Translations under genes and position numbers: made by a program
In this document: positions 1 to 64,000 of the stretch, one piece after another
Layout: the number at the start of each line of letters is the position of its first letter
Position numbering within the stretch: the first letter of the stretch is position 1
DNA from: Owenia fusiformis
Taxonomy: Eukaryota; Annelida; Polychaeta; Sabellida; Oweniidae
Direction: 5' to 3'
DNA length: 64,000 nucleotides
Assembly (NCBI GenBank): GCA_903813345.2
Contig: CAIIXF020000006.1
Location: 36,368,436-36,432,435 of the forward strand
The notes under the pieces: model-generated
What the model was told of the DNA's origin: nothing
What the model saw: only the letters and a program-made list of their open reading frames with translations
Databases searched by the model: none

Positions 1-104
1 AAATCAACCCAAACCTCGTGTTGGAAGGCTCGGGTCGGGTCACAAACAACTACTTACCAATTTCAAACAAACAACTACTTACCAATTTCAAGTCGGGTCA
101 GCAC

Positions 105-949
105 CACCCTATGCAGACAGAGCCTGTGGGAAATATTGGGTGCGGAGCAAATGAGCGGAGGGTGCGGAGCTAACGGTTATTTTTGAATTTAAATTTGGGA
201 TATTTCTGAAACTAAGCCGTTTTGGGACTTCAAATATACCAAGATATGTGTATTTGACACCAAATATCAATACAATTGTGAAAATAGTAGCGCAATTCAT
301 TCTATAGTGACGCAGTGTGCCTTAAACCTTTCCCAGACCTATATATTTTGAAATTATCCTTTTAATACTGAGTCCCCAGCATTCATAAAAAATGGTGTTC
401 AAGGTGGACTATCTATACAAATTATTTTTGCATCTTGGAAGCCAGGCAGTATCTGTGATTTTATAAAAATTCGGAAATTTTTTCAGATATGAGCCCCCTC
501 TAAATATTGGGTGCGGAGCAGCTCCATAAACGTAGCTCCGCACCCAATATTTAGAGGGGCTCATATCTGAAGAACATTTCCGAATTTTTATAAAATCACA
601 GATACTGCCTGGCTTCCAAGATGCAAAAATAATTTGCATGGGTAGTGTATCTTGAACACCATTTTTTATGAATGCTGGGGACGCAGTATTAAAAGGATAG
701 TCTCAAAATATATAGGTCTGGGAAATGTTTAAGGCACACTGCGTCGCTATAAAATGAATTGCACTACTATTTTCACAATTTTATTGATATTTGGTGTCAA
801 ATACACATATCTTTGTATATTTGAAGTCCCAAAACGGCTTAGTTTCAGAAATATCCCAATTTTAAATTCAAAAATGACCGTTAGCTCCGCACCCTCCGCT
901 CATTTGCGCCGCACCCAATATTTCCCACAGGCTCTGTCTGCATAGGGTG
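105..949. mobile_element. Foldback (long inverted repeat) element, about 845 bp
   Basis: The two halves are reverse complements of each other, centred near 526. The outer ends read CACCCTATGCAGACAGAG on the left and its complement on the right. Each arm is about 415 bp with small differences, for example around the block near 410 and its partner near 640. The centre is a near-perfect GGGTGCGGAGC palindrome. No transposase is visible, and short reading frames inside are symmetric shadows of the repeat. No clear target-site duplication could be fixed. Confidence 0.8.
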
Positions 950-2600
950 AGTACACTCAGGAATATCGTAAATCGTAAAATGCTTGATATTCCCGGCAAA
1001 AATGTCAAACATCTAGCTGGGCTATTTCTTGTATACATATAAATTATGAATGGAAAATAATTTACAGTTTTTCCCGAATGATTCAATGATAAGTTTCTAT
1101 CATTTTTCTTAAATCAAGGCATAATATGCAGTAATGCAGGCTTAATGAGTCTCATAATGAGCTATTTGTGGTTTGACAATAAAGTCAGATTCATTTTCCA
1201 TTTGTTTTGCCCCAACCCTAAATTACCTCATGTTCTGCACACTTTTTTGCCCGATCCAACCTGACTCATGACACCTCTAGTAACAAATAGGACAACAACA
1301 GAAGACTCTTATCTGACCCTTTTGTACTACTAAATACTGAGCTTGAATTCTATTGTCATTTCTAAAATATAATTTATGTGGTTGTCCCATCCCTCTGAGA
1401 TCTTAATCGGTTTATTTATGGCAACTTAAACTCTTATGAAGTCTGCAATCACTCTTAAAAACAATTTGTGAGTACAAAACTAAGCATTTCAATTATGAAA
1501 AAACCTACTTCAAAATCATAAAAATCAAAAAGTTGTCATATTATCAAAATATATGTGCTTGTTTATAAAAACAATCAATTTCAATCACTTATATATGACT
1601 ATTAATCAATAAATATGTTTACAATTGGTGCGGTTTTAGAAAAAAATATTTTCTGAATAAATCTTGAAAAGTCAAGATGACTTTTTAGTGTGACGTACGT
1701 ATGTAAAATCTATAAACATTTTTTCAAAATTGTCAGTTTTATGGTCACTTGATCTCTTGATTCAATTGTTAACTTCTTTCGATTCTCCTTGTTGCTAGGC
1801 AGTTTGTTTGCCCATTCTTACATCACAGATTTTGTAACCAATTAGAGATCGCACTTAAACATGATCATACTTCAAATAATGTACTTCTTATAAGCTTGCA
1901 TTTTTGAGAAATATAAATCAAAACAATTCAGAACAATTGATTATATAAGTAAATTTGACCTCATTACAACTGTTTGATACAAAATCCTTGACAAAGAACA
2001 CTACATTTAAACTTCTGTAGATGGAACACCTTTCATACCTCAAAAAGTGTTCCATTTTAAAAGGTGTTCCACCTTCAAAAGGTGTTCCACTTCAAAAAGA
2101 GTTCCACTTCAAAAAGCTGTTCCACATAAAAAGGTGTTCCTCTTATGAGGTGTTCCAATATCAATAAGGAAACTTGGAGAAAAGCTTCCATCCAAAATTA
2201 ATTCCCCAAAAAATTAATCATTCCATGAATCACATTGTTTAATACTAGTCTTCAATGAAAACTTCAAAAATATTTCTTCAAAAATAATTTGAATACCTCA
2301 AGTTTTGGGGGAACAATAAAATAAATGTCCTTAATGAGGAGACCTGTTTATGAAACATAATGTCAATACTGACAAACATAAAAGCAAAGTAAAAAACAAA
2401 GTTTGCGGTAATCAAATATACTGAGAGGTACAGCTGTAGTGATTAAAACCAAATAAACAAAATAATAAATCAATTGAAACAGATTGAGCAATTTACCAAT
2501 GTGTTTTGAAATATATGAGTTAGACTAAGAGAAAAAGAAACTCCAAGACCACAAAAGTTGTTCATTATTATAAATTTGGATACACTAAAAAGACATAGCT
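950..2600. other. AT-rich stretch with no recognisable gene
   Basis: No coding exon is visible on either strand. The only structure is a short degenerate tandem repeat at about 2020-2158 built on GGTGTTCCAC (roughly 20-bp units). Because the secreted-protein gene to the right is transcribed leftward, this is probably intron of that gene, but no further exon was recognised. Confidence 0.5.
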
Positions 2601-2606
2601 TTTTAC

Positions 2607-2652
2607 CTGACTGTAGGTCATTTACTTTTGTGATGAAGTCTTGTGGATTCCC
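2607..2652 (-). repeat. Partial duplicate of exon 4 (3' end plus splice donor)
   Basis: About 46 bases encode NPQDFITKVNDLQSG and end in a GT donor. They repeat the last codons of the exon ending at 2738 (NQQDFVTKVNELESG). The upstream part of that exon is not duplicated and the acceptor is weak. It may be a used alternative terminal part or a dead exon copy. Confidence 0.6.
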
Positions 2653-5600
2653 CCTCATCACATATTCCAGTATTTTAAAGCATCTTTTATAGTCTAATAC
2701 TAAGACCACTATAGCGTAAAAATACATAGCTCATTACCTGATTCTAGCTCATTAACCTTTGTGACGAAGTCTTGTTGATTGCCATCCGGTCTGTAGTTTT
2801 TCTGCCAATAAGTGGCCTGGTCGGTCAAGGAGAGCGGGATCTCGCTTTGGAAGGCTAAGTATAGTCTGGAATAATATACGCCATTATAGCACATCTAATT
2901 TAGATATCACAGATCTTTATTGAAATATAACATTTTGCAATTTAACAACTTATCAAAGAATATCATCAAATAAAAAAAGTTTATTTTATAGAATACAATT
3001 GATGTTTTGTTTCTTATACAGTAAATCCTGTATTTCTGAACACCTCTAAAATCTGAACAACTCTCAAAGTGAACACTTTTTCTGTCCCATTTCATTCATT
3101 TGCCATAGAATAGCATTGATAAAAACCTTGAAATGAGAACACCTGGCTGGTCCAAGAAGTATTTGGTAGGCCTATTTCTTTTTGAGAAAACACTGACACT
3201 TTGATATTTTATCACATGAACATTTAAAATGACTGACCACTTGTGGATTTGAAAATGAGCCTTAATTTTATATTGTATTGTGTTGTGTTGTATTGCATAG
3301 TATTGTATTGTATTGTATTATTGTACTTTATTGTTTTGTATAACTAGAATACTGTATTGTATTGTATTGCACTGTATTATATTGTTTTGTATTGTATTAT
3401 TGTACTGTATGATATTGTATTATGCTGTATTGTATTGCATTGTATTGTATTATATTGTATTATTGTATTGTATTTTGGTTACTGCCATAGTTTGGTGAGC
3501 AATACCTCTATCATTGGTGTACTCCCTAATTTTATGTATCTTACACTCCTCAGAGGAATCCAGTGTTCTTTTATGTGCACCAATACACAGACATACAAGA
3601 ACACACCACAGCTTTTTAAACGAGCTGTGAACAACAAGCTTAAATTTCCATCTTACCTTGCCGCAATCCCAGAGTAGAGTGGCTTTCTAAGGTCTTCCCA
3701 TGATGCACTCAGCCAATCAATATGGAAGTTACTCTTAATTTCATTATGTTTCTGCGTCATGCCACTCGTGGCAACCTGTGTTGTTTGGAATATAGCCTCA
3801 TCCACCTGAAATGTCACATTCTTATAAACAATGTCAAACAAAATGGGATTGCCTTTGAGGGAAATATGGGTCATTTTGGGTATTTAAGATATTGGCATGT
3901 TATGATCAGTATCAGGTCATCAGGTAATTACCCATGGAGGAATCACATCTTAAAATATGCCAATAACTTAAAGGGTGACGCATATCGTTTAGCAAATCGA
4001 ACGCTCGTTTCTGGTGTTGCTTACCGTTTAGTATAAAAGGCCCGATCCCGGAATAATACTCAAGGGTTCACAGGTTTGATGTGGTTGTGTCAACACCTCT
4101 AACTGTTATATAGCATAAGTATATTATAGATCGTCACACATTTATAAAAGGGTGATTTTTATTTTGACAAATCAATTCCAAATTTATGGGTGAAGTTTCA
4201 GGATCTTCTATTTGTGTATAATAAGGAAAAATTGGCATCTAAATTTCCCCATAACGTAATAGCACACAGCTTGGCATATGAAATATCCTACAAATGAAAC
4301 AAAGCAGTTCTAATACAAGGATTTATATTGGCTGTTGTACATGTACTGTTTGAACGCAATCACTCCATGGATAACATTTTCAAAATCATTATAAACGGAT
4401 TACTTTATCTCAAAGACAATTTCAATCAACTGGATTTTACAGAACTCCCCTTATTTCTTAAAAATGGACTGATCCAGTTGATTCGCCTGGAGCCGCCATA
4501 TTGTTTTTATACGGGATGCTTATCGGAACCCTTTAAGGGATATAGAGACCCATATGCATATAAATACTGTCGAAAAAATGGGACATATGGGAGAAAATGG
4601 GTCATTTTGGGTATTTAACATGTTAGCATGTAATTATCAGAATCAGGTCTCATATATCCATAAAAATCACATAAGAGAGGGAAATACCCCAGCATCAATG
4701 GATGAACCTCTAAAGGTTCATATTTACACGGAGATAAGGCTCATCCTTGAATTATGAGATATTCTCCCCTCTTGGAATCACATGTTAAATATATAAATAG
4801 TTTCATAAAGGTATATTCTATGATGTATGGCACATGACAACACAGCTGCTTATTTCTAAATATGTCTGAATCTTACATTCCTCCAATAGTTTCTGATGCT
4901 AAAATTGTTTGATTTTTTTGCTGAGAAAGTATTTGAAAGCAATCAAATCTACTTTAGCACTTATTAGTGCTTTAAAAGTAAAATTTGTCACCACTTGTCA
5001 TTTGTTACAGACACCATGTTACAGATGCTGAACACCATCCACAAAAAAGTTGGAGACTATAACAATATGTCACCACTTCTGGTGGTGACATAAAATCACC
5101 AAGTCAATTGAATGCAAGGTAAAATAAGAATGGAGAAACTTATAAAAAAGCAGAAATGTTGTGATATATTAGCCTTGCCCAAGTCAATATTTTTTACTTA
5201 AATCAAGATAATGCCTTGGTCACATTTGCTCTGATAAGTTTTAAAAATATTTCATTACTTTGCTTTAAATGAAGCCCTTAAACAATTGACTGATAACAAC
5301 TTAGTGCAAGGCTGTCATTAGCAAGTACATGTTGCCAGTTCAGAACTTGATTTAAAGTTAGAAGTGAAGAATAAACATTGATAGATTTCAGCACTTTATC
5401 ATGAGCTATCAGTATTTTAAATAAAAAACTTTGTTAGTCAGCTGTATATAGTCAATCATTGAATATAAAAAATGAATAATCCTGATTCAATAAGTGGTAG
5501 TCTCAGAGAAGTTCTTTAGTACTAATTACTCAAACTATAACATTTTGATATCTTTAAAAACTTCAAACTTCATGATAATGCTATAAAAAATTGAGAATTT

Positions 5601-6153
5601 TTATTTCCAAAATTGATAGACTTACCTGCCAAATTCCGCCATTATAACCTGATCTGTACGTCTTCGTATCTTTACCGTCAAGAGATTCCACGAAAGCTAG
5701 ACGACGTAGAAATAATTTATCATCAGGAAAGATGCAAGCACCCTCTATAATCTCTATAACCTCTTCTACGACATCTTCACCGGAAACATCTGCTGTCAAA
5801 CTTTTGTCGATACCAAGTACACCCCCCTGCGGAAAATGCAATATATAATCGATATTCGTAATCAATATCAGTAATCGTATATTTACTAAATGCGATTATT
5901 CTTAAATTCAAATATTTCAATCATCATGTATTTCAATTTAACTAAATGTTAATCATTTCTGATTTTTTTTCTACTTTTTCAAAAAAATTCAAAATCTAAG
6001 TTTTAATTTATTTTAAGATTAATTTTTTCAAGTATTTATGTTGATTAATTGCATTTAATTAGTTTTTTAATTATTTGAACTTATTGCACAAAAATTAGAA
6101 AAAATGCATCTTACCAACAGTGCTATGAAGCACACGGCCAAGAACTTCGTCAT
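2607..6153 (-). CDS. Secreted protein with SLT/lysozyme-like motifs, 5' exons of a larger gene
   Basis: Exons on the minus strand: 6153-6115 (ATG, signal peptide MTKFLAVCFIALL), 5826-5626, 3805-3657 and 2865-2738. All have GT-AG borders and matching phases. The encoded segment has LRRLAFVES followed by YRSGYNGGIWQV. The Glu-Ser pair and the GxxQ motif resemble motifs I and II of SLT-type transglycosylase/lysozyme folds; this assignment is inference. Later residues include DLRKPLYSGIAARLYLAF and a DQATYWQKNYRP region. I recall similar N-terminal regions in marine-invertebrate proteins that continue into a von Willebrand A domain; no such exon is seen here, so the gene probably continues left of the window. 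A partial copy of the fourth exon's 3' end lies at about 2652-2607. Function otherwise unknown. Confidence 0.72.
3022..3165. repeat. Dispersed Tigger/pogo-like repeat fragment
   Basis: It begins ACAGTAAATCCTGTATTTCT and carries recurring GAACACCT motifs. Related sequence recurs at about 22532-22740, 29640-29996, 31340-31705 and 33095-33440. The CAGTnnAnCCTGT terminus resembles pogo/Tigger family ends; family assignment is inference. Confidence 0.45.
3266..3478. repeat. TATTG microsatellite in intron
   Basis: Imperfect tandem TATTG pentamers fill this span. Reading frames through it are low-complexity and not coding. A reverse-complement ACAAT run occurs at about 15572-15612. Confidence 0.85.
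4985..5098. repeat. Dispersed non-coding repeat (TGTCACCACC family)
   Basis: The block runs from a TGTCACCACTTGTCATTTGT-like start to a GGTGGTGACAT end and includes AAAAAGTTGGAGACTATAAC. Related copies occur at about 8375-8515, 21515-21632, 50288-50350 and at the extreme right edge near 63968. Ends are partly inverted (GTCACCAC/GTGGTGAC), so it may be a MITE. Confidence 0.5.
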
Positions 6154-7369
6154 ATTGAAGTCCAAACAATGTAAGATAAAAATATCAATGTTAAATTCTT
6201 AATAAGTGTTTTTATCTGATGATTTCTTTACATATGTCATAAGATACAATGCCTGGTCAATTGGGAGAGCCCATTCTTTAAAGAAAGGGGGTGTTTAAAA
6301 AATAACAAAAAACATATTTTTAAATAAAAAAATAAAATAATACCCAAAAATGCAAAATCAAGTTTTTTGTGGACATTTTCTGTTTTAAACAAACATATTT
6401 TTTGCATCCAAATTAGTTTTTTTTTTATGAAACACAGACACTTGTTTTTATCTAAAACTAAATGATAAGTGACAGGATCTGAGATCACCCCTTTAAATGG
6501 ACTGATCTGATTTGTTACATGCAAATGTATTTGTTATATTATTGACGTCAAGGACTTTGTTTTAAACAATGCTTTAAGTGGACAACATTTGGAGCACTCT
6601 CAAAAATTTTTTATACATAGATGTGGCAAACATACACAATTGATATCATTGGATTAATATAAGTTGAAATATCATTTCAAATTATGAGTTGCTCTTTTAA
6701 CTGATGCGAGTCTGAATTGATGGGCTTTTTTACTTTTATATTTGGGATGTTTTTATATGTGATGTTGTTCTATAGAGGTGATAAAATATGTATAGTGTAC
6801 TGAATTTGCTCTTATCATGGCATCCACTCTCCTTTGAAAATTTGCAAAAATCTTCAAATTAAATTTTCACCAAAGTACCAATAAAAGGGTATGGTCGTTT
6901 GTCATTTTAGTACTACATGTACTTAAATATGCCAAATTAAGTTAACTAAAACAATTACAAAGAACAAACAAATACTGTTGCAAAAATGATTGTTAATACA
7001 TTCAGAATTTAACTAAAAATCTGAACATGACCCGAGCCCTTGGAACAACCTATCTGATTATTTACATATTAACTAACACGCCATAGAAACCGGCAAAAAA
7101 ATGTTTGATGAGATGTATATGTCAAAAACACAGTCACCAAGTATTCGCTAAATAAAGAATTTGTAACTTTAAGGTACTTTAGTATTTGAACATGTCTCAA
7201 ATAGACATTCACTGATAAGAAAAACAAAGAAAATTTGTAACATTTAAATCATGTTTGTTTTAAGACGTGATATTCAACATATAACAATGCATTAAAGATT
7301 TGAGAATTTCATGATTTATATGAAATCGACTCGTACAATCATCTCGTAAAGAGAATTTAAAAATTACGA

Positions 7370-7592
7370 GTCTATTGACGTCATTTCATATGCTTTGTTC
7401 AGAGGTCTGGGCCACCAATAAACTTAGTGCTTTTAAAGAAAATATTTTATTTCAATGATTAGATAAATAGAAATAATTAAATCACACTGTGTCTATTGAC
7501 GTCATTTCATATGCTTTGTTCAGAGGTCTGGGCCACTAATAAACTTGGTTATTTTATTTCAATGATTAAATAAATAGAAATAATTAAATCAC
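7370..7592. repeat. Two-copy direct tandem duplication, about 120 bp
   Basis: The block starting TCTATTGACGTCATTTCATA is repeated from 7491, including the GGTCTGGGCCAC segment and the following AT-rich tail. The second copy lacks part of the AT-rich middle. Confidence 0.8.
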
Positions 7593-7687
7593 ATGGTGTC
7601 TACCTGTTGTACATTATGAATTACTATTATGTCTCAAATTAAAAAAATTTGTAGTTATGTTACCAATTATCAATTTCAATAACATAG

Positions 7688-8107
7688 ATGCGAGTAGGAA
7701 GTTACCAATTTCACCACCAGGTGGCTCGTTCAGGTCAAAAAACATGGCGGGTAGAGTAGAAAGTTCCCTTTAGCTTAAATTACATCTGTTTAATGGTTCA
7801 ATTTTCATATAACCCTTATGTATCTAATAGTTATGAAAATTATAATATGTCTAGTAAAGGAAAATGTTATCTGTCCAATACAAGGAAAGATATTTCTCTT
7901 TTTGTGATTTTGTAACATGGGGTCTCTGGGGAATCAACCCGAACTAGAAGTCACATTTTCAAAACAAATTTAATTTTCAAAGTTAAAATACAATTTTCGA
8001 AACCATATTTCTAGAAGTACTTTTACACTTAGATTTCAAATATGACATCAGTTTGACTGAATTTTGAATATTTAATGACGTAAATCAAGATGATTTCTAC
8101 TCGCACC
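7688..8107. mobile_element. MITE with ATGCGAGTAG termini, copy 1
   Basis: Short inverted termini (ATGCGAGTAG on the left, CTACTCGCA on the right) bound a non-coding block containing CACCAGGTGGCT and an ATGGGGTCT segment. A second copy lies at 48001-48404 in the same orientation. No coding capacity. Confidence 0.6.
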
Positions 8108-8374
8108 TAGTCTATTAATTTTGTTACCAATACCAATTTCAATTATGTTACCGATTTCCAGTTTCAAAAATATACTTTTATTATATTGTACATAAAATTA
8201 TTGGGGTTGAGCTGACTAAGGGTTGGGCTGACCAGTCTGGTTTAACTCAATTAGGTCGATTTGACTTAGGGTTGTGTTGACCAGGGAGCAAGTCATTTGG
8301 TACCTCCAAATAAACAACTTTTTGGTGTGAACAATTTTGAAATGTGTATGCAATTTCATATTTTTTATCAAGGC

Positions 8375-8515
8375 ATTAACATGCAAAATGTCACCACCTG
8401 CTATTTCTTACAGATTGCCAAATGCCGAACAGCAACCACTGAACCTTGAACAGCATCCACAAAAAAGTTTGGAGACTATAACAATATGTCACCTCTTTGG
8501 TGGTGACATAACATG
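8375..8515. repeat. Dispersed TGTCACCACC-family repeat, second copy
   Basis: Same block as at 4985-5098, with ATGCAAAATGTCACCACCTG at the start and TTGGTGGTGACAT at the end. Confidence 0.5.
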
Positions 8516-8614
8516 GCTTAAAAGTAATTTTGGAATTCTCAAATGGGTCCAGTACCCAGACAATTGTCATTGACACTACTGATAACATAAGTTATAATGT
8601 ATTTTCATTTTGTT

Positions 8615-8620
8615 TTTATT
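8615..8620 (-). promoter_or_regulatory. Candidate poly(A) signal for INTS5
   Basis: AATAAA on the minus strand about 470 nt past the INTS5 stop codon, in an AT-rich stretch. Position is plausible; use is inferred. Confidence 0.35.
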
Positions 8621-9085
8621 TATGTCAAACTGAATCACTATCTTTGTGAGTAAACTAGAGATAATTGTATATATACCATATGTCATATGCAGTACAAGGG
8701 GTGAGCAAAAAGTAATTGAATGCATTTAACACAGATGGCTCAATATTGATTTTTTCACCAATCATCAATAATCATTACTGGCCCTCTGGACCTGTACCCC
8801 CTTTATGGTTATCTCAGTGGTCCCTTTCAGCTAACTGAATATGTATTACTTAAAATGATCAAATGAAGATCAAGATCAAGATGAAGATCAAGGAGATTGG
8901 CCCATTAAATATGTCTTTTGCCTATGTAGAATTGAACAGCCCTTGTATACCCTGTGCTTGTATATAGTTTGATAGAAATGCTATCAAGTCAGGAACTTAA
9001 AATACAACAGGGCTACAGTGTTTGGATAATCAAGGAGATCTGTAAAGTAAGGGCCTTTATAAGGGGCTCCATACAAGTCAAAGAT

Positions 9086-12000
9086 TTAAGTCTTTTGAAA
9101 GAACAGTGGATAGTAATGTCCAAGTTTATCTATATCTGCATGCATCAAGTTCTGTATAAGAGCCATGAAGTTTGTAGCACAGCCAGGCAGAAGCGTGGGT
9201 GTCTCGCTGGTCAGATTATCTGGATTCTCCTGAAATACAAACATGTTTATTCCTTCAATGACTTTTTTTCTAGGTTCAAATTTCAGTCTTTCAAAAACAC
9301 CTACACTTTACTTGAATCAAATAGAAATCACAACACATTCAAATAGAAATCACAACACATTCAAATACTGAGGTACAAATTAAATCAATTTAAGCAAAAC
9401 GCAAATGTTGAGCTTAAAAGCAATTTTCTGTAAGAAACTTTTTTTTGTATCAAAAACACCCACATTTCTACTTGAACAATTCATAATTCATAGACTATCA
9501 CCAAGGTACCATTAAATCAATTTAAGTGGTTAAAAGTTGTTTTTGAATGTATTGTTATTTACAATTTACTTGTTATTCATTTTTAGTTCTGCTTACTACT
9601 AATACAGGAAGAGAAATAACTGATTTCAATAATGCATCAATCAAAGTTTTGAGTGAAAAACCCTCATGGTAAAAGGTGGGAATTTTGAAAAAATAAAAAT
9701 TGGGCTATCCAATTCACTACCCTGGGAGCAACCTAGTGCGTCAAGAGCAATCATAGCTGGTCAAATGCAGGTGCATAGTCATTACATCAGATTATATCAT
9801 CAGATTACAAGGAATATACATTCCAAAAGTCACGACTCCCATGATGAAGTGCAATGTAAAATTCCGCTCCTGTGGACAATACTGCTTGACAAATTCCATG
9901 TGATGTCCTATTGATAATATGGTTGTCGCATAAATGTGTGTATGTGAAAGAAAATATATGTAGCGCCCTCTATATGAAGTGTTTTGTATTAAAAGACTTA
10001 CCTTGATAAAAGCCCAGACATTGGTTAAGAGGAGGAACACTTTGAATGGAGACACATGATGGAAAAAATATATGTAGCGCCCTCTATATGAAGACTTACC
10101 TTGATGAAGGCCCAGACATTGGTCAGGAGGAGGAAAACTTTGAATGGAGATACATGACGGAAAAATTCAGCAATAAAACACAATGGTTGAGGAAGAAGGT
10201 TGCCCTGGAAACAAAACAAAAATAACCAGAACAACGGCAACGCCAAAGCGTAGCGAATCCCATCGAACAGCCATGGATGGCATTTTTGCAAACAAAGTAT
10301 ATAGCAAAAATGGTAGCCATTTTTCAAAATGGCCGCCTTCTTCCAAAAGTGTCATTAGACCATGTGCCATGCTTATAGTATTCATATACTAAATATGAAC
10401 AAAATCGCTCCACTACTTTTCAAGTTATAGTAAAAAACATTAAAATGGCGGCCATTTTTCAAAATGGCCACCTTCTACCAAAAATGCCATAAGACAGTGT
10501 GCCGTGCTTATAGTATTTACATACCAAATATAAACAAAATCGCTCTACTACTTTTCGAGTTATAGTAAAATACGTTAAAATGGCGGCCATTTTGAAAAAT
10601 GACCGCCTTCTACCAAAAGTGTCATTAGACAGTGTGCCATGCTTACAGTATTCACATACCAAATATGAACAAAATCGCTTCACTACTTTTCGAGTTATAG
10701 TAAAATACGTTAAAATGGCGGCCATTTTTCAAAATATTTTTCAAAATGGCCGCCTTCTTTCAAAAGTGTCATAGGACAGTGTGTCATGCTTATAGTATCC
10801 ACATACCAAATATGAACAAAATTGCTCCACTACTTTTCGAGTTATAGTAAATTACGTTAAAATGGTGGCCATTTTGAAAAATGGCCGCCTTCTACCAAAA
10901 GTGTCATTAGACAGTGTGCCATGCTTATAGTATTCACATACCAAATATGAACAAAATCGCTTCACTACTTTTCGAGTTATAGTAGAATACGTTAAAATGG
11001 CTGCCTTCTACCAAAAGTGTCTTTAGACAGTGTGCAATGTTTATAGTATTCACAAACCAAATATGAACAAAATCGCTCCACTACTTTTCGAGTTACAGCA
11101 AAAATCGTAAAATAACGAGTAAAGGCCGTCATTTTTCAAGATGGCTGCCATGTGCTTCTTTAATATCTACATTTCTAGCTTTATTGATGTCCTATATCAT
11201 TTTTTTACATCTAAAACATATTGCTATTACAGTTTACATATTGCACCTAAATTACTGTAAATTCGGCACTAAAATGGCCGCCATTTTGAAATGAGCGGCC
11301 ATTTTAAAAATCGGCTTTCGAGCAGAACTTCTACCCCATAGGGTATATGTGTACAAAATATGAACAAAATCGGGCCAACGGTATTTGAGTTATTGCCCGG
11401 ACGGACGTACGTACGGACGGACGGACGGACGGACGTACGGACGGACGGACGGACGGACGGACGGAGGCGTTCCCTATATCCCTCCAAACTTTGTTCGATG
11501 GGATAAATATGATTTCTCTCTAGAGTAAATGATCGCTTGTAATTAATGTCAATATTAAGCTGAAATAAAATGAAGCTCCAAAAATGACAACAAATTAATC
11601 ATTATGATAAAGGATCACAATCAAACAATTGTGTACAAATGTCAAATATTTTCATTTGGTGATAGGGGTGGGGGGGGACTTAAATGTCAAAACAATGTTT
11701 GCCCTCCTAAGAATTTTTGTCATGATTATTATGTTTTTTTAACCTAGGAATAATCAAAATACAACAGGTCTTAAAATAGATGTCATTATTATTATAAATA
11801 AATAAATAAATATATTAACATGCAACCTCAAAAACATGATATAGTACTTACCTTGGCCATGAACTCAAGAAGTCTGTTAGATTCACGGAGATACTGCTCA
11901 GACTGGGGGGAATCGGTGGTGTTCTTATCTCTACAGGACACCCAGTAATTAACCTGAACAGCAACTAGTCCACGTAACAATGGAGAACTTTTAGCAATGG

Positions 12001-15000
12001 CTAGGTGATCTGAAATATAGAATGTATATTGTTTACAGGGTGGGCAAAAGGGGAGGACTCTTAGCAATGGCTAGGTGATCTGAATTATAGAATGTACATT
12101 GTTTACAGGGTGGTCAAAAGGGGAGAAAATATATAAAATGTATATTGTTTACAGAGTGGGCAAAAATGGCAAATGGCTCTCGGTAATTTGATGTATAAAA
12201 TGTATAAACAGGGTGGGTAAAAAGGAGCTCAGTGGTTTAAAATACATAATATATATATATAGGGTGGGCAAAAAGGATGAATACAGCAATAGCTAAAATT
12301 CAAAATGTATATATGGGTTAAGCAAAAAAGAAAAGCAATGACTAGGTGTTCCGAAATACAAAATGTGATAATACAACGTGGGCAGAAAATAAGAATTCTT
12401 ATATAGCAATGGCTAGATGGTCTGAAACACAAAATGTACATACAGGGTGGGCAAAAAGGAAAAAAAGAACACTTAGCAATGGCTAAAATGAAAAATTCAT
12501 ATGCAGGGTGGGCAAGAAGAAAGAATTCTTAGCAATGGTCAGATGAGTAATATTGACATATTTATTTTCTTTTTAAAATACAGATTGATTCTGCACATTT
12601 TAAGCTTTACTTACCAAATGAAATGAGTTCCATAATATCCCATAATATGGGTTTTGTGTCAAACTGTTTCTTGATGTAAAGATCTCTGAAAATGTAAATG
12701 TAAATTGCACATCAAATAGATATAGATGTCATCAACGTATTACTTAAACTGACTTACGCAGGGACAGGTTTCGAAAATCAACAGTTGACAGTTTAATAAA
12801 AATAATGAAGATTCTTTTCATGAAACAAAAATATTACACTGTACCTCTCTAGTGTCACCTTCATGAGGTCCTCATCAGGCCACGGGATCTCATTATAGCA
12901 AGCATCAGGGGTGACAAGTTCTACCATTAGGTTACTCAAGTGATGCAAATGCTCGCCTATAACCTGTGATGCACCCCCAGCTGACTCATTGTCTGTTCGT
13001 CTACAACAGGTAGCCCATAGCACCCGCAGTGCACATAAACGATTGGTCGCTTGATCATCCTATGAAAATGAAAGAATCATTGATTATGAGCGCTTATGGA
13101 CAAATACTGCATAATTCTTAAGTGTGTTGCGATAGGATTTAAAAAAACAAAAATTTTCTTGTTTTTTCTTTTTTCTTAGTTAATTGTGAGATATAAATAT
13201 AGAAGTAATTACGCCACATGGAGAGTCAAAGTCGAAGACTTTTTTTCCAAAAACTGGAAAGTAAAATAAAGTTATGTTCAATTGTACAATTATAGTTAAA
13301 GGGTGTACCTATAGTATTGACTATTGAACTGTATTGTATGATTTGTTTGCACTCTTTTTCAAGACATTTGTAAACATGTTTATATCTATTATTAAATTGT
13401 AATCAATACAAAAACACCATCAATCAAAGATTCGACCTTGAAGTTTTTGCAAACGGCAAAAGTTAATTAACGTGGTCTCTGTTTGTCTCTGTTTATTTGT
13501 ACCTGAGTAAATGAGTCGTCTTGAGTGTGTACTCGTTTCCCCTGACCAATTATTCCACCGTGATGATGCGCTACTGTTGATTCACGCTGTGTTTTTTGGA
13601 GCTCTTCAAAAAGTGAGGTTGGAGTACTCTTTGAAGAGCTTGAAAAACTGGCTTGGTCCTGTTTGTGGCCAAATAGCGGAACATTTTCCTAAAAATGACG
13701 TGGAAATATTTTTATGAACACAAGGTAGTAACAGTGATAAGAAATGTGCAATAAAAGAACTAAAAATTTTTGATTTTAGACAAGAAAGTATAGACATTAC
13801 ACCCGAATACAGGCGGCAGAACCACTAGCTATGTAAAAGTACATATACATGTATATGTGTTTTTGTACCTAAATGCATACAAAAAATTCACCTTAGTTAG
13901 GAGCTGTGTAAGAAGTGTGCGCTGAATATATCTATATGCAGTTGTGGATTCGCTAAGTTTGGTCACATAGGCACACAACGTATCAGTATTCCGCTGCTTG
14001 TTTTTATAACCTAAAATAATTTGAGAATATTACTATTGCATAATTATGGCATAATAATGAGAGAGTTTTAGTCTGTATTTATTTAACTAGATACAGAATT
14101 CCGAGGAGTAGCAAATCCCATCATACAATACATATTTTATCAAAATATATGGCAGTAGTGTGTTTCTCCTAAGTAAATGTTTTTATGTAATATTTTGGAA
14201 TGGTGCTTTTATTTGCTGATGCGGAAAATCTTTCCATGATATTTCACTGAGAACACACTATTAGTCTATTCTACATACCTTCATCAGTGTCCCCAGCTGT
14301 AGAGCATATTGAAAATAATGTTGCTACACAGGATCTGGCCAATGTTACCAAGGTAACTGTTTCTAGATTCCCAGGTAGATCAATCATATTGAGTAAGTGA
14401 AGACACTGTATGCCTGTTTCTAGATCCCCATCAGAGAAGAATGAGGCAAATGTGGCCATGTTTTTAATAATGCATTCTTTAAACTGGCACCTGAAAGAAT
14501 ATGTTTTCAATTCCAATTTAATTCATTAAACATGTATGCCCCCTGTAATGTCACTCAGCATGCAACCCTGTGGCACGTAAATTGTACCATGCTTTGAAAA
14601 TGTCAGGTCTCCCTGACAATTTCATGATAAAATTTGACACAGCTATATTAACATCTCTGAAGGATCTAATGCCAAGAACACTTGAAATTGGAGATTCGTA
14701 ATGTTTTACTTCATTTTGGACAGTATTGAACAGTTTGATCGGGTTGAACTCATGTCCGTGGACAAGAAGATTGACCTCCTCTATCTGGGCTTAATCTAGG
14801 AATGCTTCACAAAATGAGACCCAGAGCAACAAATTTTTTATTGACCAAATGCACTGTAATGATATTGAATATGACTAAAGTGAATAACAATAATCAGCCA
14901 TAATTATTAATATGGCAACAGATATATCTGGAAATACTTTAGGCGGCCGAAAATTCAATAGCCAGACAATATTTGAAATGATGTTAAAAGCTCAACTGTA

Positions 15001-18000
15001 CAAGCAAAAACCTGTATTTTATTGACAGTGTAGTGTTTTTGAAAAAAGCCTGTCAAAATCATAAAATTGGAAATGTTGATATAATATTCATTTCCCATGA
15101 TGGAAATTGTCTCTAGAATAAATCTTGAAAATTTCAATAAGAATGGTTGTTCCATTGCAAATATAGAGTAAAACATGACTGCATGCATCATTCAACCTGT
15201 CGGGGGTACTATAAAAATGTATTAAAAAAGTCTAGCCATGCAAATCAAAACCATTCTCTACCCATGCCAATTAAATTCTATTTGGTAATACCAGGTCGTT
15301 CAATAATATATCATTACTTTCCACTCAACATACCTTGTAAGAGGAGTTTTTGATTCATTTTCCCATTTGACAATCGTGGTGAGATTCCTCAAGAGTTTAT
15401 ATACATCCGCAGATGAAGTAGTCCCTTTTCCCGTGAGTAAGGATAACGTTGACATGATGTTTAGTAAGACCGCAGGAAGGCGTATTTCTATCTCTCGTTG
15501 TAGCTGGATAAACACTCCCAGCTGAAGCAAATAATAGTTCTTTATCATTGTGTTAATTCCATATAGTAAATGCTATACAATACAATACAATACAATACAA
15601 TACAATTCAATACAATATAGTTTGTTTCGCAACATTAGTGGAATACTGCAATATCAGTTATCATATAATTTTCAGTGATAACTTCTTATCGATTAGTTAT
15701 CATTGTCGCCATAATAAGCGTAGTTTATTTTGACTCCAAAATTTAATGTTATTTTCTGACTAATTGAATGTTATTTTCTGACTAAATGAATTTTATTTTC
15801 TGACTGAAGTTTCTTAAATAACAAAACATTAACTAGATTATTTGCCTTTACTTGTGATTCGGTGGATATATTGAGTAATAAAAATGCCAGGATATGGTTA
15901 ACGCACGCCAGTCCATTATACCACCCCACACATGCTAGTATCTGGATCAGCCAACGTTTACACCTGAAAGAAAACAAGAAATATTTTGTATATTTTGGAA
16001 ATCATAGGATATTCATTTCTGCTTCTATGTTAATTATTAGCTGGTGAATTCTATGAAGTTCCCTAGAAATAGTGTTCAGTACTCTATTCATTAAATAGGA
16101 AGTTGTTAACTAAAGGAAGGTACTTAACATGAGAGTCAATGGGAGAAAATATTTAAAGTACAAAAAAGTTCACTGTATGATGTACATTACTATGTAGTCT
16201 GACTAGTATAAAGTACGCTATGTGCTTTTTAATTTGCAGTAAAACATGTCTTAGTGAACACCTGTCTCTAGTGAACACCTGTCTCTAGTGAACATCTGTC
16301 TCTAGTGAACACCTGTCTCTAGTGAACACCAGTCTCTAGTGAATACCTGTCTCTAGTGAACACCTGTCTCTAGTGAACACCTGACCATAAAGAACACTAT
16401 TTCTCAGCACACGAACCAGTGTGAACTTCTATAGTGAACACGTACATAGCATGGCTTCATAGGTGTTCAATATATACAATACAATACTGTAGCGTTTTTA
16501 ATGAACATTAGAGGGACATTAGAAATTGCCTCGAGTTATGATAAAAGTCAGCTTTATGAAAAGTAAACACTTTATACTAAAGATCAGTAGTGGATTAACT
16601 ATCTTTAGATTATGAGATATTTACACATCAAATGGATTCTTATAAGCTTTATATCATTCATACTTGGGAAATACCTGTACATATGTTATCATTCCCCTCA
16701 TATGAGCATTCTAAAATCAATGTTAACTCCACATCCGCGAACGACAAAACACATCAAAGAGAAATCCAGACACGAAACAATGAAAGAAAGGAAAGAGAAG
16801 GTTTTGGAGTACAATGCACTGTATGACCTCAGCTCAAAATTCACAGCAGATACTGACAATGTTGCAGTGCCGAACATCGTGCATTATATATGGGTCGACA
16901 AGGGGAAAGGAATTCCTTTTACATTTCTGAACGCTTTAAGCTTCTTTAGCGTCCACAACATTTGGAAACCACGAATAATATATATACATGCGAATCAGTT
17001 ACCAACAGGCCCCTGGTGGCAGCTTGTTGAACTAAACATCGGGAATATCAAGCATATAAAGATTGACGACACACAAGTTAAGATTTATGGTAAAATTCCT
17101 CTTTACACTGAACATCTTACTGATATTCTACGACTTGAAATACTACAAGGTAACGTTTTTGTATATAGCATAATAAGAGGGTGTTATTAAGATCACCACT
17201 AGTGTCATGTCATTCTAAAAATTAAAAATTATTAAGGGTGATGTCATTTCATTCTAGGATTACTTGAAAGTATGAATATATTAACACAGATATCATATCA
17301 GGTCAGAAAACTGGTACATTTAATTGCTTCATACCATTTCATTTTTGCTCAATTGATGCATATACTGACACTGATGTCATTTCATTTTAGATTGTGGTGT
17401 TTATATTGACACTGATGTCATTTCATTTAAAATCATTGTAGTGTTTATATTGACATAAATGTCATTTCATTTTAAATTGTGGTGCTTATATTGACATTGA
17501 TGCCATTTTATTTTAGATTGTGGTGTTTATATTGACACTGATGTCATTTCATTTAACATTATTGTAGTGTCTATATTGATACTGATGTCTTTTTATTTCC
17601 CATTATTGTGGTGCTTATATTGACATTGATATAATTTCATTTCATTTCAGATTAAGTCATATTTGTATCGTCACTTGATTATGGTGGTGTTTATATTGAC
17701 ACAGATGTCACTTCATTTCAGATTATGGTGGTGTTTATTTTGACACAGATGTCACTTCATTTCAGATTATGGTGGTGTTTATATTGACACAGATGTCACT
17801 TCATTTCAGATTACGGTGGTGTTTATATTGACACAGACATCACTTCATTTCAGATTATGGTGGTGTTTATTTTGACACAGATGTCACTTCATTTCAGATT
17901 ATGGTGGTGTTTATTTTGACACAGATGTCACTTCATTTCAGATTATGGTGGTGTTTATATTGACACAGACATCACTTCATTTCAGATTACGGTGGTGTTT

Positions 18001-21000
18001 ATATTGACACAGACATCACTTCATTTCAGATTATGGTGGTGTTTATTTTGACACAGATGTCACTTCATTTCAGATTACGGTGGTGTTTATATTGACACAG
18101 ACATCACTTCATTTCAGATTATGGTGGTGTTTATTTTGACACAGATGTCACTTCATTTCAGATTATGGTGGTGTTTATTTTGACACAGATGTCACTTCAT
18201 TTCAGATTATGGTGGTGTTTATATTGACACAGACATCACTTCATTTCAGATTATGGTGGTGTTTATTTTGACACAGATGTCACTTCATTTCAGATTATGG
18301 TGGTGTTTATATTGACACAGACATCACTTCATTTCAGATTATGGTGGTGTTTATTTTGACACAGATGTCACTTCATTTCAGATTATGGTGGTGTTTATTT
18401 TGACACAGATGTCACTTCATTTCAGATTACGGTGGTGTTTATATTGACACAGACATCACTTCATTTCAGATTATGGTGGTGTTTATTTTGACACAGATGT
18501 CACTTCATTTCAGATTATGGTGGTGTTTATATTGACACAGACATAATAGCAATGCGCCCATTATCCCCATTAAGACACTTTGGCCACACTCAGGGTATAG
18601 GCATGCTAGACAAGGGGCTTTCCAATGGTGTTATCCTTGCAAAACAAGGCTCTCCGTTCTTAAAGATATGGCATGAGGCCTATTGGACGTATGGACGCAT
18701 ACCCGACGATATCAACTCAACAGTGTGGAGGTATCACTCCATAGAACTACCTGGTACTTTACATAGCATATTCCCACGGATGATACACACGGAACAAACG
18801 GCACTCCTCGGACCGAAATATTTCCAATATGAAAACGAAACAATCAAAGAACGAACATGGCAGAAAAACTATTGCGTCCATATATGGAAGAGATTTACCA
18901 AGGTGCCTGAGCATCCTAATGATTTCAAATTTATATCGAAAACATCATTCGTCAGAGAGCTACTGGAATATGTGTGGTTTCAGCAAACAATCCCAATATT
19001 GAAGGAAGGCACGTATAAGATTGAAAGATGAGTTTTAGTTTTTTGAGAAATGTTTGAGAAAAGTCAACGACACTTCCAACGATAACGCTGTGAATCTCCG
19101 ACAGCTAGCCAATAATACGCTCATTTAACATAGCCTTAAAATCCCTTGAATGGCCAAGTGAGAGATATATCAGTCACATAATTTATCACTACAATTTTTG
19201 TTCCACGTAAGAAAGAAATATGGCAAAAGCAAGAAAAAATGCTGTGGTATTAGAGACGCTTTTTATGAAAAATTTGAAGTTAATGTGAAATTAGACCCCA
19301 AAATGGGAATATGATTTCATACTGTGATTGCAAATGCAATTAGGCTAAATCATATTTTATACCATGTTCTATTTACTGGTGAATAACACCATGAAATATA
19401 ATAGATATTGAAAAATTTCTCCTTCTGTCCCGTAGAAATTATCATATTGGCACTTATTATAAAACCCATATTCAATCCCTCCAAGTAAATAACCGTCCGT
19501 GTATTTGAATTTTCGCTAACTCGAACTCACAATATTTTCTGTCGAGTTAAGAGTTCCTAGAGATTGAAAATTGCCAATTACCTTGTGTCCGTAGACTCCA
19601 CCAACTTCAGACATAGTCTCTCTACATGCGGCTTCAATGACGACAACAATACAATCTCCTTTTCGTTGTCATGCTTACTCAAGATCTGACGCTCCAAGTC
19701 TAACAGCACCTTACTCTGAAATGCACAGAAATAAAGATTCAACCCCATAGCCAGCTTTTGCCAAGGGGGGTTACTTTTCAAAAATCCCAGGGGGCTCGTG
19801 TTTGACAACTTTGAACCAAAATCCACTTGAAGTGTTCAGAATAGTGAAAACCGCATTATTTTGAAAGATTTTTTAGTCCGGGTTGGGTTTCGCTCGTTCT
19901 TCTGATTAATTTTGTCCTGTTACCAAAAATTACAAATGTACAGGAGGGTAAAGATGGGTGTAAATGAATTAACAAGACACACGGTAATAAATATCGCACT
20001 TAAAATTCAAAATGACTGCCATGAAAATTACACAGCATGCCCAGAATTCGTACATGTACATTAATTTTGTAAAATAACTCGAGAATTACCTAGAATACAT
20101 AAACAAATAATTGCAAGTCTAGCAAAACTTGTATAATGCCTTCCATATTGGAATGAATTGTTCATTACAGACAGGTGTTCCATAATACAAGTTTTACTGT
20201 ACATGTATTCAATAGTTTAATTACTCACCAGAATGATAGTGCATGCTCTCTGTACAAGAGGGTTCACTTGACAACCATCTCCTAAAAGAAAGAGAGAGAT
20301 ATGGGCTACATAGCCCACATTATCATATCCCATAAGACTCACTTGTACATGTCTAATGTGTGATTATTATGGAATTTGACACTTATGTGTCAGATTGTTA
20401 TGGGATTTGACACTTGTGTGTCCTGTAAGATCACTATGGGATTTGACATTTATGTGTCAGCTTATTATGGGATTTCTATATAATGTTAATAATTTATGCC
20501 CCCTTTTAACCTCTTGAATACCCAGAGTGACGGATATATCCGTCACAAATGAAATAAGACTGGTGCCCAGAGGGACGAGAAAATCCGTCACAAAATTTTT
20601 CACAAAAATTGCTCTCATTTGAACAATTTTCATCCAATTTACACAAAAATTGTTTTAAAACGTGTAGAAATGATCTCTGCCGTCCAATATTACTCAGCTG
20701 AGCATCTAAAGTTGTAAATGTCAAAAGGTGGCAAAAAATGAAAAATTCTCTGGTTTCATGCCAATTTTAGAGCCTGGGATGCAAGAGGTTAAACAAAGTT
20801 TGGTGTATACTAAGAACATCCATATTTTAATCAAACTTTTGTTATTTGTTATCAGTGCTTTTAAACTCAGCTGTATTTAATAGGTAAATCATATACTGAA
20901 CACAGTTTACTTGCACCAAGCCCCCCCCCCCCCTCTGGTCCCAGGTGCATGCATGCTGGGTGGGCAAAAAGGAGAAGGGCCTTGATGCGGGACTAACAAA

Positions 21001-23623
21001 CATCTACTCTAATTCTAACATACACACACACTTGCTAAGTGTGGCTAAAGAAAAGAAAGCGCTTGATGCAGGACTAACACATATATAATCTTGAAAAAAA
21101 CCTTATCCCCTATTCTTACATATACGACTGGCTAAATAAAAAAAATGGGCTTGATGCGGGACTAACACATATGTAATCTTGCATCAAGCCCTTATCCCCC
21201 CATTCTTACATATAGGACTGGCTAAATAGAAGATAGGGCTTGATATGCAACTAACACCCATCTCCTCTCGCATCAAGCCCTTATCTCCCCATTCTCAAAT
21301 ATAGGACTGGCTAAATAGAAAAATGGGCTTGATGGGGGGCTTGATGGGGGACTAGCACACACCATGACTTAACCTGTACCTTGTTGACTGGAGTTCAACA
21401 GAAACATGATGATTTCAAATGTTTGGTCTTCACACTTCATCAACAGATGCACTAACAAGTTCAACAGACTGAAAAATAACATAACAACTGAAGGTAAGCG
21501 ATTTATATCAAGGCATTAACATGCTAAATGTCACTACCTGCCATTTGTTACAGATCCAAAACCCAAAATGGCTATCATTGAACACCAACTGCCTAACAGT
21601 CAACAAAAAAGTTGGAGATTATAACCATATGTAAAGGAATGATATGAAACAAAAAGAGACAACATGAATACGAAAGTTAGGAAATTTTACTGTTGAGATC
21701 TGGTTTTATCTTAAACTAGCCCCTGTCTTACCTATTGATGTCCTGTTTATTCTTGGAATGCCAATAAGTGGACTGCTGACAGAGCATATTTAGATTATGT
21801 GGCGTCACTGAAAACAAATTATGTAAAATTCTAATACACATTCATACATCTGACAATTTAGCAGACTTAAATTATGTATGTAGCATCACTGGAAACAAAG
21901 TACGAACAATACATACAGTGCAAGTGATTACTATCGTAATTTTCTGTTGAAAAATTCAAAATGGGAGACAGACAGACACATGAGCACCCATAGCACAAGA
22001 CAACAATAATAAGTACTTTGAAAAAGTGCAATAAAAACTTTTCCTTCATGGATTGGTCACTTGTTTGTGGGCCCTTGTTTATTTAGATCACATAAAATGA
22101 TGTTTTTCATGAAATATAAATTTTATACTAAAATAAATGCATATCTCAGAAAATTTGATTTGAGATACATAATTATAACTCAATATTCCCCCTTTTGTTG
22201 ACAAGACAACTTACATGCAGTGAGGAACTCTGTAGATATAACCCTCAGAAGCAATGGAGACATAGAGGCCAAATGGAGCAGATAGGGCACAGTCATTATC
22301 TGCATAGAATCAGGGTCCGACTCTATACTATCCTGAAAAACACACAAATAATGTACAGGGTGGTCCAAAAAAATGGGACACTCGAATTTCAAAATAAATA
22401 TTGATTTTTTTTAAATACGAGTGTCCCATTTTTTGGACCACCCTGTATATACTAAAGTTTATTCTAATATATGATTCTGAAACGTTATAAATATTTTCAT
22501 AACTCATGGCTCAGATAGACAATACTACAGTAGAACCTGTCCAATCCGAACACCACTGGGACCAGCCAAAAGTGTTTAGATTAGCAGGTGTTCATATTTC
22601 AAGGTTTTCTTGATATGTGAGCCTATGGGAGATAACAAAATTGGGACTGAGAGAGAAAGGTGTTCACATTGACTGGTGTTTGAATTAGAGTTTTATTCAG
22701 ATATACAGTTTTCACAGTACTGTACACTCCAAATATGGATTAAATATATTTTATCAAAAGCCTATCCTGATATCAGTTATATGCAAATTGTTCACATTTT
22801 TCACACTTTAGTGACATCCCCTTATTTCATTTCACACATTACAGTATTGTACTAGTTAATTCTAGCCAGTAATAGCCTTCCAATTACCTTAAACAACTGC
22901 AACAATGCTGTTTTAATGTTGTGTCCATGCTGCTGTGCCAAGTGACCCAATATACCAACAACTGATGGCATTTTAGGTAGGTTTTCTTCAGTTGCCATAG
23001 CAACATCTGCTGATTTGTTTCCATGGTAACAAAAATCTTTGAGTCCACATGAGAGAACTTTAGTGATGATTGTATTGGGAAAACATGACCTATAAAATAG
23101 GGGAAATAAAAGTATATTAACCTTAAAATAGTGGTATGAGTAACTTAGTGAAACCATGAAAGTATTCAAAAGACAAGTCTCGGTTTGGAGAATGAAGTTC
23201 ATCAGTCTACAGGGCTAATAACTTTTTTATGAAAAATGTAGAAATACAATGTAACACCCAAATTAAATTATGGCTATTCAAAAGAGGCCATTTAAATCTA
23301 CAATATGTAAAAATATCAAAATTGTCCAAAGCAGGCATAACATGCAATAGACTGATGAAGTTCGTTCTCCAAACTGAGACTCGTCTTTCATTTTGATCAA
23401 ATATTTCTTAGAGGCTTCAATTGAGTTCATATTCAGTCAGATAATCCTGGCTCTAACCCAGAATTCAATCAGTGCATGTTCATCATTTGCAAATACGTTT
23501 AAATTGAAGTGCTAAAATTCAGATACATACCCTATATGAGCCACTACCCAGTCAAAGTGAGGTGAATGTTTCACTGAGGCCTCTAGTAATTTGTTAATGC
23601 TGCTGTCAGGTGAGCCACCAACC
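9086..23623 (-). CDS. INTS5: Integrator complex subunit 5, 18 exons, N-terminus not in window
   Basis: Nuclear scaffold subunit of Integrator, the complex that cleaves snRNA and other nascent transcripts. Exons (5' to 3'): 23623-23531, 23089-22888, 22332-22215, 21807-21732, 21468-21380, 20281-20229, 19715-19582, 15963-15852, 15521-15334, 14490-14279, 14010-13892, 13688-13503, 13059-12845, 12685-12615, 12009-11852, 10204-10100, about 9884-9834, and 9229-9086 with stop TAA. Phases match throughout; only the 9884-9834 borders are uncertain. Diagnostic residues include [55 protein letters not shown] and DIDKLGHYY, which match the animal INTS5 family. About 775 residues are encoded; the first roughly 215 of the family are missing and were not found upstream. 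Confidence 0.93.
9953..10157 (-). repeat. Tandem duplication of the 3' half of an INTS5 exon with its donor
   Basis: The segment containing TATATGTAGCGCCCTC, the splice donor and the codons for [17 protein letters not shown] occurs twice, with donors at 10099 and 10001. The downstream copy lacks an acceptor and the first half of the exon, and has an extra 16-bp insertion. Splicing from the first copy's donor keeps the INTS5 frame; reading through to the second donor meets a stop. Confidence 0.8.
10430..11110. repeat. ATGGCGGCCAT tandem repeat, units about 137 bp
   Basis: At least five units contain AAAATGGCGGCCATTTT, a TCATTAGACAGTGTGCCATG block, AAATATGAACAAAATCG and CTACTTTTCGAGTTATAGTA. 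They lie in the INTS5 intron 10205-11851. Reading frames in it are shadows of the repeat. Confidence 0.85.
11395..11465. repeat. GGAC tetranucleotide run
   Basis: GGACGGACGTACGTACGGAC-type repeats end a dispersed unit that also holds ATGAACAAAATCGGGCC just upstream. Confidence 0.9.
11985..12545 (-). repeat. Minisatellite built from an INTS5 intron-exon border
   Basis: Units of about 60-80 bp contain TTAGCAATGGCTAGGTGATC (complement of the first codons of the INTS5 exon starting at 12009, with its AG acceptor) followed by a CAGGGTGGGCAAAAAGG block. Roughly nine copies run up into the intron. The copy next to the real exon is nearly identical to it; distant copies are more diverged and several have lost the acceptor. 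Confidence 0.82.
16250..16395. repeat. 17-bp minisatellite (AGTGAACACCTGTCTCT)
   Basis: About eight near-exact tandem units, just upstream of the glycosyltransferase start region. Confidence 0.9.
16612..19031 (+). CDS. Golgi-type glycosyltransferase with DXD motif (Gly_transf_sug family), two exons
   Basis: Exon 1 is 16612-17149 and exon 2 is 18514-19031, joined in phase to give 351 aa. Residues about 7-25 ([19 protein letters not shown]) are a single hydrophobic signal anchor, so a type II membrane protein is expected. The catalytic region starts at [13 protein letters not shown] and continues through [16 protein letters not shown] and [10 protein letters not shown] across the splice junction; DTD is the sugar-nucleotide/metal-binding DXD motif of this family. 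The exact sugar donor and acceptor cannot be told. The gene is nested antisense in an INTS5 intron. Between its exons, the exon 2 acceptor and first codons have been copied 19 times upstream; only the last acceptor keeps the frame open. Confidence 0.88.
17390..17660 (+). repeat. Diverged older copies of the 44-bp acceptor unit
   Basis: Blocks such as ATTGTGGTGTTTATATTGAC plus TGTCATTTCATTT recur with substitutions and length changes, and most have lost a good acceptor. They lead into the regular array, indicating that the oldest copies lie furthest from the exon. Confidence 0.75.
17678..18513 (+). repeat. 44-bp array of splice acceptor plus DXD-coding start, 19 exact-length units
   Basis: Nineteen units of exactly 44 bp fill 836 bp without indels. 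Each reads ATTATGGTGGTGTTTAT, then TTTGACACAGATGTC or ATTGACACAGACATC, then ACTTCATTTCAG. Each is thus a polypyrimidine/AG acceptor followed by codons for DYGGVY(F/I)DTD. The twentieth copy, from 18514, is the real exon 2. Because 44 is not a multiple of three, splicing one copy early gives TAA, and two or more copies early gives TGA. Confidence 0.97.
19032..19581. other. 3' flank of the glycosyltransferase, no gene seen
   Basis: AT-rich sequence between the glycosyltransferase stop and the next INTS5 exon. No canonical AATAAA was found close to the stop. Nothing else recognised. Confidence 0.4.
20331..20475. repeat. Short tandem repeat (TATGGGATTTGACACTTATG)
   Basis: About four imperfect units of 35-45 bp within an INTS5 intron. 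Confidence 0.65.
20925..21360. repeat. Intronic minisatellite with GGGCTTGATGCGGGACTAAC units
   Basis: About five imperfect units of 80-100 bp containing CTTGATGCGGGACTAACACA, CATCAAGCCCTTAT and AGGACTGGCTAAATAG. They stop just downstream of the donor of INTS5 exon 21468-21380 and do not include exon sequence. Confidence 0.8.
21515..21632. repeat. Dispersed TGTCACCACC-family repeat, third copy
   Basis: Starts ATCAAGGCATTAACATGCTA and contains AAAAAGTTGGAGATTATAAC, as in the copies at 4985 and 8375. Confidence 0.5.
22354..22447. mobile_element. Miniature palindromic mariner-like element, 94 bp
   Basis: Inverted ends of about 31 bp starting TACAGGGTGGTCCAAAAAAA flank an AT-rich loop. The outer bases are TA on both sides. 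CAGGGTGnnCCAAAA is typical of Tc1/mariner inverted repeats. Confidence 0.75.
22532..22740. repeat. Dispersed Tigger/pogo-like repeat fragment
   Basis: Begins CAGTAGAACCTGTCCAATCC and contains GGGACCAGCCAAAAGTGTTT and GCAGGTGTTCA; the far end is CAGTACTGTA. Related to the blocks in the 29.6-33.4 kb tandem units. Confidence 0.5.
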
Positions 23624-24285
23624 CTGCCAATATACAAAGTCAATATTACATTAATATATTAACTAAAACACTTCATTTACATATTAAGACAGGGTACTTT
23701 AAGACAAAATGTTGAAATTGTGCATGCAGCCGTTGTCATAGAGAGGTATGAGTATGAGCATGTGAGGCAAGTGCCTCACAAATATTTCACTATTTTGACC
23801 TCGCCTTATTTCAGATCCTGGCTACACCCATAGAAATGACTGAAAATGGTTGCAAATGTAACATTAGCTGACTGGGTCACAAAAACAGACCAGCAGGCTA
23901 TTACTTGTGATTCTATCTATTATCAAGAATATCTTATCTGTTTATGTTTTCATTACATTAGCTTACAGTATAACGAGCTATAGTGGTTTCTTAGTCTGCG
24001 ATATGATTCTTCTTAGTTGTCACATAGAACTTAATAAACTAAATGATCTAACTCATGATTTATCCCTTTAAATGCACTAATTGACCCTGTGTATTATCAT
24101 CAAAATGACATTCTTAAATATCAAACAACTATTAAATTGATAAAAGAAACTTGTTTCACATTTTTTAAACCAGATCCTTTGGAGCAGATTAAGGTTCAAA
24201 TGGGTACATATCCTTTAATTACTTTATTACATATTTTTGGTCAAATCAAAAGCAAAAATGCATTCAAATTATATTCATAACTTAA
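23624..24285. other. Region 5' of the first visible INTS5 exon, no exon recognised
   Basis: The family N-terminus (about 215 aa) should lie upstream of 23623 on the minus strand, but no matching exon with splice sites was found here. Sequence is AT-rich and unremarkable. Confidence 0.4.
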
Positions 24286-24325
24286 TTTCTCTTAAGTAAG
24301 CATTTAATTGGTCCTGAAAAGGACT
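24286..24325 (-). promoter_or_regulatory. Histone-type 3' stem-loop and purine element, copy 1
   Basis: Minus strand: AGTCCTTTTCAGGACC (24325-24310) then AAGAGAAATT. The first stem base is A instead of G, so one pair is lost; loop TTTC is intact. Confidence 0.8.
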
Positions 24326-24425
24326 GTTTGGTGTGTAGAACTCTGTAAGTAAAGTTGGCTTCTTTTCCAGACTGCATCATAGTTGAAGTTGAAGAAATTC
24401 TGAGCCCAAGACTGCTGCTTCACCC

Positions 24426-24803
24426 TTAAACCATATCAACATCAGAGTAGAAGGAATATTCAGATTCAACATCAGAATCATGAGACTCCATTTGGTCAAC
24501 TTTGCTCTTGAGCTCTTCAACTACAGCAGCCATCTCAGTTGCATAGTGGTAGAACATCATCTTCATGTTGCTGAGAGTGGATAGTTGTAGTCGCAGGGAG
24601 TAGCGCTGAGCCTCTCTCTGGTTCTGCTTGGCTCGCTGGTAGCGGATCTCCAAATTCTTGGCTCTGTCATCAATCAGTAGCAGTTGGTCACAGGCTCTGA
24701 GGAACTTTCTGTATGCAACGTCAAGCTGCTCAGTGGTTTGCTCCCGATCAGAGTATTGTTCTCTCTCTGGCACTTCAGATTCTTGCATAGAGTAGGAATC
24801 CAT
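24426..24803 (-). CDS. Small helical protein of the tandem family, copy 1 (125 aa)
   Basis: Single exon with no intron, ATG at 24803. Not recognised as a known family. Conserved core: EQLDVAYRKFLRACDQLLLI, then IRYQRAKQNQREAQRYSLRL, STLSNMKMMFYHYATEMAAV and VEELKSKVDQ. The spacing of hydrophobic residues suggests long amphipathic helices, possibly a coiled coil. The C-terminus is acidic and Ser/Tyr-rich (SDVESEYSFYSDVDMV). It lacks four residues near the N-terminus that its sisters have. The mRNA would end at a histone-type stem-loop (24310-24325). A 1.33-kb transposon (24825-26155) separates the coding region from the family promoter, so this copy may be weakly expressed or silent. It is not a histone. 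Confidence 0.82.
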   Translation of the reverse strand: MDSYSMQESEVPEREQYSDREQTTEQLDVAYRKFLRACDQLLLIDDRAKNLEIRYQRAKQNQREAQRYSLRLQLSTLSNMKMMFYHYATEMAAVVEELKSKVDQMESHDSDVESEYSFYSDVDMV

Positions 24804-24824
24804 TGTGGTTGTGTGTTTAGAGTT

Positions 24825-26155
24825 CCCAGCCTATCGTCAGGCGCAATATTGGTCAATATTTGAGGTCTACTTTTGGTCTACTCATGAGGCGTACTTCTGG
24901 TCTACTTTTGGTTTTTCTCTGTGTTAAATCCCCATAGTCAGGCGCGTTTCAAATATTTAAATTAAGCCAAAAGTAGACCAGAAGTAGACCTCATTTAATG
25001 ACCTCATCAGGTTTATCAGGTCTATATTTGAGGTCTAGACCTCATTTAAGCCTCAACTATCTGTAAATCAGGTCTATATTTGAGGTATACTTTTGGTCTA
25101 CGCCTTATTTGAGGTTCACTATTGGTTTTCAGGTCTACTTCTCTTCTGCTTTTGGTGTACACCTTACGTTAAGGCACATTTCAATTATGGAAATTAGGCC
25201 TGAAGGTCTACTTTTGGTCTAGACCTCATTTCAGGTACAAGCCTCATATACCTGTAAGTAAGGTCAGGTCATGTTTTGTTGTTTCAAAGTAGAAAAGTAC
25301 TTAGTACATATCAGTACCCTCCATAGTTGTTAAATAAATTGCATTTATTTTGAATTGCTGGGTTGTTTTCGAGGATTAACTTGTCTCATGGATAAGATAC
25401 AGATCTATGAACACATTAGAAGGATGAAGCAAAAATTACACAGTATTCTTATATAAATTATATGTAGGCTTCTAATATGATGTATTTTTGTTTCATCATT
25501 TAAATTTAACAATATTTCAATATTTTATTATTTTCAGACATCCTTCTTTAGGTTTCCCAGATTTTGATTATTTTTTTAAGTTCTGATAAAAACCATTAAT
25601 AGGGAGTTGAAAATACAGTTTACTGGTCTGTTAACCTAATATATTATAATCTGTCTCCTTCGTGATTCTGACAAAATACTACAGTAAGTGTGGCTTTTTC
25701 AGATTTATGTTTTCTAAGTTTTTAAAAAAATGTTTATCAGGTCTAGATTTGGTCATTTTATAAATGTTTAAGTTTTTAAGGCGCAGTTTTGGTCTATACG
25801 CCTGTCAGTGAGGTCTATTCTAAAATGTTCTTAGTTTATCAGGTCTAGATTTGGTCATTTTGAAAATTGTTCAAGTTTTTCAGGCGCACTTTTGGTCTAT
25901 ACGCCTTACAGTGAGGTCTATTCTAAAATCTTCTAAGTAAATGTGGTTTAGATTTGGTTTTTAAGGCGCAGTTTTGGTCTATACGCCTGAAAATAAGGTC
26001 TATAACTGGAATTAGTGTGAGTAAATGAGGCTAGGTTTTGGTCTAAGCCTTAAAAATACCTGTAAAAGAGGCATACTTTTAGTCTAGACCTGAAAGTAAG
26101 GCGCATTTAAGGTTAACTTTTGGTCTACGCCTCAAAAACCTGATGATAGGCTGGG
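24825..26155. mobile_element. DNA transposon-like insertion in the 5' leader of copy 1
   Basis: Terminal inverted repeats CCCAGCCTATCGTCAGG (left) and the complement of CCCAGCCTATCATCAGG (right). Sister genes show the uninterrupted site AGAGTTGTGATG, so the insert duplicated TT. The interior has no long reading frame and is filled with short repeats of TTTTGGTCTA, AGGTCTA and AAGGCGCA. Non-autonomous; superfamily undetermined. Confidence 0.85.
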
Positions 26156-26225
26156 TTGTGATGTGATTGCTAGGCAAGTCAGATCAGTAATGACTTCAAC
26201 TTGACTGCAAACAATATTTATATCA
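26156..26225 (-). promoter_or_regulatory. Displaced family promoter of copy 1
   Basis: Minus strand holds TATAAATA (26222-26215), then AAGTCATTACTGATCTGACT and TTGCCTAGCAATCACATCAC, as in every sister gene. Normally it lies about 75-100 bp from the ATG; here a transposon intervenes. Confidence 0.75.
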
Positions 26226-26780
26226 TTTTACAGCATACTAATCCCACTTCAAAAACATTGACATCAAGCAGTTTAAAACATCAAACCATTGTCAAACACT
26301 GACATCAGACAGTTTAAAACATCAAACAAACATTCCAAACAATGACATTAGACAGTTTAAAACATCAAACAATTATGTCAGACAATGACTTCAAACAAAC
26401 ATTTCAATCAATGTGATCAGGCAGTTTTAAACATCAATCAGTTCAAATATTGATACCAGGCTGTTTTAAAACTTCAAACACTGATATCAAACTTCAATCA
26501 AAACAATTCAAACATTGACATCAGACAGCTAAAAACCATAAACAAAAGATTTCAAACATGCATATCAAACAGTTAGACCACTAATCTCAGACAGTTTATA
26601 ACATCTAACACCAACCTTAAAAATTTGAGAAAAACTATTGTTGGCAGACATTTTAAAACATTGATATCAAATTGTTTTAACTTTTAAAAATTTAAAACTG
26701 CAAAGTAATAAAAAGTCTAAAAAGCTGTTTGAAAAAAAATCTCAAACAATGACCTTGACAATGAAGATCTGAAGAACAAA
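26226..26780 (-). repeat. Upstream array of ACATCAGACAGTTTAAAACA units, copy 1
   Basis: Imperfect 25-45-bp units, each with a GACATCA core (TGATGTC on the minus strand) and TTTAAAAC. The same array sits upstream of each minus-strand sister gene. Confidence 0.8.
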
Positions 26781-27642
26781 CTGAATTTATAGGTTGGAAC
26801 TACAGGATTATGGATGTCATATGTAAGCGTGAGGCCAACATTTTAAGAATATAAAACATTCAGACTCTAAAAACAAGAGAAACTGAAATATAGTATGACA
26901 CCCTGGATTATATTTCAAAATGTTCTTTACAAACCCAAAATTGATAATAAAACATTTTAAGAAGAGACAATTCAAAAACTTAATACTCTATTAAAACAAA
27001 ATTAAATGAATGTGAAACTCTTTTATCATTTTCATTTAAAGTACAACAAAACTTGATGAGTAAACGAATTTTAATCTTAAGTTGATATTGTTATTTCCAC
27101 TTTTTACATGTATGATACCTCTACCCTGTAGTCTGCAAGTAGAATTTGAGCAGACTTGGCTTGCTCTGTTGGAAGGAATAAATGATTGCAATAGACCGCA
27201 ATGAGTTTTTTTTGTTGAAAGCCAGATAACATGTCATTTGCACTCCTGGGCTTTTTGTTCTTTTTCTTAATACCTGGGGGGAAATCTCATTACCTATTGA
27301 TGCACTAGCACTGCGGGCGATTCAAAACACAGTACTTGTCTCTGGTTAACACTTTTTGTAATTAATTTCTCATAATTTATTTCCTAATACTTTTTGGGGT
27401 TTTCCCAATTCGGCCAATAAATATCCTTACTTCTTTATTGCAGTTTATGATGAAATTTGTTCATCAATCTCTATATTTATTTAATAATCAGTAAAGCCTG
27501 AACTTGGAAAGGGGTGTACATTTTAATATAAATATTTACATTCTGTGCAGAAAACAGGTCAACAAAGAGGATTTTTGATGATCAACTATTCTTCAGAAAT
27601 ACACACAATCAAACATACATTACAATTATATTCATAACTTAA
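26781..27642. other. Spacer between array 1 and gene copy 2, no gene seen
   Basis: AT-rich. Parts near 27050-27500 resemble the spacers at 31080-31340 and 32850-33090 (the TTACATGTATGATACCTCTACC region), so it belongs to the duplicated cluster unit. Confidence 0.5.
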
Positions 27643-27715
27643 TTTCTCTTTTGTAAGGATTTGGGGGTCCTGAAAAGGACCATTTAGCAAGGATTTGAGG
27701 GTCCTGAAAAGGACC
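27643..27715 (-). promoter_or_regulatory. Double histone-type 3' stem-loop with purine element, copy 2
   Basis: Two perfect GGTCCTTTTCAGGACC stem-loops on the minus strand (27715-27700 and 27681-27666), 34 bp apart through a local duplication, then AAAAGAGAAATT. The second loop has the standard spacing to the purine element. Confidence 0.88.
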
Positions 27716-27806
27716 ATTTAGTATGTACAGCTCTGAAAGGAAGTTGGCTTCTTCTGACTGTCTCACAGATGAAATGGTAGAAACCCTGAACCCGAAAACT
27801 GGAGTC

Positions 27807-28199
27807 TCAACTTTGAACCATATCATCATCAGAGTAGAAACAATATTCAGATTCAACATCAGAATCACGAGACTCCATTTGGTCAACTTTGCTCTTGAGC
27901 TCTTCAACTACAGCAGCCATCTCAGTTGCATAGTGGTAGAACATCATCTTCATGTTACTGAGAGTGGATAGTTGTAGTCGCAGGGAGTAGCGATGAGCCT
28001 CACTCTGTTTCTGCTTGGCTCGCTGGTAGCGAATCTCCAAATTCTTGGCTCTGTCATCAATCAGTAGCAGTTGGTCACAGGCTCTGAGGAACTTTCTGTA
28101 TGCAACGTCAAGCTGCTCAGTGGTTTGCTCCCAATCAGAGTGTTGTTCTCTCTCTGGCACTCCGTAGACTTCAGATTCTTGTATTGAGTAGGAATCCAT
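27807..28199 (-). CDS. Small helical protein of the tandem family, copy 2 (130 aa)
   Basis: Intronless, ATG at 28199. It has the full N-terminal form (MDSYSIQESEVYGVPEREQH), the conserved helical core with RACDQLLLIDDRAKNLEIRY and KMMFYHYATEMAAVVEELKS, and the acidic tail SDVESEYCFYSDDDMVQS. It belongs to the unit 27.6-29.65 kb that is a diverged duplicate of 33.6-35.5 kb. TATA and leader lie at 28200-28290 and two tandem stem-loops lie downstream. Function unknown. Confidence 0.85.
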   Translation of the reverse strand: MDSYSIQESEVYGVPEREQHSDWEQTTEQLDVAYRKFLRACDQLLLIDDRAKNLEIRYQRAKQKQSEAHRYSLRLQLSTLSNMKMMFYHYATEMAAVVEELKSKVDQMESRDSDVESEYCFYSDDDMVQS

Positions 28200-28290
28200 T
28201 TTGATTGTGTGTTTAGAGTTGTGATGTGATTGTTAGGCAAGTCAGATCAGTAATGACTTCAACTTGACTGCAAACAATATTTATATCACT
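28200..28290 (-). promoter_or_regulatory. Family promoter and leader, copy 2
   Basis: TATAAATA on the minus strand (28285-28278), about 30 bp before TCATTACT (likely start region), then the conserved leader GCCTAACAATCACATCACAA up to the ATG. Confidence 0.75.
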
Positions 28291-28750
28291 TTACAGCATA
28301 CTAATCCCACTTCAAAAACATTGACATCAAGCAGTTTAAAACATCAAACCATTGTCAAACACTGACATCAGACAGTTTAAAACATCAAACAAACATTCCA
28401 AACAATGGCATCAGACAGTTTAAAACATCAAACAATTATGTCAGACAATGACTTCAAACAAACATTTCAAGCAATGTGATCAGGTAGTTTTAAACATCAA
28501 TCATTTAAAATATTGATACCAGGCTGTTTTAAAACTTCAAACACTGACTTCAAACTTCAACCAAAACAATTCAAACATTGACATCAGACAGACAAAAACC
28601 ATAAACAAAAGATTTCAAACGTGCATATCAAACAGTTTGAACACTAATCCCAGACAGTTTATAACATTTAACACCAACCTTTAAAGTTTGAAAAAAACTT
28701 GTTGGCAGACATTTTAAAACATTGAATTCCAATTGTTTTAACTTTGAAAA
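28291..28750 (-). repeat. Upstream array of ACATCAGACAGTTTAAAACA units, copy 2
   Basis: Same repeat family as 26226-26780, closely matching unit for unit. Confidence 0.8.
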
Positions 28751-29066
28751 ATTTTAAACTGCAATGTAATAAAGAGTATAAAAAGCTGTTTGAGTCTTAT
28801 TCTCTAATATCTTCTGGCAATCTGGGTATCATTGTTACACTTATTCACTTATTTTCAAAAACAGAAATGACAGACTAACCAGTGAATTTATCATATTGAT
28901 AAAAAATATTTATTATTTAACAATTTATCAACATCTGAAACAAAATTGGAAATGTTTATGTTGTTTTTACCACTGTAATCACATTTATTGACCATCATAA
29001 ATCCAAACAATGTGGGAATTTCTTAGGAGCTATTAAAGCTATAATCACTATTCCTCTTCGTTGCAT

Positions 29067-29552
29067 GTGATTCATGGTGTTATTACCACTTTAAGTACAC
29101 CCATCAAGCATCATATGATTTATTGTGTTATTACCACTTTAAGTAAACCCATCAAGCATCATATGATTTATGATGTTATCACCACTTTAAGTACACCCAT
29201 CAAGCATCATATGATTTATTGTGTTATTAACACTTTAAGTAGACCCATGAAGCATCATATGATCTATGGTGTTATTACCACTTTAAGTACAACCATCAAG
29301 CATCATATGATTTATTGTGTTATTAACACTTTAAGTAGACCCATGAAGCATCATATGATTTATGGTGTTATTACCACTTTAAGTACATCCATCAAGCATT
29401 ATATGATTTATGGTGTTATGACCACTTTAAGTACATCCATCGAGCATTATATGATTTATTGTGTTATTACCACTTTAAGTACATCCTTCAAGCATTATAT
29501 GATTTATTGTGTTATTACCACTTTAAGTACACCCATCAACCATCATACATTC
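29067..29552. repeat. 48-bp minisatellite, about ten units
   Basis: Units contain GGTGTTATTACCACTTTAAG and CACCCATCAAGCATCATATG. As 48 is divisible by three, a 196-aa open frame runs through it, but it is only a repeat. The paralogous array is at 35066-35410. Confidence 0.92.
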
Positions 29553-29645
29553 TTGATGCAGGTGTGTCACTGTATCCAAACTAGAATCACTATTTTTTCT
29601 ATGTCTTACACGGTTACCAAATCTTGGAATACCACAGATTGGACC
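29553..29645 (-). pseudogene. Truncated 3' fragment of the acidic/Cys-rich gene
   Basis: Encodes CGIPRFGNRVRHRKNSDSSL, matching the C-terminus of the protein at 35398-36261, then loses frame through a small deletion. Nothing of the upstream coding region remains. It marks the end of a segmental duplication. Confidence 0.8.
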
Positions 29646-30160
29646 AGCTAAAAGCATTTGGATTAGGAGGTGTTTACATTTCAAACTTTTTGCATAAGCA
29701 GGATTCAGAATTTTGAAGAAATGTGAACATATCATCAATAAATATTTATAGATCCAGTTTAATGGCATGAAGTATTGAAAGAGCGATTTTGTAAGAAACA
29801 TGCTGTTTTGTGTAAAGTGTTCAGATTAGTGAGTTTATTTTTCAAATAAGACTGTACACTGTTCAAATTGAAGGTGATCACAAGTTTTTTTAACATGGAA
29901 GTCAATTGGTAGAAATAATGAGAGCAAAAAAGTGTTCAGATTGGGAGGTATTCAGATTTACCAGGTGTTCAGATATACAGGTTTAACTGTATTTACTAAT
30001 CGATAGAGCCTCTTTAACTTGGAAAGAAGAGTACACTGTAGTATAAAATATTTATTATGTGTGCAGAAAATTGAGATCAACGAAGAGGATATTTTACCCT
30101 CAACCATTCTTCACAAATACACACAATCAAACATGCATTAAAATTGTATTCAAAACTGAA
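29646..30160. repeat. First part of the tandem cluster unit, with Tigger-like repeat
   Basis: Contains AGCATTTGGATTAGGAGGTG and ends near 29996 with CAGGTTTAACTGTA. The same block recurs at about 31340-31705 and 33095-33440, showing cluster units of about 1.74 kb. Confidence 0.7.
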
Positions 30161-30199
30161 TTTCTCTTTAGTAAGGATTTGGGGATCCTGAAAAGGACC
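30161..30199 (-). promoter_or_regulatory. Histone-type 3' stem-loop and purine element, copy 3
   Basis: Minus strand GGTCCTTTTCAGGATC (30199-30184) followed by AAAGAGAAATT. One 3' stem base is changed (C to T), leaving a G-T pair; the loop is intact. Confidence 0.85.
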
Positions 30200-30291
30200 G
30201 TTTAGTGTGTAGAAGTTAAGTTTGCTTCTTATCCAGCCTGCATCATGGATGAAGTTGAAGAAATCCAGAACGGAAGACTGCTGCTTCACCT

Positions 30292-30678
30292 TCAAACCAT
30301 ATCATCATCAGAGTAGAAGGAATATTCAGATTCAGCATCAGAGTCCTGAGACTCCATTTGGTCAACTTTGCTCTTGAGTTCCTCAACTACAGCAGCCATC
30401 TCAGTTGCATAGTGGTAGAACATCATCTTCATGTTGCTGAGAGTAGATAGTTGTAGTCGCAGAGAGTAGCGCTGAGCCTCTCTTTGGTTCTGCTTTGCTC
30501 GCTGGTAGCGGATCTCCAAATTCTTAGCTCTGTCATCAATCAGCAGCAGTTGGTCACAGGCCCTGAGGAACTTTCTGTATGCAACATCAAGCTGCTCAGT
30601 GGTTTGCTCCCGATCAGAGTGTTGTTCTCTCTCTGGCACTCCATAGGCTTGCGATTCTTGCATTGAGTAGGAATCCAT
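30292..30678 (-). CDS. Small helical protein of the tandem family, copy 3 (128 aa)
   Basis: Intronless, ATG at 30678. Same architecture as its sisters: polar N-terminus (MDSYSMQESQAYGVPEREQH), helical core with EQLDVAYRKFLRACDQLLLI, KQNQREAQRYSLRLQLSTLS and ATEMAAVVEELKSKVDQ, and acidic tail SDAESEYSFYSDDDMV. It lies in the first of three direct tandem units spaced about 1735 bp (copies 3, 4 and 5). Frame and length are intact, so it is probably functional. Confidence 0.85.
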   Translation of the reverse strand: MDSYSMQESQAYGVPEREQHSDREQTTEQLDVAYRKFLRACDQLLLIDDRAKNLEIRYQRAKQNQREAQRYSLRLQLSTLSNMKMMFYHYATEMAAVVEELKSKVDQMESQDSDAESEYSFYSDDDMV

Positions 30679-30770
30679 TTTGATTGTGTGTTTAGAGTTG
30701 TGATGTGATTGCTAGGCAAGTCAGATCAGTAATGATTTCAACAAGACTGTAACCAGCATTTATATCATTT
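30679..30770 (-). promoter_or_regulatory. Family promoter and leader, copy 3
   Basis: TATAAATG on the minus strand (30764-30757), then AATCATTACTGATCTGACTT and the conserved leader. Confidence 0.7.
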
Positions 30771-30779
30771 TACAGGAAA

Positions 30780-31030
30780 CTAATGCCACTTCAAAAAACA
30801 TTGACATCAGACAGTTTAAAACTTCAAACAAATATTTCAAAGTTGGACATCAGACAGTTTAAAACTTGAAACAGTTCAAACATTGACATCAGACAGTTTA
30901 AAACTTGAAACAGTTCAAACATTGACATCAGACAGTTTAAAACTTCAAACATTGACATCAGACTGTTTAAAACTTCAAAACAAAATAGTTGAAACACTGA
31001 ATACAAACAGTTGAAAATTTCAAAGAAACC
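30780..31030 (-). repeat. Upstream array of GACATCAGACAGTTTAAAAC units, copy 3
   Basis: About six units, more regular than in copies 1 and 2, several with AACTTGAAACAGTTCAAACA between the cores. Confidence 0.8.
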
Positions 31031-31892
31031 ATTTAGAATACATCAAAATCTGATCCACCAATGAATACTCATATAATGATTTAAGTTGAGTTTGTAAATT
31101 AAATTTTTATATGTATGATATTTTTACCATGTAGACTGTAGGTAATTTGAGCATGTTTGGCTTGCTCTTTTCAGGGAAGAAATAAACATTAATTGGTCTT
31201 TGGTTGACACACTTTTTGCATTAATTTTTCATAGTATGTTACCTTATATACACTTTTTGGTGTTTTCCCCATTCAACCAATTAAATGTGCTTACAGATGT
31301 ATTTTGTTCATCAATCCTATAAAACCTGTCTATTGAAAATGCAACTGAGACCAGCTAAAAGCATTTGGATTAGGAGGTGTTTACATTTCAAGCTTTTTGC
31401 ATTAGCAGGATTCAGAATGTGAACATATAAATAATCAATAATCATCAATAAATATTTATAGATCCAGTTTTATGGCATGAAGTTTCGTACGAGCAATTTC
31501 ATAAGAAACATGTGCTGTTTTGTAAAAGGTTTTCAGATTAGACAGGTTAATTTTTCAAATAAGACCGTACACTGTTCAAACTGGAAGTGTTCACAAGTTT
31601 TTTCAACATGGAAGTCAATTGGAAGAAATAATGAGAGAAAAACAAGTGTTCAGATTGGGAGGTATTCAGATTTGCCAGGTGTTCAGATATACAGGTTGAA
31701 CTGTATTTACTAATCAATAGAGCCTCTTTAACTTGGGCAGGAGAGTACACTGTAGTATAAAATATATAAAGTATAAAATATATTTATTATGTGTGCAGAA
31801 AATTGAGATCAACGAAGAGGACATTTTACCCTCAACCATTCTTCACAAATACACACAATCAAACATGCATTAAAATTGTATTCAAAACTTAA
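31031..31892. repeat. Spacer and second cluster-unit start, no gene seen
   Basis: About 31340-31705 repeats the Tigger-like block of 29646-29996. The spacer 31080-31340 is shared with 32820-33090. Reading frames here are short and match the repeat copies. Confidence 0.6.
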
Positions 31893-31931
31893 TTTCTCTT
31901 TAGTAAGGATTTGGGGGTCCTGAAAAGGACT
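31893..31931 (-). promoter_or_regulatory. Histone-type 3' stem-loop and purine element, copy 4
   Basis: Minus strand AGTCCTTTTCAGGACC (31931-31916), then AAAGAGAAATT 14 nt on. First stem base is A, as in copy 1. Confidence 0.82.
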
Positions 31932-32025
31932 GTTTAGATTGTAGAACTCTGTAAGTGAAGTTAGCTTCTTTTCCAGCCTTCCCCATAGATGATGTTAAAG
32001 AAATCCTGTTTTTGAGACTGTTGCT

Positions 32026-32418
32026 TCACTCTTGAACTGTATCATCATCAGAGTAGAAGGAATATTCAGATTCAGCATCAGAGTCCTGAGACTCCATTTG
32101 GTCAACTTTGCTCTTGAGCTCTTCAACTACAGCAGCCATCTCAGTTGCATAGAGGTAGAACATCATCTTCATGTTGCTGAGAGTGGATAGTTGTAGTCGC
32201 ACGGAGTAGCGATGAGCCTCACTCTGTTTCTGCTTGGCTCGCTGGTAGCGAATCTCCAAATTCTTGGCTCTGTCATCAATCAGTAGCAGTTGGTCACAGG
32301 CTCTGAGGAACTTTCTGTATGCAACGTCAAGCTGCTCAGTGGTTTGCTCCCAATCAGAGTATTGTTCTCTCTCTGGCACTCCGTATACTTCAGATTCTTG
32401 TATTGAGTAGGAATCCAT
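32026..32418 (-). CDS. Small helical protein of the tandem family, copy 4 (130 aa)
   Basis: Intronless, ATG at 32418. Very close to copy 2 in its N-terminus (MDSYSIQESEVYGVPEREQY) and to copy 3 in its C-terminus (SDAESEYSFYSDDDTVQE), which looks like exchange between copies. Core helices are intact; YHYATEM is YLYATEM here. It sits in the second of three 1.74-kb tandem units. Confidence 0.85.
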   Translation of the reverse strand: MDSYSIQESEVYGVPEREQYSDWEQTTEQLDVAYRKFLRACDQLLLIDDRAKNLEIRYQRAKQKQSEAHRYSVRLQLSTLSNMKMMFYLYATEMAAVVEELKSKVDQMESQDSDAESEYSFYSDDDTVQE

Positions 32419-32510
32419 TGTGGTTGTGTGTTTAGAGTTGTGATGTGATTGTTAGGCAAGTCAGATCAGTAATGATTTCAACAAGACTGTAACCAGCATT
32501 TATATTATAT
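32419..32510 (-). promoter_or_regulatory. Family promoter and leader, copy 4
   Basis: TATAAATG on the minus strand (32504-32497) with a 5-bp TATAT expansion next to it, then the conserved leader. Confidence 0.7.
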
Positions 32511-32539
32511 CATTTTACAGGAAACTAATGCCACTTCAA

Positions 32540-32780
32540 AAAAAAACATTGACATCAGACAGTTTAAAACTTCAAACAAATATTTCAAACTTGGACATCA
32601 GACAGTTTAAAACTTGAAACAGTTCAAACATTGACATCAGACAGTTTAAAACTTGAAACAGTTCAAACATTGACATTAGACAGTTTAAAACTTCAAACAT
32701 TGACATCAGACTGTTTAAAACTTCAAACAAAATAGTTGAAACACTGAATTCAAACAGTTGAAAATTTCAAAGAAACCATT
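32540..32780 (-). repeat. Upstream array of GACATCAGACAGTTTAAAAC units, copy 4
   Basis: Nearly identical to the copy 3 array. Confidence 0.8.
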
Positions 32781-33094
32781 TAGAATACATCAAAATCTGA
32801 TCCACTAATGAATACTCATATAATGATTTAAGTTGAGTTTGTAAATTAAACTTTTTATATGTATGATATTTTTACCATGTAGACTGTTGGTAGAATTTGA
32901 GCATGTTTGGCTTGCTCTTTTCAAGGAAGAAATAAACATTAATTGGTCTTTGGTTGACACACTTTTTGCATTAATTTTTCATGGTATGTTACCTTATATA
33001 CACTTTTTGGTGTTTTCCCCATTCAACCAATTAAATGTGCTTACAGATGTATTTTGTTCATCAATCCTATAAAACCTGTCTATTGAAAATGCAA

Positions 33095-33440
33095 CTGGGT
33101 CCTTAAAAAGCATTTGGATTAGGAGGTGTTTCCATTTCAAGCTTTTTGCATTAGCAGGATTCAGAATGTGAATATATAAATAATCAATAAATATTTATAG
33201 ATCCAGTTTTATGGCATGAAGTTTCGTAACAGCAATTTCTTAAGAAACATGTGCTGTTTTGTAAAAAGTGTTCTGATTGGACAGGTTAATTTTTCAAATA
33301 AGACTGTACACTGTTCAAATTGGAAGTGTTCACAAGTATTTTTAACATGGAAGTCAATTGGAAGAAATAATGAGAGCAAAAAAGTGTTCAGATTGGGAGG
33401 TATTCAGATTTGCCAGGTGTTCAGATATACAGGTTTAACT
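33095..33440. repeat. Third copy of the Tigger-like cluster block
   Basis: Contains AGCATTTGGATTAGGAGGTG and ends CAGGTTTAACTGTA, as at 29646 and 31340. Confidence 0.65.
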
Positions 33441-33637
33441 GTATTTAGTAATCAGATGAGCCTCTTTAACTTGGACAGCAGAGTACACTGTAGTATAAAA
33501 TATAAAATATATAAAGTATAAAATATATTTATTATGTGTGCAGAAAATTGAGATCAACGAAGAGGACATTTTACCCTCAACCATTCTTCACAAATGCACA
33601 CAATCAAACATGCATTAAAATTGTATTCAAAACTTAA

Positions 33638-33676
33638 TTTCTCTTTAGAAAGGATTTGGGGGTCCTGAAAAGGACC
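33638..33676 (-). promoter_or_regulatory. Histone-type 3' stem-loop and purine element, copy 5
   Basis: Minus strand perfect GGTCCTTTTCAGGACC (33676-33661), preceded by GAAC and followed after 14 nt by AAAGAGAAATT. Confidence 0.9.
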
Positions 33677-33764
33677 GTTCAAATTGAAGAACTCTGTTAG
33701 CTTCTTTTCCAGTTTTCCTCATACTAGATGATGTTGAAGAAATCCTGTTCTTGAGACTGCTGCT

Positions 33765-34157
33765 TCAACCATAAACCATACCATCATCAGAGTAGAAAGA
33801 ATATTCAGATTCAACATCGGAATCATGAGACTCCAACTGGTCAACTTTGCTCTTGAGCTTTTCAACTACAGCAGCCATCTCAGTTGCATAGTGGTAGAAC
33901 ATCATCTTCATGTTGCTGAGAGTAGAAAGTTGTAGTCGCAGAGAGTAGCGATGAGCCTCACTCTGGTTCTGCTTGGCTCGCTGGTAGCGGATCTCCAAAT
34001 TCTTTGCTCTGTCATCAATCAGTAGCAGTTGGTCACAGGCCCTGAGGAACTTTCTGTATGCAACATCAAGCTGCTCAGTGGTTTGCTCCCGATCAGAGAA
34101 TTGTTCTCTCTCTGGCACTCCGTAGACTTCAACTTCTTGCATTGAGTAGGAATCCAT
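33765..34157 (-). CDS. Small helical protein of the tandem family, copy 5 (130 aa)
   Basis: Intronless, ATG at 34157. N-terminus MDSYSMQEVEVYGVPEREQF; the core is conserved except VVEKLKSKVDQL; acidic tail SDVESEYSFYSDDGMVYG. The 3' half of its unit matches copies 3 and 4; its 5' flank (array, spacer, 48-bp minisatellite, acidic/Cys-rich gene) instead matches the flank of copy 2. Reading frame is intact. Confidence 0.85.
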   Translation of the reverse strand: MDSYSMQEVEVYGVPEREQFSDREQTTEQLDVAYRKFLRACDQLLLIDDRAKNLEIRYQRAKQNQSEAHRYSLRLQLSTLSNMKMMFYHYATEMAAVVEKLKSKVDQLESHDSDVESEYSFYSDDGMVYG

Positions 34158-34250
34158 TGTGGTTGTGTGTTTAGAGTTGTGATGTGATTGTTAGGCAAGT
34201 CAGATCAGTAATGACTTCAACTAGACTGCAAACAATATTTATATCATTTT
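34158..34250 (-). promoter_or_regulatory. Family promoter and leader, copy 5
   Basis: TATAAATA on the minus strand (34243-34236), then TCATTACTGATCTGACTTGC and the leader to the ATG. Confidence 0.75.
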
Positions 34251-34259
34251 ACAGCATAC

Positions 34260-34720
34260 TAATCCCACTTCAAAAACATTGACATCAAGCAGTTTAAAAC
34301 ATCAAACCATTGTCAAACACTGACATCAGACAGTTTAAAACATCAAACAAACATTCCAAACAATGACATCAGACAGTTTAAAACATCAAACAAAAATTCC
34401 AAACAACGACATCAGACAGTTTAAAACATCAAACAATTATATCAGACAATGACTCCAAACAAACATTTCAAGCAATGTTAAGGCAGTTTTAAACATCAAT
34501 CAGTTCAAATATTGACACCAGGCTGTTTTAAAACTTCAAACATTGACATCAAACTTCAATCAAAACAATTCAAACATTGACATCAGACAGCTAAAAACCA
34601 TGAACAAAAGATTTCAAACATGCATATCAAACAGTTAGACCACTAATCTCAGACAGTTTATAACATCTTACATCAACCTTAAAAATTTGAGAAAAACTAT
34701 TGTTGGCAGACATTTTAAAA
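34260..34720 (-). repeat. Upstream array of ACATCAGACAGTTTAAAACA units, copy 5
   Basis: Same family as for copies 1 and 2, with one extra unit near 34355-34440. Confidence 0.8.
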
Positions 34721-35065
34721 CACTGATATCAAATTGTTTTAACTTTTAAAAATTTAAAACTGCAAAGTAATAAAAAGTCTAAAAAGCTGTTTGAGTCTTA
34801 TTCTCTAATAACTTCTAGCAATCTGGGTATCATTGTTACACTTATTCACTAATTTTCAAAAACATAAATGACAGACTAACCAGTGAACTTTTTATATTGA
34901 TAAAAATATTTATTTTTTAACAATTTATCAACATCTGAAACAAAATTGGGAATGTTTATGTTGTTTGTTTTTTTTACTACTGTAATCACATTTATTGACC
35001 ATCATAAATCCAAACAATGTGGGAATTTCTTAGGAGCTATTAAAGCTATAATCACTATTCCTCTT

Positions 35066-35410
35066 AATTGCATGTGATTTATGGTGATTACCACTTTAAG
35101 TACACCCATCAAGCATCATATGATTTATTCTGTTATTATCACTTTAAGTAAACCCATCAAGCATCATATGATTTATGATGTTATCACCACTTTTAAGTAC
35201 ATCCATCAAACAGTGTATGATTTATGGTGTTATTACCACTTTAGGTACATCCATCAAGCTTAATATGATTTATAGTGTCATTACCACTTTAAGTACATCC
35301 ATCAAGCATAATATGATTTACAGTGTCATTACCACTTTAAGTACATCCATCAAGCATTATATGATTTATTGTGTTATTACCACTTTAAGTACACCCATCA
35401 AGCATCATAC
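35066..35410. repeat. 48-bp minisatellite, about seven units, at the 3' end of the acidic/Cys-rich gene
   Basis: Same unit as 29067-29552. The stop codon of the adjoining minus-strand gene lies at the array edge, and an AATAAA on the minus strand at 35370-35365 comes from the first unit after the stop. Confidence 0.9.
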
Positions 35411-36261
35411 ATTCTTGATGCAGGTGTGTCACCGTAACTATCCAAACTAGAATCACTATTTTTTCGATGTCTTACATGGTTACCAAATCTTGGAATACCA
35501 CAGATTGTTTCCCCTACACATGTGCCGTCCCATTGGTGGTCACTCACACAACACATGACGTCTCTCATCCACTTGATACAAATTGAACAAGGGAAGAAAC
35601 AACAGACCAATCCCCACATTCCCGCCAGGGTCAGCATGGTGCATGAGTTATCCTTATCCCAGGGGTAGTACCACCTTGGATCTGCTCCCATGCACCAGTA
35701 ATCGTAACATGCCCCCCTGTTGACTCCATCTCTATTATTAGCACAATCTCTATCCAGTTGATTTGACCCAGGTGGTTTAATATATTGATTTTGTTGAGCA
35801 TTTTGATTCAAATCATGTCTTTGGACAGTTTGGTATTCTTTCCCGATTTCAGGATTCAAAGACCTATCTTTTACAAATTGTTTGTTTACAACATCAGCTT
35901 TTTGTTGATCATTGTGCTCATCTTCATCGTCAAAATATTCAATGTCTGGCAGTGGAGGTTCCTCAGTAGATTCACCTTTGATAGTTTTGTCTTCACTTTT
36001 ACAAACTTCATTGTCAATGTCTTGAATTCTCTGAATCTCACTGACTTTCCTTGTATCATCATTGTCTTTAACCCCATGATTTGAGTCATCTGTTAGATCA
36101 CATATTTCATTCCCTTTATCAGGTAGGCCTGGAGCATTAATTCCATTTCCATGGTTGAACTTTGTCTCTTTGTCATCTTTTATATTTTTCTCAATGAAAT
36201 TTTGTCTTTCAATCAGATCTTCATCTGTGATTTCCTGTATATTATCTTTTGGATGATCCAT
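35398..36261 (-). CDS. Acidic protein with Trp/Cys-rich hydrophobic segment (287 aa), unknown family
   Basis: Open on the minus strand from ATG at 36261 (MDHPKDNIQEITDEDLIERQ) to a stop at 35398. The first about 170 residues are charged, Asp/Glu/Asn/Gln-rich and likely disordered. Then follows CYDYWCMGADPRWYYPWDKD and a Cys-rich hydrophobic stretch, CTMLTLAGMWGLVCCFFPCS, with ICIKWMRDVMCCVS, which could be membrane-associated or palmitoylated. The tail is basic/Ser-rich (RHRKNSDSSLD). Not recognised. An acceptor-like CCACCAG lies just upstream, so a 5' noncoding exon is possible. A truncated copy of the 3' end exists at 29553-29645. Confidence 0.65.
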   Translation of the reverse strand: MDHPKDNIQEITDEDLIERQNFIEKNIKDDKETKFNHGNGINAPGLPDKGNEICDLTDDSNHGVKDNDDTRKVSEIQRIQDIDNEVCKSEDKTIKGESTEEPPLPDIEYFDDEDEHNDQQKADVVNKQFVKDRSLNPEIGKEYQTVQRHDLNQNAQQNQYIKPPGSNQLDRDCANNRDGVNRGACYDYWCMGADPRWYYPWDKDNSCTMLTLAGMWGLVCCFFPCSICIKWMRDVMCCVSDHQWDGTCVGETICGIPRFGNHVRHRKNSDSSLDSYGDTPASRMYDA

Positions 36262-37230
36262 CTCTCTATGTATAACGTCCACTGGTGGATCTACATTTAC
36301 ATGTGTGATTTCTCTAACATTATTTTAAAATAGCCAGCTTGACTGTTCATTGTAGGAATAAGCCAATAATACATGTACTGTTGGTCATACTGCGGGTTAC
36401 CAAGAAATATGAGAGTAATCAATAGGATTTAGCGTATTGTATAAATAAAACCAATTTGTATTTACATGTACTTTGTATTCTAAGACAATTTTGCTATTTT
36501 ATACAGGAACACTGGTTGGATAAAGAGCGATTTGCTATATTAAGTATTTAACTTAAAGGGGCAATATAACATAATAATAAAAGAAAGTGTTTTTATATTT
36601 CATTATTTTTGATGTTTTCAATATAATTTTATGAGGTCTTCAAAATTTTACGATATTTCAGCAATGTTTCGTAGTGTTGCTTTGAGGTCAAATTAGGATT
36701 TGCGATTTGTAGTTTGTCTGCTAGTCTTAAAAGAGAAATCTTCTCAAAAAAACAACATTTTGTTAAGCATACATGTAATTGTGTAATTGTGTTTGCAACT
36801 TCATGTTTAGTTTATCTCTTAGCATCTAATTCATAAATGTCCAATTTTTAGATGAGATTTGGCGTTGTTTGAAATTTTTACATGAAGTTATTAACTATCT
36901 GACTTCAAATATTGTCTATCGTATTTAATTAGCTTCCACTTCAAAAATATTTATTTTTGGTCCTTTCCCAAAGGAACTTGTACATACATGTATGATATTT
37001 TTTATATGAAGGTTGTAAACTATATGTATTAGACTTCAGAAGTTACCCTTCAATATTGATGTTAATATTTGATGTTTTGTTTCAGACATCATAGGATTAA
37101 GATTATTAGATTAAGATGTTTGAAACTCTTTGATGTCAATGCTACAACTTTTAAGCCAATGTCAATGTTTGAGATTATTGTTCTTAATCTTTTAAACTGC
37201 CTAATGTCAGATCCTGTTTAATGTGGTAAT
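36262..37230. other. Spacer between divergent genes
   Basis: AT-rich, no gene. Its right part (37070-37215) has degenerate TTTGATGTCAATG and TTTTAAACTGCCTAATGTCA motifs, a worn version of the upstream array seen at the other family members. Confidence 0.5.
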
Positions 37231-37249
37231 ACCTTACTGATCCCTCTTG

Positions 37250-37340
37250 ATTAATATAAATATTTTTAGCAGTCTTGTTGAAGTCATTACTGAGCTGACT
37301 TGCCTAGCAATCACATCACAACTCTAAACACACAAACACA
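37250..37340 (+). promoter_or_regulatory. Family promoter and leader, copy 6
   Basis: TATAAATA at 37255-37262, then GAAGTCATTACTGAGCTGAC and TTGCCTAGCAATCACATCAC, up to the ATG at 37341. Confidence 0.78.
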
Positions 37341-37742
37341 ATGGATTCCTATATGCAAGAATCTGATATCGATAGGGTTTCAGAAAAAGAACAGAAACTC
37401 AATCTTGAGCAAACCACTGAACAACTCCATGGTGCCTACGAAACATTTGTCAGGGCTTGTGATCAGGTACTACTGATTGATGACCAAGTCAAAATGGTAA
37501 AGTTACAATTCAGAAGAGCCAAACAGGACCAGAACTTGAGAGATGCTCATCGCTACTCACTGCGACTGCAACTATCCACTCTCAGCAACATGAAGATGAT
37601 GTTCTACCACTATGCCACTGAGATGGCTGCTGTAGTTGAGGAGCTCAAGAGCAAAGTTGATCAGCTGGAGTCTCAGGATTCTGACGCTGAATCTGAATAT
37701 TCCTTCTATGCTGACCACCAGGATGAAGAAATGCAACAGTGA
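37341..37742 (+). CDS. Small helical protein of the tandem family, copy 6 (133 aa)
   Basis: Intronless and inverted relative to copies 1-5. More diverged at the N-terminus (MDSYMQESDIDRVSEKEQKL) and in the first helix (EQLHGAYETFVRACDQVLLI, KMVKLQFRRAKQDQ). From AHRYSLRLQLSTLSNMKMMF through ATEMAAVVEELKSKVDQLES it matches the others, including at nucleotide level, which suggests conversion. Tail SDAESEYSFYADHQDEEMQQ. A perfect histone-type stem-loop begins 26 bp past the stop. Confidence 0.87.
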   Translation: MDSYMQESDIDRVSEKEQKLNLEQTTEQLHGAYETFVRACDQVLLIDDQVKMVKLQFRRAKQDQNLRDAHRYSLRLQLSTLSNMKMMFYHYATEMAAVVEELKSKVDQLESQDSDAESEYSFYADHQDEEMQQ

Positions 37743-37767
37743 AAAAAGAAACAAAATTACACAAAAC

Positions 37768-37804
37768 GGTCCTTTTCAGGACCACAAATTTTAACAAAAG
37801 AGAT
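37768..37804 (+). promoter_or_regulatory. Histone-type 3' stem-loop and purine element, copy 6
   Basis: AAAAC, then GGTCCTTTTCAGGACC (37768-37783), then ACAAA and, further on, AAAAGAGA (37796-37803). This is the canonical histone order: flank, six-base stem, TTTC loop, ACAAA-like flank, purine-rich downstream element. Confidence 0.92.
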
Positions 37805-37872
37805 ATTTAAAGATGAATGCTATATTTGATGGATGACTGTGTTTTTGTGTGGTTGATATGCAGTATAAATCG

Positions 37873-38099
37873 GTAAAAAATTATATCAATTTTTTTTATT
37901 TTCTGCCATTTTAGCCATCATTCACTTTTGAGCAACACCATTTGAGCACAGTACCCACGGTACTATTTATAGGCAGAAATGCATTGCAATTCATAAACAA
38001 AATAAATAGTACTGTGGGTTCTGTGCTCAAATGGTGTTGCTCAAAAGTGAATGATGGCTAAAATGGCAGGAAATAAAAAAAATGGATTTAATTTTTTAC
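37873..38099. mobile_element. Hairpin MITE, about 100-bp arms
   Basis: Near-perfect inverted repeat: GCCATTTTAGCCATCATTCA on the left arm and its complement on the right, with a loop of about 25-30 bp near 37985. It ends about 50 bp before the Transib-like element. Confidence 0.85.
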
Positions 38100-38150
38100 A
38101 GATTTTTTTGTAGCAAAATTATTGCATACAACTGCTTTTTACAGTGACAT

Positions 38151-39448
38151 CACGGTGTATAACCCAAACGCTCCTACATGCACGACGGAGCGTTACATTT
38201 ACGCGGAAACGCTCCGGAGCGAAATAAAATGGCGGCTAATGAAGATTCTACTATGACCGTAAGTATTGTTTCTCTCATTTCTCTTACATATCATATGTCA
38301 TGGTGAAATATTATGTACCATTCGATGAACAATACTGTGAGCAAAGATCTTATTTATTCAACTTCTGGTGGTAATAAACTGTTATTTGCTTGATCAAAGC
38401 TCCGCAGTGTAGATCGAACAAATCTGAAGATGATGATTTGACCACAAATTACGAATTAAACTAGTATTTCTATGAAAACGTTAATCTTTCTGTTTAAGTA
38501 GTAGATCACAAACTCGTATATTCTCATTTCCTAAAATCCCAGTCCAAATCCATTACTTGTTCTCGAGAAATCGCTTGTTTTCCTCGAAACGCTCCGTCGA
38601 TTTAGACCACAATTTTAGAAACGCTCTTACCATTTTGTTTTGATATCATTTTCAGATTATTAGAGAAGAGTTCCGAATCGAATCTATCTCTCAAAAACGT
38701 GTTGTACTTGTTAGGCAAATTGAAACATCTGAACCTGGTGGTGCTAAACGTGCAACTAGCTGATTAAAGCCTATACATTAGATGATGTCATGCCTACATA
38801 TGTGCTAAATCATAAAACTATAGAAAAAAAACGAAAAGTTACATGTGAATTAATCTTTCTTCTATTGATGCCAAGGGGTATAATAGATCTTTTCTTTCTC
38901 TTCCTGAAAAGGAAAGGCAAGCTATATATTTCCTTAACTGATCTAGACTACCGGAGCGTTTCCAATTCACTGTGTTATCCAGATCGGAGCGTTTCTTGAA
39001 TATGAGAATGTCATCATTTTTAAGACTGGATTTTCGGTCATCAAATCACTATTACGATAATGTATGGTGCGTTGAAGCATTGGAATTTGACAAAAATATA
39101 CGTTGGTGCTCTAATCTTGGCTCAACTAATCACATGTATCGACAAAAGGGGTTTTGACCGGTAGAATGACAAATACGTTTTTGAATTTTGATAACTATAC
39201 TGCTTCGTACAGCTCTTCCCAATTGCTTCAAACGTCAACAGCCAGCCACGTACAACATGAATATCACACCCATCGAATGGTATACTCGAAATATGTAACT
39301 CATACCTCTTATTCCCATTATTGGGGAAATTGTCAGACGGCTCATCATTCCCGCCAGACAGCTTTCCTACTCCGGAGCGTTTCTTTGTTTAATTTCAGTG
39401 ATGAAACGCTCCGTCGTGTATGTAGGAGCGTTTGGGTTATACACCGTG
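38151..39448. mobile_element. Non-autonomous Transib/RAG-like transposon, 1298 bp
   Basis: Inverted termini of about 44 bp (38151-38194 and 39405-39448) begin CACGGTGTATAACCCAAACG. A 5-bp direct repeat GACAT flanks both ends (38146-38150 and 39449-39453). CACnnTG termini with 5-bp duplications are the hallmark of Transib and RAG-type transposases. Subterminal GGAGCGTTT/AAACGCTCC motifs recur about ten times. There is no transposase frame. No RSS-like nonamer was seen at 12 or 23 bp. Confidence 0.8.
38229..38763 (+). CDS. Possible two-exon 45-aa reading frame inside the transposon
   Basis: An ATG in good context (38229, AAAATGGCGGC) opens MAANEDSTMT to a GTAAGT donor at 38259. After TTTTCAG at 38655 the frame continues IIREEFRIESISQKRVVLVR to TGA at 38761. 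Splice signals are good and the join is in frame. It could be a remnant of a transposon gene or chance. Not recognised. Confidence 0.25.
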
Positions 39449-40654
39449 GACATGGGATTTTACGATGAAGGACACCTGAAATTATTTTTAAAGCTAGCAA
39501 ATGGTCAAAAAGTGAATTTCGCGCGACCATTTTGAAAATAGGCGAGCTTTTGAACCAGGAGTCAAAAGGTAAGTTTTCTGTATTGATGCAAAACAAAAAT
39601 AACTTAAAACGGGAATCCTCAACAGCGGTTTTAAAGCAAATGGTCCAAAGGTGAATTTCGCAAGACAAACATAGCATCCATTTTGAAAATATACGAGCTT
39701 TTGAACCAGGAGTCATACAGGTTTTTTTTATATTGATGTTGAACGAAAATAATTTAAAACAGGAATCACATCGACAGAGGATTGACAGAGGAGCTAAAAA
39801 CTGAAATATCTTCTATAAAAATTAGCAAGGCTTCATAGGAGACATAATTCACTTCTTTGAAAATCAATGAAGGATCAATATGATACTGACAAATCTTCCT
39901 CTCTTTAATATTTGCAAAGGTTTATATAAAACTGAAATGTATATGAATATTAAAAATCTGCAAGGGTTTGTTTGAAATTGAAATATCTTCCTCCCATAAA
40001 AAAATTACAAGGGTTTGTTTGATACTGTAACATCTTTTAGATATTTTATAAATCAGTTTATATGAAAAGGAAATATTTGCAAGGGTGGCCTGTTCATTAG
40101 AAATTCATGCTATATCAGATTTCATTACACATGTTCTAGCAGTTCAGCATTATACATGCAGTCTGTTTATCAGTACAGACAGTAAGTAGTGGATAGTAAG
40201 CTAGAAGCACATATTTAACACAAATAAGACCATAATAAGGAAGAAGAGCCTTTTTCCAATTGGTGTATAGTACAACAACAATCAGGTGAGCATATCTTGA
40301 CATTTGACTTGCCAGAGAGTACTGATGAGCACAGGGACATGGGGGAGGCTTGACCGTAGCCAGCTTTTACCAGGAAAGGGAGCTTTTTTCCAGGGGGGGG
40401 GGAGCTTTTTTACAATTTTGGCTAAAAATCATGCAAAAAATTCTCAGAATGGTGAAAAACTGCTCCCCCAGCTCCCCCTCTGGCTACGGGCCTGGGGGGA
40501 GGGGTTATTCAATCATGATGTTTTTAAGAAAATTAGCCGCTAAGTGTGTTAGTGAGCCTGTGGAAAGAGGGGCTTTGTCACTTAATCATGTCAGGTGGCA
40601 TTACATCTTATTTGCATGATACTAACCAGAATTAATTTCACATTTTACGTCCTT
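39449..40654. other. Intergenic, small repeats only
   Basis: A two-copy repeat at about 39490-39725 (GTGAATTTCGC, GAGCTTTTGAACCAGGAGTC) and a hAT-like MITE remnant at about 40345-40500 with GTAGCCAGCTTTT and CTGGCTAC ends. No gene recognised. Confidence 0.5.
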
Positions 40655-42417
40655 CACTAGGGCAGAGCATTTGTACTGAAAAGAGCATTTTCAGTACAAA
40701 TATGTACTGAAAAATGTACTAGTTTTGTTTCAGTACAAATTTAAGTATATTTTTGTACTGAAAAATGCACTGAATTTTTTTCAGTATATTTTTCAGTACA
40801 AATTCATGTACTGAAAAATATACTGAATTTTAAGTACAAATTTAAGTATAAATATGTACTGAAAAATGTACTGAAATTTAAGGACAAATTTAAGTGCAAA
40901 AATATACTGATTGCAAAAGTCAGTATAAAAATGTAATGAAAAATATACTGAAATTTAAGGATAATTTTCAGTATAAATATATGCATTGAGAAATATTTGT
41001 GCCCAATAATGGAAATAAGAGAAAACGTAAATGTAAGGCATACTTTATAAACTCCAAATCACTCAAAAAGCTCTTAGAATGGTGAAAAAGTGCATGATTT
41101 TAAAAGAATTTTTGGCCGGGGGGGGGTTCACTTGGACCCCTGAAACCCCCCCCCCAACAGGAATGCTATTACATTATGAAATTATTTTGGATGCTTCCTT
41201 TACAGCAGCCTTTAACCAAACTTAAAAGAGTCTCTCTGTAATCAGGTTTGTTTTGCCTTGTCAAAATATTTTGTTTTGTTTGTGGATTAATAAAGTTTCT
41301 TTAGACACATCCTTTAAAGCTGACTCTAATCAAACTGGAGAGGCTAGGTTTACTGTAATCAAGTGATTTCCTTTTTAGAAGTTATGTTTATGGATTTATT
41401 AAAAACGGCCTAAATCACTCAAAAAGTTCTTAGAATGGTGAAAAAGTGCATGATTTTAAAAGAATTTTTGGCCTTGTCAACATATTTTGTTTTGTTAATG
41501 GATTAATAAAGTTTCTTTAGACACATCCTTTAAAGCAGACTCTAACCAAACTGGAGAGGCTAGGTTTACTGTAATCAAGTGCAATCAATCCTTTTAATAA
41601 GTTATGTTTTTGGATTTAATTATTTAAGACGCATCCTGTAATAATATCTGATTGCATTTTCTCCATCAATAACTTTCTTTTTAGCCCGATCAAACCTATC
41701 AAATATAATGCATATATAAGGGTTATGTACTGGGAGGTTTTGGATACTCATATTTCCTGAGGGATAAACCCTTTATTTAAAACTGATCGTACATAACATG
41801 TGTATTCCATACCTTTTGAGGTTTCTGGATACATTCTACCTTATTAAGTTCTAAAATTCAAAAACATTAAAGGTACACATTTTCTCAGTCTTAAAAATAA
41901 GTTTTTCATGAGATTTTCACTCATATTGCTTGAGCAAATTAATTAATTGATATCAAAATTAAAATATATAACATGAACATAGAACCTCATTTGTTCGAGT
42001 ATAGCCAAATTCATGGTTTAGATGTCAAAGTCAGGAAGATGTCGTAATTCAAAATCTAAGTATATTTTTCAGTATAAATTTACACTTAAATATGCCCTTA
42101 AATTTCAGTATATTTTTCAGTACATATTTGCACTTAAAATCACACTAAAATTTCAGTATATTTTTAAGTACATATTTGCACTTAAAATCACACTTAAAAT
42201 TCAGTTTATTTTTCAGTATAAATATGTACTGAAAAATGTACTTAAAATTTCAGTACATTTTTCAGTACATATTTATACTGAAATTTGCACTGAAATTTTA
42301 AGTATATTTTTCAGTACATATTTATACACTGACAAATATACTTAAAAATTCAGTACATTTTTCAGTACATATTTGTACTGAAAACGCTCCTTTCAGTACA
42401 AATGCTCTGCCCTAGTG
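40655..42417. mobile_element. Non-autonomous CACTA (EnSpm) transposon, 1763 bp
   Basis: Inverted termini begin CACTAGGGCAGAGCATTTGT and extend at least 60 bp. The 3-bp target duplication is CTT (40652-40654 and 42418-42420). Subterminal zones of about 340 bp are packed with TTTTCAGTACA and complement motifs. The interior has a two-copy repeat (about 41255-41380 and 41462-41585) and no transposase. Confidence 0.93.
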
Positions 42418-42420
42418 CTT

Positions 42421-42840
42421 GATTTTCATGAATATTACATTCATGTGTCACGAGAATCAAATATCATAAAAACATAGAAATGGTCTTATCAATATACCTT
42501 ACTCTGAGTTGTTTCCTTTGTCTCGTGGTTTGAATACTTTGAATTTTGATGACCCAAGAAATTTATATTGACCATCTCCATGAGTGGGCGATAATACATT
42601 GTAGAGTGCTTACCCTAAACTGCTGTAAACATGAAGCGTTTTATAATTCTATGCATCCTCTCGATAAATATCTATCGATGGGTGCTTCGAACACCATACT
42701 ATGCTAATATTATCTCAGAATAGTACATAATGAATGAAGGAATTGTTCTTTATCACTCACTCACTTTTTAGTGCATTTTATGGTGGAATAACTATAAAGT
42801 GGATACCATCATGGCCTGTATCATTTTCTAATCCTTTATT
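42421..42840. other. Region upstream of zinc-finger gene 1
   Basis: No coding exon identified; it presumably holds promoter and/or 5' intron of the zinc-finger gene. Confidence 0.35.
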
Positions 42841-42845
42841 TTTAG

Positions 42846-45800
42846 GCAATTTCTGCGCAAAGAGCTTTGAGGAGCAATTCCAAGAGAAGCATAAGCAACT
42901 AACATTAAAGTCATCATATCATAGCCACTGAATGAAAATACAAAGGTGGCCAACATGTAGCATGGTAATAGACAGGTGGCCAACATGGAGCATGGTAATT
43001 CACAGGTGACCAACATGGAGCATGGTAATTCACAGGTGACCAACATGGAGCATGGTAATTCAAAGGTGACCAACATGGAGCATGGTAATAAACAGGTGAC
43101 CAACATGGAGCATGGTAATTCACAGGTGACCAACATGGAGCATGGTAATTCACAGGTGACCAACATGAAGCATGGTAATACACAGGTGGCCAACATGGAG
43201 CATGGTAATTCACAGGTGACCAACATGGAGCATGGTTATAGACAGGTGGCCAACATGGAGCATGGTAATTCACAGGTGACCAACATGGAGCATGGTAATT
43301 CACAGGTGACCAACATGGAGCATGGTAATTCAAAGGTGACCAACATGGAGCATGGTAATAAACAGGTGACCAACATGGAGCATGGTAATTCACAGGTGAA
43401 CAACATGGAGCATGGTAATTCACAGGTGACCAACATGGAGCATGGTAATACACAGGTGGCCAACATGGAGCATGGTAATTCACAGGTGACCAACATGGAG
43501 CATGGTAATAGACAGGTGGCCAACATGGAGCATGGTAATTCACAGGTGACCAACATGGAGCATGGTAATTCACAGGTGACAAACATGGAGCATGGTAATT
43601 CAAAGGTGACCAACATGGAGCATGGTAATAAACAGGTGACCAACATGGAGCATGGTAGTTCACAGGTGACCAACATGGAGTATGGTAATTCACAGGTGAC
43701 CAAAATGGAGCATGGTAATTCACAGGTGACCAACATGGAGCATGGTAATACACAGATGGCCAACATGGAGCATCATAATAGACACATGTCCAACAAGGAG
43801 CGTAGTCATACACAGGTGGCCAACATGGAGCATGGTAATACACAGGTGGCCAACATGGAGCATTGTAATAGACACATGTCCAACAAGGAGTATGGTGATA
43901 CACAGGTGGCCAACATGGAGCATAGTAATAAACAGGTGACCAACATGGAGCATGGTAATTCACAGGTGACAAACATGGAGCATGGTAATTCACAGGTGAC
44001 CAACATGGAGCATGGTAATATACAGGTGGCCAACATGGAGCATGGTAATAGACAGGTGGCCAACATGGAGCACTATAATAGACACATGTCCAACAAGGAG
44101 CATGGTAATAGACAGGTGGCCAACATGGAGCGTGGACTGCCCAAAGCAAGGATAATATTGACCAGATGTGACCAAGTGAGAGGTTAGTTTGTATATTTTC
44201 ATCATTCTAAAATAAGTCTACTGCAAAAACTGCCGTTTTCCAAAAAAATCTCATGCAAAACTCCTTTTTTTCAAAAATCTCACGCAAAAACTATCATTTT
44301 TTCAAAACTCTACAGCAAAAACTACCATTTTTTATAACATTTACAGCAAAAACTTTTTTTGAATTTAAAAAAAAAGATTTCTGTAAAACTACCGTTTTAT
44401 TTCAAATCTATGGTTAAAACTCCATTGTTTTAAAACTCTGCCGAAAAAAACTGCCATTTTTCAAAATCTTGACAATTTCTGACAATTTTTACTATTGTTG
44501 TGTTAATTGTTTTTCTTACTTACTTACTTTCAGGGATTGTTGGGAAAAGGTTAGAGGCATGCATTGAAGAAAAGAAAAAAGAGAAGATCAAATCGAAAAA
44601 CAAACGTAACGTAGTAAATGGGATCCCGATCGCAATCCCAACAGAATCCTCTTCCAAGGTAAACTCTTCTCCGGAGTTGGAATTTGTAAGAAAGTCATCT
44701 TTAAATAATGTAAACATTTGTATACTTGAACTCATAAAACAGGAAGATAATGATGGATCTACTGATATGGTAAAGGCTGATGTCAACCAGGACAATGTTC
44801 TTGATAGTAATCAACAGTCACCAACAATATATGAAAACAGAAAAACAAACAAGGCTTTAACCAAACCAACAAAGAACATGAGAGGTAGAAAGAACAAGGT
44901 CAACATCATTAGATGTGATGTTTGTTCAAAAGAATCAGGAAGCAAATCAAAACTTGTAAGACATATGAGAACTCATACTGGTGAGAAAACATTTAAATGT
45001 GATATCTGCTTGAAAGTGTTCTCAGTTAAGTCATCTCTTACTACACACAAACACATACACACTGGTGAGAGACCATATAAATGTGATGTCTGCTCTAAGG
45101 CATTTTCACGAAGGAGTCTTCTTGTGAAACACAATCTCATACACACAGATGAAAGACCATATAAATACGATGTCTGCTCTGAAGCATTTTCAGAAAATTC
45201 ATCTCTAACTAAACACAAACTTATACACACAAGTGAACGCCCATATAAATGTGAAATCTGCATGAAATCATTTTTAAAAAAATCCTCTCTAACTCAACAC
45301 AATCGCATACACACAGGTGAAAGACCACATAAATGTGATGTTTGTTCGAAAACATTTTCACGAAGGAGTGATCTTGTTACACACAAACGGATACACACAG
45401 GTGAAAGACCATATAAATGTGATGTCTGCATGAGATCATTTTCACAAAACTCATCTCTAACTCAACACAATCTCATACACACTGGTGAAAGACCACATAA
45501 ATGTGAAATCTGCATGAAATCATTTTTAGAAAACTCCTCTCTAACTCTACACAATCGAATACACACAGGTGAAAGACCACATAAATGTGATGTTTGTTCT
45601 AAGGCATTTTCACGAAGGAGTCATCTTGTGACACACAAACGGATACACACAGGTGAAAGACCATATAAATGTGATGTCTGCTCTAAGGCATTTTCACATA
45701 GGAGTCATCTTGTGAGACACAAACGGATACACACAGGTGAAAGACCATATAAATGTGATGTCTGCTCGAGTGCATTTCATGAAAAATCAGCTCTTGTGAA

Positions 45801-46524
45801 GCACAATCGCATACACACTGGTGAAAGACCATATAAATGCGATGTCTGCTCTAAAGCATTTTTAGAAAATTCATCTCTAACTAAACACAAACTTATACAC
45901 ACAAGTGAACGCCCATATAAATGTGAAATCTGCATGAAATCATTTCTAAAAAAATCCTCTCTAACTCAACACAATCGAATACACACAGGTGAAAGACCAC
46001 ATAAATGTGATGTTTGTTCTAAAGCATTTTCACAAAGGAGTTGTCTTGTGACACACTATCGCATACACACAGGTGAAAGACCACATAAATGTGATGTTTG
46101 TACTAAAGCATTTTCACAAAGGAGTTGTCTTGTGACACACTATCGCATACACACAGGTGAAAGACCACATAAATGTGATGTTTGTTCTAAGGCATTTTCA
46201 CGAAGGAGTCATCTTGTGACACACAAACGGATACACACAGGTGAAAGACCATATAAATGTGATGTCTGCTCTAAGGCATTTTCAGATAGGAGTCATCTTG
46301 TGACACACAAACGGATACACACAGGTGAAAGACCATATAAATGTGATGTCTGCTCTAAGGCATTTTCAGATAGGAGTCATCTTGTGACACACAAACGGAT
46401 ACACACTGGTGAAAGACCATATAAATGTGATGTCTGCTCTAAGGCATTTTCACAAAGTGGAACTCTAGCTCAACACAAACAAATTCATAATAATAAAAAG
46501 AGTTTACAGAAAACTCAACTCTAA
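42846..46524 (+). CDS. C2H2 zinc-finger protein 1 with 38-unit N-terminal decapeptide repeat
   Basis: Exon A starts after TTTTTAG at 42846; coding starts at ATG 42985 and runs to 44182. Exon B is 44534-46524. Phase join gives about 1062 aa. Residues 1-380 are 38 exact-length copies of a decapeptide like [10 protein letters not shown]. Then comes [19 protein letters not shown], a basic stretch ([14 protein letters not shown]), an acidic linker ([16 protein letters not shown]) and 19 C2H2 fingers joined by TGERP-type linkers. Finger 4 has Tyr for its first Cys; fingers 17 and 18 are identical. A nuclear DNA-binding regulator is expected; target unknown. Just upstream an in-frame ATG-TAG (42955-42960) forms a minimal uORF. 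A paralogue lies at 53.5 kb. Confidence 0.85.
42955..44124 (+). repeat. 30-bp coding minisatellite, 38 in-frame units plus one with a stop
   Basis: Units CATGGTAATTCACAGGTGAC/CAACATGGAG vary but keep 30-bp length without any indel from 42985 to 44124. The unit before the start has TAG in place of GAG. Long open frames on the opposite strand are shadows. Confidence 0.95.
44210..44475 (+). repeat. Intronic repeat with GCAAAAACTACCATTTTT units
   Basis: Imperfect units of about 40 bp fill the zinc-finger intron up to its acceptor TACTTTCAG. Confidence 0.7.
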
Positions 46525-46733
46525 TGGTTTAGGTATGCCCTTGCTTCCCACTGCCCCAAACATAACGTACTCAGTTTAAATATCAGCTGTGAGGCGTTTA
46601 CTTAAAACACAACCACAAACACATAAATACATGTACATGTTGAAAAGCAAGGTTTGTTATAAAAATATCTGCTATAAACGATTTTTAGAAGGATCTAACA
46701 TACCTCCAAAAACAACTACAAACTGATGCCCTA

Positions 46734-46739
46734 AATAAA
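46734..46739 (+). promoter_or_regulatory. Candidate poly(A) signal of zinc-finger gene 1
   Basis: AATAAA about 210 nt past the stop codon. Confidence 0.4.
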
Positions 46740-48000
46740 GGTTAGTCCATTAGGCCATTTGAAAAGTTTGCTATAAGTAACCTTTACATACTGGTGATCT
46801 TATAATCTACGTAAGTGTTACATTTAACGGAAATTAAACGTTAATAAAAATAATGTTCATGGCTTCAGTCCCTAATAGTAAACATAAAAAAATATGTATA
46901 GATGAGTTATTTCATCTTCCTAGCTACATTTTGCATAATCTTTATTTCATCTCAAGCACTGTTATATATTATCTGTATCTCAAAATTGTTCTATAATCAA
47001 GCTAAAATAGTTCTTCCTTTTTAAACTGTGGTTGTCTGACCTTTCATCAACTATATTAGTTAAAGGAATCCTATGAAAACTGTGTCATTCGTTATGAAGC
47101 TAAAAGCTAAACTACAATGTGGAACTAAATGTCCATGAGCGCAAATATTTTCCTTAGAAAGCTATGTGTCACCCTTTAATAAAGCTACAAGCTACTATTT
47201 TCAAAATCACATCTTCATGATTATAACATTGTTCTAAGTTTGGATAACATTTTAAAAATAAACTTGTATGATATTTTTAAAAGCTAAAAGCTATTCTCCT
47301 ATTTAGAATCAAACAACAGTATATATACACTTCTTGCAATAAAGGCGGATCCTAGGATGAAGAGGACAGTTTAACTTATGGGGCACTACCCTTGCCTCTC
47401 CTGTAACCACGTGACTGCATTGGCAAACAAAGGAATGTGTTAGTGATCACTTTAATGGCTGCAGTGAGGTGGGGTGTGTGAATATAATATATTGCTATGG
47501 TCAGAAATAAATGTTTCTCCAGGAACTGTCGATACACATCAGATCAATGTTAGTTACAACATCTAATTACATTTAAATGATTCATAAACAATGCATATTC
47601 AAGCATTTAAAAATACATATTCAGTTGCACTTAACTACACCAATCATAAAAGATTCTTTGTCTGTAGGTGGGATGATCTCACCAAAGAGAGAATTCTCAA
47701 AGATGTATATGTATACCTGGGGACAATATCAGTATATTTGTCTTCCCATAAACAAAGGCTTTATAAATAAATATTTCAGTGTCATCCAAACTGATAAAGT
47801 TGATAGTGCATGAAATATGAAATGTCAGCCTAGTTTGATTTGTTGCAATTAATAAATTCAAGTAAAAGAGTAAATCTGAACAACATGCTACCAAGCGTGC
47901 AAGCTTAATTTACAACTCTGTACGACAAACATTCAAATTTTTATGACAAAGGGCTATAATGGCCAGAGCATTGAATTCAGATCTGAATGCAATTACTCAG
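46740..48000. other. Intergenic, no gene seen
   Basis: AT-rich with several AAGCTAAAAGCTA stretches near 47090-47300; no coding potential recognised. Confidence 0.4.
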
Positions 48001-48404
48001 ATGCGAGTAGGTAGTTACCAGTTTCGCCACCAGGTGGCTGATTCTGGGGAATTAACATGGCAGGGTATTACAAAATTCCCCTAAAGTTGAAATTGCATCA
48101 GTTTTAGTGGTTCACTTTTCATATTACCTTTATGTATCTGATAGTTATACAAATTAAAATATGAACAGTAAAAGAAAATATTATCTGCCCAACACAAGAA
48201 AAGATATTTCACTTTTTGTGGTTTTACAACATGGGGTCTATGGGGAATCTCCCCGACCTAAAAGTCACATTTTCAAAGAAAATTAAATTTTCAAAGTTGT
48301 TAAACTCTTTTCAAAACCACATTTCTAAATGTAATTTTACATGTAGATTCCAAATATGACATCGGTTTGACTGACGTAAATCAAGATTATTTCTACTCGC
48401 ATTT
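48001..48404. mobile_element. MITE with ATGCGAGTAG termini, copy 2
   Basis: Starts AGATGCGAGTAGGTAG, ends TTTCTACTCGCAT; shares CCACCAGGTGGCT and ATGGGGTCTATGGGG with the copy at 7688-8107. Confidence 0.6.
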
Positions 48405-48989
48405 GGGATATTATTTATGAACTGGGAATTTCAAAGAATTAATGAAACCAACACTTGTATTTGACTCCACTAAAATAGTGTACATTTAAATATGACCCAG
48501 TCAAAATATTTTTGTCTTCCCTAAAATATAAATACAAAACAGAAATAGTGCATTTCTGTTACATAAGAATGGCGCTAATTATGCCATTATACCATTGGAA
48601 ACTTACTTATGAGTAAATGTCAATTTCAAGTTAAAAATAGCATGTAATTTAAAGATTTACTCAAAGTGTGTAAATCATGATCAAAATGAAAAAGTAAATC
48701 ATTGTTTAGATTAATTTATTCTAAAATTCATAAAAGTTTTGTAGAAATCCCATCTTGAATACATTTGTAAAAATCCTATGTACTCTTATATTAATTTCTT
48801 GTAAATACATGTATGTTATGTTGTGATAAAAAATCCTATTTTTCATTTAAAAACAGATAATACACTTCAATAGCATAAATTACATATTTAATTTACTGTC
48901 CATGGCTCATTGTAAGAGTGATCCCCAGACCCAGGAGATGTGTATGTGGGGGGGGGGTTCAGGAAAACTGGAGTATTTGTTCATTTTTA

Positions 48990-49290
48990 GATTTTTAGGA
49001 ACTCCAGCTTTATCACCATGGTTTGAAACTGTCCCATATTAAGGATCAAAGAATATATTTATGTTTTATGTTAGAAACTGTCCCATATTAAAGATCAAAT
49101 AATATATTTATGTTTAATGTTAGAAACTGTCCCATATTAAGGATCGAAGAACATATTTATGTTTAATGTTAGAAACTGTCCGTTATTAAGGATCAAAGAA
49201 TATACTGTATTTATGTTTAATGTTAGAAACTGTCCCATATTAAGGATCAAAGAATATATTTATGTTTTATGTTAGAAACTGTCTCATTAA
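48990..49290. repeat. Minisatellite TTAGAAACTGTCCCATATTA, about five units
   Basis: Units of about 55-60 bp, also containing AAGGATCAAAGAATATATTT. Related arrays lie at 62520-62930 and stray units near 58265, 60200 and 60690. Confidence 0.85.
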
Positions 49291-49399
49291 AGGATTAAAG
49301 CTTATGATTAATTTTAAGCTTCAGCTTGGAATCTTTAAACTGTGTGATATCAAAATCCACTTGAAGATCTGAAAGCAAATTGGCTTCCCTAAGCGAAAA

Positions 49400-49491
49400 G
49401 ACTGATATAAATACTTGTTTCAGTCTAGTTGAAGTCATTACTGATCTGACTTGCCTAGCAATCACATCACAACTCTAAACACACAAGTAAA
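49400..49491 (+). promoter_or_regulatory. Family promoter and leader, copy 7
   Basis: TATAAATA at 49406-49413, then AAGTCATTACTGATCTGACT and the conserved TTGCCTAGCAATCACATCAC leader. Confidence 0.75.
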
Positions 49492-49755
49492 ATGGATTCC
49501 TCAGCGATGATAAAATCTGATGTCTGCAGAGTGGCAGAAGAAACACACCACATTGATCTGGATCAAGTGGCTGAACAACTCGATGTTGCATACAGAAAGT
49601 TTATAAGAGCTAAGAAGAACCACAAAGAGGCACATCTCTACTCTCTGCATCTACAGCTAAATATACTGAATAACATAAAGATGATGTACTACCACTATGC
49701 AACTGAGATGGCTGCTGTAGTAGAGGAGCTCAAGAGCAAAGTTGAACAGATATAG
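49492..49755 (+). CDS. Small helical protein family, copy 7 (87 aa, internally deleted)
   Basis: Intronless. Compared with copy 8 it lacks 63 bases (21 codons, CDQVLLIDDKVKMVEIRY and following) after KFIRA, leaving the frame intact. The rest (AHLYSLHLQLNILNNIKMMY, ATEMAAVVEELKSKVEQI) is nearly identical to copy 8. Like copy 8 it stops at TAG where copies 1-6 continue into the acidic tail. Loss of half the first conserved helix makes function doubtful. Its 3' stem-loop is also degraded. Confidence 0.75.
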   Translation: MDSSAMIKSDVCRVAEETHHIDLDQVAEQLDVAYRKFIRAKKNHKEAHLYSLHLQLNILNNIKMMYYHYATEMAAVVEELKSKVEQI

Positions 49756-49906
49756 ATTCAAGGGGTTGACAATTCCCTCCATACTGATGATGAATATCAA
49801 AAAATGCTCGCATGTGGTATTTCTGGCTTCAACAATTTATCCAGCTTCTTTCATCTGAGTGATGCACTACAAGACCGAGCACAACACTTTGTCAGTTATT
49901 GCAAAC

Positions 49907-49947
49907 AGTCCCTTTAAGGACCATCAAATTCTTCACAAAAGAGAAAT
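49907..49947 (+). promoter_or_regulatory. Degraded histone-type 3' signal, copy 7
   Basis: AGTCCCTTTAAGGACC at 49907-49922 followed by ACAAAAGAGAAATT. Changes in the outer and inner stem pairs leave about four pairs and a six-base loop; the purine element is intact. Confidence 0.6.
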
Positions 49948-49969
49948 TTCATGATGAATACAGGGGCGT

Positions 49970-50240
49970 AGCCAGCTTTTAGGGGGGGAGGTGTGATCGC
50001 CAAAAACAAATCTGGTTTTCAGTCAGGTAGGTGCAATCGTGGCATAAGAAATCCAAAATATTGAAGATTTGCTTTGGATTTTTAAAAAATTGATGCAATT
50101 TCCTTCAAAATTGAGCTAAAAGCTTCAACTAAAAAGCATTTTAAAGCTCATTTCTTCTTTCATCTACTGGATCTATTTTTTTTGGTTATGGGGAGGGGGT
50201 TGCAATCGCACCCTCGCACCCCCTCCTGGCTACGCCTGTG
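49970..50240. mobile_element. hAT-like MITE, copy downstream of gene copy 7
   Basis: Ends CAGGGGCGTAGCCAG on the left and CTGGCTACGCCTGTG on the right, a pattern common in hAT elements. The same block without its left end lies at about 63660-63920. No clear 8-bp target duplication. Confidence 0.6.
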
Positions 50241-50839
50241 GAATGTCATCTGGAGTCCAAGTGAGATCACTAAAATCATTAAAAATAACATGCAAAATGT
50301 CACCATCTGCCATTTGTTACAGACACTAAATGTTAAACACCAACTGCCATTGTCACTCAAATATCATCCCATAACAAAAATTTGAATCTTCCTCCCATTA
50401 AATCTGCAAGGGTTTATATGATACTGAAATATCTTTTGGATATTTGAAAGGGTTTATCAGTTCATATGATGGTAACTATTTGCAAGGGTGACCTCATTCA
50501 TTATAAATTCATGCTGGATCAGACTTCATTCCAGCAGTTCAACATGTATACTTGTTGCCTGTTTAGTATAGTAAGACAGTAAGTTAGACACACATCTCCA
50601 AAGCAATAAGTACATATGATAAGGAAGAAAGGAGTCTTTATGTTGCAATATTGGTATAACACATACAACAATCAGGTGAGCATATTTTGACAATTTTACT
50701 AGCCTGAGAGAGTATCCAATTTAGGAACAGGATATGGGGGAGGGGTACCTTTTTAAAGAAATTAGCCTGTAAATGCTTATCCCATGCCAGAACTATAGTC
50801 CTGAGAACGTCTCAATCTTTTGCCTGTACGATTACAATA

Positions 50840-51245
50840 TGGGAGAATTTCCTACGCCTCTTACACTTAAGATACCTACTTCAATAAATTCCTTGGTATT
50901 TTGGCATTCTTTTTGATAGTTGAATCCACAATTATCTGGGTTTATCGGCAGAACAAAGAATTTTTGTTTTTGATCACAATAAATGTGTGTAATATTCAAC
51001 TTATTTCAACCGTCAAATTCCTCCATTTATTGGTACTTCCGGGCCAGTCAAATGGGGAATCCCCTTTTAAATCCAACTGCCATCTTGAAAAGTGATGGAA
51101 TCTCTCTCGACGATGAAAAATATAAAAATGTTCCTGTTCTGCTGATAAACCCAGATAATTGTGGATTCAACAACACGAAAAGAATGCTAAAATACCAAGG
51201 TATCTATTGAAGTAGGTATCTTAGTGTAAGAGGTGTAGAAAATTC
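50840..51245. mobile_element. Hairpin MITE, about 400 bp
   Basis: The segment around CTTACACTTAAGATACCTAC (left) is inverted near GTAGGTATCTTAGTGTAAG (right), with arms of about 120 bp including CCACAATTATCTGGGTTTAT. Reading frames inside are not supported as genes. Confidence 0.75.
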
Positions 51246-52300
51246 TATAGTCCTGGCACGGACGGAAACGGAAACACTGAAGTACATGTAAATGCATTTT
51301 TAACAATGGCATCATTTAGGAACAAGAGTTCCACCCACATCTTGATCCATCAAGGTATTTCATACACTGGTTTAACAGTATGTCGACCCACGACTCACTG
51401 TGCATCAAGGAGAAAAGATAAACATTGAGTGGGGGGGGGGGTAAACTCTTGTTCCAATGCCTCTGATTTGGTGCATTAGTTCAGACAATAGAAAGTTGTT
51501 ATCTGAAAATATTGTTGAAGGAAAGAAGGACAGCTGCAATGAAAACAGATTGCTGGATAGATGGACATACAGATGGTGGGTACTTCCATAGGATCGCCAT
51601 ATTAGCCAAAATGCAGAAATAATTTTGTCTACAATATTTATGCCTTATAAGGCCCCATTTAAAGTTTAAACCACTTTTGCTCCTATTGTTGTCTTACCCA
51701 ATGTTATCAAAGTGTAATATGTGAAACTTTTTGTTTTAATTCAAAAAGTGATTTTTAAAGGACTTTTTGATCGAGAAATCATGAATTTGTTGAAAACTAA
51801 CTTTAAGAGGTCACACATAACTTTTATTAAGATATGATTATCTACACCAATGCATAGCATTCATTTTCACATGTTTTTGCCAACAATTAAGAAAATTGGT
51901 TCATAAATAATAGTCTATAAGCGGGAAATCAACTTATCCATACATGAAAATGGTTCAGAGAAAAACACATTTCAAAATTTTAGTTCTCATAGAAACCAAT
52001 GGTACAATAATATTTAAAACATGATATATTCATCCTCCTTTTAACCTGGTTATTCAATCAACATACTATTAGATATATTTTAAGTTTAGCATATTTAGAA
52101 AAAGATTGACATGGACATTTTTGCCAAATGAGTGATGTCACGATGTAGTCACTTAGGTTGCAAAATATTTTTGATCTGCTAAAACACTGAAGTGGCACAT
52201 TAAATATGTCATTTTATAATTGAAACAAGGTATCAACATGACAAAATGTCACCACCATATTGCTCATAATATTATGAGTTCAATCTTAAGTCATGTTTGA
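51246..52300. other. Intergenic, no gene seen
   Basis: AT-rich. Part of it (about 51650-51930) resembles sequence at 60350-60500 in opposite orientation (the ACCCAATGTTATCAAAGTGT segment), so it is a dispersed repeat. Confidence 0.4.
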
Positions 52301-52995
52301 ATTTCTGAGAACTTGAGATAGATGATTTTGAAAAAATAAATTGGTCAACTTGAAGCAAGTTGAAAAAATACCTTTTTTACCCTGAGAAGGTCATTGAAGG
52401 TGAAATCTCAAATCTAAATTCAGATGTGAACTTCTGAGAACTTGAAGATGATTTTGAAAAAAATTTGAAGCAAAATGAAAAAAGATCTTTTTGACCTTGA
52501 GAAGGTCAATGAAGGTCACATCTTTTTTGACCTTAAGAAGGTCATTGAAGGTCAAATTTATAGCCAGATGTGAACTTCTGAGAACTTGTAGATAATTATG
52601 AATAAATAAATTGGTCAAATTGAAGCAAGTTGTAAAAAGACCTTTAGACCTTTTTTACCTCAAGAAGGTCGTTGAAGGTCAAATCTCAAATCAAAAGTCA
52701 AATTTGAACTTATGATAACTTGAGAATGTCATTGAAAGTCAAATTTATAGCCAGATGTGAACTTCTGAGAACTTAGAGATAATTTTGAAAAAAATTGGTA
52801 AATTTGAAGCAAGTTGAAAAAAGACCTTTTGACCTCGAGAAGGTCGTTGAAGGTCAAATTTCAAATCATAAGCCAGATTTGAACTTCCGATAACTTATAG
52901 ATGATTTTGAAAAAAAAATTGGTCAATTTGAAACAAGTTGAAAAAAGACCTTTTGACCTTTTTTGACCTTGAGAAAGTCGTTGAAGGTTTACGTT
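52300..52995. repeat. Tandem repeat with GACCTTGAGAAGGTC units
   Basis: About five to six imperfect units of 100-125 bp containing GAACTTCTGAGAACTTG, TTGAAGCAAGTTGAAAAAAG and GAAGGTCATTGAAGGTC. Confidence 0.85.
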
Positions 52996-53002
52996 TTTCA
53001 CA

Positions 53003-53270
53003 AAAAATGGCCGCCATTTTGAAATTTGGTGGCCATATTTATAACCTTTTCTTCAGTGAAGCTCATTTGTCCCTAGACATCAGCATATAAATTTGAAAAT
53101 AATCCATCCACTGGTAATTGAGTTACCAAAAAATGGCTGCCATTTTAAAATTTGGTTGCCATCTTGAATATCTCTTTTCTTCAGCGAAGCTCCTTTGACC
53201 CTTGGCATCAGCGTTTAAAATTTAACTAGATCCCTCAACTGGTATTTGAGTTATTTTTAAATAAAAATGG
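53003..53270. repeat. Two-copy ATGGCCGCCATTTTGAAATT repeat
   Basis: Two units of about 130 bp, each with ATGGC(C/T)GCCATTTT, TCTTCAG(T/C)GAAGCTC and CTGGTA(A/T)TTGAGTTA. Similar in style to the 10.4-11.1 kb repeat. Confidence 0.75.
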
Positions 53271-53647
53271 AGACTATATATTGGAACTACAAAGCCTGCC
53301 TATGCTAACAATGATCTTTAACTAGCTTGTCTATGTGATCCTGTTATTCCTATGTACTAGATACAGAATCAATTTGACAAACTGACATACATGTAACTAT
53401 AAAGTCTTTACCAAAATGATCTGTATCCTTTTCTAATGTGATGCTTTATATTTAGGTAATTTCTGTGCTAACAGCTTTTGAGGAGCAAATTCAAAAGAAG
53501 CCTAGCAACAAGCACTGCAGTCATCATATCATCATCATAATAGATCCATAGACACTGACATGGAGCATGATAATACAAAGGTGGCTAACATGGAACATGG
53601 GCTTCCAAAAGCAAGGATAATATTGACTAGGTGTGACCAAGTGAGAG

Positions 53648-55063
53648 GTGAGTTTGTATTCATCATGGAATTAATTTTTTGAAACTTGAATCCAGTTCTC
53701 ATTTTAAAAATCAATTTCTAGCTGTCATGACGAGTTTAAAATGCAGGGCCCTAAAAGGATTGGTATCATTATGGTGAACTTTTTGAACACATGTTTCTCT
53801 TAAACAAGTCATCAAAAAATTATGTTAATATTACACATCATCAATTTAATGGTCATCTTTTGAATGGTAACAATTTAATTTGAAAAATATATACCTTTCT
53901 CTATATTGCTTTAGAAAATACATCAGACACTTCTTGTTCTTGGTATCATATGTTCGGAATGAAATGAAACATCTATCTGAACCTCATTTTAACAAAATCA
54001 AAAAAGCATCTTATTCATGAAATAAAAGGTTTAGTTTAATTTTTATCTATTTGGTTTTTTTTGAAAAATGTTGTATATGCTATTTTGGTCCAACAAGGTA
54101 CAGAAAGATATTTTATTTCATTCTCAAGAATTGATAGAAAGGAAAAACACAATTGCACTAGAAAAAAAAAGTTAACAAAAACAGTTATATAAAATATATA
54201 TAAAAATAATCCAATTGTTGTCAATCAGTCAATATTACATAAAGGGCCGTGTTTTTAAAGAATGTTTTCAATAATTTGTTTGAGAGAAAAGCATTGTTGA
54301 ATTCAGTTCACCATATCGATACCAATCTTTTCCAATTTTAGAAATGATATACTGTACCATGAAACAGTTGTTTTTACACCTGAACCCATCCTAATATAAA
54401 TGTGTGACTATTTTCTTCAACCAGATTGAAATCTCAAATTTTAGCCTCTATTATCTTGAAAACATGTTTTAAGATAGTAAAGGATTAATACTGAAACTCT
54501 GTCATGGTTGAATTCTTTAATACTTAAAATATGACCTTCACTTAAAACGCAATATGTGAACATATTTTATTTTTACATTATTCATACAACAGACAATATT
54601 ATAATTAGTTGAAGTAGTTATCAACTGTTTTTTCTGCATAATAAAAAAGCGCAAATGTAGTGTTAAAAAAAGTTGAACAAGGAATCGAACCACAGTCTTC
54701 GTCTTGGTCAGCCAGAATTCTCTACCCTAGAGCAGCAATCTAATCATGAAAATTAAGAGTAATTCTACGCTACTTATTCTAGTGTTAGTTAGAAGTCCAA
54801 TGATCACTTCGAACCAAGAAATGTTTTGGAAATAACTTGCAATCAAAGGAACAATACTCAAAATGAAATTTCCCCATTTGTTCATCATTATATATTTTCT
54901 CAAAATATCACTACCTCCCTCGGAACAACTTACAATGTTTCTATTGAAAGGTCATTGACAGCCTTAAACAGAATATTTTCTGATAATTTTGCTTTTGCAG
55001 AGTCACACTTTTAGGCTTTTACTATTGTTGCTTTATGTATTTTTATCACTTTTTCACTTTAAG
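53648..55063 (+). other. Intron of zinc-finger gene 2
   Basis: GTGAGT donor at 53648 and CTTTAAG acceptor at 55061-55063. It contains a weak tRNA-like relic near 54660-54745 on the minus strand; otherwise AT-rich. Confidence 0.7.
54660..54745 (-). pseudogene. tRNA-like relic (possible SINE head)
   Basis: Minus strand carries GGTTCGATTCC (B-box type) about 35 nt after TGCTCTAGGGTAGAG (D-arm like). T-stem pairing is poor and the acceptor stem is not closed, so it is not a working tRNA gene. Confidence 0.3.
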
Positions 55064-57540
55064 GGATTGTCGGGGAAAAGTTTGAGGCATGCAATGAAGA
55101 AAAGATTGAAGAGAAGAACAAATGGAAAAAGAAAAAGGAAGAACAAAGGAAATGGAAGGAAACAAATGGAATCCCATTCCCAACAGCATCATCTTCCAAG
55201 GCCAACTCTTCTACTGAGTTGGAATCAGCTATAAAGCCATCTCTAAATGATGGAAGTGTTTGTATACTTGAACTCATAAAACAGGAAGATAATGATGGAT
55301 CTACCGATGTGGTTACGGTTGATGTCAACCAGGACAATGTTCTTAATAGCAATCAACAGTCACCAACAATATATGATAATAGAAATACAAACAAGGCTTT
55401 AACCAAATTAACAGAGAACAAGAGAGGTAGAAAGAACAAGGACAAAATCATTAATTGTGATGTTTGTTCAAAAATATTTAGCAGCAAATCTGGACTTGTA
55501 ACACATATGCGAACTCATATGAGTGAGAAACCATTTAAATGTGATATCTGCTTGAAAGTGTTCTCAGTTAAGTCATCTCTTACTACACATAAATACATAC
55601 ACACTGGTGAGAGACTATATAAATGTGATGTATGCATGAGATCATTTTCAAAAAACTCATCTCTAATGAATCACAATCGCATACACACTGGTGAAAGAGC
55701 ATATGAATGTGATGTATGCTCGAGGGCATTTTCACGAAGGAGTTCTCTTGTGAGACACAATCGCACACACACTGGTGAAAGACCATTTAAATGTGATGTA
55801 TGCTCGAGGGCATTTTCACTAAGAAGTCATCTTGTGAGACACAATCGCACACACACTGGTGACAGACCATATGAATGTGATGTTTGCTCTAAGGTATTTT
55901 CATATAAATCATCTCTAACTATACATAATTGCATACACAGTGGTGAAAGAGCATATTAGTGTGAAATCTGCTCCAAGGTATTTTCAGATACTTCAACTCT
56001 AACTAAACATAAAGGCATACACACAGGTGATAGAGCATATCAGTGTGAAATCTGCTCCAAGGTATTTTCAGAGACTTCAACTCTAACTAAACACAAATGC
56101 ATACACACTGGTGAAAGACCATATAAATGCAAAATCTGCTCTCGGGCATTTTTGCAAAAGGGTAATCTTACTTTTCACAAATGTATACATACTGGGGAAA
56201 ACAAGTTCAAATGTGATATTTGCCACAAAGCATTTTCACAGAATTCACATCTTGTTATTCACAATCGCATACACACAGGTGAAAGACCATATAAATGTGA
56301 TGTCTGCTCTAAGGCATTTTCAGAAAGGAGTCATCTTGTGAAACACAATCTCATACACACTGGTGAAAGACCACATAAATGTGATGTTTGTTCTAAAGCA
56401 TTTTCACAAAGGAGTTGTCTTGTGACACACTATTGCATACACACAGGTGAAAGACCACATAAATGTGATGTTTGTTCTAAAGCATTTTCACGAAGGAGTC
56501 ATCTTGTGACACACAAACGGATACACACAGGTGAAAGACCATATAAATGTGTTGTCTGCTCGAGTGCATTTCATGAAAAATCAGCTCTTGTGACACACAA
56601 TCGCATACACACTGGTGAAAGACCATATAAATGTGATGTCTGCTTGAGTGCATTTCATGAAAAATCAGCTCTTGTGACACACAATCGCATACACACTGGT
56701 GAAAGACCATATAAATGCAATGTCTGCATGAGATCATTTTCACATAACTCATCTCTTACTATACACAATCGCATACACACTGGGGAAAGACCATATAAAT
56801 GTGATGTCTGCTCTGAAGCATTTTCAGAAAATTCATCTCTAACTCAACACAAACGTATACACACAGGTGAACGCCCATATAAATGTGATGTTTGCTCCAA
56901 GGCATTTTCACGAAGGAGTCATCTTGGGACACACAAACGGATACACACAGGTGAACGCCCATATAAATGTGATGTTTGCTCCAAGGCATTTTCACGAAGG
57001 AGTCATTTTGTGCGACACAATCTCATACACACAGATGAAAGACCATTTAAATGTGATGTATGCTCTGAAGCATTTTCAGAAAATTCATCTCTAACTCAAC
57101 ACAAACGTATACACACAGGTGAACACCCATATAAATGTGATGTTTGCTCCATTGCATTTTCACAAAGGAGTCATCTTGGGACACACAAACGGATACACAC
57201 AGGTGAACGCCCATATAAATGTGATGTTTGCTCCAAGGCATTTTCACAAATGAGTCATCTTGTGAGACACAAACGGATACACACAGGTGAAAGACCATAT
57301 AAATGTGATGTCTGCTCTAAGGCATTTTCAATAAGGAGTACTCTTGTGAGACACAATCGCATACACACAGGTGAAAGACCATTTAAATGCGATGTCTGCT
57401 CCAAGGCATTTTCACGAAGGAGTCATCTTGTGATACACAAACGGATACACACAGGTGAAAGACCATATAAATGCGATGTCTGCTCTAAGGCATTTTCAAT
57501 AAGGAGTACTCTTGTGACACACAATCGCATACATACATAA

Positions 57541-58150
<610 letters not shown>

Positions 58151-59247
58151 TGCTCAAAACAAACAAATATATACTGGTGAATATATATTTTTGTTTGAGT
58201 TTGATGTTAAAAACCTTCTGATATTATGGCTCAAAGACAAAATTTATGTTGACATTAAAAATATTAATAGTTAAGGATCAAAGACTAGATTCATGTTTAA
58301 TGTTAGAAACTGATAACTAACAATCAATAAATAGAGGATATCCTTTGAATTTTGAGGGATACCATTTTTATCCATGAGTGGATATCGTCCATCTTCACGA
58401 GTGAGCGCAGCTTTTTATGAAGGTGTAGTCTTTAAGAAAAGTGTCTGAAAGTCCAAACTTCTTTGAGCCTTGTTCCTCCAAAAACCTTGAAATACTGGAA
58501 AATTTGCTTCTAGGTGAGGTTGGCTCATACTCACTGCCATCCTTTTTGAGAAGATTTGTAAAAAATCTTGAAAATAATTGTCCATATCCGTTGGGCATAT
58601 GTCCATTACTGCAAGCTTTTCACCTTTATTTCTTAAGAGAGAATCAGAAATAGCAAGCAGGCTAAACAATTTTTTTTTCAATTTTAGATTATTTTTGTCT
58701 CATTTAAAAAGTATAAGTATAAGGACTATTCTGTACTTTTTTCAAAAGTCTATACTTAAATGTTGTGAAAAGTTATAATCGAAAAACCATCTTTCGGAGT
58801 AAAGTCCATCTGCGCCGATTTCAATAACTTGATCAGAACTGGGTTCCAACAGAATTCCTACAAACTCATGAATGAAATAGTTATTGCATCGAATACTTAC
58901 TTTTGTCAAAATCAAAGTAGAACTCTAGTTAAAAAATATATTGTGCTAAATTATTGCCATTTCTTAGTAAAATGTCGTTCTCCGGTACGTTCCCAAAATT
59001 ATTCGATGGTACCCCGTGTGTTAGCGTTTTTCTGAGTGTCACGAAGATCTTTTTGGATCTCTGTTTAGATACCTGGAAGTTGGTCTGTCAATTTCACTAG
59101 AATTATTGTTGATATCATTACTACTTTGCTCTTAAAATTACTTTAAACTTTCCAATAATAAAGACTGACAACCTAACTACTTTGTGTGTTAATTTCATGG
59201 AGAAACGATATATTTTATGTAGTTTTCTTGATAGTTTTTAATATAGG
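58151..59247. other. Intergenic, no gene seen
   Basis: Stray units of the TTAGAAACTG minisatellite near 58265-58310; no coding exon recognised on either strand. Confidence 0.4.
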
Positions 59248-60002
59248 GACCCTGCCACCAGGAACGGTATTCGCACATAGCAACTTTCAGCCTTTAATGT
59301 TGCTGCCATTTGACGTTTCGCAAGTCTTGGCCACTATCTTTCTTTTAAATTTTGAATGTTAAACCTTGTTAGTTTACTTCCTTTGTTACTAGGCAATTTA
59401 TTAATTGTGTTTTAATTATAATGTCACAAATGACAATGGCCGTATGTGTCGAATTCTAAGAAAATGACATTAGATAAGCAACCCTCATTCTGGTATAATT
59501 TTTGCTCCAATATTGCTGCTGAAATGCAGAACATGAAGGAAATCAAAGTGGAACAAAGAATACTACAAGATACTCTCACTATTATTGACCTTTAGCAGCT
59601 ACCATTTGCACGATAAACTTAGATATGGCTCCGCGTGATTTTCTCCCTTTTCTCCAAGTTAAAAGGAGGGTTGAAAGAAACTGGTTTTTACTCATTGGAT
59701 GAGGTTTATAGTGGTATTCCAGGAACATATGTATCACATAAGCAATGGTGGTTTCATAGATGTCTTCATTCATTGGTAAAGAGGTATGAAAAATGTGTTC
59801 AAATTCGTGGAAAATATGTTGAAAAGTACGTCTTAAAATGTGAAGATGATGATGATGGCAGATGACACTCAGATTGAAAATCGGAAATTCTCTCATATCA
59901 TGACTGGTGTTAGGTTGTGCACCTGCACCTAAAGTATTTGCCATATTATAACAGTTGTGACGTGATTTGCTATATTTAAATACCGTTCTGGGTGGCAGGG
60001 AC
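59248..60002. mobile_element. DNA transposon-like element with 24-bp inverted ends
   Basis: Left end GACCCTGCCACCAGGAACGG and right end complementary to GTCCCTGCCACCCAGAACGG. It contains short open frames on both strands (about 59582-59944), none recognised. Target duplication unclear. Confidence 0.6.
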
Positions 60003-61545
60003 TCAGTATTAAAAAATATTTAGAAAAGTGTATAAACTATATTATTTCCTCTTGAAACGTATACACAAAGTTGTTTAGATGTTGATCTTTATTACATGTA
60101 TCTGAAAGTTTCGTGTAATTATATTAGAAAATAGCAAAGTAAGAGCAAGGCGTCCAAGACCTTTGCATCACCCCTCATATATGTATGTTTTGTTTAATAA
60201 CTGTCTCATATTTAAGATGAAAGAATATATTTATGTTTAATGTTAGAACTCGTCTGATATTGTATGATATTAAAGATCAAAGAATAATCTTTATGTTTGA
60301 ATTTTGTCGTTTAGGGTGCAAAAATGTTCGAAATTTTTTAAAACTAAATTTTTAAAATGCTTTTTTTCCCAGAGTCACTTTTGTGCATGGATGACTTCAT
60401 TTCTCTCTTATTTAGCAACCAATTTTCTTCATCTTTTTTGAAATAAATTTCATGTATCACATTTTGATAACATTGGGTAAGGCTACAATATATACCAAAT
60501 TTGGGCCTTTAAGTATAATGTATTATATGGAAATAACATTTTTTGTATAAACTGTATTGTATAATGATATCCTATAGTAGTGTTGAGTTAAGTGTAGTGT
60601 AGTGTAGTTATATATATTTTGTAATGAATAATACATTAGGTCATATCTAAATAGTCAATAAAAGATATATTTAGGATCAAAGAATATATTTAATATTATG
60701 TTGATGTTAATAACTTAGTCCACTACTAAAGATCAAAGAATATATTAAAGCTGTGCTAAACCAATTTCAGAATCTCTTGTTATATTGTATTTAGCATCAT
60801 GATAAACCATGACATCTCATATCTTCTCAGCCCTGAGATGCCATGATTAAATGAGCTTGATTTGGCGATCCGGGAGAGCCCAAAATTGAATTTTTTTGAG
60901 ATCTTTCATCCCAGCTCATATTTCATCTAATTGGGGTCATAAAGCTTGTGTTACTGTGCCTGTTGTAATATCTGCTGTTAAATACAATACCTATTATGTA
61001 ATGTATTGACATTAAGTTGATGATTACATGATAACAATCACACTTATTGACAGTTATAACTCTACCCATCTGATGTGCTCAGATCACAGAATATGCCTCA
61101 TAATATCAGGGCATGTTTCAGATGAAACAGAAAGATGCTATGAGTATCAGAATGTGTATTTAGCACAAATAACATCCCTTCTGTTCTTTTGACTACAAAG
61201 CTTGTGATATTTCCCCACACAACATGATTTATCAAGATAAGACTGTCAACCTCTAAAATGTTGCTATTTTTGCGCCCTTTTTTAGGTCACCTGACCATGA
61301 CGTACCATGTGCCAAGTTATTCTGGCGCTAAATCGAAAAGCTGTTGCTGCGAACTACTACGAAGGCTGGGCCAATATATATTATATACATTTAGTTTCAA
61401 ATTTGCAAGCATTCCAATAGCCAAATTAATATCTTGAATTGATTGAACTTCACAATAAGAAATTCTTGTGGAAAGAGCACTGCAATATCATTTATTACAT
61501 ATACAAGCAATTGATTGAAATGCATTTGTAAAACCTATTTATCGA
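60003..61545. other. Intergenic, no gene seen
   Basis: AT-rich with scattered minisatellite units (AAAGATCAAAGAATATATTT) near 60200-60750. Confidence 0.4.
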
Positions 61546-62025
61546 TACTGTACTCCGGGTAATGTTCGCGTGCGATTTAATTTCGCTTTGTTCGCGAATG
61601 TAGTAAAATAGCGAACATTTATCATCGCGAAATTTGTCTTAAATCCCCGGGCCTTTTGATATGTTTCGTTCGGTGTGAAACGTTTCTTCCAGTGTTGTTG
61701 GGCGAAGGCCTCAAAACATTTTGAATTGCCTTATTAGGCCAACAAAGGCAAGAACTGTTGACGACAATGATATCCTACAAATTGAAGTTAAAAAGCCATT
61801 CAAGAATATTCAAATAAATGCCTTAAACGTGGGAAATACAAACATTATTCGGATTCTGAACAGGCTAAAATAGCCCACATTGATTCACGGTAATAGGAAA
61901 AAAAATCAACTTGTACAATCTTCGAAACGTCATCAACTCAAATCCGCGAAATTAAATAGCAGCGAAATTGAAATTTTGAAAAATCGCGAAATTTTATAGC
62001 GTCGAAATTTACCCGGAGTACAGTA
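61546..62025. mobile_element. MITE with CTGTACTCCGGGTAA ends, TA duplication
   Basis: Termini CTGTACTCCGGGTAA (61548) and TTACCCGGAGTACAG (ending 62023), each flanked by TA. Subterminal sequence is rich in TCGCGAA and GCGAAAT motifs. TA target sites point to Tc1/mariner or a similar group. Confidence 0.8.
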
Positions 62026-62519
62026 ACTGAAAATGTTAACCCAATAGTTATATCTTGGCCTAACAGCATTACATTCGGGTTACAAAGTTTTAATCCCCAA
62101 ACAGTGGCAATGTTTGCTGTTATATAACTTACATGGTTTCAATAGCGTTTCAGCCCGATTGATTCCACACTCAATTGCAAGTGATATTATATCTTTGCAA
62201 AATTTATGAGAATTAATCATGCAAAAATTGACTCAACATAAGAGCGAATGACTCCTTTTTGAGGGCCAGGGTTTCATTTTTATTTACAAAATCATATTTC
62301 GCAGCAAATTGTTTCAACCACACACGTCATGTCAGGTGACTTAAAATTTCTGCTCTGAAAAATGAAATCAGTTTTGCCGCGAAAACAGACATGTGCTGAC
62401 TTTATATCCCCGATATCATAATAAAATGAACTTTTGGAACTGTTGATGGTTCACCATCGTGAAGTGTGGCCTTCATACTGTGAGATAAGCATAAATGTAT
62501 CTAAATTGAGTAAAATGGT

Positions 62520-62930
62520 TTGAGTACAACTTTAATGTTTAATGTTATAAACTGTCTCATATTAAAGATCAAATATTACATTAATGTTTAATGTTATAAA
62601 CTGTCTCATATTAAAGATCAAAGAATATATTTATGCTTTATGTTAGAAGCTGTATCATATTAAAAACAAAGAAAATATTTATGTTTGATGTGAGGAACTG
62701 CATCATATTAAAAAAATCAAAGATCATATTTATGTTTAACATTAGAAACTGCATCAATGATCAAAGAATATATTAATGTTTGATATTAAAGAATATTTAT
62801 GTTTAATTCTAGAAACTGTCGTATGTTAAGGATCAAAAGATTCATTGACGTTAATATTAGAAACTGTCCCAAGTTCAGGATTATATTAGTTAAGATCATA
62901 TTTTTGTTTAATGTTAGAAACTGTCTCATT
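62520..62930. repeat. Minisatellite TTATAAACTGTCTCATATTA, about seven units
   Basis: Related to 48990-49290 and likewise directly upstream of a family gene, showing that 49.0-50.4 kb and 62.5-64.0 kb are segmental duplicates. Confidence 0.85.
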
Positions 62931-63039
62931 AAAGGATTAAAGCTTATGATTAATTTAAAGCTTAAGTGTGAAGTCTTTAAACTGTGTGATATCAAAATCC
63001 ACTTGAAGATCTGAAGACAAATTGGCTTCCCTAAGTGAA

Positions 63040-63132
63040 AGACTGATATAAATACTTGTTTCAGTCTAGTTGAAGTCATAACTGATCTGACTTGCCTAGC
63101 AATCACATCACAACTCTAAACACATTTATAAA
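63040..63132 (+). promoter_or_regulatory. Family promoter and leader, copy 8
   Basis: TATAAATA at 63047-63054, AAGTCATAACTGATCTGACT about 30 bp on, then the conserved leader to the ATG. Confidence 0.75.
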
Positions 63133-63459
63133 ATGGATTCCTCAGCGATGATAAAATCTGATGTCCGCAGAGCGGCAGAAGAAACACACCACATTGATCT
63201 GGATCAAGTGGCTGAACAACTGGATGTTGCATACAGAAAGTTCATAAGGGCATGCGATCAGGTACTCTTGATTGACGACAAAGTAAAGATGGTGGAAATA
63301 CGATACAACAGAGCTAAGAAGAACCACAAAGAGGCACACTTGTACTCTCTGCATCTACAGCTAAATATACTGAATAACACGAAGATGATGTACTACCACT
63401 ATGCAACTGAGATGGCTGCTGTAGTAGAGGAGCTCAAGAGCAAAGTTGAACAGATATAG
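63133..63459 (+). CDS. Small helical protein family, copy 8 (108 aa)
   Basis: Intronless. N-terminus MDSSAMIKSDVRRAAEETHH differs from copies 1-6, but the core is clear: EQLDVAYRKFIRACDQVLLI, DDKVKMVEIRYNRAKKNHKE, AHLYSLHLQLNILNNTKMMY and HYATEMAAVVEELKSKVEQI. It ends at TAG without the acidic tail. After the TAG the same frame stays open for about 50 more codons (IQGVDNSLHTDDEYQ and on) into the stem-loop. Probably functional; role unknown. Confidence 0.85.
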   Translation: MDSSAMIKSDVRRAAEETHHIDLDQVAEQLDVAYRKFIRACDQVLLIDDKVKMVEIRYNRAKKNHKEAHLYSLHLQLNILNNTKMMYYHYATEMAAVVEELKSKVEQI

Positions 63460-63610
63460 ATTCAAGGGGTTGACAATTCCCTCCATACTGATGATGAATA
63501 TCAAAAAATGCTTGCGTGTGGCATTTCTGGCTTCAACAATTTATCCAGCTTCTTTCATCTGAGTGATGTTTTACAAGACCGAGCACAATGCTTCGACAGT
63601 CATTGTGAAC

Positions 63611-63650
63611 GGTCCTTTTAAGGACCATCAAATTATTTACAAAAGAGAAA
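63611..63650 (+). promoter_or_regulatory. Histone-type 3' stem-loop and purine element, copy 8
   Basis: GAAC then GGTCCTTTTAAGGACC (63611-63626), six perfect pairs with a TTTA loop, then AAAAGAGAAATT after 14 nt. Confidence 0.87.
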
Positions 63651-63659
63651 TTTGATGAT

Positions 63660-63920
63660 GTGGGGGGGGGGGGGGGTGATCGCCAAAAACAAATCTGATT
63701 TTCAGTCAGGTAGGTGCAAGCGTGGCATAAGAAACCCCAAATATTGAAGATTTGCTTTGGATTTTACAAAAATTGATGCAACTTCCTTCAAAATTGAGCT
63801 AAAAGCTTCAACTAAAAAGCATTTTAAATATCATTTCTTCTTGTATCTACTAGATCTATTTTTATTGGTTATGGGGAGGGGGTTGCAATCACACCCTCGC
63901 ACCCCCTCCTGGCTACGCCT
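63660..63920. mobile_element. Left-truncated hAT-like MITE copy
   Basis: Same interior as 49970-50240 (GTGATCGCCAAAAACAAATC) with the right end CTGGCTACGCCTGTG. The left end is replaced by a run of G. Confidence 0.6.
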
Positions 63921-64000
63921 GTGGAATATCATCTGGAGTCCCAGTGAGACCACCAAAATTATTTAAAATAACATGCAAAATGTCACCATTTACCATTTGT

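Follow-up and report, generated by a model that had tools for sequence, protein, structure and literature searches.

How does a cell find the start of an exon when the 3' splice site is preceded by a long run of its own near-exact copies? The question is raised by a gene of the annelid Owenia fusiformis contained in the 64,000-nucleotide window analyzed here (coordinates are those of the window, and all features lie on the plus strand). Models of 3' splice-site selection, namely, branch-point scanning, kinetic first-come choice, and exon definition, disagree on what should happen when identical acceptors stand in a row, and this locus offers a natural test, with 19 acceptors that are alike between positions -20 and +3 up to two bases. 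The array is a real acceptor mirage, a boundary-spanning minisatellite of a rare kind known from amphioxus.

A glycosyltransferase gene and its 44-bp array

The coding part of exon 1 (16612..17149) ends with CTACAAG in phase 1 and is followed by the donor GTAACG at 17150; it supplies residues 1-179, plus the initial base of codon 180, in an annotated O. fusiformis protein (P0001), beginning with a hydrophobic stretch that, judged by eye, is likely to be a type II anchor. Joined to exon 2 with its stop codon (18514..19031), it gives an intact open reading frame of 351 amino acids for a two-exon, GT32-like glycosyltransferase, and a database search that returned six matches showed this product of the acceptor at 18513 to be 100% identical to the annotated protein. 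In agreement with the first-pass annotation, which had seen in exon 2 the DXD of a glycosyltransferase, the predicted protein belongs to Pfam Gly_transf_sug (PF04488; 36 bits against a curated cut-off of 23), with the DXD present as IDTD at the exon start; no relatives in the PDB were detected by sequence at E 0.001.

The intron (17150..18513) is made up mostly of tandem repeats, built from its 3'-terminal bases and the start of the following exon. As that annotation had it, 19 units of exactly 44 bp run directly into exon 2 at 18514 (17678..18513; no indel; TRF period 44, 94% matches), and they do amplify the 3' splice site together with the first codons: each unit comprises 31 bases of exon start followed by 13 bases of intron end and closes with CACTTCATTTCAG, placing the acceptors at 17721 + 44n. 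The count of 19 decoys requires amendment, in that the acceptor of unit 19 (18513) is the real, productive one, so that the array itself holds 18 decoys, and a separate TTCATTTCAG decoy ends at 17650. This acceptor run is far above chance: the window contains 20 instances of TTCATTTCAG, every one of them within 17641-18513, whereas resampling it 100 times under a first-order Markov model gave a mean of 0.26 and a maximum of 2. A dispersed repeat was rejected as an explanation, the focal locus being the sole match to a 204-base array query among the scored candidates.

Only four positions vary within the unit, namely, 5 (TAT/TAC, silent), 18 (I/F), and 29-30 (TG/CA), and they define four unit haplotypes, in place of the two alternating types described initially; their order is ABACBBDCBCBBDBDBBCB, followed by the exon as D, and tests of three site pairs gave no four-gamete conflict. 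That the array is an assembly artefact is improbable. Tandem repeats readily give rise to such errors, and one amphioxus mirage was seemingly misassembled in a genome draft, according to PMC3087553, but, as PMC9977687 states, the Owenia genome was assembled from PacBio reads with an N50 of 25.75-30.75 kb, far exceeding the 1.2-kb array, and polished with Illumina reads. The 19 units without an indel, the internal order of haplotypes, and the decayed flank also speak against a collapsed or expanded assembly, to which we assign hardly any probability. The number of units could nevertheless be wrong.

Seven decayed units and a scar, over 17350-17677, precede the exact units, making the array both longer and older than first described. 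The decayed older units (17350..17650; 41-49 bp as cut by hand) were delineated by alignments and by nhmmer searches with a profile of the units, whose hits to decayed copies at E < 0.02 extend over 17357-17644, with one further, weaker hit at 17277 (E 0.027). Between them and the exact array lies what appears from alignments to be a scarred partial unit (17651..17677) that has lost its acceptor, such that the left edge of unit 1 reads CACTTG followed by ATT. The exon-intron junction within the decayed units is GATGT followed by C in four of the seven, the others having AATGT, GATGC, or GATAT, and because they carry a like junction, a single origin is probable; decayed units and array probably go back to one birth, with later re-homogenization of the exon-proximal part. 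The AG is retained in three of the seven, including the last, ending at 17650, which retains TTTCATTTCATTTCAG. AG bases were changed more often than other bases in the decayed units (5/14 vs 24/265, p 0.009; p = 0.03, 0.08, or 0.12 after one or two units are dropped), an excess that hints at some cost of decoys and sits less easily with a tolerated array. Suggestive evidence of selection against decoy AGs is confined to these old units of the focal gene.

Genome searches yielded at least 46 exon-wise matches of the gene family, from which 15 paralogue stretches were taken; 13 of them, all but L039 and L052, were examined for boundary copies. In all 13, the acceptor is found at the same position, immediately ahead of YGG, HGG, or EGG, and in eight the corresponding donor of exon 1 is clearly recognizable. 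Copies of the acceptor boundary were found in the intron of none of the 13, whereas the focal intron gave 28 such BLAST hits; nor, across the 15 stretches, did any of 11 tandem arrays (period at least 20, at least 3 copies) overlap the 32 matched exon segments. Donor-boundary copies were likewise absent in nine of nine members of the family tested, namely, the focal gene together with eight of its paralogues, the hits of L041 in this test covering intron bases only.

The paralogues also bear on the exchange between exon and array that the first-pass annotation proposed, and strengthen the case for it. The residue following the DXD is V (GATGT or GACGT) in 12 of the 13 paralogues, and GATGT is found in 12 of the 19 units and four of the seven decayed ones, whereas GACAT is common to the focal exon and the remaining seven units and occurs in none of the decayed units. 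GACAT would thus be a derived codon pair beside the DXD, and its sharing is best explained by exchange of sequence between exon and array after the array arose, which suggests that codons of a catalytic motif exchange variants with a non-coding array. One paralogue, L043, has GACAT as well, so that an independent origin of the pair is not impossible.

It could be asked whether the gene is simply decaying, with its splicing already spoilt and its protein no longer of importance. The family may lose members, given that 8 of the 46 exon-wise matches contain stop codons (some, perhaps, read-through of an intron), but the focal gene has an intact ORF of 351 codons and keeps both the DXD and the conserved columns. 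It is also kept in an annotation in which, according to PMC9977687, RNA-seq supports 31,678 of 31,903 transcripts overall, a figure not specific to this gene. Decay therefore appears quite improbable.

Reading frames and the choice of acceptor

The frame logic put forward at the outset, with only the last acceptor productive, holds. Among the 19 array acceptors, only 18513 yields the 351 amino acids; all 18 decoys truncate the protein, 17 of them with a stop 36 codons past exon 1 (215 aa) and the last-but-one acceptor with a stop after 25 codons (204 aa). The additional TTCATTTCAG at 17650 leads, as read from the sequence, to an immediate AT-TAA, and read-through from decoys into the focal exon is open in 0 of 20 cases. 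In a transcript, exon 1 joined to GACATAATAG would mark the real acceptor, and exon 1 joined to GATGTCACTTC or GACATCACTTC would mark a decoy. Microexons within the units were rejected on a crude match count, which revealed no good donor. If decoys were used, truncated proteins ending shortly past the DXD would be expected. Stops in a last exon are not expected to elicit decay dependent on the exon junction complex, assuming no intron in the 3'-UTR, and no coding exon follows exon 2 in the annotated protein, so the decoy stops would not trigger such decay.

What, then, could distinguish the real site? The 23-mer from -20 to +3 is identical, letter for letter, in 12 of the 19 acceptors, the real one included, with two bases altered in each of the remaining seven. 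Over a wider stretch, -132 to +31, just 1 base separates the decoy at 18293 from the real acceptor, compared with 3 to 15 bases for the 15 other decoys counted. All 19 units carry splice signals, with the TTCATTTCAG end and, upstream of it, a candidate branch-point motif, TTGAC (18488..18492 for the real acceptor; a consensus match only), the A of which lies 22 nt before the intron end; the candidate overlaps the I/F-D codons of the DXD motif and recurs at the same distance before each acceptor. By the rule that the first AG after the branch point is taken and AGs closer than about 12-15 nt are bypassed, as given in PMC1431707, the inner CACAG of the unit would be passed over, which fits. RNA structure as a selector gave no signal, the predicted folding of 18338-18600 being unremarkable (z 0.29).

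With decoys that match the real site in sequence completely or almost completely, local acceptor strength can hardly separate them, and, to judge from the letters, the mark of the real site must lie beyond exon base 31, or in distance or position, or in the order of transcription. For the same reason, exon definition is the most likely answer, that is, the last acceptor would win owing to signals of exon 2 beyond base 31 and not to its own strength. First-come kinetics, which would favor upstream acceptors, counts against this.

The account that we regard as highly probable is that of a mirage-type minisatellite tolerated through mainly exon-proximal splicing. The anatomy of the units, the like junction of the decayed distal ones, and the homogenized state of the proximal ones point to a tandem duplication that fused exon base +31 with intron base -13 and so took along the 3' splice site and the first 31 bases of the exon; slippage or unequal exchange would then have grown the array upstream into the intron, and splicing mainly at the exon-proximal acceptor would provide the normal protein, such that the array could be tolerated. 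Use of the last acceptor is supported by annotation and homology, along with the intact ORF and the amphioxus precedent. The annotation combines RNA-seq models, Augustus, and PASA, according to PMC9977687. Prediction of the Augustus type could pick the last acceptor for its ORF alone, and the annotation is, therefore, weak proof that this acceptor is used.

A different role for the array, a copy-number-dependent switch, was also raised by the first-pass annotation. Each unit would divert transcripts to truncated, catalytically dead proteins, and the number of copies would tune expression, a scheme for which decoys equal or nearly equal to the real site, the truncation from all 18 of them, and the normal variability of minisatellite length are all suitable. 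However, none of the six database matches is a truncated isoform, even though 204-215 aa fall within the length range searched; stops in the last exon are, on general grounds, not expected to engage EJC-dependent decay; and similar arrays are present in EXT1-like and receptor-like genes, where a heavy loss of transcripts would presumably be costly. The amphioxus mirages, moreover, are reported without disturbance of splicing in PMC3087553 and PMC3902484. Such an attenuator is, thus, a possible but unsupported idea that we consider improbable compared with a tolerated array spliced mainly at its exon-proximal end.

Acceptor mirages elsewhere in the Owenia genome

Boundary arrays recur in the Owenia genome, and this is a more interesting result than the focal array itself. 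Genome-wide, 8,199 places show a pattern of three TTTCAG at intervals of 30-60 bases, and 2,698 show its reverse, both counts being inflated by long arrays. The first 100 places listed reach C1:2.84 Mb and form, by eye, 16 clusters, of which 10 arrays were taken; of the six left out, three belong to a palindromic TTTCAGTAC family and three are lone matches. Within these first 2.84 Mb of one chromosome, 5 of the 10 TTTCAG-bearing tandem arrays span the start of a coding exon. They are found in a relaxin-receptor-like gene (L057; 22/22 copies, up to 34 exonic bases), where the exon alone is without a Pfam match and, once the preceding exon is added, a match to relaxin receptor 1 (3e-37) runs through the junction; a glycine/GABA-receptor-like gene (L058; 9/9 copies, up to 34 bases; Neur_chan_LBD 1.1e-14, glycine receptor 1.4e-18); EXT1 (L062; 11/13 copies, up to 21 bases), with GT64 at 6.5e-8 for the exon alone and exostosin-1 at 4.1e-37 when the next exon is added; a Sushi-like gene (L056; 13/13 upstream copies, 15 exonic bases), with a weak match just above the cut-off (E 4.4e-4); and an unnamed open exon with a GTAAGT donor and no Pfam match (L059; 17/17 copies, up to 21 bases). 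The other arrays (L054, L055, L060, L061, and L053) were not counted as mirages; L053 has 18 boundary-like copies without a recognizable exon.

Across these five mirages, the AG is kept in 72 of 75 copies, a count biased by picking on TTTCAG. Read-through from decoys into the exon is open in 0/18 (L057), 0/17 (L059), 0/10 (L062), 3/11 (L056), and 2/9 (L058) cases. One of the open decoys in L056 and one in L058 are in frame with the exon and run open as far as its base 60, so decoys elsewhere are not always nonsense, which weighs against tolerance through exon-proximal splicing. As a control, four arrays of the reversed pattern, up to C1:2.45 Mb, showed no exon-boundary pattern by TRF and ORF inspection, a weak comparison in that two of the four filled the fetched stretch, leaving their edges partly unseen, and only these two means were used; for TTTCAG, eight of the tandem arrays taken lie within these 2.45 Mb, four of them mirages.

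On this account, the same process has operated at other acceptors of the genome, in five more genes. Scaling 5 mirages per 100 places to the 8,199 places gives about 400 (Poisson about 130-960) for TTTCAG and this spacing only. That Owenia harbors hundreds of acceptor mirages, recurrently grown from 3' splice sites, and that its splicing passes over long runs of sequence-identical upstream acceptors, the exon-proximal site being chosen by exon definition and not by acceptor strength or on a first-come basis, is a proposition we advance tentatively, with somewhat less than even confidence. Five or more other Owenia genes, with other units and exons, offer the same test of splice choice.

Comparison with known systems

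In clusters of the Dscam type, many acceptors compete for one donor, and each choice produces a productive alternative exon. The Owenia array resembles them in presenting many acceptors to one donor and differs in having a single productive one; with a full ORF from 0 of 18 array decoys, it is not an alternative-acceptor cluster of this type.

The human internal tandem repeats at exon-intron boundaries treated in PMC2812944 are, similarly, boundary minisatellites able to change splicing, but they are tied there to new introns or retained variants, whereas the Owenia exon is unchanged. The closest counterparts are the amphioxus mirages of the globins BflGb6 and BflGb9 and of Adh3 (PMC3087553), to which PMC3902484 adds PGBD5 and tells of TnC; these boundary-spanning minisatellites are reported in both without interference in regular splicing. 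The Owenia array shares with them the tandem duplication of an intron-exon boundary, absent here in all 13 paralogues, the many units with splice signals, and the homogenized inner units with a diverged edge, here four variable sites against the decayed upstream units. It differs in its dimensions, BflGb6 having 6 or 3 units of 150-160 bp that are 81-100% alike, compared with 19 x 44 bp and four variable sites, as well as in its decayed older units and in a real acceptor almost indistinguishable from the decoys. A literature search, with most subscription papers outside its reach, found no boundary-spanning minisatellite in annelids, and the cases reported here extend these repeats beyond the lancelet and human ones found. 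New are the annelid host, the 19 near-identical units accompanied by about eight decayed ones, and the derived codon pair common to the exon and seven units.

Acceptor-spanning and other arrays on chromosome C1

Besides the array at the glycosyltransferase gene, which is on C6, the first 2.84 Mb of chromosome C1 hold at least five more acceptor-spanning minisatellites, that is, tandem copies of an intron end together with the exon start, and these lie in a Sushi-like gene (L056), a relaxin-receptor-like gene (L057), a glycine/GABA-receptor-like gene (L058), an unnamed gene (L059), and an EXT1-like gene (L062). In a further stretch of this region, L053, 18 TTTCAG sites spaced 55 bp apart (560-1620; CCCTGTTCTTTCAG) look like acceptors; no recognisable exon was found downstream of this array. 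A tandem array with a 55-bp period and a length of at least 7 kb, from the reversed-TTTCAG control set, occupies C1:256000-263300 (G000).

Paralogues of the glycosyltransferase gene

In one paralogue (L041; positions in this paragraph are in gene orientation), a GTATG pentanucleotide array begins exactly at the exon 1 donor, the 5' splice site of the intron, at about position 2963. In two others (L046, 4504-5300; L047, 5427-5543), exon 2 appears to be divided after about residue 214 by an extra intron, possibly an intron gain.

Surroundings of the gene in the window

Around the gene lie seven ORFs that belong to a single family of short proteins (MDSY..., LDVAYRKFLRACDQ), on the minus strand at 24426-24830, 27807-28232, 30292-30711, 32026-32451, and 33765-34190, and on the plus strand at 37308-37742 and 63100-63459; the two of the seven that were scanned had no Pfam match. 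Eight 17-bp units (TGTCTCTAGTGAACACC; 16247-16383) lie about 230 bp upstream of the glycosyltransferase start codon, with further 17-bp arrays at 2040, 3035, 31646, and 33384. Forty 30-bp units (42937-44135) leave reading open over 400 codons on both strands, and at the arrays of 84-bp units (44990-46480 and 55523-58063), the two ORFs scanned, 44473-46524 and 55063-55959, encode C2H2 zinc-finger proteins.

Follow-up and report, generated by a model that had tools for sequence, protein, structure and literature searches.

Can genes that encode no histone end in the 3' signals of replication-dependent histone mRNAs? The question is raised by a 64,000-nucleotide stretch of the Owenia fusiformis genome (the window), in which eight copies of a gene family for predicted helical-hairpin proteins, apparently intronless and present on both strands, are accompanied by such elements. 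The stem-loop ending is regarded as reserved for histone genes in animals. Judging from the sequence, we consider it very likely that the family genes use the histone 3'-end pathway and give rise to non-polyadenylated mRNAs, probably during active replication. This reading is based on the signals, their likeness to the histone signals of the same species, their retention amid diverged flanks, the constraint on the coding regions and the presence of an SLBP gene.

Signals downstream of the family genes

A search of the window for GGTCCTTTTCAGGACC with up to 3 mismatches yielded 10 matches, compared with 0.32 expected by chance. The matches represent 9 sites, as the 63.1 kb site was counted on both strands and the 27.8 kb copy has a tandem pair, and every site lies 3' of one of the eight family genes (Table 1). 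The sequence-only reading of the window had attributed complete signals to all eight copies. Seven of them have a stem with at least 5/6 pairs, followed after 12–16 nt by a purine element (AAGAGA or AAAGAGA), and the claim fails for the 49.5 kb copy, which combines a 4/6-paired stem with a deleted ORF. With the Rfam model of the histone stem-loop (RF00032), the 37.3 kb copy scored 42.4 bits (E 3.5e-9) and is the sole copy in the window above the Rfam cut-off. The 63.1 kb copy falls slightly under it (33.5 vs 34), the 27.8, 33.8, 30.3 and 32.0 kb copies scored 20.6–29.3, and the 24.4 and 49.5 kb copies gave no match in the window at E up to 1.

Table 1. Positions of the family genes and their candidate control elements in the window, and of the SLBP domain matches elsewhere in the genome. 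Distances are in nt downstream of the stem-loop.
Copy	Feature	Position	Strand	Details
24.4 kb	Family gene	24426..24803	-	125 aa
24.4 kb	Stem-loop	24310..24325	-	AGTCCTTTTCAGGACC; 5/6 pairs, terminal A-C mismatched
24.4 kb	Purine element	24288..24293	-	AAGAGA; 16 nt
27.8 kb	Family gene	27807..28199	-	130 aa
27.8 kb	Tandem stem-loop no. 1	27700..27715	-	Perfect; own purine element not found
27.8 kb	Tandem stem-loop no. 2	27666..27681	-	Perfect
27.8 kb	Purine element	27647..27652	-	AAAAGA(GAAATT); 13 nt from stem-loop no. 2
27.8 kb	TATA box	28278..28285	-	TATAAATA
30.3 kb	Family gene	30292..30678	-	128 aa; source of structure-predicted protein
30.3 kb	Stem-loop	30184..30199	-	GGTCCTTTTCAGGATC; second pair G-T
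30.3 kb	Purine element	30165..30170	-	TAAAGA(GAAATT); 13 nt
30.3 kb	TATA box	30757..30764	-	TATAAATG
32.0 kb	Family gene	32026..32418	-	130 aa
32.0 kb	Stem-loop	31916..31931	-	AGTCCTTTTCAGGACC; 5/6 pairs, terminal A-C mismatched
32.0 kb	Purine element	31897..31902	-	13 nt
32.0 kb	TATA box	32497..32504	-	TATAAATG
33.8 kb	Family gene	33765..34157	-	130 aa
33.8 kb	Stem-loop	33661..33676	-	Perfect
33.8 kb	Purine element	33642..33647	-	13 nt
33.8 kb	TATA box	34236..34243	-	TATAAATA
37.3 kb	Family gene	37341..37742	+	133 aa; divergent
37.3 kb	Stem-loop	37768..37783	+	Perfect; RF00032 score above gathering cut-off
37.3 kb	Purine element	37796..37801	+	AAAAGA(GATATT); 12 nt
37.3 kb	TATA box	37255..37262	+	TATAAATA
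49.5 kb	Family gene	49492..49755	+	87 aa; decayed, ORF with internal deletion
49.5 kb	Stem-loop	49907..49922	+	AGTCCCTTTAAGGACC; degenerate, 4/6 pairs, two mismatched
49.5 kb	Purine element	49937..49942	+	AAAAGA(GAAATT); 14 nt
63.1 kb	Family gene	63133..63459	+	108 aa; without acidic tail
63.1 kb	Stem-loop	63611..63626	+	GGTCCTTTTAAGGACC; 6/6 pairs
63.1 kb	Purine element	63641..63646	+	AAAAGA(GAAATT); 14 nt
	SLBP domain (PF15247)	C5:14876994-14877083		
	SLBP domain (PF15247)	C5:14877537-14877641		

Likeness to the histone genes of the species

The core-histone arrays and H1 genes of O. fusiformis have the same stem type, spacing and purine element as the family, which bears out the proposed match to histone-type 3' ends. 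The core-histone ends of this genome themselves reach just 32.4–34.9 with RF00032, and several family loci score higher. A covariance model built from histone ends only (R1) was searched against the window and 38 chosen loci and matched all 8 window copies and 33 of the 38 loci at E 0.084 or better, one of the 33 (L077) being itself a histone-type end. The reciprocal model, built from the family only (R2), matched 16/16 histone-type ends of L077–L080 at E below 1e-10. An H3 exon that begins mid-gene, and hence probably belongs to a gene with introns, lacks a stem-loop.

The resemblance to replication-dependent histone mRNAs, the class processed by SLBP and U7 and described by RF00032, extends from the 6-bp stem, the 4-nt loop and the A-rich flanks to a purine element some 14 nt past the stem, the TATA box, the tandem arrays and the apparent lack of introns. 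The differences lie in the encoded protein, which is not a histone, and in the loop, which is TTTC in the family, as in H1, and TCTC in the core-histone arrays. The promoters differ as well. A TATA box was detected in 67 of 80 family promoters against 14.8 expected, whereas the upstream element of the core-histone promoters, GTGGATTC, occurs in none of the 80; it is also absent from three H1 promoters inspected by eye. The H1 genes of this genome are dispersed, as the family loci are scattered, and share with the majority of distant family members the GGCCCTTTTCAGGGCC stem, the TTTC loop and the purine element, but they encode lysine-rich H1 and not predicted helical hairpins. An H1-type histone gene may have been the source of the family 3' ending, since H1 combines a TTTC loop and a dispersed layout with the GGCCCT stem found in the majority of distant members, in contrast to the TCTC loop of the core arrays.

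A histone-like ending could also coexist with polyadenylation. In such dual-ended genes the stem-loop would be processed in cycling cells and most transcripts would be polyadenylated downstream, a situation partly compatible with processing by the histone pathway. Precedents are found among stem-loop genes that are nevertheless histones, namely H2A.X, for which dual 3'-end processing is described in the available part of PMC7807067, and some H2B genes, whose mRNAs are polyadenylated according to the available part of PMC3661734. A poly(A) signal is present within about 100 nt upstream at 3/81 loci, whereas AATAAA or ATTAAA follows the stem within 100 nt at 28/81, so that read-through polyadenylation is possible there. 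These hexamers are, however, expected often in AT-rich sequence, and the retained purine element would be needless in a mainly polyadenylated gene. We therefore regard predominantly dual-ended genes as unlikely, and non-polyadenylated, histone-type ends as the preferred reading.

Retention of the signal across the genome

A protein similarity search identified 81 family loci genome-wide, fragments included (84 rows before three pairs were merged), in addition to more distant members. Among the 77 loci examined for a stem-loop, 74 have one with at least 5/6 pairs, one is degenerate (the 49.5 kb copy), and two, L015 and L061, have none even when the search is extended to 2 kb. The same two loci were the misses when RF00032 was run on 20 chosen loci (18/20 matched at E up to 0.01). 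A regular expression recovered the purine element at 81 of 89 loci, with 13–15 nt between the end of the stem and the element in 80 of the 81. The eight failures comprise five variant elements recognized by eye (L051, L058, L059, L060, L072a), the 49.5 kb copy, which failed on its stem though the element is present, and L015 and L061, which lack it. Sites of the GGTCCTTTTCAGGACC type with at most one mismatch number 135 in the genome, those of the core histones included, against 3 in a reversed control; three entries of this list (L074, L075, L076) lack a purine element and were dismissed as chance matches.

The signal might be a passive passenger, that is, an ancestral gene may have landed before a histone 3' end and duplication may have copied a functionless stem-loop and purine element. 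Near-identity inside the clusters proves little here, because cluster copies are recent duplicates, and good stems persist in five early-stop copies (L006, L019, L025, L030, L031), so the decay of signal and ORF is not always coupled. Comparison between clusters argues against this explanation. In the identity profile of 22 diverged representatives, the upstream flanks stand at background (0.24–0.29), as had been claimed for the other flanks, whereas identity amounts to 0.83/0.70 in the stem and 0.61 in the purine element, and returns to 0.27–0.32 from 50 nt downstream onward. The stems also display compensating pair changes: across 44 sequences, 98.1% of cells are paired vs 92.7 in shuffled alignments, and neither this value, nor the 16 doubly changed cells, nor the covariation score was reached by any of 500 shuffles, in a test weakened by the relatedness of the sequences. 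The double changes are limited to two of the six stem pairs, and neither the number of doubly changed pairs nor that of pair types rises above the shuffles (275/500 and 274/500). Two broken copies, at 49.5 kb and L136, have damaged stems. We consider a functionless passenger very improbable.

The signal is shared by H1 genes, certain repeats and a handful of Cys/His-rich genes, and a mobile repeat could have spread the 3' ends over the genome with the family as one passenger. At least nine copies of a repeat distinct from the family (repeat A) carry it, including a 5.4 kb stretch (L130) without an ORF over 90 aa, as does another repeated group, most of whose ORFs are broken (L083, L084, L086, L089, L096, L097, L118). 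The repeats, however, have long common flanks, whereas the 22 family representatives have only the gene and the signal in common. Moreover, 40 further signal loci include 10 H1 genes and 9 distant helical genes, and in 8 of these 9 the stem lies no more than 50 nt from the stop codon. In the family the element is more than a piece of mobile repeat, with a stem-loop 3' of 75/77 loci (one degenerate) in diverged surroundings, though some repeats do carry the signal. We assign a very small probability to an origin of the family 3' ends by such spreading, and return to their use by the histone pathway.

Encoded proteins and the proposed 3'-end pathway

The proteins could instead be divergent histones or members of a known family such as tubulin cofactor A (TBCA), in which case the genes would be ordinary histone-type genes. 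Sub-threshold similarity to TBCA was detected in 6/26 diverse members (best E 6.4e-5), but five window proteins score 17–19.6 bits with PF02970 against a gathering cut-off of 30.3, and no family protein passes a Pfam cut-off. No histone family is among the Pfam matches listed for the window proteins and for the diverse members (best 25 of 32). The protein of the 30.3 kb copy is predicted to form a hairpin of two long helices (48 and 53 residues; pLDDT 80.9), a model with neither a histone fold nor the winged helix of H1. A fold search of the PDB returned generic helical hairpins, none of them with an E of 0.001 or lower. The overall hairpin shape of the model resembles PspA/Vipp1, SMC arms and PI3K iSH2 at E worse than 0.001, a likeness that is unspecific, as any long hairpin may score so. 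In a sequence search of the PDB, helix 1 of family protein A5 aligned with the BAP31 coiled coil (E 1e-4). A suspected resemblance to MID1IP1/Spot14 was dropped, no such family being among the Pfam matches listed for the window proteins and for the diverse members (for the latter, the best 25 of 32). On the Pfam matches listed and the predicted fold, it is hardly credible that the family consists of disguised histones or known proteins, and the sequence-only reading had likewise denied it a histone fold. The acidic tail that it ascribed to the proteins characterizes the main clade (pI <6 in 69/80 proteins); some distant branches are basic, and the 63.1 kb copy is tailless. The family proteins are under purifying selection (dN/dS 0.07–0.30 in 20/20 chosen pairs). 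An acidic helical protein that handles chromatin or histones is perhaps a role to consider, weakly suggested as it is.

In the processing proposed for the family transcripts, SLBP would bind the 6-bp stem with its TTTC loop, and the U7 snRNP would pair with the purine element (AAAGAGAAATT) about 14 nt downstream. Cleavage would then leave an mRNA that ends just past the stem-loop without a poly(A) tail. We would expect these mRNAs to be synthesized and stable whenever histone mRNAs are, in S phase, in oocytes or during rapid cleavage divisions, and short intronless genes in tandem behind TATA boxes would suit rapid, abundant production. In this scheme we infer the cleavage, the lack of poly(A), the timing and the protein role. 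An SLBP gene is present in the genome, with two matches to the RNA-binding domain over the cut-off (Table 1). The search for U7 snRNA with RF00066 gave no match and its controls were equally silent, five candidate loci were unconvincing on inspection, and a U7 complementarity pattern hit 34 sites vs 32 in the control, results that do not speak for the absence of U7 snRNA.

The sequence data suggest a second class of mRNA without poly(A) in this worm. It is also somewhat probable that the histone 3'-end pathway serves as a general outlet for nearly ninety apparently intronless non-histone genes of Owenia, a set that takes in the helical-hairpin family, genes for small Cys/His-rich proteins and further genes. 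Their non-polyadenylated mRNAs would serve the oocyte or the cleavage embryo and be missed by poly(A)-based transcriptomes. Judged by titles and abstract openings, none of the matches listed from the open-licence literature describes such an ending in non-histone animal genes, and the available part of a study of Owenia cleavage (PMC12550047) contains nothing on non-histone histone-type ends. If the reading is true, more than 70 non-histone genes with a complete signal would break the histone-only rule, and the histone 3'-end pathway would be open to capture by other genes. The family would then offer a natural test of how the stem-loop by itself affects an mRNA, both during S phase and in eggs; poly(A)-selected RNA-seq would overlook part of the Owenia transcriptome.

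Histone-type ends across the gene family

A protein search of the 498 Mb genome, of whose contig C6 the window is a part, returned 84 rows that merged to 81 loci. We examined 77 of these, namely 69 fetched loci and the eight window copies, and the four fragments outside this count are listed in the table. A stem-loop with at least five of six pairs was found at 74 of the 77 loci. The sequence-only reading had assigned complete signals to all eight window copies; this holds for seven, with at least five of six stem pairs and, at a distance of 12-16 nt downstream, a purine element, but not for the 49.5 kb copy, which has lost a protein segment, shows two stem mismatches and is the one degenerate case among the 77. 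The 27.8 kb copy has a tandem pair of stem-loops, and each of the nine stem-loop sites located in the window by motif search lies 3' of a family gene, with none behind the other listed ORFs. Two or three consecutive stem-loop-like hairpins precede the purine element in the family genes L045-L047, L049, L050 and L052-L055.

No stem-loop was found at the family loci L015 and L061 in a search extended to 2 kb. In L061, AATAAA or ATTAAA occurs about 170 bases past the stop codon, and polyadenylation may take the place of the stem-loop ending in both genes. Because they are nested among stem-loop genes in the tree, L015 and L061 have likely lost the element, but the tree has long branches and low support and is itself unsure.

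An ORF of at least 100 aa is present at 75 of the 77 loci. Several copies have an early stop, and five of these (L006, L019, L025, L030 and L031) still keep a good stem. The genes are apparently intronless, as judged from the sequence, because the ORFs run uninterrupted from the TATA box to the stem-loop. Values of dN/dS range from 0.07 to 0.30 in all 20 of the pairs that we chose. AlphaFold2, run on seven window sequences, predicts two long helices (residues 16-63 and 67-119; mean pLDDT 80.9, pTM 0.62), with the N-terminus and tail at low confidence. The fold search gave no match at E 0.001 or better, and no Pfam family exceeded the cut-off among the matches listed for the window proteins and the first member of A5, a set of diverse family sequences. 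The proteins had been described as acidic-tailed, and most are indeed acidic (median pI 4.69; 69 of 80 below 6) but distant members such as L068 are basic. Since an acidic tail is combined with a 3' end common with histones, our guess from sequence is that the protein might handle histones or chromatin.

Comparison with the histone genes of Owenia fusiformis

The core histones form tandem arrays on contigs C8 and C11 and a small group on C10, with an H4-H3-H2A-H2B unit in which only H2A lies on the opposite strand. According to an excerpt of PMC12153100, chromosomes 5 and 8 bear clusters of 35 and 29 histone genes and chromosome 7 has four; the H4-H3-H2A-H2B unit is described there as well. 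Equating C8, C11 and C10 with these chromosomes presumes alphabetical contig order and agrees with the sizes of the contigs. The expected likeness to the species' own histone ends was borne out, as every core-histone end of the array loci L078-L080 carries GGTCCTTCTCAGGACC followed by the purine element. H1 genes (n = 10) carry GGCCCTTTTCAGGGCC, and GGCCCT stems occur at two variant H2A/H2B pairs and at an H2A ending in SQEY. The stem-loop is absent from an H3 exon starting mid-gene, an H2A ending in SQEF and a degenerate H2B. Outside the arrays, the divergent H2A/H2B variant pairs L125 and L126, with arginine-rich H2B tails and the stems GGCCCTTCTCAGGGCC and GGCCCTTTTTAGGGCC, are possibly germline variants.

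Core-histone ends alone (n = 12) were used to build a model that was applied to 38 chosen loci and to the window. At E 0.084 or better it matched all eight window copies and 33 of the 38 loci. The five without a match were L015, L061 and L074-L076, the last three being chance stem matches that lack the purine element. The reciprocal model, built from 44 family ends, matched 16 of 16 histone-type ends of L077-L080 (E <1e-10), gave best E values of 0.026-0.36 at L074-L076 and had no match in L015 or L061. Rfam's own model (RF00032) matched 18 of 20 chosen loci, with bit scores of 32.4-34.9 for core histones, 36-40 for several family genes, and lower scores at L112 (30.6), L104 (27.8) and L063 (27.7).

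Both elements had been said to persist where the flanks have diverged, and an identity profile of 22 diverged family representatives agrees with this: identity is 0.24-0.29 upstream versus 0.83 and 0.70 in the stem-loop and 0.61 in the purine block. It reaches 0.53 over the ten bases preceding the stem, 0.49 in the spacer, 0.36 directly after the purine block and about 0.3 further out. Six representatives (L072b, L073, L081, L099, L104 and L112) were picked up via the signal; the circularity that this brings concerns the presence of the signal there and does not extend to how far their flanks have diverged. Both-sided changes of stem pairs (T-A to C-G, G-C to A-T or T-A) were counted in 16 cells, a number reached in none of 500 shuffles; they involve only two stem pairs out of six. 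The numbers of doubly changed pairs and of pair types show no excess over shuffles.

Further loci with the signal

Searching the genome with two patterns gave at least 140 sites versus 21 in the control for one and 56 versus 3 for the other. By reading of the matches listed, at least 52 stem-loop-form sites lie outside the loci already covered, and 41 of them were fetched in 40 loci. These comprise the ten H1 genes, nine distant helical genes (two of them, L103 and L105, truncated), four Cys/His-rich loci, seven of a repeated group whose ORFs are mostly broken, six of repeat A and four without a convincing ORF. Some repeats thus bear the signal, but such repeats have long common flanks and are in the minority. 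Repeat A occurs on several chromosomes, in no fewer than nine copies with identity up to 99%. It carries up to three stem-loops and the purine element, contains a repeat of about 505 bases of higher copy number, and shows no ORF above 90 aa in L130.

The intact Cys/His-rich loci L110 and L111 have a histone-type 3' end 22 nt past the stop and encode small proteins that look RING- or AN1-like by eye, with Pfam scores below the cut-off; L088 and L090 are apparently tandemly rearranged relatives.

Promoters and proposed processing

At 67 of 80 family loci a TATA box, mostly at -78 to -96, is present in the stretch between 200 and 50 nt ahead of the ATG; simple shuffles give an expectation of 14.8 loci. 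The 5' UTR of the main clade is short and well conserved. The core-histone upstream element GTGGATTC is found in none of the 80 family promoters, which argues that transcription control differs from that of the core arrays, with which the family agrees in its histone-type 3' end. The element is also missing from three H1 promoters examined by eye. Poly(A) signals at about 100 nt or less from the stem occur upstream at 3 of 81 loci and downstream at 28 of 81.

Short tandem arrays upstream of window family genes may be promoter arrays. Four have a 39-43 bp, AAACATTGACATCAGACAGTTTAAAAC-like unit and begin some 117-126 nt ahead of the ATG; in front of the 49.5 and 63.1 kb copies the units are of 49 bp. 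The window also holds minisatellites adjoining ORFs.

Coordinates of family loci, arrays and repeats
Feature	Position or locus	Remark
Tandem array	28316-28460 (window)	upstream of family gene
Tandem array	30796-30979 (window)	upstream of family gene
Tandem array	32544-32729 (window)	upstream of family gene
Tandem array	34274-34461 (window)	upstream of family gene
Further tandem array	26253-26397 (window)	upstream of family gene
Further tandem array	49021-49300 (window)	upstream of family gene
Further tandem array	62535-62788 (window)	upstream of family gene
30-bp minisatellite	42937-44135 (window)	40 copies; adjoins C2H2 zinc-finger ORFs
ORF of this minisatellite	42985-44187 (window)	open frame of 400 aa kept
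48-bp minisatellites	29064-29547, 35071-35409 (window)	one unit common to both
ORFs adjoining 48-bp minisatellites	29523-29801, 35398-36261 (window)	common coding fragment ICGIPRFGN.VRHRKNSDSSLD
L015	C6:24490399	
L061	C1:29302159	
Family fragment	C12:1467991	
Family fragment (L136)	C3:19649019	damaged stem-loop
Family fragment	C3:20053352	stem-loop and purine site just downstream
Family fragment	C3:20048781	
Repeat A	L082, L098, L106 (longer: L130), L108, L109, L117	signal-bearing repeat

An SLBP gene is present in the genome; searches with the Rfam model and with a complementarity pattern yielded no convincing U7 snRNA. SLBP and a putative U7 snRNP would cleave family transcripts after the stem, yielding mRNAs without poly(A) whose level would track replication, a reading drawn from what is established about the histone pathway and from the likeness of the signals found here. 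Processing of the family mRNAs by the histone pathway, without poly(A), is thus the most likely interpretation, and the stem-loop may also serve for storage in eggs. The early-stop copies with good stems and the lack of excess in the pair counts speak against this interpretation, though too weakly to alter its likelihood. Among the matches listed from open-licence PMC papers, the titles and opening lines of abstracts name no non-histone animal gene with a histone-type ending. The processing machinery is a known one, and the class of its clients appears to be new.
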